A stretch of 38,046 nt of DNA from Betaproteobacteria bacterium (GTDB taxonomy: Bacteria; Pseudomonadota; Gammaproteobacteria; Burkholderiales; Burkholderiaceae_E). Position 1 is the first letter of the stretch, and each line of letters starts with the position of its first letter. Shown here piece by piece: positions 1 through 38,046 of the stretch. A program made the translations under genes and the position numbers. The notes under the pieces are model-generated. The model was not told where the DNA came from and did not search any database. It was given only the letters and a program-made list of their open reading frames with translations. The stretch is taken from contig VGHA01000027.1 in the NCBI GenBank assembly GCA_016868375.1, positions 1 through 38,046 on the forward strand, given 5' to 3'.

Positions 1-168
1 GTGACCGAACACCACATGGTGCACATCCTCGGCGCCCACTGCTGCTCTACGGCATGCCTCGCGCAGCACCGAGGCTGCGAGCTGAGTGGGGGGCTGATCC
101 TTGAGGCTTCCGCCAAAAGTTCCGATGGCGGTACGCACACCGCTGACGACGACGACTTCGCGGTTCAT
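1..168 (-). CDS. Acetyl-CoA C-acetyltransferase (thiolase), N-terminal fragment cut by window edge
   Basis: Only the first 56 codons are present; the gene runs off the left edge. The start is the ATG at 168-166, with a GGAG-like ribosome site about eight bases upstream. The opening residues, MNREVVVVSGVRTAIGTFGG, are the N-terminal strand and RTxIGxFGG loop of the thiolase superfamily, and the next helix (TQLAASVLREA) also fits. Thiolases condense or cleave acyl-CoA and acetyl-CoA in fatty-acid, PHB or aromatic-acid metabolism. The catalytic Cys and His lie outside the window, so degradative and biosynthetic types cannot be told apart. It lies downstream of tctC on the same strand, but 141 bases with a strong stem-loop separate them, so co-transcription is uncertain. 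Confidence 0.8.
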   Translation of the reverse strand, partial: MNREVVVVSGVRTAIGTFGGSLKDQPPTQLAASVLREACRRAAVGAEDVHHVVFGH

Positions 169-238
169 GAATGCATCTCCGGCTTGAGCAAGACCGTGAT
201 GCTAACTCAGGCGGTCGGGCCGCAGCGTTTCGATCGTT

Positions 239-261
239 GCCGGGACCTTTGAGGTCCCGGC
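239..261 (-). terminator. Perfect 10-bp stem-loop between tctC and the thiolase gene
   Basis: The arms GCCGGGACCT (239-248) and AGGTCCCGGC (252-261) are perfect inverted repeats around a three-base loop. The hairpin lies in the 141-base gap after the tctC stop and before the thiolase start. No run of T follows it on either strand, so it is not a textbook intrinsic terminator. It may cause partial termination or protect the 3' end of the tct message. A second, imperfect repeat (GCAGGG...CCCTGC) lies at about 268-299. Confidence 0.45.
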
Positions 262-309
262 TGCATCGCAGGGGGAGTGGTCGTCGCACGCTCCCTGCTT
301 GAGGTCGGT

Positions 310-1320
310 TTACTTCACCCGACCCGTCTTCACGTAGAACGCCCGTTCGGATTCCGCGTAAGCGTTGATGTCGCGCGCGATGTTGGTTGACTTCATCAGC
401 GCGTCATCAAAGAAAACGCCAGCCTTCGAGTATTCAGCGAGCAGCTCGGGGTCTTTCATGGCGGTGCTGATTGCGGCGCTTAGGTAGGCCTTACGATCGG
501 CGGCGGTGCCCTTGGGAACGACCGCATAGCGAACCACCTGCCAGGTGTACTCCTTGGCGCCAAGCTGTTCATTGAAGGTTGGCAGGTTCTTCAGGTGTGG
601 CAGCCGCGAATTGGCTGCTACCGCCACTGGCGCCACCTTGCCGGCCTCGGCAAGGCCACGAAACTCGGCCAGGAAGCCCTGTGCCAGATCGACGTTGCCG
701 CCCGCCAGCGCATTGATGCCCGCGCCACCGCCCTGGAACGGCACACGCAGGAGCTTGGCGCCCGTGTTGTTCTCAAGCTGCTCCACCAGGTATTCCCACA
801 TCGTGCCCGGCACGGTGGCGATCCGGATGGTGTTGGGCTTGTCCTTGGCGATCTGCAGGATTTCCTTGAGCGACCTGCCTTTGAGCGCACCGTCGCCCTG
901 GACCAGCCAGATCAGCGCATCGCTGTTGATGTAGCCGATAGGCTCGAGATCGGCGAGCGACCATTTACCCTGCGCCCGAAGCAGCGCATCGCCCCAGAGC
1001 AGATTCGCGACGATGCCAACGGTGTGGCCGTCGTTCTTGGCCTGGGTTGCGAGCCAGGTGTGGCCAACCATGCCGCCGCCGCCGGTGCGGTTGTTCACCA
1101 GAACCTTGTCGCCACTGACCTTTTCAACATATCGGCCGAGCAGGCGCGCGGTGACATCCATGCCGCCGCCGGCCGGATACACCACCGTGTATTCAATGGG
1201 CTGGTTGGGAAAATCCTTGGGCTTGAGCTTGGCTACCGCCGGGTCTGAGGCGAGCGCAGGGCTTGCCAGACCGGCTGACAACACCAGACCAGCCAGTACT
1301 TTCAGGGTATGACGCTTCAT
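310..1320 (-). CDS. tctC: Tripartite tricarboxylate transporter substrate-binding protein (TctC/Bug family)
   Basis: Periplasmic solute receptor of 336 residues, typical for the Bug/TctC family that is greatly expanded in Burkholderiales. Residues 1-24 form a Sec signal peptide (basic MKRHTLK, hydrophobic core, ALA cleavage region). The mature start has the family's strand PIEYTVVYPAGGGMDVTARL, where the glycine-rich loop binds the ligand carboxylate, and later GGGGMVGH. The start is fixed by an AGGAG ribosome site and by a four-base ATGA overlap with the stop of tctA. Order in the operon is tctB-tctA-tctC. The ligand cannot be read from sequence: Bug proteins bind diverse carboxylates, amino acids or nicotinate-like compounds. 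Confidence 0.93.
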   Translation of the reverse strand: MKRHTLKVLAGLVLSAGLASPALASDPAVAKLKPKDFPNQPIEYTVVYPAGGGMDVTARLLGRYVEKVSGDKVLVNNRTGGGGMVGHTWLATQAKNDGHTVGIVANLLWGDALLRAQGKWSLADLEPIGYINSDALIWLVQGDGALKGRSLKEILQIAKDKPNTIRIATVPGTMWEYLVEQLENNTGAKLLRVPFQGGGAGINALAGGNVDLAQGFLAEFRGLAEAGKVAPVAVAANSRLPHLKNLPTFNEQLGAKEYTWQVVRYAVVPKGTAADRKAYLSAAISTAMKDPELLAEYSKAGVFFDDALMKSTNIARDINAYAESERAFYVKTGRVK

Positions 1321-2807
1321 GAATCTCCTCGCTTTCTTTTGAACTGCCGAATCACCATGAGCACCAGCAGCAACGCGCTGGCGGCGACCAGTCCGGCGCT
1401 TACCGGTCGCTGGAACAGAATCATCGCACCATCAACCGACATCGTCATGGACTGTCTGAGCGACTGTTCCAGCAGCGGTGCCAGTACGAATGCAAGCACA
1501 AAGGGAGCGATATCGTACTCGAGCTTTCGAAGCAACCATCCGAGCAGCCCGAAGCCCAGCATCATCCAGAGATCGAATACGTTTTTGTTGGCCGAGTAGG
1601 TGCCAACCATGGCCAATAGAACAATGAGCGGAAACAAAAACCGGTAGGGGATACGCAGCATCTGCACCCACAGGCCGATGAGTGGCAGGTTGAGCACCAG
1701 CAGCATCACGTTGCCGATGTACATTGCAGCGATCACGCCCCAGAACAGGTCCGGGCGCTGGGTGATGAACAGCGGGCCGGGCTGGATGCCCTGGATGATC
1801 AGTGCGCCAAGCAACAGGGCGGTGATCGGATTGCTGGGGATGCCCAGCGACAGAAGCGGAATCATGCTGCCCGCCACCGCTGCGTTGTTGGCGGACTCGG
1901 GCCCTGCAACGCCTTCGATCGCGCCCTTGCCAAACCGCTCAGGCTCGCGCGCGATTCGACGCTCCATGGCATACGACATGAACGACGCTGTAATGGGGCC
2001 GCCACCCGGTACGATGCCCAGTAAAAAGCCCAGGCCGCTGCCGCGCAGTATTGGCGCAAACGACGCCTTCCAGTCGGCCCAGGTGGGTATCAGCTTTTTG
2101 ATGCGGTCGGCAACGAGCGAGTTCTTCGCCACCGACTCGACATTGAGCAGAATCTCGCTGATGCCGAACAACCCGATGACCACCGCCAGCAGCTCGATGC
2201 CTGCGGTCAAGTCGGTCACGCCAAAGGTGAAGCGCTCGTTGCCATTGACCATATCCATACCGACCGACGACAGCAGGAAACCGAGCGCGATCATCAGAAG
2301 GCCTTTCAGCTTCGAGCCGGTGATCATGAAAAGCGTGCAGACCAGGCCCAGCGCCATCAGTCCAAAATTCTCAGGCGGACCGAAACGGATCGCAATCGCA
2401 GCAAGCGCGGGCGCGAAGAAAGTCAGCACGATGAGGCTCAGTGTTCCCGCGATGAACGATCCGAGCGCCGCCATGCCTAGTGCTGCGCCCGCGCGCCCCT
2501 GTCGGGCCATCTGGTGGCCGTCCAGGCAGGTAATGACCGATGCCGCTTCGCCAGGAATATTCACCAGAATCGACGTGGTCGATCCGCCGTACATGGCCCC
2601 ATAGAAAATCGCCGCGAGCATGGCGAGCCCCGCGATCGGGCTCAGGGTGAAGGTGACGGGAAGCAACAGGGCCAGCGCGGCAAGCGGCCCCAGGCCTGGC
2701 AGCACGCCCACCATCGTTCCGATCAGGCTGCCCAGAAAACAGAAGTACAGGTTTGCCGGGGTCAGCATGACGCTGAAGCCCATTGCAAGCCCGGAGAGTG
2801 CGTCCAT
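1317..2807 (-). CDS. tctA: Tripartite tricarboxylate transporter large membrane subunit (TctA)
   Basis: A 496-residue polytopic inner-membrane protein, the usual length for TctA, with about ten to twelve hydrophobic segments. Family hallmarks are the N-terminal GTMVGVLPGLGPLAALALLLP loop region, GGSTTSILVNIPGE, and a second half repeating the theme (GIVPGGGPITASFMSYA). TctA is the cation-coupled permease that accepts substrate from the TctC receptor. The ATG at 2807 lies six bases after the tctB stop, and the end overlaps the tctC start by four bases, so the three genes are translationally linked. Substrate is not predictable from this subunit. Confidence 0.94.
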   Translation of the reverse strand: MDALSGLAMGFSVMLTPANLYFCFLGSLIGTMVGVLPGLGPLAALALLLPVTFTLSPIAGLAMLAAIFYGAMYGGSTTSILVNIPGEAASVITCLDGHQMARQGRAGAALGMAALGSFIAGTLSLIVLTFFAPALAAIAIRFGPPENFGLMALGLVCTLFMITGSKLKGLLMIALGFLLSSVGMDMVNGNERFTFGVTDLTAGIELLAVVIGLFGISEILLNVESVAKNSLVADRIKKLIPTWADWKASFAPILRGSGLGFLLGIVPGGGPITASFMSYAMERRIAREPERFGKGAIEGVAGPESANNAAVAGSMIPLLSLGIPSNPITALLLGALIIQGIQPGPLFITQRPDLFWGVIAAMYIGNVMLLVLNLPLIGLWVQMLRIPYRFLFPLIVLLAMVGTYSANKNVFDLWMMLGFGLLGWLLRKLEYDIAPFVLAFVLAPLLEQSLRQSMTMSVDGAMILFQRPVSAGLVAASALLLVLMVIRQFKRKRGDS

Positions 2808-2813
2808 GATTGG

Positions 2814-3254
2814 CTACCAGCCCCAGGGGCCGCGTGGCAGCGGCATGCCCAGCAGTTTCCCGAAGACCAGCACGATTGCTGCGATCGATCCCACCGTGAG
2901 TATCAGCGTCTCAAGCCAGGACGCGCGATCGATGGTGCGAAGCAGAACCGGCATGGCGATGGCAGCGCTCACGACAAACCCGAGCCGATCCATCCCGAAA
3001 GCCATCAGTGCGATGCCCAGCGCGACGCCTACCGTTCGCAGTCCGGCGCGTGCGTCGGGCCACTGCGGCTGCGCCACGCGGCTGGCGCGTGCAAGCATCA
3101 GGCTAAGGCCCAATACGGCGATTCCGCACGACGCGATAAACGGAAACAGCCCGCTCTCGGGCCCCGAAGGCCCGCGTAAACCCAGCTTCCACGACTGCCA
3201 GGCGGCTGCGCTCCCCAGCAGGATCCAGAACAGGTTCAGCAGACGTTCAACCAT
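2814..3254 (-). CDS. tctB: Tripartite tricarboxylate transporter small membrane subunit (TctB)
   Basis: A 146-residue protein with about four hydrophobic segments: residues around 7-22, 35-55, 77-97 and 112-135. The N-terminal topology and the sequence GLRGPSGPESGLFPF (family GPGFFP-like turn) fit TctB, the weakly conserved small subunit of the transporter. It is the first tct gene and lies nine bases after the stop of the MetE-like gene, so the four genes probably form one message starting upstream of 4439. TctB is required for transport in characterised systems, but its mechanism is poorly defined. Confidence 0.88.
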   Translation of the reverse strand: MVERLLNLFWILLGSAAAWQSWKLGLRGPSGPESGLFPFIASCGIAVLGLSLMLARASRVAQPQWPDARAGLRTVGVALGIALMAFGMDRLGFVVSAAIAMPVLLRTIDRASWLETLILTVGSIAAIVLVFGKLLGMPLPRGPWGW

Positions 3255-3263
3255 CGTCGCGAC

Positions 3264-4439
3264 TCAGCGCTGACCCGGGAACAAGCGGGCGCTGGCAAGC
3301 CGCGCGCCCTCGGTGAGCGAGCGCAGCTTCATCCACACCACGTCGGTGGCGACGCGACCCATGCCTGCGGAGGTATCAAAGCCGCAGTCGGTGCCCGCCA
3401 TGACCTGTTCGGGTCCCGACACAAATAAGGCCATGCGCTCGAGCCGATCGGCAACCACCTCCGGGTGTTCAATGAAATTTGTGAGCACATCGATCACGCC
3501 CGCGACAATGACCTGGTCGTCGCGCAGCGGCAGCTGTTTCAGCACTCGCATCTCGTGCGCATGGCGGGCGTTGGCAAACGGCAGCACAAAACCGCCCACC
3601 CGCGTCTGCCGCAGAATGGGCCAGATCAGTGCGAGCGGCACATCGCAGTCATGCGGCCCTTCATAGTTGCCCCAGCAGACATGCATGCGAACGCGGTCTG
3701 GCGGAATGTTGCGGATTGCTTCGTTGAGGGTTTCGACCACCTGCTCGACAAACTGGAGAAAGCGCGCTTGCCCAGCCTCATGGAACGAGACATGGTGCTC
3801 AAGCGCGAGGTCGGGGCAGTCCAGTTGCAGAACGAAACCTGCGTTGACGATCGCCTCGTATTCATGGCGCAGCGCCTCACCGAGTGCCCGCAGATAGGCC
3901 CGCTCGCTGTCGTAGTGTTCATTGCGGCAGGCGGCAGCAATGATGCCAGGTGAGGGGGCGGTAAGAAATCCCTCAACATAGCGCCCGCGATATGGCGCGA
4001 GCGCCTGGGCAAACTCACCCGCCTCCTGACCCGCCACCGCTGGATCAAGATACCGGACGTCGCTTACCACGCGGGGTGGGGCGAAATTGCTGACCGCGGC
4101 TCGCCCCCGGCTCTGCTCTTCAAGCATCTGCCGAAAAGCGGGATAGCGCTCCACGTCAGCGCGCGCCCAGCGCTTCCACTGGCCGCCAAAACCGGACATG
4201 CGATGCTGCACGTACAGGAAAAATCCCTCGCGTTGCTGTTCGCCGTTGTTGATGACGTCGAGCCCGGCTTGAATCTGCTGCTCAACCGACGCGAGCATGG
4301 CCGCGTGGCCTGCCTGCGCGAGTTGGGGTGGGTCGACCGCTTCGCCACGCGCGCGGCGCGCGTACAGGTCAACCAGGGCAGACGGCCGGGGGAGGCTGCC
4401 GGTGTGCGTGCTGAGAATTCGATTTGAACTGTTGCGCAT
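3264..4439 (-). CDS. Cobalamin-independent methionine synthase C-terminal-like zinc protein
   Basis: A 391-residue protein related to the catalytic half of MetE and to epoxyalkane:coenzyme M transferase. It is half the length of MetE and lacks the N-terminal barrel. The N-terminus (ILSTHTGSLPRP) is the family's first strand. The zinc ligands are present: His253 and Cys255 (HVCWGNYEG) and Cys352 (GTDCGF). Such proteins activate a thiol or similar nucleophile on zinc; the acceptor here is unknown. The reading frame continues upstream to 4601, but the extension is proline- and arginine-rich and low in similarity, so I chose the ATG at 4439. It leads the tct operon and is divergent from the Ldh2 gene, suggesting a role in metabolism of the imported compound rather than in methionine synthesis. 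Confidence 0.85.
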   Translation of the reverse strand: MRNSSNRILSTHTGSLPRPSALVDLYARRARGEAVDPPQLAQAGHAAMLASVEQQIQAGLDVINNGEQQREGFFLYVQHRMSGFGGQWKRWARADVERYPAFRQMLEEQSRGRAAVSNFAPPRVVSDVRYLDPAVAGQEAGEFAQALAPYRGRYVEGFLTAPSPGIIAAACRNEHYDSERAYLRALGEALRHEYEAIVNAGFVLQLDCPDLALEHHVSFHEAGQARFLQFVEQVVETLNEAIRNIPPDRVRMHVCWGNYEGPHDCDVPLALIWPILRQTRVGGFVLPFANARHAHEMRVLKQLPLRDDQVIVAGVIDVLTNFIEHPEVVADRLERMALFVSGPEQVMAGTDCGFDTSAGMGRVATDVVWMKLRSLTEGARLASARLFPGQR

Positions 4440-4476
4440 CAGAATAGGGGCGCACCGCTGCAATGGCGCCGTTCGG

Positions 4477-4515
4477 AAATGGGGCGGGAACAAATGGGGC
4501 GGGAACGAATGGAAC
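4477..4515. repeat. 15-bp tandem repeat in the divergent promoter region
   Basis: AAATGGGGCGGGAAC occurs twice head to tail (4477-4491 and 4492-4506) and is followed by a shortened third copy, GAATGGAAC (4507-4515). It lies in the 271-base gap between the divergently transcribed MetE-like and Ldh2 genes. Possible roles are regulator half-sites or a slippage-prone array. No convincing sigma-70 promoter was found in this gap for either direction. Confidence 0.6.
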
Positions 4516-4710
4516 AGTCTCCGGTCTGAGTCAGGTTTGGTGACCGGACAGGCGTCCGGCCTCTCGGTCTGTGCCGAGTGCGCGCGACTATCGGCGTTCA
4601 ACTGCCGCTTGTCAATGATGACCGCCCTGCCGGTGTAGTATCGCGCGCTTGAAGCGCACGCGCCCGGCGGGGCCTTGCGCGTCCCACCGTTTCGTTTTCA
4701 GTGGTTGCCA

Positions 4711-5784
4711 ATGGGTGCTTTGCCTGATTCTCCTCGCGTGGCGTTTGAAGCCCTGCGCGATTTCATCCAAGCGGCGCTTTCGGCGCAGGGGCTGCCTGAT
4801 GCCGATGCGGCTCAGGTGGCTGAACTGATGGCCGAGGCCGATCTTCAAGGGTCAGACGGCCACGGCGTCATCCGTCTGCCGCAGTACACCAAGCGGATAC
4901 AGGCGGGCGGCATCAATGTGCGGCCCCAGATTCGTGTGGTTCGCGAGAAGGCCGCCATGGCCGTGATCGATGGTGACAATGGGATGGGGCACCTGGTGGT
5001 CTCGCGAGCGGTCGATCTGGCCATTGCCAAAGCGCGTGACTGCGGGGTCGCCTGGGTCAGCACGCGGTACAGCAACCATGCGGGTCCGGCGTCGCTCTAT
5101 GCGCGCATGCCGCTCAATCACCACATGGTGGGTCTTTACTTCGCAGTGGGCAACGCCAACCATCTGCCGCCCTGGGGCGGTATGGACATGCTGCTCTCAA
5201 CCAACCCGATTGCCGCGGCCTTTCCGGCGGGCGATGAGCCGCCGGTCGTGCTGGATATGGCGACCACGGTTGCGGCCTATGGCAAGGTCAAGGCGCGCGC
5301 CAAGCGGGGCGAGCCAATGCCTGAGGGCTGGATGATCGACCGGGAGGGAAAGCCGCTCACCGACCCCACACGCGCTCACGAAGGGTTTCTGCTGCCTATC
5401 GGTGAGCACAAAGGCTATGGTCTTGCGCTGATGGTTGGGTTGCTCGCTGGAACCCTGGGTGGGGCTGCCATGGGGCGCGACGTGGTCGACTTCAATGCTG
5501 ATCATGTCAGCGTCACCAACACTGGCCAGGCGATTCTGGTCATTGACCTCGCCGCATTCGGCGATCCGGCTGGCTTTAGCGATGCAGTGGATGCGCTGGT
5601 TCGCGATATTCGCAGCTCGGCGCGCCTGCCTGGCGTCGAGCGCATCTGGCTACCCGGCGAGCAGAGCCATCTTCGCCGTGAGGCGGCGCGCACCGCGGGT
5701 ATTGCACTGGTGCCTGCGCTGGTGGCTGAACTCGACCTGCTTGCCGACTCGCTGGGCGTGCCGCGGCTTGCACGGTCTGCGTAG
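4711..5784 (+). CDS. Ldh2-family NAD(P)-dependent 2-hydroxyacid dehydrogenase (malate/L-lactate/sulfolactate type)
   Basis: A 357-residue cytosolic oxidoreductase of the Ldh2/MdlB family, which is unrelated in fold to classical lactate dehydrogenase. It reversibly oxidises 2-hydroxyacids or reduces related imines. Family signatures are QGSDGHGVIRLPQY (His51), the STRYSNHAGPASLYA loop (His123), STNPIAAAFPA and the late GEHKGYGLALMVGLLAG helix. A TTG at 4675 would add twelve poorly fitting residues, so the ATG at 4711 was chosen; the ribosome site is weak. It is followed at 48 bases by a cupin gene and is divergent from a transporter operon, so it probably acts on the imported substrate. Malate, lactate, sulfolactate and ureidoglycolate enzymes all belong here; sequence alone does not decide. 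Confidence 0.88.
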   Translation: MGALPDSPRVAFEALRDFIQAALSAQGLPDADAAQVAELMAEADLQGSDGHGVIRLPQYTKRIQAGGINVRPQIRVVREKAAMAVIDGDNGMGHLVVSRAVDLAIAKARDCGVAWVSTRYSNHAGPASLYARMPLNHHMVGLYFAVGNANHLPPWGGMDMLLSTNPIAAAFPAGDEPPVVLDMATTVAAYGKVKARAKRGEPMPEGWMIDREGKPLTDPTRAHEGFLLPIGEHKGYGLALMVGLLAGTLGGAAMGRDVVDFNADHVSVTNTGQAILVIDLAAFGDPAGFSDAVDALVRDIRSSARLPGVERIWLPGEQSHLRREAARTAGIALVPALVAELDLLADSLGVPRLARSA

Positions 5785-5832
5785 GCGCGGCTGGGCGAAC
5801 GCACTGGTTTCCCATTCAGGAGATTGAATTCG

Positions 5833-6252
5833 ATGAGCGCATCAGATTCCCGCAGACCCGTGGTACTGCGTCCCGATTCCATCAAGAGCCATGACCGGGG
5901 CGGCGGCGCGCGCACCACACCGCTGGTGATGCCCGGTTGTGGCGCCACAGGTTTCATCAATGGCATCACCGAGTTTGCGCCTGCGGCCAAGATTGCCTTC
6001 CATAGCCACAACTGCGAGGAAAGCGTCATGTTGCTGGAAGGGCATGCGATGCTTGACATTGAAGGCCAGGAGTCCTGCGAACTGAAGGCGCTCGACACGA
6101 CCTGGATTCCACCGAATCTGCCGCACCGGTTTCGTAATTTGTCCGACACGCAACCCATGAAAATTCTGTGGATCTATGCGTCGGTCAATGCCACGCGCAC
6201 AGTCACCGAGTCAGGCGAAACCCGCCCGATTGCCGCCGAACACCGCGGCTAG
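5833..6252 (+). CDS. Small cupin-domain protein
   Basis: A single-domain cupin of 139 residues. Motif 1 is present as FHSHNCEESVMLLEG, with putative metal ligands His57, His59 and Glu63, and motif 2 ends with LPHRFRNLS, giving the fourth ligand His98. All four usual ligands are therefore conserved, so it probably binds a divalent metal. A TTG at 5824 abuts the AGGAGA ribosome site at 5818-5823, whereas the ATG at 5833 has correct spacing and was chosen. It follows the Ldh2 gene and likely belongs to the same message. Cupins of this size are isomerases, dioxygenases or sensors; no specific reaction can be assigned. Confidence 0.82.
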   Translation: MSASDSRRPVVLRPDSIKSHDRGGGARTTPLVMPGCGATGFINGITEFAPAAKIAFHSHNCEESVMLLEGHAMLDIEGQESCELKALDTTWIPPNLPHRFRNLSDTQPMKILWIYASVNATRTVTESGETRPIAAEHRG

Positions 6253-6263
6253 TCCAGGCCGCT

Positions 6264-6965
6264 TCAGTGCAGCACGGGTCTGACTGACGGCTTGGGTTGT
6301 GGGCGGCGGTGACGGAACAGCGTCTGCATGACGCGCGTGGTGCCCAGGATGATCATGTCCTGGCCAATTGAATGCCCATGCTCCTCGAGGATGTCGAGGG
6401 TGACATGGGTACCGTTGGCGGCGAGCCGGCGGTGCGCCTGCTGCGAGTGGATCACGGGCACGACGCTATCGAGTTCGCCATGCAGCAGATGAATCGCCGG
6501 CCCAGGTGGCTCGCCGTTACGCGGGGGCGGAATCATCCTGCCGCTGTAGCTCACTGCAATGCCCAGCAGATCCGGGCGACTTCGCGCCACTTCGAGCGCC
6601 AGCGTTGCGCCCTGCGAAAAACCGATCACGACAGTGTCGCGGCCGCCAAGCCCGCTGGCATGTTGCAGCGCTTCGATTCGCTGGGCCACCTGCCGGCCTG
6701 CGGCCTGAACGCGTGGCGCGAGCGTCTCGGCCGTGCCCAGGCTGTCGAACCAGTCGCCGCCGGAGCCTGCGCCGGATGGCCTCAGTGCATGGAGGATTGC
6801 GCCGGTTGCCCCGGGAAATTTAAGCAGCCAGGAAATGGCGATCGGTGCGAACCGTTCGGCGCTCGAGCCCGCACCGTGCAGAAACACGAGCAGCCGCTTC
6901 GGCGCATCGGCAGAAATGGGTGGCAACTCCAGCCAGAGAGCCTGTGCGCCGGGCTCGCGTGTCAC
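6264..6965 (-). CDS. Alpha/beta-hydrolase, YpfH-like esterase/phospholipase family
   Basis: A 233-residue serine hydrolase of the carboxylesterase/phospholipase group. The triad is visible: nucleophile Ser117 in GFSQGA, Asp166 in HGELDSVVP and His198 in EEHGHSI; the oxyanion loop is FLHGAGSS. The stretch HVTLDILEEHGHSI closely resembles the end of E. coli YpfH as I remember it. An open frame extends upstream to 7064 inside the pit gene, but that part is antisense-like sequence with no fold. I chose the GTG at 6965, which overlaps the pit stop (GTGA) and implies translational coupling; an internal GTG at 6986 is an alternative. Substrate is unknown. Confidence 0.85.
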   Translation of the reverse strand: MTREPGAQALWLELPPISADAPKRLLVFLHGAGSSAERFAPIAISWLLKFPGATGAILHALRPSGAGSGGDWFDSLGTAETLAPRVQAAGRQVAQRIEALQHASGLGGRDTVVIGFSQGATLALEVARSRPDLLGIAVSYSGRMIPPPRNGEPPGPAIHLLHGELDSVVPVIHSQQAHRRLAANGTHVTLDILEEHGHSIGQDMIILGTTRVMQTLFRHRRPQPKPSVRPVLH

Positions 6966-7972
6966 AGGAACAGACTGCCGAGCCACCAGGCGAACGCGGC
7001 CATGATTGCGGATGCGGGGATCGTGACGACCCAGGCCCACACGATGTTGCCTGCCAGCCCCCACCGTACCGCCGAGAACTTCTGCGATGACCCGACACCC
7101 ACGATCGCGCCAGTGATGGTGTGAGTGGTTGACACCGGAATGCCGAAGCTCGAGGCGATGAAAAGCGTCATGGCGCCGCCGGTTTCAGCGCAGAACCCGC
7201 CCACCGGTTTGAGCTTGGTGATTTTCTGGCCCATGGTTTTGACGATGCGCCAGCCGCCGAACAGCGTGCCAAGCCCAATGGCCAGGTAACACGATACGAC
7301 CACCCAGTAGGGCGGTGCTGTGTCGCCCGGGGAGGTGGCGCCCGCCGCGATCAGGAGCAGCCAGATGATGCCCATAGTTTTCTGCGCATCGTTACTGCCA
7401 TGGCCCAGGCTGTAGAGACCGGAGGAGACGAGCTGAAGCCTGCGGAACCAGCGATCACTTTGCCTGGGCGTGACGTTTCGCATGGTGTTGGCCACCACCA
7501 CCATCAGCAGCGACCCCAGCAGGAATCCCAGCGTGGGGGACACCAGAATGAACAGAGCGACCTTGATGATGCCCGACGACAGCAGCGGGTCGACGCCGGC
7601 TTTCGCCAACACCGCGCCGATCAGACCGCCGATCAGCGCATGTGATGAACTGGACGGAATACCGAACCACCAGGTGATCACGTTCCAGGAGATCGCGCCC
7701 ACCAGGGCGCCGAAAATGACGACGTGGTCCACCGCAGCCGGATCAACGATCCCCTTGCCGACGGTGGAGGCCACGTTCAATTCAAAAAAGAACAGTGCAA
7801 TGACATTGAAGAATGCGGCCCAGACCACCGCCTGGTAAGGCTTCAGCACACCGGTTGAGACGATGGTTGCAATGGAATTTGCAGCATCGTGAAAGCCGTT
7901 CATGAAGTCGAAGGCAAGCGCCAGGATCACCAGGAAAACCAATACGGTGAAACTGAATTGAAGCGTTGTCAT
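6962..7972 (-). CDS. pit: Inorganic phosphate transporter, PiT family
   Basis: A 336-residue inner-membrane protein, the short bacterial form of PiT, with about eight to ten hydrophobic segments. The duplicated PiT signature is present: GFHDAANSIAT at residues 26-36 and, in the second half, GSNDAQKTMGI together with VSTTHTITGAIVGVG. Members move phosphate, usually as a metal-phosphate complex, with protons. It is 21 bases downstream of the DUF47 gene, the classic partner arrangement, and overlaps the hydrolase start by four bases. No obvious Pho box was seen upstream of the pair, consistent with low-affinity constitutive uptake. Confidence 0.94.
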   Translation of the reverse strand: MTTLQFSFTVLVFLVILALAFDFMNGFHDAANSIATIVSTGVLKPYQAVVWAAFFNVIALFFFELNVASTVGKGIVDPAAVDHVVIFGALVGAISWNVITWWFGIPSSSSHALIGGLIGAVLAKAGVDPLLSSGIIKVALFILVSPTLGFLLGSLLMVVVANTMRNVTPRQSDRWFRRLQLVSSGLYSLGHGSNDAQKTMGIIWLLLIAAGATSPGDTAPPYWVVVSCYLAIGLGTLFGGWRIVKTMGQKITKLKPVGGFCAETGGAMTLFIASSFGIPVSTTHTITGAIVGVGSSQKFSAVRWGLAGNIVWAWVVTIPASAIMAAFAWWLGSLFL

Positions 7973-7993
7973 GATCGGCCCAGTCGTCTGGGT

Positions 7994-8629
7994 TCAGGCA
8001 TTCTCAAGAACCACGCCCTCGAGCAGATTCGCGACGTCTTCGCACTTGTCGCTGACCGCTTCAAGCAGCTCGTAGATCTGCTTGAGCTTGATCAGCTGGC
8101 GCACATCGCTTTCGTCGCGAAACAGCTTGGACATCCCCGCGCGCATGACCCGGTCGGCGTCGGATTCGAGCTGATCGATTTCGCGGCAAAGCTTCAGGAT
8201 GGCTTCGGCATTGTCCATGGAGGGCAACATTCGCACTGCCATCTGCACGCGCTTGCAACACATTTCATTGAGTTCGGCGAGTTGCTGCGCTTCGGGCGTG
8301 ATGCGCTGCAGGTCGTAGAGCATGGCCGACTCGGCCACGTCCTGGATCAGGTCCAGGATGTCGTCCATGTTCGATATCAGTTTGTGGATGTCGTCGCGAT
8401 CGAACGGCGTGACGAAGGTCTTGTGCAGCAGTGCAACGGTTTCGTGGGTGATTCGGTCGGCGCTCTTTTCGACTGTTTCAATCCGGTCGATATGCGTTCG
8501 CCGGCTGGCTACGTCGCTGTACTGCCGCATCAGCTCGGCCAGCGCCTCGCTGCCCGCGATGATTTCGTCGGCATGCCGATTGAACAGGTCAAAAAAGCGG
8601 CCCTCTCGGGGCATCAATCGTCCAAACAT
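7994..8629 (-). CDS. DUF47 family phosphate-transport accessory protein (PhoU-like)
   Basis: A 211-residue all-helical cytosolic protein. DUF47 members resemble PhoU and are almost always encoded just before a Pit-type transporter, as here. The N-terminus (MFGRLMPREGRFFDLFNRHA) and the acidic, metal-binding-type helices (DDIHKLISNMDDILDLIQDV and HETVALLHKTFVTPFDRDDI) match the family. It probably modulates Pit activity or phosphate sensing. A GGGAAA ribosome site precedes the ATG at 8629. The 135 bases upstream (8630-8764) separate it from the DUF1841 gene and should hold its promoter; I could not identify boxes with confidence. Confidence 0.92.
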   Translation of the reverse strand: MFGRLMPREGRFFDLFNRHADEIIAGSEALAELMRQYSDVASRRTHIDRIETVEKSADRITHETVALLHKTFVTPFDRDDIHKLISNMDDILDLIQDVAESAMLYDLQRITPEAQQLAELNEMCCKRVQMAVRMLPSMDNAEAILKLCREIDQLESDADRVMRAGMSKLFRDESDVRQLIKLKQIYELLEAVSDKCEDVANLLEGVVLENA

Positions 8630-8764
8630 CGTTTTTCCCGTATCTGGGGCGCCCTGCGGTAGGTGTTACGCAAACTGGCCGGGTGAACGACACACCGCGC
8701 ACGCAGCGGTGCAGAGCAAAAGCCCGCCGAAGGTTAACAGAAAGCGCCTGACCGCCGAATTCAA

Positions 8765-9211
8765 CTAAGGGGTTGCCGGGCGGGTGCTGGCGCGGCGGTT
8801 CAGACATTCAACATAGGCCTCGCCATCGGGGGGGCGGCCAGTTCTTTGTGCCTGCCACAGCACCTCGCCCAGACATTCCATGACCTGGTGTGCGGCCGAA
8901 TGCGGGTCGCCTGATTGACTGGCCAGTCGCTCCCAGGCGGCGCGGATTCCGGGCGGCTGGTCGATTGACAACTGCTCGGTAATGGCCAGATGCATCGACA
9001 GATGCAGGAAGGGATTGCCACGACCGTCGGCGGCGTCGAAGCGTTCGTTGACCGCATGCTCGGGATTGTTCAAGAGCGCGTGGTATTCGGGGTGTGCTTC
9101 GATCCAATCTGAGGCGATTGCCTCGATGGGCGACAGGGGCTCACGGGCCAGGCGCTTCTTTTGCGTGTCGCAGAAGAAGCGCCGCACGTCGTGCTGAGAG
9201 GGGTCAAACAT
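8765..9211 (-). CDS. DUF1841 family protein, function unknown
   Basis: A 148-residue soluble protein, almost entirely helical by composition, matching the proteobacterial DUF1841 family: MFDPSQHDVRRFFCDTQKK at the start and HPEYHALLNNPE followed by GNPFLHLSMHLAI. The frame opens at 9316, but that extension overlaps nth; the ATG at 9211 has a GGGAAG ribosome site and begins where family similarity begins. It lies 14 bases downstream of nth and ends the minus-strand run fdxA - fusion oxidoreductase - phaZ - rnfB-like - nth - DUF1841. No biochemical function is known to me; the association with nth is common in betaproteobacteria. Confidence 0.88.
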   Translation of the reverse strand: MFDPSQHDVRRFFCDTQKKRLAREPLSPIEAIASDWIEAHPEYHALLNNPEHAVNERFDAADGRGNPFLHLSMHLAITEQLSIDQPPGIRAAWERLASQSGDPHSAAHQVMECLGEVLWQAQRTGRPPDGEAYVECLNRRASTRPATP

Positions 9212-9225
9212 GGTGGCTTCCCGTG

Positions 9226-9873
9226 CTAGGTCTGCGTGGGCGCGGGTGTTTTGCGCCGGAACTCGCAGTCGTCGCGGATCAGGCAGCGCCAGCACTCGGG
9301 CTTTCTCGCCTTGCACACATAGCGGCCATGCAGGATCAGCCAGTGATGGGCATCCTGCTGAAACGCTTCGGGCACCAGTTTGACCAGCCGATTCTCAACT
9401 TCAAGCGGTGTGCGCCCCGGCGCGATTCCGGTTCGATTGGAGACACGAAATATATGGGTGTCGACCGCCATGGTGGGCTGTCCAAACGCGGTGTTCAGCA
9501 CCACATTGGCGGTTTTTCGGCCCACACCGGGCAGCGCTTCCAACGACTCACGATTGGCGGGTACCTCGCCGCCATGCTGCTCGATAAGCAGCGCACAGGT
9601 CTGCAGCAGATGCCGGGCCTTTGAGCGATAGAGTCCGATGGTGCGAATGAATTCGCACAGACCCGCCTCGCCAAGCGCAAGAATGCTGGCGGGCGTGCGC
9701 GCCACGGCAAACAGCTTGCGGGTGGCAATGTTCACGCTGCGATCAGTGGCCTGTGCCGACAACAGCACCGCCACCAGAAGTTCAAACGGCGTGGAATATT
9801 CAAGTTCGGTGGTCGGATGCGGATTTTCGCTCCGAAGCCGGCTGAAGATCCTGATGCGTTTTTCGCGGTTCAC
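9226..9873 (-). CDS. nth: Endonuclease III, DNA glycosylase/AP lyase
   Basis: A 215-residue base-excision repair enzyme that removes oxidised pyrimidines and cleaves the abasic site. The helix-hairpin-helix LPGVGRKTANVV carries the catalytic lysine Lys120, and Asp138 in AVDTHIFRV is the second catalytic residue; both fall at the E. coli numbering. The C-terminal [4Fe-4S] loop is complete with Cys187, Cys194, Cys197 and Cys203 (C-X6-C-X2-C-X5-C). The start codon is GTG at 9873. It lies 17 bases after the RnfB-like gene; the pairing of nth with an rnf-type gene also occurs in enterobacteria. Confidence 0.97.
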   Translation of the reverse strand: MNREKRIRIFSRLRSENPHPTTELEYSTPFELLVAVLLSAQATDRSVNIATRKLFAVARTPASILALGEAGLCEFIRTIGLYRSKARHLLQTCALLIEQHGGEVPANRESLEALPGVGRKTANVVLNTAFGQPTMAVDTHIFRVSNRTGIAPGRTPLEVENRLVKLVPEAFQQDAHHWLILHGRYVCKARKPECWRCLIRDDCEFRRKTPAPTQT

Positions 9874-9890
9874 GAGGGGTACCCTGCCGC

Positions 9891-10562
9891 TTAGCCGGTG
9901 CCAGGGTTGCGAGCGGCGCGCTCGGCTGCCCGTGCCCGCGCACGGGCGAGTGCCGCTTCAATGACAGCGCGTTTACGCTCGGTTTCGGCGTCGGCAGCCT
10001 CGGTCTCAAGTGCGTCGAGCTTGGCGCTGGCGCGGGTGGTCAGTCGCTGATCGCGCTCGCCGGCGACGCGCGCCAGACGACGCGCCCGCGCGTGGTACCG
10101 GTCGCGAGCGCCCCGTTGTTCGCCCGCACTCCAGACCGGTTCGGGCTGCGGTGTGAGCGGCTCAATGACGATGCAATCAACCGGGCAGGGCGGAACGCAA
10201 AGATCACATCCCGTACACAGTGATGCAATCACGGTATGCATCCGCTTGCTTGCACCGATGATCGCATCGACCGGGCAGGCCTGAATGCACTTGGTGCAGC
10301 CGATGCAGTGCTCGGCTTCGATGCGAGCAACACTGCGCGGTCCTTCAAAGCCACAGGCGGGATCCAGCGCAATCACCGGTACGCCCAACAGTGCCGCCAG
10401 GCGCCCGACACCTTCGGAACCGCCAGGTGGGCACCGGTTGATGGGCGCTTCACCGCGGGCCATCGCTTCGGCATAAGGCCGGCATCCCGAATAGCCGCAG
10501 CGGCGGCATTGCGTCTGCGGCAGCAGTTCGTCGATTGCCTCAGCGGAGGGGCGCGGCATCAT
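9891..10562 (-). CDS. RnfB-like iron-sulfur protein lacking the membrane anchor
   Basis: A 223-residue protein with RnfB domain order but no N-terminal transmembrane helix. Residues 19-44 form the RnfB-type [4Fe-4S] module (Cys19, Cys22, Cys27, Cys44). Two ferredoxin motifs follow: Cys86, Cys89, Cys92, Cys96 and Cys116, Cys119, Cys122, Cys126, each C-X2-C-X2-C-X3-CP. The tail from about residue 145 is a basic and alanine-rich helix, probably coiled-coil. RnfB normally passes electrons from ferredoxin or NADH in the membrane Rnf complex, but no other rnf gene is nearby, so it likely acts as a soluble electron carrier. Two adjacent ATG codons (10562, 10559) can start it; neither has a good ribosome site. 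Confidence 0.85.
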
Positions 10563-10603
10563 GCTGCGGCGATGGTGAAACCGGGTAAAGCGAAACGAGA
10601 CAG

Positions 10604-11878
10604 TCAGCGCCCGGCGCTGGCCTTGCCTCGCTGCTCATGCTCGGCAATAAAGGTGCGCACTTCGGGATAGATCTTTTCGCGCCAACGGCGTCCACTGAAA
10701 ATGCCGTAGTGCCCGGCGCCTTCGGCGGTCAGGTGCCGCTGCCACTCGCGCGGGATGCGCGTGCAGAGGTCGTGTGCCGCCTGCGTCTGTCCCGAGCCCG
10801 AGATGTCATCGAGCTCACCCTCGATGGTGAACAGCGCAACGGTGCGAATGGCCGATGGATCGACGCGCAGCGTTTTGCCCTCGAAGCGAACATCCCACTT
10901 GCCCAGCGGCAGGGCGTGCTGCTGGAACACCGTGCGGATGGTGTCCAGGTAGTACTCGGCGGGCAGGTCAAGGACCGCGTTGTATTCGTCATAGAACCTG
11001 CGGTGGGCTTCCGCATCTTCCATGTCACCGCGAACCAGATCGAGGTAGTAGTCCCAGTGTGAATTGAGGTGCCGGTCGGGATTCATTGCGACAAACCCCG
11101 CATGCTGCAGAAAGCCCGGGTAGACCTGCCGCCCCACGCCAGGATAGCGACCGGGCACGCGATAGATCACGTTACGTTCAAACCAGGTGTAGTTGCGTCG
11201 CTGGGCCAGCGCGTTCACCTCGGTGGGGTTGCGGCGCGTATCGATGGGGCCGCCCATCATCGTCATGCTGAGCGGCTGATGCGGATCGCGGATTTGCGCA
11301 AGGAGCGATACCGCGGCCAGCACCGGTACCGTAGGCTGGCACACCGATACCAGATGGACCTGTGGACCCAGGTGGCGGATAAAGTCGATGGCATAGCCAA
11401 CATAGTCGTCGAGATGGAAGGGCCCTTCGGAGACGGGCACCATCCGGGCGTCGATCCAGTCGGTGACGAACACATTGTGATGCGGCAGCAGGGCGCGCAC
11501 CGTGTCACGCAACAACGTGGCGTGATGCCCTGAGAGCGGCGCGAACATCAGGACCGTGGGGTCTGACGAACGGCGGCGCAGCTGACTGGGCAGCAGCCTT
11601 TCGAACTTCAGCAGTCGGCAGAACGGCCGTGCGATCTCGATTCGCTCGACCACGCTGACGGGCTGCCCGTCGATCACCGTTTCATCGATTTCGAAAGTGG
11701 GCTTTTCGTACTCTTTGCCCAGGCGGTGCAGAAGCTCAAGGCCCGCTGAAACGCGATTGGCAAACGGCGTGTAGGCAAGCGGGCTGTACGGATTGGTGTA
11801 GAGCTGGCTGACTGAGTCAGCCCAGCTCGACAACGGCTGAAGCACTGCGCGCTGTGCTTCACGGAGGTGGTAGAGCAT
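10604..11878 (-). CDS. phaZ: Intracellular poly(3-hydroxybutyrate) depolymerase
   Basis: A 424-residue enzyme that degrades native PHB granules inside the cell. It has the PhaZ N-terminus ([16 protein letters not shown]...) and the pseudo-lipase box SVCQPTVP, in which Cys180 replaces the usual serine nucleophile, as in Ralstonia PhaZ1. Further conserved stretches are [25 protein letters not shown], the acid region GELDDISG and the histidine region [13 protein letters not shown]. The ATG at 11878 was chosen over the upstream frame opening at 11926 because GGGAGAG lies at the right distance. It follows the 1188-residue oxidoreductase by 52 bases. Together with the granule-type gene at 31749 it indicates a PHA-storing organism. 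Confidence 0.95.
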
Positions 11879-11930
11879 CTGTCTCTCCCGCTTCGGAACT
11901 GCCGGATTCTGCCCGAAATCGTGCAACGCG

Positions 11931-14900
11931 TCAGACGCGGCTGGGATGCCCCGTGCGTCGCAGATTCTCGGCGAGCCAGGCGGCGCCCTGTTTTTCCTGC
12001 AGTGAATTTTGCGTAAGGCGCTGATTGAGCGCGGCGAAATCGACCTGATCGAGCGGCTGATCCTGGTTAAAGCACGAGAAGACGTAGCTGATGCGGCCAG
12101 TTTGCGGATCGCGGTGCGGTTGCAGGCACTGTGCGCAGACTTCTTTCATCATGCACTGCATCGGCGAGTTGATGGAGCCAAACGCCTGATGGTTGGGCGG
12201 CAGCACATTGGCGAGCGCCTCATGACGGGCGCGCGCGACAGCCGCCATCATGCGGTCAGATCCGATGGCGATCAGACGGTCGGCATCGTGCAACCGTGGC
12301 GAGCCTGGCGCTGCATCGAGTGATCCGTTGGCCCAGGCTTTCATTGCCTCGACGATATTGCCGACGTAGGTGCGGTCTTGAGGTCGGGTGGGCGCAAAGC
12401 CGGGTGCTTCGTCGCTGCACCAGACCACGACGTCGGCGGCGGCCTCGATTTCTTCCACTTTATAGCGGTCGATCAGCTTCTTGTAGCCGGCGAAATAGAG
12501 CACCTTTGAGCCGCACGAACGGAAGGCGGCCCCGATTGAAAACAGCACAGCATTGCCCAGGCCACCGCCCACCAGCACGACGGTTTCGTCGCCTTCGATT
12601 TCGGTGGGGGCGCCGGTGGGGCCCATCAGGATGACCGGCTCGCCAGGTTGCAGCAGCGCGCAGAGGTTTGAAGATCCGCCCATTTCAAGCACGATCGTGG
12701 ACACCAGTCCGCGTTCGCGGTCGACCCATGCGCCGGTAAGCGCGAGCCCTTCCATGACCAGCCGGGTGCGATGTCCGCCAAAATCAACCACTGGTGCAAG
12801 CGCTTCGAAATTCTGCAGTCGATAAAATTGGCCAGGCTCGAATCGCTGCGCCGCCAACGGTGCATGGACCACCACCTCGACGATGGTTGGGGTCAGCCGA
12901 ACGACCCGCTCGACGCGAGCACGCAGAAGACCATTGATATGGGTGGCAAACGCGTCGTGCGACAGCGGCGAGGCGGCCGCCCGCTGGCTGAGTACCCGTG
13001 AGACCACCGGGTAGCCCTGACGCGCTGATCCCATGGCTTTGACGACATTGCCAAAATAGCTGGGATGCAGATCGCCAAAGAACGACACCATGCGGCCATC
13101 GTCAGCGCGTGCGAGCAGAACACGCGCCTCGGCGGGTTTGCTGGATGAGAACTCGGGCTTGACCGGCTCGCCGTGTTCGTCGACCGCCTGGAAATATTTG
13201 CCGTCAAGATGAAAGTGCGTCGCGTCTTCGCGTGCCAGCACGGTGTTGGGCTGGGTACCTGCCGCAACGAAGATGGTGCGTGCTGGCCAGTTGACCAGCG
13301 CGTTGTCGCCCTGAGCATTCGACCAACGGCCGTCTTCGGCGCGGATCTGCCGCGCGAGCGTGATGGATTGCGCCGCGCCGCGCGCGTCGACATCGATTCG
13401 TCGCGGGTCGACACATTCGGCAAACCGGATGCCTTCCTCCAGGGCCTTTTCGACCTCTTCGTGATTGAGCGTGTACGACGGACTGTCGACCATTCGCTTG
13501 CGATAGGCCAGCGTGACGCCGCCCCATTGCTGGATCAGCTCGATGATGCGGGCCGGGCGGTTCTGCGCTGCGGCAGCTTCACGCTCGGCGCGAATCGCCT
13601 GGCCATGAAGGAGGAATTCTTCAGCGACTTCACGCTCTTCCGCGCTCCAGTTTGACCGTACCGACGATTCGCTGGCCAGCGCAACCAGCGCTTCGTGCCG
13701 GGACAGAAACTTTTCGACCTGCACGGTGTAATACGCAAGCGACTCGGTGGCGGTATCAACCGCCGTGAGGCCGCCGCCGATGACGACCACCGGAAGGCGG
13801 ATCTGCATGTTGGCAAGCGAATCGTCTTTGGCGGCACCGGTAAGCTGCAACGCCATCAGAAAATCGCTTGCAGTGCGTACGCCCCGGGCCAGACCATTCG
13901 GGATGTCGAGCACTGTGGGCTTGCCTGCGCCCATGGCGAGTGCCACGTGATCGAAGCCGAGTTTCCAGGCATCCGCGAGGGTGAGCGTCCCGCCAAAGCG
14001 CACGCCTCCGATGAGCGTGAATTGCGCTCGCCGCTCAAGCAGCAGCCGGATGACCTTGAGAAAGTTTTTGTTCCAGCGAACGGTAATACCGTATTCAGCG
14101 ACGCCGCCAAACCCTGCCATCAGCCGATCGTCGAGCGACTCCCAAAGCGTTTCAATGTGCTCGATCGGCTCAAAGGCCACGCGCTCGCCGGGCGTTGCGC
14201 CATCGTGGCGCACACCTGCCAGCTCGGGCGGCAGCGGCTCGATCTTGAGTCCGTCGATGCCGACCACCGTGTGGCCATCGTTCATCAGATGGTGGGAGAG
14301 CGTAAAGCCCGCTGGGCCCATGCCTGCGACCAGCACCTTGTGTCCGGTGGCGGCGCGCGGCACCGGCCTGCCCAGATTGAGCGGGTTCCAGCGCGTGAGC
14401 AGCGAATAGATTTCGAAACCCCAGCGCAGTTCGAGCACGTCTTTGAGCGACCGGGTTTCAGCCTGCGGGATATCGACCGGCGTCTGCTTCTGGTAGATGC
14501 AGGCCTTCATGCAATCGTTACAGATGCGATGGCCGGTTGCTGCAGCCATCGGATTGTCGATCGTGATCATGGCGAGCGCGCCAATGGAGTGACCCTGGGT
14601 TTTCAGGATCTGGAACTCCGAGATTCGCTCTTCAAGCGGGCAGCCCGCCATCGTGACGCCGAACACCGTGCGTTTGAACACGACGCTGCCGTCGGCGGCG
14701 GGCTTCTCACGCAGACCGCGCGAACACGAATCCTTGCCCTGCGCGTGGCAGCCGATGCAGTAGTTGGCCTGATCGAGCGCGCCGCGCAGGTCAGTTCCCT
14801 CATCGGTGAGCTGAAAGCCTTTGCGCCGGCGGATGTGCGCCGGATCAATGGTGTGAATGGTGACCGACGATTCGGTTGTGCTGTGGGCGTGGGTGAGCAG

Positions 14901-15497
14901 CGCCCAGGGGTCCACCTTGCCGGGCTGCCTGAACAGAATGCCGTGACCGTGCCGCGCGCGGCCGGCGTCTGTGAGCGTGGCCCACGCGCTGAATCGAAGC
15001 GCGAGATCGATTGAACCAGCGGCCGACTCGCCCTGCTGCTGCCAGTTCAGGACCGCTTCGGCAAACCGCAGTTCCTCGAAAGCTTCCGCGCCCATGAGCG
15101 CTGCAAGCTCGCGCTCGGCAGCCTCGCCATCAAACCCTGCGAGATCCTCGGCGCTGAACTTGAGCATTGCCTGCCGCTTGACGAATTTCCACTTGACCTT
15201 GTAGAGCGGCTCAAGCGCGTGGTGACGACCACGGAGATCGGCGAGCTCTTCGGAGACGCCAAACAGCGCGCCTACGAACGCGTCAATATGGGGCGCCACC
15301 TCAAGCAGTAACGCGGCTTCGTCCTTGGGTGCCAGGGGTTTCCCGGCACCCACCTTCTCGCGCGCGGATCGGAACTTTTCGGCCAGGGCTGGCTCACGCG
15401 CATCGAGCTCGGCGACGAAGCGTTGGTCGATCCGGCGCAGCCCCTCGTTGCTGTAGAGGTCTTCGAAGCGCAGATCCCAGGCAAGCTGGATGGTCAT
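11931..15497 (-). CDS. GltD/NfnB-like flavoprotein fused to a PyrK/NfnA-like ferredoxin reductase module (1188 aa)
   Basis: A large soluble redox protein with three parts. Residues 1 to about 235 are a helical region I do not recognise. Residues 240-850 resemble GltD/NfnB: iron-sulfur cysteines 247, 250, 258, 286 (GCPLEERISEF), 326, 329 and 333; an FAD Rossmann motif GMGPAG at 392-397; and an NADPH motif GGGLTA at 574-579. Residues 855-1188 resemble PyrK/NfnA: a flavin barrel, an NAD-binding GGGLG near 978 and a terminal cysteine set 1115, 1121, 1124, 1142, probably a [2Fe-2S] site, although its spacing (X5, X2, X17) differs from the usual X4, X2. This layout could exchange electrons between NADH, NADPH and ferredoxin. 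It lies nine bases after fdxA, its probable partner. Confidence 0.85.
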   Translation of the reverse strand: MTIQLAWDLRFEDLYSNEGLRRIDQRFVAELDAREPALAEKFRSAREKVGAGKPLAPKDEAALLLEVAPHIDAFVGALFGVSEELADLRGRHHALEPLYKVKWKFVKRQAMLKFSAEDLAGFDGEAAERELAALMGAEAFEELRFAEAVLNWQQQGESAAGSIDLALRFSAWATLTDAGRARHGHGILFRQPGKVDPWALLTHAHSTTESSVTIHTIDPAHIRRRKGFQLTDEGTDLRGALDQANYCIGCHAQGKDSCSRGLREKPAADGSVVFKRTVFGVTMAGCPLEERISEFQILKTQGHSIGALAMITIDNPMAAATGHRICNDCMKACIYQKQTPVDIPQAETRSLKDVLELRWGFEIYSLLTRWNPLNLGRPVPRAATGHKVLVAGMGPAGFTLSHHLMNDGHTVVGIDGLKIEPLPPELAGVRHDGATPGERVAFEPIEHIETLWESLDDRLMAGFGGVAEYGITVRWNKNFLKVIRLLLERRAQFTLIGGVRFGGTLTLADAWKLGFDHVALAMGAGKPTVLDIPNGLARGVRTASDFLMALQLTGAAKDDSLANMQIRLPVVVIGGGLTAVDTATESLAYYTVQVEKFLSRHEALVALASESSVRSNWSAEEREVAEEFLLHGQAIRAEREAAAAQNRPARIIELIQQWGGVTLAYRKRMVDSPSYTLNHEEVEKALEEGIRFAECVDPRRIDVDARGAAQSITLARQIRAEDGRWSNAQGDNALVNWPARTIFVAAGTQPNTVLAREDATHFHLDGKYFQAVDEHGEPVKPEFSSSKPAEARVLLARADDGRMVSFFGDLHPSYFGNVVKAMGSARQGYPVVSRVLSQRAAASPLSHDAFATHINGLLRARVERVVRLTPTIVEVVVHAPLAAQRFEPGQFYRLQNFEALAPVVDFGGHRTRLVMEGLALTGAWVDRERGLVSTIVLEMGGSSNLCALLQPGEPVILMGPTGAPTEIEGDETVVLVGGGLGNAVLFSIGAAFRSCGSKVLYFAGYKKLIDRYKVEEIEAAADVVVWCSDEAPGFAPTRPQDRTYVGNIVEAMKAWANGSLDAAPGSPRLHDADRLIAIGSDRMMAAVARARHEALANVLPPNHQAFGSINSPMQCMMKEVCAQCLQPHRDPQTGRISYVFSCFNQDQPLDQVDFAALNQRLTQNSLQEKQGAAWLAENLRRTGHPSRV

Positions 15498-15506
15498 CGC
15501 AGCGCG

Positions 15507-15833
15507 TCAGCCGCGGTCGAGCTGGTCGAGCTTGCTCTTGACCTCGCGCCACTGCTCGGCATCCGACAGCGCTTCTTTGGTGCGCGTGATGCTGGGCCAG
15601 CCGCTGGCGAGTTCTGCATTGAGCGCGATGAAATGCTGCTGGTCTGCTGGAACGTCTTCCTCGGCCTTGATGGCCTCGACCGGGCACTCGGGAATGCAGA
15701 CTGCGCAGTCGATGCACTCGTCGGGGTCAATCACCAGCATGTTTGGGCCTTCGCGAAAGCAGTCGACGGGACATACATCGACGCAATCGGTGAACTTGCA
15801 GCGGATGCAGGATTCAGTCACCACATGGGTCAT
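15507..15833 (-). CDS. fdxA: Seven-iron ferredoxin FdxA
   Basis: A 108-residue ferredoxin of the Azotobacter FdI type. By position, Cys9, Cys17 and Cys50 should hold the [3Fe-4S] cluster and Cys21, Cys40, Cys43 and Cys46 the [4Fe-4S] cluster; Cys12 and Cys25 are the additional cysteines also found in FdI. The C-terminal extension ([19 protein letters not shown]...) matches the family. It is the first gene of the minus-strand unit, nine bases before the Nfn-like fusion. FdxA proteins carry low-potential electrons. Here it is a candidate donor for the ferredoxin-dependent 6-hydroxynicotinate-reductase homologue encoded divergently, though fdxA is also a widespread general gene. Confidence 0.95.
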
Positions 15834-15896
15834 GACGGGATTTCCTGGAAGAAGAGCAGGTTGGACAAGCGTTCGAACAGGCGGAGTTCGACCGGA

Positions 15897-15925
15897 TTGA
15901 CGGCGATTCTACCGTGCGATACCTT
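15897..15925 (+). promoter_or_regulatory. Weak candidate promoter of the Mo-hydroxylase/nicotinate-type operon
   Basis: TTGACG (15897-15902) matches five of six -35 bases. At a 17-base spacing, TACCTT (15920-15925) keeps the key T, A and final T of a -10 box. The start point would be near 15932, placing the 18-base palindrome immediately downstream, a usual site for repression by roadblock. The boxes overlap the opposing fdxA promoter candidate. Confidence 0.25.
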
Positions 15926-15933
15926 CGACACAA
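15906..15933 (-). promoter_or_regulatory. Candidate sigma-70 promoter of the fdxA unit
   Basis: On the minus strand a TAGAAT -10 box (15911-15906) is preceded, 16 bases further upstream, by TTGTGT (15933-15928). The -10 matches five of six consensus bases and the -35 three of six. This would start transcription near 15898, about 65 bases before the fdxA ATG. The palindrome at 15939-15956 would lie just upstream of the -35 box. Confidence 0.4.
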
Positions 15934-15938
15934 AACTA

Positions 15939-15956
15939 ATGAAGCCGCGGCTTCAT
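15939..15956. promoter_or_regulatory. 18-bp perfect palindrome, candidate shared operator
   Basis: ATGAAGCCGCGGCTTCAT equals its own reverse complement. It sits near the middle of the 177-base gap between fdxA and the Mo-hydroxylase FAD gene, overlapping neither coding region as annotated. Size and symmetry fit a dimeric helix-turn-helix regulator, for instance the TetR-family protein encoded at 30068. No second copy was noticed in the other intergenic gaps. Confidence 0.6.
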
Positions 15957-15959
15957 AAA

Positions 15960-15982
15960 GCCCCGGCGCAGGCGCCCGGGGC
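15960..15982. other. GC-rich stem-loop in the leader of the plus-strand operon
   Basis: GCCCCGGCG (15960-15968) pairs with CGCC plus GGGGC (15973-15982) around the loop CAGG, giving nine pairs with one bulged C. It lies between the palindrome and the start at 16011. No T-run follows. It may influence message stability or be incidental in GC-rich DNA. Confidence 0.4.
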
Positions 15983-16010
15983 AGCTGCGGTTCACACTCG
16001 GGGACTGATC

Positions 16011-16943
16011 ATGACCGGGCAAGCGGCGAATCCCTCACCACGCTCACCAGAGCGGCTTGACGACGCGCTCAGCCTGTTGGCCCAGCCTGGATGGCTGCCG
16101 CTGGCGGGCGGCACCGATGTTTACCCTGCGCATGTCGGCCGGCCCGTCTCGCGCCCGATCCTCGATCTGAGCCGAATCGATGCTTTGCGAGGCCAGTCGC
16201 GCGTGGCGGGCGTTGACGGCCGCTCGTGGTGGCGCATTGGCGCCCTGGAATCCTGGATGGCGCTTCGCGAGACGGTGCTGCCAGCGGGGTTCGAAGCGCT
16301 GCCCCAGGCGGCTGCCGAAGTCGGTGGGCGGCAGATACAGAACCAGGCCACGATAGGCGGTAATCTTTGCAATGCCTCGCCCGCGGCCGACGGTGTGCCA
16401 GCTCTGCTCGCACTCGATGCCGAGGCTGAACTGCAAAGCCGGCATGGCACCCGGCGATTACCGCTTTCCAAATTTGTTCTTGGCAATCGGCGCACTGCGC
16501 TGACGCCTGACGAACTGCTGGTGGCGGTGCTGGTGCCGATCGGGTCGCCGCGTGCGCGGTCGCAGTTTCTGAAGCTGGGCCATCGCAGGTATCTGGTCAT
16601 TTCCATCGCGATGGTCACGGTTTCAATCGATTCAGACGAGCATGGCGCGCTCTCGCGCTGCGCGATCGCGGTGGGCGCCTGTTCGGCGGCAGCCCAGCGC
16701 CTGCCGCATCTCGAGTCGCGTCTGATGTCCGCGCCACGCGATCAGGCCGCTCACATCGCAGCCCAACTGCTTGCCTCATCCGAGTCTCAGGCGTTGCTTG
16801 AAGCACTGTCGCCCATTGATGATGTGCGGGGCACCGCTGCCTACCGTCGGGAGGCGGTTCGCGAGCTGATCGTCCGGGCCATCGGTATGGCCTGCAGCAG
16901 CCTCTCATCATCCGAATTGCCGCAGGCACGGAGCCGCTCATGA
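16011..16943 (+). CDS. Molybdenum hydroxylase FAD-binding subunit (xanthine dehydrogenase family)
   Basis: A 310-residue FAD subunit of the xanthine dehydrogenase/CO dehydrogenase family. The two FAD loops are clear: AGGTDVYP at residues 32-39 and ATIGGNLCNASPAADG at 113-128. A CO-dehydrogenase-flavoprotein-type C-terminal domain follows. It carries electrons from the iron-sulfur centres to NAD or another acceptor. The frame is open back to 15423 but that part is antisense to fdxA; I placed the start at the ATG at 16011, where family similarity begins, preceded by a GGGGA-type site. Its end overlaps the next gene by four bases, so the two subunits are translationally coupled. It is the first gene of the heteroaromatic operon. 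Confidence 0.9.
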   Translation: MTGQAANPSPRSPERLDDALSLLAQPGWLPLAGGTDVYPAHVGRPVSRPILDLSRIDALRGQSRVAGVDGRSWWRIGALESWMALRETVLPAGFEALPQAAAEVGGRQIQNQATIGGNLCNASPAADGVPALLALDAEAELQSRHGTRRLPLSKFVLGNRRTALTPDELLVAVLVPIGSPRARSQFLKLGHRRYLVISIAMVTVSIDSDEHGALSRCAIAVGACSAAAQRLPHLESRLMSAPRDQAAHIAAQLLASSESQALLEALSPIDDVRGTAAYRREAVRELIVRAIGMACSSLSSSELPQARSRS

Positions 16944-19795
16944 ACAAGCCCTCTGACCTCGCGCTGGGTGCCCGGGTGCAGCCCATTCTATTCACCGTCA
17001 ACGGCCAGCCCGTTTCAATCGACGCGCAAGGCGCAGCACGCAGACTCAGTGATGTCCTGCGAGACGATCTCGGCCTGACCGGCACCAAGGTTGGCTGCAG
17101 CGCAGGCGATTGCGGCGCGTGCACGGTGCTGCTGGATGGGCAGCAGGTGTGCGCATGCCTGGTGGCGGGTGCGCAATGTGCAGGACGCACCGTTGAAACC
17201 GTTGAATCGCTCGCACCCGCCGAGGGCGAGCTGTCGGCGCTTCAGAAGGCGTTCGTCGATCACGGCGCCGCCCAGTGCGGCATCTGCACGCCCGGCATGC
17301 TGATGGCTGCGGCCGACACCCTGCGCCGCCATCCGCAGCCCACCGAGCAGCAGGTGCTTGACGGGTTGGGCGGTGTGCTGTGCCGCTGCACGGGCTATCG
17401 CAAAATCATCGATGCGGTGCTGTCGGTGGGTCAGCCCCAGGCAGGGCAATCCGCTGGAGTTTCCATCGACACCGTTCCGTCGGGTTCTGCGGTGGGCGCG
17501 CGCGTGGAGCGCTTTGATGCTTCGTCCAAGGTCACCGGCGCAGAGCGCTTCGGCGCCGATGAGGCGCCAGCGGATGCGCTGTGGCTTCGTGCCATCCGCT
17601 CGCCGCATCCCCGGGCCCGCTTCACACTCGGGGATCTCGCAGGATGGCTCGCCAGTCAGCCAGGTCTGGTGGATGTGGTGACCAGCGCCGACATCCCGAA
17701 TAACCGTTTTGCGATCTTCCCTGATCTGCGTGACCAGCCTGCGCTTGCCGAGGCTGAGGTGCGGTTTGCGGGCGAGGCCATCGCAGTCGTGGCCGGCACC
17801 CAGTCAGCCATTGAGTCGGTGAATGAGGCCTCGTTTCCGGTGACCTGGGAACCTATTGCGCCCGTGTCGGGTGTTGCGGCGGGCCTTGCGCCCGGTGCGC
17901 CGGCAGTCCAGAGCCGTTGGCCCGACAACGTGCTATGCCGCGGACGCGTGGTGTCGGGCGATATGGCCGCGCTCGCCGCCGCTGCGCCGCATGCGCTTTC
18001 GCTTGCCATGCGTACGCAGCATGTCGAGCATGCTTACATTGAGCCTGAGGCAGGTTGGGCCCGCTGGGAGGTCGATGCCGACGGTCCGCGCGTCACAATC
18101 TTCGCCTGCACGCAAACCCCTTACATGGACCGCGACGAGATCGCGTGGATGTTCGGTCTGAAGCCTGAGCGGGTGCGCATCATTCCGTCTGCAGTCGGCG
18201 GTGGCTTCGGCGGCAAGCTCGATCTCTCGGTTCAGCCCCTGCTGGTGGCCGCTTCGCGGCGGCTCGGCAGGCCTGCGCGCATCGTGTATCACCGTCCTGA
18301 ATCGATGCGGTCCACGACCAAACGCCATCCTGCGGTCATGGAGGCACAGTTTGCCGCCACCGCGGACGGCCAGTTTGTGGCCTACGATTTCACGGGTGAT
18401 TTCAACACCGGCGCCTATGCGTCATGGGGCCCCACGGTGGCCAACCGAGTCCCCATTCATGCAGCCGGGCCGTATCGCTGGCAGGCGGTTCGGGCGCTTA
18501 CCCGCGCGGTCATCACCAACGATCCGGTCGCCGGTGCATTCCGGGGGTTCGGCGTGCCGCAGTCAACCCTGCTCTGCGAATCCCTGATCGATGACTATGC
18601 GGCCCGCATTGGCGCCGACCCGCTCGAACTTCGGTACGCCAACGCGTTGCGCGCGGGTGACCGCACCGCCACCGGCCAGACGCTGCAGGCGAGCGTCGGG
18701 CTGCAGGCCTGTCTCGACGCGCTGCGGCCCGCCTGGCGCGCGTCGCGCGAACGGATCGGTCGCTGGCGTGAGCAGCCTCTGGCTGGACGCGACAGCGCGA
18801 TCGCCGCACCCAGCGACCCGCATGGCCGCAACCCCGCCACCCTGCGACGCGGCGTTGGTGTTGCATGCATGTGGTACGGCATTGGCAATACCGTGATTGC
18901 GAATCCGTCCGAGATGGAAATCGGTCTGAAGCCCGATGGCCGGTTTGTGCTGTTCAACGGTGCGGTGGATATCGGGCAGGGCACCTACACGATCATGCCG
19001 CAGATTGCCGCTGATGCGCTCGGGGTTCCGCTCGCGCTCATCGATCAGACCGTGGCGGATACCGCGCTCACGCTGGACGGGGGCAAGAGTTCGGCCTCGC
19101 GGCAAACCTTCGTGTCGGGCAATGCGGCGCGGTTGGCCGCGGAAGACTTGCGCCGGCAGTTGCTTGCGCGGCTGGGTGCGCCCGAGTCGGCGCAGCTCGA
19201 GGTTCGTCCGGGCAAGATCGCTGCGGGCGGCGCCGAGCTTGTGTTGTCAACGCTGCCCGTTGATGCGCGCGGTCTGGTGGCCGTAGGCTTTGGCCGTTTC
19301 AATCCGCCCACCGTGCCGCTTGATGCCGAGGGCCAGGGCGTGCCCTATGCCACCTACGGATTCGCCGCGCAGATCGCTGAGGTGGAGGTGGATGTGGCGC
19401 TGGGCAGCGTGCGCGTCCTGTCCATCCATGCGGCGCATGACGTGGGCCGTGCCATCAATCCCACCCAGGTCGAGGGCCAGATTCACGGTGGCATTGCGCA
19501 GGGTCTGGGGCTTGCGCTGATGGAAGACTACGTCGCGCTCAAAACCGACAACCTGCATGACTATCTGATCCCCACCGTGGGCGATATGCCGCCCGTTGTG
19601 GTGCATTTGATTGAAGATCCAGAGCCGCTCGGACCCAATGGTGCGAAAGGCGTTGGCGAGCCGGCGCTGGTGGCCACCGCGCCAGCGATTCTCAATGCGA
19701 TTCGCGATGCAACCGGCGTGCGGATGACCGAGGTTCCCGTGACGCCCGACCGGATGCTTGCTGCGCTTCGCCGTCAGGCCTCCGATGTGCGCTGA
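16940..19795 (+). CDS. Molybdenum hydroxylase with fused 2x[2Fe-2S] and Mo-cofactor domains (nicotinate/xanthine dehydrogenase-like)
   Basis: A 951-residue fusion of the small and large subunits of a xanthine-dehydrogenase-type enzyme. Residues 15-165 hold two [2Fe-2S] centres: Cys53, 58, 61, 73 and Cys113, 116, 148, 150 (ending CRCTGY). From about residue 188 (VERFDASSKVTG) the Mo-pyranopterin domains follow, with GGGFGGK at 420-426, AGAFRGFG near 531-538 and the catalytic glutamate Glu907 in GVGEPAL. These enzymes insert oxygen from water next to a ring nitrogen, for example nicotinate to 6-hydroxynicotinate. With a 6-hydroxynicotinate-reductase homologue next in line, that kind of reaction is the best inference, but the true substrate could be another N-heterocycle. 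Confidence 0.9.
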   Translation: MNKPSDLALGARVQPILFTVNGQPVSIDAQGAARRLSDVLRDDLGLTGTKVGCSAGDCGACTVLLDGQQVCACLVAGAQCAGRTVETVESLAPAEGELSALQKAFVDHGAAQCGICTPGMLMAAADTLRRHPQPTEQQVLDGLGGVLCRCTGYRKIIDAVLSVGQPQAGQSAGVSIDTVPSGSAVGARVERFDASSKVTGAERFGADEAPADALWLRAIRSPHPRARFTLGDLAGWLASQPGLVDVVTSADIPNNRFAIFPDLRDQPALAEAEVRFAGEAIAVVAGTQSAIESVNEASFPVTWEPIAPVSGVAAGLAPGAPAVQSRWPDNVLCRGRVVSGDMAALAAAAPHALSLAMRTQHVEHAYIEPEAGWARWEVDADGPRVTIFACTQTPYMDRDEIAWMFGLKPERVRIIPSAVGGGFGGKLDLSVQPLLVAASRRLGRPARIVYHRPESMRSTTKRHPAVMEAQFAATADGQFVAYDFTGDFNTGAYASWGPTVANRVPIHAAGPYRWQAVRALTRAVITNDPVAGAFRGFGVPQSTLLCESLIDDYAARIGADPLELRYANALRAGDRTATGQTLQASVGLQACLDALRPAWRASRERIGRWREQPLAGRDSAIAAPSDPHGRNPATLRRGVGVACMWYGIGNTVIANPSEMEIGLKPDGRFVLFNGAVDIGQGTYTIMPQIAADALGVPLALIDQTVADTALTLDGGKSSASRQTFVSGNAARLAAEDLRRQLLARLGAPESAQLEVRPGKIAAGGAELVLSTLPVDARGLVAVGFGRFNPPTVPLDAEGQGVPYATYGFAAQIAEVEVDVALGSVRVLSIHAAHDVGRAINPTQVEGQIHGGIAQGLGLALMEDYVALKTDNLHDYLIPTVGDMPPVVVHLIEDPEPLGPNGAKGVGEPALVATAPAILNAIRDATGVRMTEVPVTPDRMLAALRRQASDVR

Positions 19796-19831
19796 TCCGA
19801 TCCGTGTGCTGACCACCAGGAAACTGTCTCG

Positions 19832-21349
19832 ATGAGTGCTTCCCCAGAGCCGTCTGACGTTGCCGCGCCCGCGGCTGACGCCGCTGTCGTCAAGGCGCGT
19901 GCGCCCGAGAACATGGCGTCCAACAAGATTCAGTGCGACGCCTGTCCCGTGCTCTGCCAGATCAGCGAAGGCAGGTTGGGCGCCTGCGATCGGTGGGGCA
20001 ATGTTGAAGGGCAGCTTCGCCGAATGGATCCGGTCGTGCTCATGCAGCGGCCCGGTGTCGAACTGGTGCCGGCTGATCCGGCCACCTGGGAAGGCGGGTT
20101 GCTGCATCAGGATGCACCGGTGTTCGTGTCCGGGGTGGCCAGTGGAACCACCTATCCCGACTACAAGCCTGCGCCGTTCATTGTTGCCAGCCGTGCGCAG
20201 GGCGTTGACATGGTTACGGTGGTCACCGAAGGCATCTTCAGCTACTGCAGCTTCAAGGTGAAGATCGATACCGACCGCTACCTGGGCCCCGAGCAGGCCA
20301 CCGTCCGACACCAGGGCGAAGCGGTGGGCCATGTCACCACCATCGAATACGGGTCGCAGTTCCTGTCGCTGGGTGGCGTGCACCATCTTACGGGCGGCTC
20401 CAAGCGTGAAGGCCGGATCACCTGCGAGCTGATGGAACGGCTGGGCAACCACCATGCAGTCGATCTCGACATTGAGGGTGGCGCCAAGCTGACGGTGCAG
20501 GCCAGCCGGCCACCCATCGTCAATGGTGTTGAAGAACAGCGGATGCGGGTCGGCTGCGGCTCAGCCACAATCGGCATCTTCGCCAAGCAGTGGTTCGGGC
20601 ATGCCGATGAGGTGGTGGTGGTCGATGACCACATCACAGGCGTTCTGACCGAACATCAGGCCGGTAAATGTCTTGATATGAAGCCTTCGGGCATTCGGCT
20701 GCGCGGTCGTAAGTCAACGCCCGGCCGCTACTTTCAGGTGGCCAATCCAGGCACCGGCTGGGGCGGCACCGACATCGTTGATCCACTGTCCATCATCGAA
20801 GGATGGGATCCCAAGGTGGCGCGGCCAGGACTGCAACTCCTGATGGTGTCGACCACCGGCGAGCATGCCCAATGGTATGTGCTCGATGACGCCTTGGTGC
20901 CGCAGCCTGCGCCCATGCCTGCGCCCATCCAGACGGTGGTTGATCGGATTGGCGAAAACTGCGAACCCGCGCTGGCCACGGTGCTGTTTCTGGGGGGCGC
21001 GGGGGGCAGCCTGCGTGCAGGCGTCACCGAAAATCCGATCCTTCTCACCCGCTCCATCAAAGACCTTTTGACGCGCGTCACCTGCGGTGGCGCGCAAGCC
21101 TATGTGTGGCCGGGTGGCGGCATCACCGTGATGGTCGATGTCACGCGAATGCCACCGGGCTCATTTGGTTCGGTGCCCACGCCTGCCATCGTTGCACCCA
21201 TTGAGTTCACGATGCGACGCGACGACTACGAACGCCTGGGTGGGCACGTTGATCGCATTCGGCGTCTTGAAGATGTGTGGGCCGCGGGCGAGCACCGGGT
21301 CATTGACTGGCAGGGCGATAACCCCTGGCCGCTGGAGCCTCTGCGGTGA
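19832..21349 (+). CDS. 6-hydroxynicotinate reductase homologue (ferredoxin-dependent ring reductase)
   Basis: A 505-residue protein of the family named after Eubacterium barkeri 6-hydroxynicotinate reductase, which reduces the pyridone ring to 1,4,5,6-tetrahydro-6-oxonicotinate using reduced ferredoxin. A cysteine motif for an iron-sulfur cluster lies at residues 35, 38, 42 and 52 (CDACPVLC...GACDRW). Strongly conserved blocks include SGVASGTTYPDYKPAPFIV, VVTEGIFSYCSFKVKIDTD, LSLGGVHHLTGGSKREGR, MRVGCGSATIGIFAKQW and LFLGGAGGSLRAGVTENP. The first 30 residues are a low-complexity alanine-rich leader. AGGAAA precedes the ATG. Placement between the hydroxylase and the enamidase-containing part supports the pathway role. 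The exact substrate is inferred. Confidence 0.88.
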   Translation: MSASPEPSDVAAPAADAAVVKARAPENMASNKIQCDACPVLCQISEGRLGACDRWGNVEGQLRRMDPVVLMQRPGVELVPADPATWEGGLLHQDAPVFVSGVASGTTYPDYKPAPFIVASRAQGVDMVTVVTEGIFSYCSFKVKIDTDRYLGPEQATVRHQGEAVGHVTTIEYGSQFLSLGGVHHLTGGSKREGRITCELMERLGNHHAVDLDIEGGAKLTVQASRPPIVNGVEEQRMRVGCGSATIGIFAKQWFGHADEVVVVDDHITGVLTEHQAGKCLDMKPSGIRLRGRKSTPGRYFQVANPGTGWGGTDIVDPLSIIEGWDPKVARPGLQLLMVSTTGEHAQWYVLDDALVPQPAPMPAPIQTVVDRIGENCEPALATVLFLGGAGGSLRAGVTENPILLTRSIKDLLTRVTCGGAQAYVWPGGGITVMVDVTRMPPGSFGSVPTPAIVAPIEFTMRRDDYERLGGHVDRIRRLEDVWAAGEHRVIDWQGDNPWPLEPLR

Positions 21350-21400
21350 GGCTTGCGCAGGGTCGCCAATGAGCGCTCATTGGCTGGGCGGGGTGGGGCA

Positions 21401-22312
21401 ATGACCCCGTCATGGCAGCCGCAGCGGGCCCGGCTGGGTGACGGCCGCTGGCACTATCAGCACGGCCCGATTGACCTCGTGATTGGCGCAGACGGTGAGC
21501 CCGCCGCATGCGACGCGGCGCATCAGGCCTGCTGGCAGGCGTTTCAATCGGTGCTTGCTGAACTGGTGAGCGAACTTTCGGCGCTGCGCCAGGCGCTGCC
21601 ACGCTCGGGCGCTGCCGCGTCCGTCAGCGGGCCCGTTGCACGGCGCATGGTGGGTGCGTGTCTGCCGCATGCCCACGATGGGTTGTTCATCACGCCGATG
21701 GCAGCGGTTGCCGGAAGTGTCGCTGATCATCTGATTGACGCGTACCGTCGCGCTGGCGTGCTGCGTGCCTACATCAACAACGGCGGCGATATCGCGCTGC
21801 ATCTGGCCCCGGGACAGCACTGGCGCGCGGGCGTCGTGGCCAACATCGACGATCCGTCGCTCGATGCCAGCCTGGTGGTCACGGGCGAAAGCGGGCTGAG
21901 GGGCCTGGCCACCTCAGGCTGGCGAGGGCGCAGCCTGTCGCTGGGCATCGCTGACAGCGTCACCGTGGTGGCGCGCGATGCGGCTGCGGCCGACGCGGCC
22001 GCCACCATCATCGCCAACCATGTGAATGTTACCGACCCGGCCATCCGCAGGCTTCCGGCCAACCAGGTCCGTGATGATTCCGACCTGGGTACTCTGCCCG
22101 TGACCGTGGCGGTGGGGGCGTTGCCCTCGGCAAGCATCGAGCAGGCGCTTGCCAGTGGGCTGGCCTGCGCGCAGCAACTGGTCGAACGGGGACTGATTTC
22201 GCAAGCGCTGCTCAACCTAGCCGGGCGCTGGGTGCAGGCGGGATCGGGGTGCGTGCTGCCCGCGTTCGCAGGCCAGCCCAACCGCTCCCGCTTACTGGAG
22301 GTCGCAGGATGA
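21401..22312 (+). CDS. UPF0280 family protein (ApbE-like fold)
   Basis: A 303-residue protein of UPF0280, a family structurally related to ApbE, the FAD:protein FMN transferase. Diagnostic stretches are FITPMAAVAGSVADHLIDA (residues 97 on) and YINNGGDIALHL (125 on). The start was placed at the ATG at 21401, which leaves a 51-base gap after the ring-reductase gene; an upstream start at 21353 would give an unlikely basic leader. The end overlaps the Rieske gene start by four bases. A role in flavin attachment or cofactor handling for the adjacent reductase is possible from fold kinship, but there is no direct evidence in the sequence. Confidence 0.85.
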   Translation: MTPSWQPQRARLGDGRWHYQHGPIDLVIGADGEPAACDAAHQACWQAFQSVLAELVSELSALRQALPRSGAAASVSGPVARRMVGACLPHAHDGLFITPMAAVAGSVADHLIDAYRRAGVLRAYINNGGDIALHLAPGQHWRAGVVANIDDPSLDASLVVTGESGLRGLATSGWRGRSLSLGIADSVTVVARDAAAADAAATIIANHVNVTDPAIRRLPANQVRDDSDLGTLPVTVAVGALPSASIEQALASGLACAQQLVERGLISQALLNLAGRWVQAGSGCVLPAFAGQPNRSRLLEVAG

Positions 22313-23379
22313 GTTTCGTTCGCAACGCCTGGTATGTGGGCGCATGGCGTGATGAACTGGGGACCAAGCCCTTTGCACGTCGCATTCTCGATGTGCCGGT
22401 GGTGTTCTTCCGACGCGCTGATGGTCGACCCGCAGCGCTGGTTGACCAATGTCCGCATCGACTGCTGCCGCTGTCGCGCGGCACGGTGGTGGGCGACACG
22501 CTTCAGTGTGGCTATCACGGCATGTGTTTCAGCGCCGAGGGCCAATGCACCCGGGTTCCCGCGCAGACGCATATTCCGCCCGATGCGAATGTCCGCGCCT
22601 TTCCAGTGATCGAGCACTGGGGCATGGTCTGGATCTGGATGGGGGATCCGCGGCTTACCGATCCTGCCAGGCTGTTTCAGGGGCTGCCCTGGGGTAAGCC
22701 AGGCTGGACGCTGAACACCGGGCCTTACACGCACGTGAAAGCCGACTACCGGCTGCTGGTTGAGAACCTGCTGGATCCGGTGCACGTCACCTATGTGCAT
22801 CAGTCAACGCTGGGCACGTCGGCAATGGCCGATATCCCGATTGAAACCAGTCAGGATGGCGACACGATTCTGGTCACCCGCTGGACCCGCAACTCACCGG
22901 CTGCGCCGATTCTCCAGCGCTTTGGTCGCTGGCCAGGCAACGTTGACCGCTGGCAGTACTACTGGTGGCATGCGCCCTCGATCAATGTGGTTGATTTTGG
23001 CGCGCATGACGTGGGCAGCGGCGACAGTGAAGCGGCCCGACAGGCGGGTGTCCGGATGTTTTCAAACCATTTTCTGACGCCCGAAACGGCCACCACCACG
23101 CACTATTTCTGGTGCCAGTTGCGCAATTTCGCCCCCGATGACGAGGCGGTTTCGCGCGAGATCACCGAGCAGTTCGTGATGGCCTTCGATGAAGACAAGG
23201 AAATTCTCGAGGCGGTTCAGCAGGCCAGTGCCGAGCCGCTGGTGGTGCGTCCGGTGCAGTTGGGCATCGATGCCGGAGCCGTCCGAATGCATCGGACGCT
23301 CGATCGACTGATTGCCGCCGAGTCGACCGCGTCGGACGAATCAACGCTTGCCTCTCATGGACAAGCCACCGCACACTAA
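22309..23379 (+). CDS. Rieske non-heme iron oxygenase, vanillate O-demethylase (VanA)-like
   Basis: A 356-residue terminal oxygenase, the length typical for the VanA/dicamba/N-demethylase group. The Rieske [2Fe-2S] ligands are Cys48, His50, Cys67 and His70 (CPHRLLPLS...CGYHG). The mononuclear iron site is VENLLDPVHVTYVHQ with Asn153, Asp156, His159 and His164, all present. VanA-type enzymes remove methyl groups from O or N, or hydroxylate rings, using O2. GGAGG precedes the ATG, which overlaps the UPF0280 stop (ATGA). No VanB-type reductase gene is nearby, so electrons must come from an unlinked reductase or perhaps from the FdxA system. The substrate is unknown; a methylated relative of the pathway substrate is one possibility. 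Confidence 0.9.
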   Translation: MSFVRNAWYVGAWRDELGTKPFARRILDVPVVFFRRADGRPAALVDQCPHRLLPLSRGTVVGDTLQCGYHGMCFSAEGQCTRVPAQTHIPPDANVRAFPVIEHWGMVWIWMGDPRLTDPARLFQGLPWGKPGWTLNTGPYTHVKADYRLLVENLLDPVHVTYVHQSTLGTSAMADIPIETSQDGDTILVTRWTRNSPAAPILQRFGRWPGNVDRWQYYWWHAPSINVVDFGAHDVGSGDSEAARQAGVRMFSNHFLTPETATTTHYFWCQLRNFAPDDEAVSREITEQFVMAFDEDKEILEAVQQASAEPLVVRPVQLGIDAGAVRMHRTLDRLIAAESTASDESTLASHGQATAH

Positions 23380-23446
23380 TGCGTTGCAACCCAACGGGGT
23401 CGTCTTTATACCGGCTGATCCCACCTAAAACGGAGGAGTTCTGAAA

Positions 23447-24658
23447 ATGAAAAAACGTGAGTTTCTGGCGGCGGGCGTTGCCCCCGCTGCGGCGGCGGCA
23501 CTGTCACCGCTTGGCGCTTGGGCGCAGTCCGGCCCCATCCGCATTGGCGAGATCAACAGTTACAAAGCGCAGCCGGCATTCCTGGACCCGTATCGCAAGG
23601 GCTGGGAGATGGCGGTCGAAGAAATCAATGCGGCCGGTGGCGTGGGTGGACGAAAGATTGAGGTGATCGCGCGCGATGACGGCGGCAATCCGGGAGATGC
23701 CGTTCGGGTGGCCGAGGAACTGGTGAGTCGTGAGCGGGTTGATCTGCTGGTGGGCGGGTTTCTGTCGCACATTGGCCTGGCCCTCACCGATTTCGCCAAG
23801 CAGAAAAAAATCTTCTTCCTGGCCTCCGAGCCGCTGACCGACAAAATCGTCTGGCAAAACGGTAATCGCTACACGTTCCGCTTGCGTGCGTCCACCTACA
23901 TGCAAACGGCGATGCTGGTTCCCGAAGCCGCCTCCTGGAAGAAAAAGCGCTGGGCCATCGTCTACCCCAACTATGAATACGGTCAGTCAGCTACTGCCAG
24001 CTTCAAAAACCTGCTGCGCAAGCTTCAGCCCGATGTCGAGTTCGTGGTGGAGCAGGCGCCGGCGCTTGGCAAAGTGGATGCGGGCGCAGTGGTCCAGGCG
24101 CTCGCCGATGCAAAGCCCGATGCGATCTTCAATGTGCTGTTCGGCGCCGATCTGGCCAAGTTTGTTCGCGAGGGCAACACGCGTGGGCTGTTCAAGGGCC
24201 GCGAAGTGGTCAGCCTCCTCACCGGTGAGCCCGAGTACATCGATCCGCTGAAAGACGAGGCGCCCGAAGGCTGGCTGGTCACAGGCTATCCCTGGGATCA
24301 GATCAACACGCCCGAACACAAGGCTTTCGTTGACGCCTATCAGAAGCGATTCAAAGACTATCCGCGGCTGGGGTCCGTCGTTGGGTACACGGCGCTGAAG
24401 GCGATGGGCGCGGGCCTGATCAAAGCCGGTGGCGCTGATACCGAAAAGCTGATCACCGCATTCCGTGGGCTGCAGTTTGATTCACCGATGGGCAAAGTGG
24501 TGTTCCGCCCTCAGGATCATCAATCCACGCTGGGCGCGTATGTGGGCCGGACCACGGTTCGGAACGGCCGCGGCACGATGCGTGACTTCCGGTACGCAGA
24601 TGGCGCCAAGTACCAGCCCTCTGACGCCGAAGTGGCCAGCCTGCGTCCGAAAGACTGA
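23447..24658 (+). CDS. ABC transporter substrate-binding protein, branched-chain amino acid (LivK) type
   Basis: A 403-residue periplasmic receptor of the LivK-like type-I fold. Residues 1-26 are a signal peptide (MKKREFLAAG, long alanine-rich core, GAWAQS cleavage). The mature start IRIGEINSYKA followed by YRKGWEMAVEEINAAGGVGGRKIEVIARDDGGNPGDAVRVAEELV is the standard ligand-binding front end, and YPNYEYGQSATASFKNLL the start of the second lobe. An AGGAG ribosome site precedes the ATG. Several such receptors in soil bacteria bind aromatic acids rather than amino acids; placement here suggests the heteroaromatic substrate. A long hairpin follows the gene and may raise its expression over the permease genes. 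Confidence 0.93.
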   Translation: MKKREFLAAGVAPAAAAALSPLGAWAQSGPIRIGEINSYKAQPAFLDPYRKGWEMAVEEINAAGGVGGRKIEVIARDDGGNPGDAVRVAEELVSRERVDLLVGGFLSHIGLALTDFAKQKKIFFLASEPLTDKIVWQNGNRYTFRLRASTYMQTAMLVPEAASWKKKRWAIVYPNYEYGQSATASFKNLLRKLQPDVEFVVEQAPALGKVDAGAVVQALADAKPDAIFNVLFGADLAKFVREGNTRGLFKGREVVSLLTGEPEYIDPLKDEAPEGWLVTGYPWDQINTPEHKAFVDAYQKRFKDYPRLGSVVGYTALKAMGAGLIKAGGADTEKLITAFRGLQFDSPMGKVVFRPQDHQSTLGAYVGRTTVRNGRGTMRDFRYADGAKYQPSDAEVASLRPKD

Positions 24659-24675
24659 CCGGTCGCCGGTTGCCC

Positions 24676-24722
24676 CGCTGCCGCCTGCGCGCTTCGCTTT
24701 CTTGCGAACGCGCGCGGCAGCG
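24676..24722 (+). other. Long imperfect hairpin between receptor and permease genes
   Basis: CGCTGCCGC (24676-24684) pairs with GCGGCAGCG (24714-24722), GCGCG (24687-24691) with CGCGC (24709-24713), and TTCGC (24693-24697) with GCGAA (24704-24708). That is 19 pairs with two small bulges and a six-base loop. It lies in the 108-base gap after the receptor gene. Such hairpins often stabilise the receptor message and reduce read-through into permease genes. No T-run follows, so full termination is unlikely. Confidence 0.6.
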
Positions 24723-24766
24723 CCGACTCGCCTGCGCCTGGCGCATCTTCACCGGGTTGAATCCTC

Positions 24767-26665
24767 ATGACCCTTTCCGCTTTGCTGGTCCAGATGCTGA
24801 ACGGTCTGGCCAGTGCCTCCAGCCTGTTCCTGATCGCGGCCGGACTGTCGCTGATCTTCGGTGTGTCGCGAATCGTCAATTTCGCGCACGGCTCGTTCTA
24901 CATGCTGGGCGTTTACCTCGCGTATTCGATCGTTGGCAAGATTGGCAGCGGCCCGCTGGGCTTCTGGCTGTCACTGCTGATCGCCGCGGCGGTGGTGGCG
25001 CTGGTCGGCCTGGTTGTTGAGCTGGTATTGCTGCGCCGTATCTACCGCGCGCCCGAACTGTTGCAGCTGCTGGCAACCTTCGCGCTGGTTCTGGTGATTC
25101 GCGATGCGGTGCTTGTCATCTGGGGACCTGAAGATCTGCTCGGCCCGCGAGCGCCCGGCCTGAAAGGGTCGATCGAAATCATGGGGCGCCAGTTTCCCCA
25201 ATACGATCTGGTGCTGATTTTCATTGGGCCGCTGGTGCTCGCCATTTTGTGGTGGGTGCTGATGCGTACCCGCTGGGGCATTCTGATTCGTGCCGCAACG
25301 CAGGACCGCGAAATGGTGGGTGCGCTGGGCGTCAATCAGGCCTGGCTGTTTACGGGCGTCTTCATGCTGGGCGCGTTTCTCGCCGGACTCGGCGGTGCGT
25401 TACAACTGCCGCGCGAGCCCGCCAATCAGTTTCTCGATCTGGCTGCCATCGGTGATGCATTCGTGGTGGTGGTGGTCGGCGGAATGGGGAGCGTACCGGG
25501 CGCTTTTCTCGCCGCGCTGCTGATTGCCGAGATCAAGGCGCTCTGCATCGCAATCGGCCAGGTATCAATCGGCGGGTTCACCTTCTCGCTTTCGCGGATG
25601 ACGCTGGTGGTGGAGTTTCTGGTGATGGCCGCCGTGCTCATCTGGCGCCCCTGGGGCCTGCTCGGCAAACCGGCAGCGGCGACCCGCAATACGGCCGAGA
25701 TCGAGGCGCCTTTGCGGCCCGCCACGCCACTTCTCAAGCGATTCGGCTGGCTGGTGCTGGTGCTGCTTCTGCTGGTGCCAGTGGTGGGTCTGAAAATGCC
25801 GTTCATCAATGTGCTGATGATCGACATCCTGATCGCCGTGCTGTTTGCCGCGAGCCTGCACTTCATCATGGGGCCCGGTGGCATGCACTCATTTGGTCAC
25901 GCCGCCTACTTTGGGCTGGGTGCTTACGGCGCAGCCCTGCTGTTCAAGCTCGCCTCAATGCCCATGGAGGCCGCCCTGATGATCGCGCCGCTGGTGGCGG
26001 GTCTGGGTGCGCTGATCTTCGGCTGGTTCTGCGTCAGGCTGTCGGGCGTGTACCTCGCGATGCTCACGCTCGCGTTCGCTCAGATCGTCTGGTCCATCAT
26101 GTTTCAGTGGGATGAGGTCACGGGCGGCTCCAACGGCGTGGTGGGGGTCTGGCCAGCGGCCTGGCTGTCGCAGAAATGGGTCTACTACTACTTCACGCTC
26201 GCACTCACCGTGGCGGGTGTTGTGCTGCTTCGCCGGGTGCTGATGTCGCCGTTCGGATATTCGATGCGCGCAGTCCGCGATTCGCGATTGCGCGCGGACG
26301 CGATCGGCATCGACGCCGTCGGCGTGCATTTGGCGGGCTTTGTGCTTGCAGGATTGATCTGCGGCCTGGCCGGCGCGCTGTTCGCATTTTCAAAGGGCAG
26401 TATTTCGCCCGAAGTGATCGGCGTCGGGCGCTCGATTGATGGGCTGGTGATGGTGCTGCTGGGCGGTATCCAGACGCTGGCCGGCCCGCTGGTGGGCGCA
26501 TCGGCATTCACCTGGCTGCAGGACACGGTGGCGCGTCAGACCGACTACTGGCGGGCGCTGCTGGGCTTCACCATCCTGGTGCTGGTGCTGGCATTCCCGC
26601 AGGGCATTGCCGGATTTGTGCGGGATCGCATGATGCCCGAGCGCGATGCGGGAGGTGCACGATGA
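24767..26665 (+). CDS. Fused ABC permease, LivH-LivM type
   Basis: A 632-residue inner-membrane protein joining both permease subunits of a branched-chain amino-acid-type ABC importer. Residues 1 to about 300 are LivH-like (GLSLIFGVSRIVNFAHGSFYMLG, then GALGVNQAWLFTGVFMLGAFLAGLGGAL); residues from about 320 are LivM-like (LHFIMGPGGMHSFGHAAYFGLGAYGA and AVRDSRLRADAIGIDAVGVHLAGFVLAG). About sixteen hydrophobic segments are visible, as expected for the sum of both. In most systems these are two genes. Its end overlaps the first ATPase gene by four bases. It forms the channel for substrate delivered by the receptor encoded upstream. Confidence 0.93.
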   Translation: MTLSALLVQMLNGLASASSLFLIAAGLSLIFGVSRIVNFAHGSFYMLGVYLAYSIVGKIGSGPLGFWLSLLIAAAVVALVGLVVELVLLRRIYRAPELLQLLATFALVLVIRDAVLVIWGPEDLLGPRAPGLKGSIEIMGRQFPQYDLVLIFIGPLVLAILWWVLMRTRWGILIRAATQDREMVGALGVNQAWLFTGVFMLGAFLAGLGGALQLPREPANQFLDLAAIGDAFVVVVVGGMGSVPGAFLAALLIAEIKALCIAIGQVSIGGFTFSLSRMTLVVEFLVMAAVLIWRPWGLLGKPAAATRNTAEIEAPLRPATPLLKRFGWLVLVLLLLVPVVGLKMPFINVLMIDILIAVLFAASLHFIMGPGGMHSFGHAAYFGLGAYGAALLFKLASMPMEAALMIAPLVAGLGALIFGWFCVRLSGVYLAMLTLAFAQIVWSIMFQWDEVTGGSNGVVGVWPAAWLSQKWVYYYFTLALTVAGVVLLRRVLMSPFGYSMRAVRDSRLRADAIGIDAVGVHLAGFVLAGLICGLAGALFAFSKGSISPEVIGVGRSIDGLVMVLLGGIQTLAGPLVGASAFTWLQDTVARQTDYWRALLGFTILVLVLAFPQGIAGFVRDRMMPERDAGGAR

Positions 26666-27414
26666 GTGCATTGCTCGAGGTCAATAGCCTGTCCAAAGCG
26701 TTTGGCGGTGTGCGTGCGGTGAACCAGGTCACCTTCAGTGTCGCAGCAGGTGAGTTGCTGGCCATGATCGGCCCCAATGGCGCAGGCAAGTCCACCTGCT
26801 TCAACATGCTGAATGGCCAGCTGCGGCCTGATGCCGGATCAATCCGACTGGCCGGGCGTGAAATTGTCGGGCTTGAGCCGCGCGCGGTCTGGCGCATGGG
26901 CGTGGGCCGCACATTTCAGATCACGGCCACCTTCTCGTCGATGACGGTACGTGAAAACGTCCAGATGGCGCTTCTGTCGCATCACCGCATGATCGCCCGA
27001 GGCTGGCGGCCCGCCGCCGAGTCGTTTGTCGATGAGGCCGATCATCTGCTCGAGCGCGTGGGCATGAAGGCGCAGGCCGACCGGCCGTGTTCGGTGCTTG
27101 CCTACGGTGACCTGAAGCGGCTCGAGCTTGCGATCGCGCTGGCCAATGAACCGAAGCTGTTGTTGATGGACGAGCCCACGGCCGGAATGGGGCCGCGCGA
27201 GCGCCTCGATCTTATGGCGCTCACCGCAGAGCTTGTGCGCGCGAAGGGCGTGGCGGTGCTGTTTACCGAGCACGACATGGATGTGGTGTTTCGCCATGCA
27301 GACCGGATGATGGTGCTCAACCGTGGCGTGTTGATCGCCCAGGGGCAGCCCGAGGCGGTGCGCGCCGACCCGGAGGTGCAGCGCGTGTATCTCGGTTCCA
27401 GAGCCGAGCACTGA
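26662..27414 (+). CDS. ABC transporter ATP-binding protein, LivG type
   Basis: A 250-residue ATPase. Walker A is GPNGAGKST at residues 37-45, Walker B is LLLMDEPTAGM, and the switch histidine is in FTEHDMDVVF. The signature is AYGDLKRLELAIAL, the LivG-type form without a canonical LSGGQ. It starts with an ATGA overlap with the permease gene and ends ten bases before the second ATPase. It powers the importer as a heterodimer with the LivF-type protein. Confidence 0.94.
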   Translation: MSALLEVNSLSKAFGGVRAVNQVTFSVAAGELLAMIGPNGAGKSTCFNMLNGQLRPDAGSIRLAGREIVGLEPRAVWRMGVGRTFQITATFSSMTVRENVQMALLSHHRMIARGWRPAAESFVDEADHLLERVGMKAQADRPCSVLAYGDLKRLELAIALANEPKLLLMDEPTAGMGPRERLDLMALTAELVRAKGVAVLFTEHDMDVVFRHADRMMVLNRGVLIAQGQPEAVRADPEVQRVYLGSRAEH

Positions 27415-27424
27415 GGGCAGATTG

Positions 27425-28171
27425 ATGAACGCTACTCACTCTTCTTCTGCCGGCGCTGCAGGCGCGGTCATGCTTGAAGTCTCTGGCATTCACGCGTTTT
27501 ACGGCCAGGCGCATATTCTGTTTGATGTCTCGCTCACTATATGTGCCGGCGAGGTCGTGGTGCTGCTTGGTCGCAATGGCGCGGGCAAGTCGACCACGCT
27601 CAAGTCGATCGCCGGTCTGGTTCGTCCACGCGAGGGCACGGTGAAGTTCATGGGCGAGACCATCGAACGTCGCCAGCCCTTTGAAGTGGCACGCCGCGGC
27701 CTGGGCTATGTTCCCGAAGAGCGACGGATCTTCACCGAGCTGACGGTGCTCGAAAATCTTGAGGTCGGGCGGCAGCCGCCCCGACCAGGCGTCCCTGCCT
27801 GGGATTTCGAGAAAATCGGCAAACTTTTCCCTAATCTTGCCGAGATGCCCGATCGGCCGGGCGGTCGCATGTCAGGCGGTGAGCAACAGATGCTCACCAT
27901 CGCCCGTACGCTGATGGGCAACCCGCTCTGCATCCTGCTCGATGAGCCTTCTGAAGGCGTGGCGCCAGTGATTGTTGACCAGATGGCCGCTGCGATCACC
28001 GAGCTTAAGCGGCAGGGTGTGGCGGTGCTGCTCTCCGAGCAGAATCTGCACTTTGCCCAGGAAGTGGGTGATCGCGCCTACATCATCGAAAAAGGCCGAA
28101 TTCGCTTTGAGGGGTCGATGGCGGCGCTGCGCGCCAATGACGAGGTGCGCGCGCAGTATCTCGCGGTCTAG
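27425..28171 (+). CDS. ABC transporter ATP-binding protein, LivF type
   Basis: A 248-residue ATPase, partner of the LivG-type subunit. Walker A is GRNGAGKST at residues 49-57, the signature is RMSGGEQQMLTIAR, Walker B is CILLDEPSEGVAP, and the switch region is LLSEQNLHFA. YVPEERRIFTELTVLENLEVG is a LivF hallmark. The start could be the TTG at 27422, the ATG at 27425 or an internal ATG at 27470; I chose 27425. The first 15 residues are a low-complexity Ser/Ala stretch not normally found in LivF. Importers of this class bring in hydrophobic amino acids, amides, urea or aromatic acids. Confidence 0.94.
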   Translation: MNATHSSSAGAAGAVMLEVSGIHAFYGQAHILFDVSLTICAGEVVVLLGRNGAGKSTTLKSIAGLVRPREGTVKFMGETIERRQPFEVARRGLGYVPEERRIFTELTVLENLEVGRQPPRPGVPAWDFEKIGKLFPNLAEMPDRPGGRMSGGEQQMLTIARTLMGNPLCILLDEPSEGVAPVIVDQMAAAITELKRQGVAVLLSEQNLHFAQEVGDRAYIIEKGRIRFEGSMAALRANDEVRAQYLAV

Positions 28172-28223
28172 TGTCTGTCGCTGCGCCGACCGCCAGTCAG
28201 GCAATCAATCCAGGAGAGTTCCT

Positions 28224-28808
28224 ATGGCAGCACAAATTCGCAAGCTGATTGTCAGCGTCGAAGAAACGCGTCGTGAGATGGGCCGTGACGTCACGCCGCC
28301 CACCCGGCGCGCGCTTGCGATGGCAGTGATCGAGAATCCTTATGCGGGTCGCTACAGCGAATCGCTCGACGAACTCATTGCGATCGGCGAAGAGCTGGGC
28401 GGGCTGCTCGGCGAGCGCTGCGTGCAGGCGCTTGGCATTGCGCCCGACGCGGCAGAGAGCTACGGCAAAGCGGCGGTGGTGGGCGAGGCGGGCGAGCTTG
28501 AACACGCTGCTGCCATCCTGCATCCGAAGCTGGGTGCACCGCTTCGTAAAGCGGTTCAGAAGGGGGCTGCGTTGGTGCCTTCGGCCAAGAAGGCAGGCGG
28601 CCCGGGCACGCCAATCGATGTACCGCTCGGACACAAGGACGCAGCCTTCGTACGCAGCCATTTCGATGCGATTGAAGCGCGCGTGGCCGATGCGCCCCGG
28701 GCGGGCGAGATTCTGGTGGCGGTGGCGGTCACGGACAGTGGCCGGCCGCTGCCGCGAATTGGCGGGCTGCAGAAGCATGAAATCAAGGGCGAGGACGGCC
28801 TTCGTTAA
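28224..28808 (+). CDS. DUF1185 'amino acid synthesis' family protein
   Basis: A 194-residue soluble protein of family PF06684 (DUF1185), whose solved members have a chorismate-mutase-like fold but no proven activity. Typical stretches are IRKLIVSVEETRREMG, ALAMAVIENPYAGRYSE, SYGKAAVVGEAGELEHAAAILHPKLGAPLRKAV and the C-terminal GRPLPRIGGLQKHEIKGEDG. The ATG at 28224 has an AGGAGAG ribosome site; the frame upstream of it is antisense-like sequence inside the LivF-type gene. It lies directly before the enamidase-type gene. By location it probably acts on the ring-opened or reduced intermediate, but no reaction can be assigned from sequence. Confidence 0.88.
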   Translation: MAAQIRKLIVSVEETRREMGRDVTPPTRRALAMAVIENPYAGRYSESLDELIAIGEELGGLLGERCVQALGIAPDAAESYGKAAVVGEAGELEHAAAILHPKLGAPLRKAVQKGAALVPSAKKAGGPGTPIDVPLGHKDAAFVRSHFDAIEARVADAPRAGEILVAVAVTDSGRPLPRIGGLQKHEIKGEDGLR

Positions 28809-28845
28809 GCGCTGACGGGACGAACGCGCGATCAGGAGAAACACC

Positions 28846-30048
28846 ATGGCAACAGCAGCGATCGTCGAGAAATCAGGCAAGGTGGTCATCCGCCGTGTCG
28901 GCCTGATGCTGTCGGGCGATATCGACCATCCGATTCTGGATGCAGACACCATCGTTGTGAACGATGGTGTCATCACGGCGGTGGGTCGCGAAAAAGACTG
29001 TGACACCAGCGAACCCAGGCGCATCATCGACTGTCAGGGTACGGCGATTGCTCCAGGGCTCATTGATTCGCACACGCACCCTGTGTTTGGTGACTGGACG
29101 CCGCGGCAGAATCAGCTGGGTTGGATCGAGTCGTGCATGCACGGCGGCGTCACCACCATGATTTCTGCAGGCGAGGTGCACCTGCCCGGCCGGCCCAAAG
29201 ACATCGTTGGTGTCAAGGCGCTGGCAATCACCGCGCAGCGCGCCTTCGACGGCATGCGCGCAGCGGGCGTAGGGGGCGGCGTCAAGGTGCTGGCAGGCGC
29301 GCCGGTCATTGAGAAAGGCATGGTCGAACAGGACTTCGCTGATCTGGCGGCCGCCGGTGTGCGCCTGCTTGGCGAGATTGGCCTGGGGTCGGTTAAAGCG
29401 GGCGACGAGGCTGCCCAGATGGTGGCCTGGGCGCGGCGTCATGGCATTCAAAGCACCATCCATACGGGTGGCCCGTCCATTCCCGGATCAGGTCTCATCG
29501 ATGAGCACGTGGTGCTGGAGGCCGATGCCGATGTGATCGGGCATGTGAATGGCGGTCATACCTCGCTGTCCTACAAATCGGTCTGTACGCTGTGCGAAAA
29601 AAGCAGCCGTGCGCTCGAGATCGTGCATAACGGTAATGAACGCATTGCGATTCTCACCGCGCGCCACGCGATCGAGCTGAAGTGCCCGCATCGCGTGATC
29701 CTGGGCACCGATGCGCCAGCCGGATCGGGTGTGCAGCCGCTGGGGATGTTGCGAATGATCGCGCTGCTGTCCAGCATGGCCGATATTCCCGCCGAAATCG
29801 TGTTTGGATTTGCCACGGGCAACATCGCCAGAATGCGGTCGCTGCCACAGGGCCTGATCGAGGTCGGTCGGCCCGCCGATTTTGTATTCATCGACAAGGC
29901 GCAGCACTCCGCGGGCACCGATCTGCTCGACAGTATTCGGTTGGGTGATATTCCCGGCGTGGGCATGGTGATGATCGATGGCATCGTGCGCTGTCAGCGC
30001 AGTCGCAATACGCCGCCTGCCGCCGAGGTGCCGGTCATTGCGCACTGA
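28846..30048 (+). CDS. Enamidase-type amidohydrolase
   Basis: A 400-residue metal-dependent hydrolase closely resembling Eubacterium barkeri enamidase, which opens 1,4,5,6-tetrahydro-6-oxonicotinate to 2-formylglutarate and ammonia. The binuclear-site residues are in place: His76 and His78 (DSHTHP), a bridging-type Glu177 (LGEIGLGS), His206 (IHTGGPSIPGS), His233 (GHVNGGHTS) and Asp289 (LGTDAPAG). The stretches HGGVTTMISAGEVHLPGRPKD and the C-terminal SRNTPPA are shared with enamidase as I remember it, which argues against a hydantoinase or dihydroorotase. AGGAGA precedes the ATG. It follows DUF1185 by 37 bases and precedes the TetR gene by 19. Confidence 0.9.
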   Translation: MATAAIVEKSGKVVIRRVGLMLSGDIDHPILDADTIVVNDGVITAVGREKDCDTSEPRRIIDCQGTAIAPGLIDSHTHPVFGDWTPRQNQLGWIESCMHGGVTTMISAGEVHLPGRPKDIVGVKALAITAQRAFDGMRAAGVGGGVKVLAGAPVIEKGMVEQDFADLAAAGVRLLGEIGLGSVKAGDEAAQMVAWARRHGIQSTIHTGGPSIPGSGLIDEHVVLEADADVIGHVNGGHTSLSYKSVCTLCEKSSRALEIVHNGNERIAILTARHAIELKCPHRVILGTDAPAGSGVQPLGMLRMIALLSSMADIPAEIVFGFATGNIARMRSLPQGLIEVGRPADFVFIDKAQHSAGTDLLDSIRLGDIPGVGMVMIDGIVRCQRSRNTPPAAEVPVIAH

Positions 30049-30067
30049 GCCTGCGCGCAGCAATCGC

Positions 30068-30706
30068 ATGCGCTCTGAGTCGGGCCCGCGCCGTCGTGAT
30101 CGTGAGGCGACACGGGCCCGAATTCTCGGCGCTGCCGTCATCGAATTTGCGCGTTTCGGTCTGTCGGAGGCGCGCGGCGAACGGATCGCCCGGCGAGCGC
30201 GCAGCAGCGAGCGCATGCTTTACTATTATTTTGGCAGCAAGGAAGAGTTGTTTCGTGCGGCGCTTGAGTCAGTGTATGCCTCGCTTCGCGAGGCCGAGCG
30301 TTCGCTGAGACTCGATGAAGAAGACTCGCTGGCCGCGCTCGAGCGCTTCTGCCGCTTCGTCTGGCGATACTACGTTGAGCATCCTGAATTCATCAGCCTG
30401 CTCAATACCGAAAACCTTTATAAAGCGCGGCACCTGCGGCGCTCCGCGCAGCTCGGTGAGCTGGTCTCGCCGGTGGTCGGTTTGCTGGGTGGCTTGATCG
30501 AGCGGGGTGCTCAGGCGGGCGTGTTTCGCCCCGGTGTCGATCCCGCGCAGCTTTATCTGGCAATCGCATCACAGGGCTATTTCTATCTTTCCAATCGGCA
30601 CACCTTGTCGGCGGTGCTGGCGCGCGATCTGTCGGCACCCGAGTCGCTCGAGGCGCATTGGCGCGAAAGCGCTGAGATGATTCGACGCTACGTCGCCGTG
30701 ACGTGA
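30068..30706 (+). CDS. TetR-family transcriptional regulator
   Basis: A 212-residue repressor-type protein. Residues 10-65 form the TetR DNA-binding domain: DREATRARILGAAVIEFARFG, the helix-turn-helix RGERIARRARSSERMLYYYFGSKEELFRAAL, with the family's YYYFGSKEEL. The C-terminal part is the helical ligand-binding and dimer domain. The frame is open from 29978, overlapping the amidohydrolase, but the ATG at 30068 matches the domain start; its ribosome site is weak. At the end of the catabolic operon it is the likely pathway regulator; the palindrome at 15939-15956 is a candidate target. Its ligand would be the substrate or an intermediate. Confidence 0.9.
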   Translation: MRSESGPRRRDREATRARILGAAVIEFARFGLSEARGERIARRARSSERMLYYYFGSKEELFRAALESVYASLREAERSLRLDEEDSLAALERFCRFVWRYYVEHPEFISLLNTENLYKARHLRRSAQLGELVSPVVGLLGGLIERGAQAGVFRPGVDPAQLYLAIASQGYFYLSNRHTLSAVLARDLSAPESLEAHWRESAEMIRRYVAVT

Positions 30707-30792
30707 CAGTGATCAGCCTGCGTGGGTAAGGCACGGCGGTCGGGGGCGCGCAGGTATCATCGATCGAATTGTTTTTTTCAACTGGCCCGGCG

Positions 30793-31749
30793 ATGAAGCC
30801 CAGACTGCTGATTACCCGACAGATCTTCGATCAGGTGCTTGAGCGCCTGGCTCCTCACTTCGATATCGAATCGAACCAGACCGACGCGGAGTGGTCGCGT
30901 GGCGAACTGCTTGCGCGGGTTGCCGACAAAGAGGCGCTGTTTGTCGTCACCTCCGACAAAGTCGATGTCGAACTGTTGCAAGCCGCGCCCAGGCTCCGAA
31001 TCGTCGCGACCGGGTCCGTGGGCTTCAATCACATTGACCTCCAGGCCTGCTCAGCGCGCGGCATCGCGGTCACCAATACGCCCGATGTCCTGAACGAGGC
31101 GACGGCCGATATGGCCTGGGCACTTCTCATGGCGGCTGCTCGCCGGGTCTGCGAATCTGAGCACTGGCTGCGAGCCGGGCACTGGAAGCGCTGGGCCTTT
31201 GATCAGTTCCTGGGTGCCGACCTCTGGCGATCGACGCTTGGAATTGTGGGCATGGGTCGCATTGGTTCGGCGATTGCCCGCAGGGCGCGCGGCTTTGAGA
31301 TGAAGGTGCTCTACTGCAACCGCAGTGCTGCGCCCAGCGAGCAGGCGCTGGGCGCGGAGCGGGTATCGCTGGATACGCTGCTCGCGCAATCGGACCACGT
31401 GCTGCTGGTGGTTCCCTACAGCCCCGCCACCCATCATCTGATTGGCGAGCGCGAGCTTGCGCTGATGCAGCCTCATGCCACCCTGGTCAATATCGCACGA
31501 GGCGGCGTGGTCGATGATGCCGCCCTCATTCGCGCCCTGCGGGCCGGGCGGCCTGCCGCAGCCGGGCTCGACGTATTCGAAAACGAACCCGCGCTCAACC
31601 CGGGCCTGCTTGAACTGTCCAATGTCGCGCTCACCCCGCATATCGGCAGCGCAACGCGCAGTTCGCGCGTGGGCATGGCGATGCTGGCGGCCGAGAACCT
31701 GCTTGCATTCGCAGCCAATCAGCCGCTCCCCACCCAGGTCGGCCGCTGA
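30793..31749 (+). CDS. D-isomer-specific 2-hydroxyacid dehydrogenase (glyoxylate/hydroxypyruvate reductase-like)
   Basis: A 318-residue NAD(P)-dependent oxidoreductase. The nucleotide-binding motif is GMGRIG at residues 153-158, followed by CNRS (Arg177), which suggests NADPH preference. The catalytic triad Arg236 (NIARGGVVDD), Glu265 (FENEP) and His283 (TPHIGSAT) is complete. The ATG at 30793 was preferred over a TTG at 30769. A TATCAT box at 30755-30760 and a T-run lie just upstream, so it may have its own promoter rather than depend on the operon. It overlaps the next gene by one base (TGATG). It could recycle glyoxylate or hydroxypyruvate or reduce a pathway keto acid. It is not of the 3-hydroxyisobutyrate type used for 2-formylglutarate. 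Confidence 0.9.
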   Translation: MKPRLLITRQIFDQVLERLAPHFDIESNQTDAEWSRGELLARVADKEALFVVTSDKVDVELLQAAPRLRIVATGSVGFNHIDLQACSARGIAVTNTPDVLNEATADMAWALLMAAARRVCESEHWLRAGHWKRWAFDQFLGADLWRSTLGIVGMGRIGSAIARRARGFEMKVLYCNRSAAPSEQALGAERVSLDTLLAQSDHVLLVVPYSPATHHLIGERELALMQPHATLVNIARGGVVDDAALIRALRAGRPAAAGLDVFENEPALNPGLLELSNVALTPHIGSATRSSRVGMAMLAAENLLAFAANQPLPTQVGR

Positions 31750-32027
31750 TGGCCGATGTTGCATTCGAGCGTACCCATGCGCTGGGGCTGGAGCGCGCAC
31801 GCGCTGTCGCGCAACGGCTCGCTGACGAGATGCGCGCCGACTATGGTGTGGAGTCGCGCTGGGACGGAAATGAGCTGGTCTTTTCCCGGGTAGGGCTTTC
31901 GGGGGTTCTGCGAGTCAACCCTGACTCGGTCAGGCTTGATGCCCGGCTTGGCTTTCTTTTTTCCGCCTACAAGACCAGAATCGAGGCCGCGATGTCGTCG
32001 AACTTCGCGCGCTATTTCGGCGCCTGA
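31749..32027 (+). CDS. Polyhydroxyalkanoic acid system (PHA granule region) family protein
   Basis: A 92-residue protein of the PHA_gran_rgn family (PF09650). The pattern HALGLERARAVAQRLADEMRADYGVESRWDGNE, then VGLSGVLRVNPDSVRLDARLGFLFSAYKTRIEAAM, fits the family along its whole length. Members are linked to PHA storage, but their biochemical role is undefined. The ATG overlaps the stop of the preceding dehydrogenase by one base (TGATG), so it is translationally coupled to it. PHA metabolism is also indicated by phaZ at 10604. Confidence 0.85.
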   Translation: MADVAFERTHALGLERARAVAQRLADEMRADYGVESRWDGNELVFSRVGLSGVLRVNPDSVRLDARLGFLFSAYKTRIEAAMSSNFARYFGA

Positions 32028-32049
32028 CAACACCTAACCGGAGCCTGCC

Positions 32050-33309
32050 TTGAATCCCACCACGGTCCAGATCGTGGCAGCGATCATTTTTGCCGTTGCG
32101 GTCCTGCACACGTTTTCCGGCAAGTTTTTCGAGAAACTCGCTCATCGACATCCTGCGCATGCGGGCATCTTTCACCTGTTGGGTGAAGTTGAAGCCGTGT
32201 TCGGGTTCTGGGCACTGATTCTGATCGCTTTCATCGCTTTGGCAGCGGGCCCACAAAACGCGCTCGAGTATCTCAATTCGCGGAACTTCACCGAGCCGCT
32301 GTTCGTGTTCGTGATCATGGTGATCGCAGCAAGCCGGCCTATCCTGAAGGTGTCGCTGGGCTGCGTGGAAGTGGTGGCCAAGATGCTGCCCATGCATCGC
32401 CAGGTGGCCACGTTCTTTGTGGCGCTGTCTTTCCTGCCGCTACTCGGTTCATTCATCACTGAGCCCGCTGCCATGACCTTGGCGGCGCTCCTGCTTCGCG
32501 AGCGCTTCTACAACCCAGGACTGTCAAACCGGCTGAAGTACCTCACGCTGGGCGTGCTGTTCGTGAATGTTTCGATCGGCGGCACGCTCACACCGTACGC
32601 GGCGCCGCCGGTGCTGATGGTGGCCGCCACCTGGCAGTGGGATCTGATGTTCATGATCACCAACTTCGGTTGGCGTTCAGCGCTGGCGGTAACCATCAAC
32701 GCGCTGGTGCTCACGCTGATCTTCCGTTCTGAACTGTCGCGTATTCCCATCATCGACAAGAAAGATCAGGAGGACCGTATCCCGATCGCGCTTACGGCAA
32801 CCCATATTCTGTTTCTGGTCGCGGTGGTGGTTGCGGCACACCACGCGGTGGTGTTCATGGGCCTGTTCCTGTTTTTCCTGGGCGTCGTCACAGCCTACAA
32901 CCGCTGGCAGGACAGACTGATTCTGCGCGAGGGCATGATGGTGGGCTTTTTCCTGGCCGGACTGGTGGTGCTGGGCGGTCAGCAGCAGTGGTGGCTGCAA
33001 CCCGCGCTGTCGGCAATGAGCCCGACCGCGGTGTACTACGGTGCCACGGCCCTCACCGCCATCACTGACAATGCGGCGCTTACCTATCTCGGCTCGCTCG
33101 TTGAGGGCCTCAGCGACGAGTTCAAACTGTCGCTGGTGGCGGGGGCCGTGACAGGCGGCGGCCTCACGGTGATCGCCAATGCACCGAATCCCGCGGGCTA
33201 TTCAATTCTCAAAAGCCGGTTCGATGAAGAGGAAATCAGCGCGGGCGGTCTGTTCCTGGCCGCGCTCGTGCCCACGCTGGTGGCAGTTGCTGCGTTCCGC
33301 CTGATATGA
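32050..33309 (+). CDS. Putative Na+/H+ antiporter (PF07399 type)
   Basis: A 419-residue inner-membrane protein with about eleven hydrophobic segments, of the bacterial putative Na+/H+ antiporter family distantly related to NhaD and ArsB in the ion-transporter superfamily. Marker stretches are LLGSFITEPAAMTLAALLLRERFY, VSIGGTLTPYAAPPVLMVA and, near the C-terminus, AITDNAALTYLGS followed by GGGLTVIANAPNPAGYSIL; the last resembles the conserved Asn/Pro loops of that superfamily. It lies 22 bases after the PHA-type gene. Ion specificity is inferred from family naming only. Confidence 0.85.
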   Translation: MNPTTVQIVAAIIFAVAVLHTFSGKFFEKLAHRHPAHAGIFHLLGEVEAVFGFWALILIAFIALAAGPQNALEYLNSRNFTEPLFVFVIMVIAASRPILKVSLGCVEVVAKMLPMHRQVATFFVALSFLPLLGSFITEPAAMTLAALLLRERFYNPGLSNRLKYLTLGVLFVNVSIGGTLTPYAAPPVLMVAATWQWDLMFMITNFGWRSALAVTINALVLTLIFRSELSRIPIIDKKDQEDRIPIALTATHILFLVAVVVAAHHAVVFMGLFLFFLGVVTAYNRWQDRLILREGMMVGFFLAGLVVLGGQQQWWLQPALSAMSPTAVYYGATALTAITDNAALTYLGSLVEGLSDEFKLSLVAGAVTGGGLTVIANAPNPAGYSILKSRFDEEEISAGGLFLAALVPTLVAVAAFRLI

Positions 33310-33328
33310 GCCGAGAATCCGGGTACTT

Positions 33329-34033
33329 ATGAACGGCTTCAAAGACCCCCGTACCACCTGGAACAACCGCTACTCAGCGGCCTCTGGAATGCTTTTCGGA
33401 TCTGCGCCCAACGGCTGGTTGTCCAGCCAGCGTGCGCGCGTGAGCGCGGGTCAGCGCGTACTGTGCCCCGCCGACGGTGATGGACGGAATGGCGTCTGGC
33501 TGGCCGCGCTGGGGCTGCATGCCATCGCTTTCGACCTGGCCGACATCGGTATTGATCATGCGGTGTCGCATGCGCGAAGTCAGGGTCTGACTGAGCGCGT
33601 TGGCGCAACCGAATCGCTGGCGGCGCTGCCGGGGCAAAGGGCGATATTTGATTCGCCCGCGGGAGGCTCGCTCACGCTTGTCTGCGCCGACATTGCGTCT
33701 TGGCCCTGGGCGCAAACCCCGGTCGATGTTGTCGTCGCCATTTTCTTTCAGTTCGCTGATCCCGCATTACGCGCGCAGATCTTTGACGGCTTCAAGCAAT
33801 CGCTTCAGCCCGGTGGGCTGCTAATTATCGAAGGCTATGGCCTTCGGCAGATGACTTACAAAACGGGTGGGCCCGGTGTTGCCGACAATCTGTACACGCT
33901 GTCCATGCTCGGCGAGGCTTTCTCTGGATGGCCTGTGCTCGAATCACGCGATTGCGACACCGAACTTGCCGAGGGCTCCGCGCACGTGGGGCCTTCGCAT
34001 CTGATCTCGGCGGTTTTTCGCAAACCCGAGTAG
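33329..34033 (+). CDS. Class I SAM-dependent methyltransferase, TehB-like
   Basis: A 234-residue soluble methyltransferase. The N-terminus (WNNRYSAASGMLFGSAPNGWL) and motif I, VLCPADGDGRNGVWLAALG (residues 44-62), with FDLADIG as the acidic strand that binds the SAM ribose, match the TehB/tellurite-resistance-like branch. The substrate-side motif IIEGYGLRQMTYKTGGP is also typical of that branch. The usual GxGxG is replaced by PADGDGRNG, normal for this group. It lies 20 bases after the antiporter gene, so may be co-transcribed. The methyl acceptor is unknown; tellurite or thiols are possible by family name only. Confidence 0.85.
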   Translation: MNGFKDPRTTWNNRYSAASGMLFGSAPNGWLSSQRARVSAGQRVLCPADGDGRNGVWLAALGLHAIAFDLADIGIDHAVSHARSQGLTERVGATESLAALPGQRAIFDSPAGGSLTLVCADIASWPWAQTPVDVVVAIFFQFADPALRAQIFDGFKQSLQPGGLLIIEGYGLRQMTYKTGGPGVADNLYTLSMLGEAFSGWPVLESRDCDTELAEGSAHVGPSHLISAVFRKPE

Positions 34034-34070
34034 CGGGTCACCGTGTCGCGATCGTCAAGCGCTGATCCCT

Positions 34071-35741
34071 GTGTCTGATCTACCCGCCCTGTTTTTGGCC
34101 GCCGATGCGATCGATACCGGGTCGCAACGGCTCATGGGTCGGCAGTCGGCCGGCAGCGGCTTCCTGCGAGGTTTCGTGGCCGCCTATCGGGCGCATTCAG
34201 TGCGCCCGCTCGATGTGATCTGCCCGGGCACGAACGATTCGAAATTTGTGGCAAGTGCGCTGGAGCGCGCTGGGTGGCCCCATCCGGTCAGGCTGTTGCC
34301 AGCGGATCGACCGGCGGCCTGGGGCGACCTCGGTGTGCTGTATTACCCCGCGCCGTTCAGTGATTCACTGGGCTGGCAGCGTAGTCGTCAGCCGGGTGGC
34401 ACGGCGTCGTTCGCGCTCTGCGGCATTACGCACACCATCAGTTCTGATGCGGTGATGCGTCAGCTGGCTGGTTATGTTGCAGGCCCTTTTGCATCGCATG
34501 ATGCAGTGATCTGCACTTCCCGGTCGGTGTTGCAGGCGGTTGAGGGAATCTGGCAGGCGCAGATCGATCACCTTACCCGCCGACTGGGCGTGAAGGTGTC
34601 GCCCGCGCTGCCAATGTTGCCGGTCATTCCTCTGGGCGTTCATGCCTCGGATTTCGCCCCGGATGCTGCGGCGCGCACGACTGCGCGACAGCGCCACGGC
34701 TTCGCAGACGATGACGTTGTCGTGCTGTTCGTTGGTCGGCTGAGTCTGCACGCGAAGGCCAATCCGCTCGCGATGTATCTGGCCTGCGCGCGGGCCGCTG
34801 CGGCCTCAGGGCGACGCATTCGCGTACTCGAATGTGGCTGGTTCGCGAACGATGCCATCCGACAAAGCTTTGATGAAGCGGCGAGCGTTGCCGGCATTCA
34901 GGTTGATCGTGTCGATGGCCGCGAGCCTGGTGTGACGCGCGCGTCCTATCTTGCAGCCGACATATTTGTCTCGCTGTCTGACAATATTCAGGAAACGTTT
35001 GGACTGACCCCGGTTGAAGCGATGGCGGCAGGCTTACCCGTCGTGGTGAGCGATTGGGATGGCTACCGGGAGACAGTTCGTGATGGCGAAGAGGGGCTGC
35101 TGATACCCACCCGCCAACCGTCCGATCCTGCCTGCGCGTCTGTCTTGATCGAGGGCTATCAGGACGGCCGGCTCAACTACGATCGCTATGTGGCCTACGC
35201 GCACACGCTGGTTGCCGTTGACCTTGAGGCCTGCGCGGCCGCGATTGCACGACTCGCCGCCGACCCTGCGCTTCGCAGGCGTCTTGGCGATAACGGTCGC
35301 CAAAGAGTGCACGAACATTTTGACTGGTCAAGGGTGCTGCCGCAGTATCAGGCGCTCTGGCGTGAGCAGCGTGAACGACTGTTGCGCCATCGCACTGAGG
35401 CGGAGCGTTCTGTCAGTGGCATCAGCGAACCGGGCATGCCCAATCCACTGACGATGTTTGCCCACTACCCCAGCGCGGCGCTCACCGGGCAATCGCGATT
35501 GCATCGCGATACGGCAAAGGGACCCAGCCCGCGGATGCTGCGCGATTTGTCGATGTGGCGGTTTGCTGAGGGCTGGCTCCTGGATGCGGCCGCGGTCGAA
35601 GCCGCCTGGTTTGCGGCGCCAACGCTCCCTGGCGAGGCCATCGAACTGGATCAGTGGGCAGCAAACCTCAAGCTGGACTCCGCGCAGGCGCAGCGCCTGG
35701 CGGCCTGGATGGCCAAGGTCGGGTTGATTGTCGTGCGCTAG
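34071..35741 (+). CDS. Family 4 (GT-B) glycosyltransferase with C-terminal extension
   Basis: A 556-residue protein starting at a GTG. Residues about 1-180 form the acceptor domain and 190-400 the nucleotide-sugar domain: VVLFVGRLSLHAKANP, then SDNIQETFGLTPVEAMAAGLPVVVSDWDGYRETV, in which Glu308 and Glu316 form the EX7E motif of retaining family-4 enzymes. Residues from about 430 to 556 are an extra domain I do not recognise. It lies 37 bases after the methyltransferase. The stop shares the palindrome CTAG with the stop of the convergent SulP gene. The sugar and acceptor are unknown; no polysaccharide cluster surrounds it. Confidence 0.87.
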   Translation: MSDLPALFLAADAIDTGSQRLMGRQSAGSGFLRGFVAAYRAHSVRPLDVICPGTNDSKFVASALERAGWPHPVRLLPADRPAAWGDLGVLYYPAPFSDSLGWQRSRQPGGTASFALCGITHTISSDAVMRQLAGYVAGPFASHDAVICTSRSVLQAVEGIWQAQIDHLTRRLGVKVSPALPMLPVIPLGVHASDFAPDAAARTTARQRHGFADDDVVVLFVGRLSLHAKANPLAMYLACARAAAASGRRIRVLECGWFANDAIRQSFDEAASVAGIQVDRVDGREPGVTRASYLAADIFVSLSDNIQETFGLTPVEAMAAGLPVVVSDWDGYRETVRDGEEGLLIPTRQPSDPACASVLIEGYQDGRLNYDRYVAYAHTLVAVDLEACAAAIARLAADPALRRRLGDNGRQRVHEHFDWSRVLPQYQALWREQRERLLRHRTEAERSVSGISEPGMPNPLTMFAHYPSAALTGQSRLHRDTAKGPSPRMLRDLSMWRFAEGWLLDAAAVEAAWFAAPTLPGEAIELDQWAANLKLDSAQAQRLAAWMAKVGLIVVR

Positions 35742-37408
35742 TCGCCGGGCGCAGGCGGCGTACCTACTGCAGCAAGCGCAGCATCCAACGTGTCGAATAG
35801 TGAATGATCGCCCAGCGCCGCCGTGAAGCCGCTTCGCTCCATCAGCGACAGGGGTTGCGTATTCGCGCCAACGATCACCAGACGCTTGCCGCGTTTGTCG
35901 AGCATCCGGTGAAAGCTCTGAAGCGCATCCAACCCGGTTGTATCGAGGTTGATGAGCTGGTGCAGATCGAGCACTGTGATGTCGGCCACCGGGCGCGTGG
36001 GATCGAGCAGCGGTTCGAGTCGGTTCACCGATCCGAAAAATAAAGATCCGAACAGCCGCCACCCCTCAACCGACGCCAGCCCCGACATCCGCTCCGACAA
36101 ATCGATGCGCTCGAGGCGCGTGACCGACGCGATTCGTACGATGAAGAGCAGGCTGGCGAGCACGAGTCCGACCTCGACGGCAACGGTGAGGTCGAAGATC
36201 ACGGTAAGCAGGAAGGTGGCCAGCATCACCACCCGGTAGTTGATGGTGAACTGTTTGAGTTGCGGAAACGCGCGCCATTCCCCCATGTTCCAGGCCACAA
36301 ACAGCAGGATTCCTGCAAGCGCCGCCATGGGAATATCGCTTGCGAGGGGCGCGGCAAGCAGCACGATTGCGAGCAGCGTGAGTGCATGAACAACACCTGC
36401 GATGGGCGAGCGCGCGCCGCTTCGGATATTGGTGACTGTTCGCGCGATGGTGCCAGTGACCGCAATGCCACCGAAAAATGGCACGATGAAGTTGGCCATA
36501 CCCTGCGCCATCAGCTCCTGGTTGGGGTCGTGGCGATCGTCGATCATGCTGTCGGCCATGCGGGCGCAAAGCAGCGATTCGATTGCGCCCAGCAAAGCGA
36601 TTGCGAGCGTCGGGGCCACCAGGTTCTGCGCGGTCTGCCAGTCAAATGCAGGCAGCGCGAACACGGGAAGGCCCTGCGGAATACCGCCGAAACGGCTTCC
36701 CACCGTTTCCACCTGCAGTCCGAACAGTTTCACGGCCAGCGTTGCCAGCACCAGTGCGGCGATGGTTCCTGGCGCCCGGGCCAGCCACCGCCGCCAGCCG
36801 GGCGCCACGGCGAGGTACGACTTGGGCCAGACGATGATGATGACAAGCGTTGCGATGCCGATTGCAACCGCAACCGGATTGATCGTGTGCAGATGCGTGC
36901 CGAGCGCATGAAGCTGCGACAGCGAGTTGGCGGGCATCCGGTCGATTGCCAGGCCGAGGAAGTCTTTGACCTGCTGTAGCGCGATCACCACCGCAATGCC
37001 GTTGGTGAAGCCCACGATGATTGAGACCGGAACGAACCGAACCAGTGAGCCCAGCTTGAGCGCACCCATCAGAAACAAGAGCACGCCCGCCATGAGCGTG
37101 GCAATGAGCAGGTTCGCGATTCCATAGCGCTCGCCGATGGCGTAGAGCAGCGCGACAAAAGCGCCCGCGGGCCCGCCGATCTGAACTTTCGTGCCGCCCA
37201 AAAGCGATACGAGCAATCCGCCGATGATGGCCGTAAACAGACCCTGCTCGGGCCGCACGCCCGAGGCGATACCGAAAGCCATGGCCAGGGGCAGCGCAAC
37301 GATGCCCACCGTGATGCCAGCGCTGATGTCGGCAGGGAGATCGGACGCGCGGTATCCCCGCAGCGAGTCGACGAGCCGCGGCCGGAAGCGGAAGGCGCCT
37401 AGGCCCAT
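35738..37408 (-). CDS. SulP family inorganic anion transporter with STAS domain
   Basis: A 556-residue SLC26/SulP-type protein. Residues about 15-430 hold the membrane domain with the hallmark DISAGITVGIVALPLAMAFG and VQIGGPAGAFVALLY; the C-terminal part from about 440 is a cytosolic STAS domain (DITVLDLHQLINLDTTGLDALQSFHRML). SulP proteins carry sulfate, bicarbonate or dicarboxylates with sodium or protons. The gene starts 19 bases after the MetG stop and is probably co-transcribed or driven by a promoter inside metG. Its stop overlaps the stop of the convergent glycosyltransferase by four bases. Substrate cannot be decided from sequence. Confidence 0.92.
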   Translation of the reverse strand: MGLGAFRFRPRLVDSLRGYRASDLPADISAGITVGIVALPLAMAFGIASGVRPEQGLFTAIIGGLLVSLLGGTKVQIGGPAGAFVALLYAIGERYGIANLLIATLMAGVLLFLMGALKLGSLVRFVPVSIIVGFTNGIAVVIALQQVKDFLGLAIDRMPANSLSQLHALGTHLHTINPVAVAIGIATLVIIIVWPKSYLAVAPGWRRWLARAPGTIAALVLATLAVKLFGLQVETVGSRFGGIPQGLPVFALPAFDWQTAQNLVAPTLAIALLGAIESLLCARMADSMIDDRHDPNQELMAQGMANFIVPFFGGIAVTGTIARTVTNIRSGARSPIAGVVHALTLLAIVLLAAPLASDIPMAALAGILLFVAWNMGEWRAFPQLKQFTINYRVVMLATFLLTVIFDLTVAVEVGLVLASLLFIVRIASVTRLERIDLSERMSGLASVEGWRLFGSLFFGSVNRLEPLLDPTRPVADITVLDLHQLINLDTTGLDALQSFHRMLDKRGKRLVIVGANTQPLSLMERSGFTAALGDHSLFDTLDAALAAVGTPPAPGD

Positions 37409-37427
37409 CCGCCGCCCTGTACCCGGG

Positions 37428-38046
37428 CTAGCGCACCCTCATGCCCGGCTGCGCACCGCTGTCTGCGCCGAGCAGGAAGATGCCTGCCCCTTGAGAGGGG
37501 TCGTCCCATGAGGCCGACAATACCATGCCTTCAGAGACGCCGAACTTCATTTTTCGGGGAGCAAGATTGGCAACGACCACCGTGAACCGGCCCACCAGTT
37601 GCGCCGGATCATAGGCCGAGCGGATTCCTGAGAATACGTTTCGCAGACGCCCTTCGCCAAGATCAAGAGCCAGTCGGATCAGCTTGTCTGAACCCTCCAC
37701 GGCGCTGGCCTCAACGATTCGCGCGATGCGAAGTTCAACGTTCATGAACTGATCGATGCTGATGGGCGAAGCGGCGACGGGGCTGTCCTGCGCACTGGGT
37801 GGTTTGGCGGGCTGCGGTGCGTTGGGCTGGCTTGCGGGCGTTGGCTTTTTGGCGGGCGCCGGGACTTGCGCCGGAGGCTCGAACAAGGCATCAAGCTGCT
37901 TGGTGTCGACCCGCCCCATTAGATGCTCGTAGCGTTCAATGCGCGAGGGCGGACGATTGAGATCGGACCACTGCAGTGGCTCGCATCCCATGAATCGTTC
38001 CGCGCGGGCCGAGAGCGCAGGAAGCACGGGTTTGAGCCAGATGGTG
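37428..38046 (-). CDS. metG: Methionyl-tRNA synthetase, C-terminal portion cut by window edge
   Basis: Only the last 205 or so codons are present; the gene enters from the right edge. The visible N-terminal side ([18 protein letters not shown]) is the end of the anticodon-binding helical domain of MetG, followed by [26 protein letters not shown] Pro/Ala/Lys-rich linker (about 37760-37880) leads to the EMAP/Trbp111-type tRNA-binding domain ([30 protein letters not shown] and [21 protein letters not shown]), used for dimerisation and tRNA binding in the long bacterial form. The ATG at 38027 belongs to no real start; the frame is open to the window end. Confidence 0.95.

Follow-up and report, generated by a model that had tools for sequence, protein, structure and literature searches.

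We report here that a plus-strand operon of a betaproteobacterium likely serves to import nicotinate, or a very close pyridine-3-carboxylate, and to degrade it reductively, an explanation that includes a UPF0280 protein working as a maturation factor for the ring reductase Hnr. The operon occupies positions 16011-30706 of the window, as we call the whole 38,046-nucleotide stretch of DNA that was analyzed. As judged from the sequence, a reductive nicotinate-type pathway is highly probable, and nicotinate itself is probably its natural substrate. What is new here is the co-occurrence and adjacency of the Hnr and UPF0280 genes, together with the predicted ApbE fold of UPF0280 and the lack of a conserved cysteine in its Hnr-linked branch.

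Gene content of the operon and its host

A previous sequence-only reading of this DNA had placed a hydroxylase, Hnr, an enamidase, a Rieske oxygenase, UPF0280, DUF1185, an importer and a TetR regulator in one plus-strand run. All of these genes are present as open frames, but that inventory had overlooked a ferredoxin gene on the minus strand (15507-15833). The features are:

11931..15497, minus strand: 1188-aa NfnB-NfnA-like flavoprotein (best NCBIfam model PRK06567, under its cut-off)
15507..15833, minus strand: ferredoxin FdxA, divergent from the operon (NF045490, 169 bits vs cut-off 135)
16011..16943, plus strand: FAD subunit of the molybdenum hydroxylase (PF00941, PF03450)
16940..19795, plus strand: fused [2Fe-2S]/molybdopterin subunit of the hydroxylase (PF00111, PF01799, PF01315, PF02738, PF20256)
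19832..21349, plus strand: Hnr, 6-hydroxynicotinate reductase homologue (identity to plasmid-borne and anaerobe Hnr, conserved cysteines)
21401..22312, plus strand: UPF0280/COG2122, ApbE-fold protein proposed to mature Hnr (NCBIfam PRK04334.1-2)
22309..23379, plus strand: Rieske oxygenase of the VanA/dicamba O-demethylase type, putative optional accessory step (PF19112, PF00355)
23447..24658, plus strand: ABC importer, substrate-binding protein (PF13458)
24767..26665, plus strand: ABC importer, fused double permease (PF02653 in two stretches)
26662..27414, plus strand: ABC importer, ATPase 1 (PF00005, PF12399)
27425..28171, plus strand: ABC importer, ATPase 2 (PF00005)
28224..28808, plus strand: DUF1185, B type (PF06684; 2QTP, E 1.6e-89)
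28846..30048, plus strand: enamidase homologue, putative step 3 (2VUN, E 6e-104)
29978..30706, plus strand: TetR regulator (PF00440, PF17938)

The frame of the FAD subunit is listed from 15423, with its domain match starting near residue 208 and an ATG at 16011, and the true start of the TetR gene is probably further downstream than 29978. The hydroxylase subunits belong to the xanthine dehydrogenase family, and two [2Fe-2S] cysteine motifs and a GVGEP motif are readable in the Fe-S/Mo subunit; among its PDB matches, the subunits of nicotinate dehydrogenase 3HRD are present, with the aldehyde oxidoreductase of D. gigas scoring higher, a point against the nicotinate reading. The importer (23447-28171) is complete, with a binding protein, two ATPases and a permease that fuses a UrtB-like to a UrtC-like half.

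The gene order recurs in part on contigs of the same genus (G001-G004) and of other relatives, and from the molybdenum hydroxylase to the enamidase it is matched gene for gene in a Rhodospirillaceae MAG (L134), so that it cannot be ascribed to chance. Although the MAG that holds the window is rated 7.5% contaminated, an Hnr match was found in all four other sampled genomes of the genus (in one as fragments), which argues against the operon being a contaminant. The host had been described as apparently betaproteobacterial, for which there is indirect support from a tree in which the Hnrs of three genomes of the same order (G236, G378 and G440) group among those of Variovorax and other Comamonadaceae.

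The ring reductase Hnr

The window Hnr is 60-69% identical to proteins in 26 plasmid records, 17 of which annotate a 6-hydroxynicotinate reductase. Moreover, it is 41-44% identical to anaerobe Hnrs encoded next to an enamidase, which stand here as proxies for the E. barkeri protein, and the proposed relationship is thereby upheld. Six cysteines (C35, C38, C42, C52, C242 and C377) are kept in at least 108 of the 110 sequences. Searches of Pfam and NCBIfam returned no family at E 1e-3, and no significant relative was found among PDB sequences (best E 0.079). In addition, the structure model (pLDDT 86, pTM 0.83) had no Foldseek match at E 0.001 or better and a best VIA-align Z of 4.3, in a comparison of a chain of more than 400 residues in which families absent from the result lists could still match. 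This lack of a family or of a confident solved-fold match is likewise reported here for the first time, and the model leaves a new fold only a possibility.

The three anaerobe Hnrs L112-L114 all carry two fused ferredoxin motifs, which occur in none of the 98 other readable Hnrs (two of the 103 Hnr loci have no readable Cys4 motif and stand outside this count). The same two-motif fusion is found in each of six Hnrs from the Clostridia-containing phylum, one of them from the L114 genome. Among readable sequences the fusion is thus confined to anaerobes, a further new observation, and it was not found in the frame of the window Hnr.

Electron supply

Having no fused ferredoxin domain, the window Hnr must draw its electrons from a free carrier. 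A separate ferredoxin gene, not noted before, adjoins the operon; its product, FdxA, is the candidate carrier, and the Nfn-like flavoprotein may be the ferredoxin reductase, although it counts among the backbone genes as well. Whether the two are instead unrelated genes of the chromosomal backbone, with the operon merely beside them, is in our judgment evenly balanced. A Pho4-PhoU-PhaZ-flavoprotein-FdxA block is present in the Hnr-negative genome G006, and in G019, G027 and G034 the same block is followed by the importer; adjacency to the operon may therefore be positional. Nevertheless, loci of Acidovorax, Polaromonas and Caldimonas have an FdxA-like gene and a ferredoxin-NADP reductase independently adjoining Hnr, and Hnr and the flavoprotein co-occur in the family of the window (15 genomes with both, 2 with Hnr only, 8 with the flavoprotein only and 12 with neither; n = 37). 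An Fpr, FdxA or Nfn-like gene was not found within the available stretch in 50 of the 103 Hnr loci. A role of the flavoprotein as dedicated Hnr reductase was considered and dropped, because it occurs with FdxA and the same neighbours in Hnr-negative relatives; it is kept as a candidate only.

Proposed pathway and substrate

The best-known example of reductive pyridine-ring opening is a clostridial fermentation; that of nicotinate by Eubacterium barkeri was reportedly described by Alhapel in 2006. The window had been said to match the first three steps of this fermentation. Homologues of the hydroxylase, Hnr and enamidase are indeed present, but the match falls short in that a fused ferredoxin domain, present in the anaerobe Hnrs L112-L114 and L269-L274 (again as proxies for E. 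barkeri), is missing from the window Hnr. Moreover, the window hydroxylase, with its two subunits, departs from the E. barkeri enzyme, in which the large, medium, small and FAD subunits are separate. Genes for the later E. barkeri steps (hydroxymethylglutarate dehydrogenase, methyleneglutarate mutase and others) were, as previously stated, not recognized among the 30 window ORFs by Pfam. The occurrence of such a cluster in a proteobacterium is not in itself surprising, as operons of this kind are already described: a 2012 paper (PMC3511419) maps clusters leading from nicotinate to THON in Azorhizobium, Bradyrhizobium and Rhodopseudomonas, and for strain SG-6C and Azorhizobium it assigns a cluster of this kind to nicotinate degradation through THON. 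The Bradyrhizobium loci differ from the window in having a NicAB-type hydroxylase (so named in the annotation of L023) and a MarR-type regulator, and in many of them there is also a ferredoxin-NADP reductase, whereas the window has a two-subunit xanthine-dehydrogenase-type enzyme, a TetR regulator and a Rieske gene.

In the reaction order that we infer, nicotinate, or a very close pyridine-3-carboxylate, would enter through the importer and be converted by the molybdenum hydroxylase to 6-hydroxynicotinate, which Hnr, fed by reduced ferredoxin, would reduce to 1,4,5,6-tetrahydro-6-oxonicotinate (THON). The enamidase would then hydrolyze THON to 2-formylglutarate and ammonia, DUF1185 would act on this aldehyde, and the carbon would exit by a glutarate-type or other lower pathway encoded outside the window. 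With the E. barkeri enamidase (2VUN, E 6e-104), the window enamidase shares 46% identity, and the His, Glu and Asp positions of the metal site, which we take to be the metal ligands, are invariant in a four-row alignment. Together with the Hnr identities, this sustains the earlier proposal of hydroxylation, ring reduction and hydrolysis; the oxygenase, which the same reading had listed with the core enzymes, was found in just 5 of 57 Hnr-selected loci (some stretches end early), and is therefore better seen as an optional extra.

The Rieske oxygenase (Rieske and VanA_C domains, PF00355 and PF19112) bears on a second explanation, in which the same enzymes serve another substrate, e.g., a nicotinate methylated on N, on O or on the ring, which this protein would first demethylate or oxidize. 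Its gene lies inside the operon, overlapping the UPF0280 stop by 4 bases, its nearest solved structure is the dicamba O-demethylase DdmC (E 3e-62), all five copies of at least 60% identity among 61 relatives (that of the window included) are on Hnr-carrying contigs, and the gene also occurs in Rhodobacterales plasmid clusters. However, the other 52 of the 57 loci have no Rieske gene in the stretch available, G023, of the same clade, has the operon without it, and no Rieske reductase partner was recognized in the operon, and we regard this explanation as rather improbable. Across the Hnr tree (made by a quick method, with three anaerobe rows on long branches), hydroxylase genes change at least 4 times and ring-opening genes at least 5 times, which could mean that substrates differ.

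Association of DUF1185 with the enamidase

A single copy of DUF1185 was found in the genome of the window; it matches PF06684 over the Pfam cut-off, and 2QTP (E 1.6e-89) and 3BYQ by sequence. A set of 80 enamidase-selected loci, out of 279 confirmed, is biased towards the enamidase (E. barkeri and Azorhizobium are not among the 80, and anaerobe relatives are their proxies), so the association was tested again on the 57 Hnr-selected loci, 34 of which show a ring-opening gene. The B type of DUF1185 is present in 23/23 enamidase loci and in 3/11 loci with HyuAB only (p 9e-6), where absence means absence within the stretch, as many stretches end at 20 kb or at the contig end. The sampled genomes, being related by descent, are not independent data points (22 of 232 genera in the Hnr sample), so that this p-value, like those for the co-occurrence of UPF0280 with its client enzymes, overstates the evidence.

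We propose that DUF1185-B acts on the formylglutarate product. A role as formylglutarate decarboxylase was also considered: in the clostridial locus L114, the neighbours of DUF1185 include a gene of the hydroxyisobutyrate dehydrogenase family and one resembling serine dehydratase genes, as for an E. barkeri-like route, in which formylglutarate would not be expected to be decarboxylated. This role is thereby weakened, and action on the aldehyde is all that we retain. As cited in PMC7913881, TgnF of the trigonelline pathway is a DUF1185 homologue described as stimulating a semialdehyde oxidation; there too, a protein of this type works in a pathway with a semialdehyde intermediate, although the ring chemistry differs.

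UPF0280 accompanies Hnr and the homocysteine enzyme HcyBio

The UPF0280 protein (21401-22312) scores 374.8 bits against NCBIfam PRK04334.1-2 (cut-off 290), a model which we take to be COG2122. Of 397 Pseudomonadota genomes, 38 have strong matches to Hnr, and exactly these 38, the window's own among them, have strong matches to UPF0280, with weak rows set aside for Hnr (G430 and G174, E 5e-4) and for UPF0280 (G427, G285, G348 and G302, E 7e-5 to 9.5e-4). The UPF0280 search used a single protein query, which divergent members could escape, and the genome-wide Hnr search left out G452-G454; viral contigs were also searched for Hnr, and none was found. Furthermore, the two genes adjoin in 100 of 101 loci, the other two of the 103 leaving no room for the test. 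UPF0280 and DUF1185, previously listed beside the core enzymes, are thus recurrent partners rather than bystanders.

In the Clostridia-containing phylum (199 genomes), no Hnr (6) and no HcyBio homocysteine enzyme (66) was found without UPF0280, which is present in all 72 genomes with a strong match to either, and in two copies in each of the two genomes known to hold both. For Hnr, matches in 81 of 87 genomes were set aside as short alignments that cover the N-terminal Cys motif (E 8e-7 to 1e-3), and a radical-SAM type CxxxCxxC motif was seen in the three that were inspected. UPF0280 occurs without Hnr or HcyBio in four genomes (G565, G584, G599 and G606), the last three with short or broken matches.

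A module of HcyBio (COG1900/PF01837), ferredoxin and COG2122 is described for homocysteine synthesis in PMC5764234 and PMC12068725. Both systems join a ferredoxin-dependent enzyme, fused or separate, to a UPF0280 gene, but the clients are not detectably homologous, and the UPF0280 branches differ at one near-invariant cysteine. Homology of Hnr and HcyBio was considered as a reason for the common partner and discarded, as the probability from profile comparison (hhalign) was 2.4% when 20 HcyBio sequences were used and 0.4% when the number was 49. Both profile runs aligned much the same short stretch, not significantly.

Fold and possible role of UPF0280

The AlphaFold2 model of UPF0280 (pLDDT 92) has the fold of the ApbE flavin transferases (Z 14.1-16.8 vs 7.8 for the next unrelated fold). 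Its motifs NGGD, TS and AD..AT presumably correspond to those of ApbE, and D198 (108/108 Hnr-linked sequences) and T202 (107/108) may correspond to the Mg-binding Asp and Thr of ApbE. Alike in fold, UPF0280 nevertheless differs from the ApbE/Ftp FMN transferases: its score against Pfam ApbE (PF02424, 24.9 bits) is below the gathering score of 25.6, it has no conserved counterpart of the catalytic His of ApbE (the sole His column more than 80% conserved is near the N-terminus), and the motif targeted by ApbE in its clients, D..[ST]GA[ST], is present in 0/110 Hnr sequences.

On balance, we favor UPF0280 as an Hnr maturation factor of some sort. It would be dedicated to Hnr rather than act as a catabolic enzyme, and would install or load a cofactor, for which the ApbE fold makes flavin the first candidate; that it covalently flavinylates Hnr is a tentative idea. 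Equally speculative is a broader version, in which UPF0280/COG2122 would be a cytosolic ApbE-fold maturase putting a flavin or related nucleotide-derived group on both Hnr and the COG1900 enzyme at a non-canonical site; on this view, the 'sulfur trafficking' ascribed to it in methanogens would arise only indirectly, and Hnr would be a covalently flavinylated dearomatizing reductase of new fold.

It has also been considered that UPF0280 handles sulfur or persulfide for Fe-S or thiol chemistry in Hnr and the homocysteine synthase. This is the published view of the methanogen protein MA1715 (PMC12068725), a cysteine-rich motif near the C-terminus of a methanogen COG2122 protein is described in PMC9431491, and one position is occupied by cysteine in 52 of the 53 HcyBio-linked UPF0280 sequences. 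However, that position is alanine in 107/108 Hnr-linked sequences, in which no column has cysteine in more than 43/108, and the presumed Hnr reaction adds no sulfur. The absence of a conserved cysteine from this branch favors a maturase over a sulfur carrier, and we hold the sulfur role to be unlikely. No more probable is that UPF0280 works with Hnr as a catalytic or structural component, be it a subunit or a pathway enzyme: the invariable pairing would fit a subunit equally well, but UPF0280 also accompanies HcyBio, for which the profile comparisons detected no sequence relation to Hnr, and E. barkeri Hnr was reportedly purified as one kind of subunit.

Significance

With a role in Hnr maturation, the pairing gives a poorly understood helper a testable job. 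What this conserved protein does in methanogens and sulfate reducers is unsettled, and its tie to Hnr opens a direct way to study it by genetics and biochemistry; Hnr is a useful client in this respect, since its presumed reaction involves no sulfur transfer. Moreover, Hnr is found in about one in ten of the sampled Pseudomonadota genomes (38/397), a frequency at which the pathway may influence what becomes of nicotinate, 6-chloronicotinate and similar pyridines in soils and the sea.

Gene Content of the Operon and Its Neighbours

Each of the genes named in the sequence-only reading was borne out by the ORF listing and profile searches, but that inventory had missed a minus-strand ferredoxin gene. 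The ORF starts at 15423 and 27972 in the mechanical listing are probably too early.

Genes of the plus-strand operon (16011-30706) and of the divergent pair
from 16011, +: FAD subunit, xanthine-dehydrogenase-family hydroxylase
after the FAD subunit, +: fused Fe-S/Mo subunit, xanthine-dehydrogenase-family hydroxylase
19832-21349, +: 6-hydroxynicotinate reductase homologue (Hnr)
21401-22312, +: UPF0280, 51 bases after Hnr
next, +: VanA-type Rieske oxygenase, start overlapping the UPF0280 stop by 4 bases
downstream of the Rieske gene, +: importer (binding protein, fused double permease, two ATPases)
28224-28808, +: DUF1185
closely following DUF1185, +: enamidase (Ena), then TetR regulator
15507-15833, -: ferredoxin FdxA (NF045490, 169 bits, cut-off 135)
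11931-15833 (region shared with FdxA), -: 1188-aa NfnB/NfnA-like flavoprotein, FdxA gene just upstream

The FdxA and flavoprotein genes are paired and run divergently to the operon. Behind TetR lies a D-2-hydroxyacid dehydrogenase gene (30793-31749); two relatives (loci L059 and L060) have homologues of it close to Ena/TetR. Genes of a tripartite tricarboxylate transporter, adjacent to one for a cobalamin-independent methionine-synthase-like protein (310-4601), apparently represent a separate locus.

UPF0280 as a Partner of Hnr and of a Homocysteine Enzyme

Hnr was present in 19 of the 61 genomes of the window's relatives. Among 397 Pseudomonadota genomes, 38 gave a strong match; a cut-off of E 1e-3 yields 40, of which two were set aside. 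The window's own genome is counted in both samples. The same 38 genomes make up the strong UPF0280 set. Moreover, of the 101 loci with room for the test, 98 have UPF0280 as the gene immediately following Hnr; the two genes overlap by approximately 100 bases in two further loci, and are 4 kb apart in one. No link between them was found in excerpts of the open-access literature, among the matches listed for UPF0280, DUF1185, COG2122, DUF375, MA1715 and the Hnr names.

In 199 genomes sampled from a phylum containing the Clostridia, strong Hnr matches occur in 6 genomes and the homocysteine enzyme HcyBio (PF01837) in 66, with no overlap, and UPF0280 is present in all 72; it is matched without either partner in 4 genomes, and 123 have none of the three. 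Two sulfate-reducer MAGs bearing both Hnr and HcyBio have two UPF0280 copies each. A Clostridiales Family XIII MAG (L114), which carries Hnr but lacks HcyBio, has a single copy. UPF0280 is absent from three genomes without an HcyBio match whose enamidase locus is without Hnr, Hnr being judged at the locus only. In genome G450, the second UPF0280 copy sits in an HcyBio-ferredoxin-UPF0280 row, and G602 carries Hnr in two copies (one match with an internal stop) and Hnr-type UPF0280 likewise in two, located apart from each other. One of the 4 genomes with UPF0280 but no matched Hnr or HcyBio, G565 (306-aa frame, 84.6 bits), possibly indicates a third client.

Possible Function of UPF0280

The predicted model of the window's UPF0280 (pLDDT 92) best matched the UPF0280-family structure 2O34 (Z 20.2); next came a group of flavin transferases of the ApbE/Ftp kind (Z 14.1-16.8), well ahead of the following fold at Z 7.8. 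Residues kept in both the Hnr-linked and HcyBio-linked branches include MAAVAG, NGGD, TS and AD..A...N. As the position before TS is a cysteine in 52/53 HcyBio-linked sequences but an alanine in 107/108 Hnr-linked ones, and as the Hnr branch has no conserved cysteine column (the highest reaching 43/108), chemistry at a conserved cysteine is unlikely as the shared function. The E. barkeri Hnr reportedly contains a covalently bound flavin (a 2006 study). Together, the fold match, the cysteine pattern and this flavin suggest a flavin-loading role. Against such a role, the canonical ApbE target motif was found in none of 110 Hnrs, the Pfam ApbE score of UPF0280 is sub-threshold and, in excerpts of the literature, its flavin-binding region is doubted and a different role is given (PMC12068725). 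For these reasons, we consider it reasonably likely that UPF0280 is a maturation factor, and rather doubtful that it flavinylates.

Electron Supply to Hnr

Two CxxCxxCxxxC ferredoxin motifs are fused ahead of the Cys4 motif in all three anaerobe Hnrs of the main set, and in six Hnr sequences from the Clostridia-containing phylum (one being from the L114 genome again), whereas none of the 98 other readable Hnrs has them. The window Hnr is also without these motifs, and therefore a separate electron carrier should serve it. Among 103 Hnr loci, a ferredoxin-NADP reductase gene is near in 43, an FdxA-like gene in 19 and an Nfn-like flavoprotein gene in 10; at least one occurs in 53 and none, within the fetched stretch, in 50, with reductase and Nfn-like protein together in only one. 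Acidovorax, Polaromonas and Caldimonas loci have an FdxA-like gene and the reductase beside Hnr. The window FdxA and Nfn-like protein are candidates only for this supply, because their genes form a backbone block also found without Hnr in relatives (G006, G019, G027 and G034). The Hnr N-terminus (19934-19987) carries a CxxCxxxCx9C motif resembling the N-terminal motif of radical SAM proteins, presumably AmmeMemoRadiSam-type, at loci L275, L277 and L278; these were weak matches in the Hnr profile search.

An Importer-Only Version of the Site

At the corresponding chromosomal site of Hnr-negative G019, G027 and G034 (L302, L301 and L303), the importer genes are flanked by the same Pho4-PhoU-PhaZ-flavoprotein-FdxA backbone that the window has; on the importer's far side, two of them carry a gene homologous to the Na+/H+ antiporter gene of the window (32050-33309). 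The catabolic genes had no match in these three stretches, one ending at a contig end, and the site is an importer-only version of the island. Either the enzymes were lost and the importer retained, with vitamin salvage as a possible reason, or this is an older state.

DUF1185 and Enamidase

DUF1185 of the window's type B occurs in 68 of 69 loci bearing Hnr and Ena, and no Ena was found, within the stretch, at the 16 loci with type A only. Among Hnr-selected loci alone, type B is present in 23/23 with Ena versus 3/11 with the HyuAB pair only; it also occurs together with Ena in 13/35 loci without Hnr, e.g., Chloroflexi L116 and L117. These two and L145, also of Chloroflexi, have enamidase and DUF1185 with no Hnr or UPF0280 within the stretch; an isochorismatase-family gene directly 5' of the enamidase in L116 and L117 suggests another enamide-opening pathway. 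Excerpts describe a chorismate-mutase-like fold for the DUF1185 family (PMC2954203), and PMC7913881 cites work in which a homologue, TgnF, reportedly enhances the oxidation of a semialdehyde during trigonelline breakdown. We tentatively propose, at somewhat below even chances, that DUF1185 may act on formylglutarate released by Ena, e.g., as a tautomerase or decarboxylase.

The Pathway and Its Exchangeable Modules

The sequence-only interpretation as a nicotinate-type reductive island with an oxygenase is partly supported. The enamidase shares 46% identity with its E. barkeri counterpart of known structure, but such a cluster is already known in kind, from Azorhizobium, Bradyrhizobium and Rhodopseudomonas (PMC3511419), and the Rieske gene occurs in only 5/57 Hnr-selected loci. 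Hnr is already named as such in 17 of 26 plasmid records carrying a homologue. Rieske copies with at least 60% identity were found in 5/61 relatives (the window's counted), all on Hnr-bearing contigs, with more distant copies in some alphaproteobacterial clusters. The oxygenase probably widens the substrate range, e.g., by demethylating methylated nicotinate, for which trigonelline would be an appealing but speculative candidate.

Neighbourhood maps around Hnr revealed exchangeable modules, the hydroxylase being of the window's type or NicAB, and the ring-opening gene being Ena or the HyuAB pair; the fewest changes on the Hnr tree (quick method) were 4 and 5, respectively. We read these swaps as non-homologous replacement within one pathway, different substrates being a possible alternative. 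A Rhodospirillaceae MAG (L134) reproduces the window's complete gene order over the span that starts with Mo and ends with Ena. The L114 cluster is fuller and E. barkeri-like, with a hydroxyisobutyrate-dehydrogenase-type gene, enamidase, Hnr, UPF0280, a sigma-54 activator, DUF1185 and a serine-dehydratase-like gene. Overall, the value of the finding lies more in the UPF0280-Hnr pairing and the contrast between fused and free ferredoxin than in the pathway, and both are directly testable.
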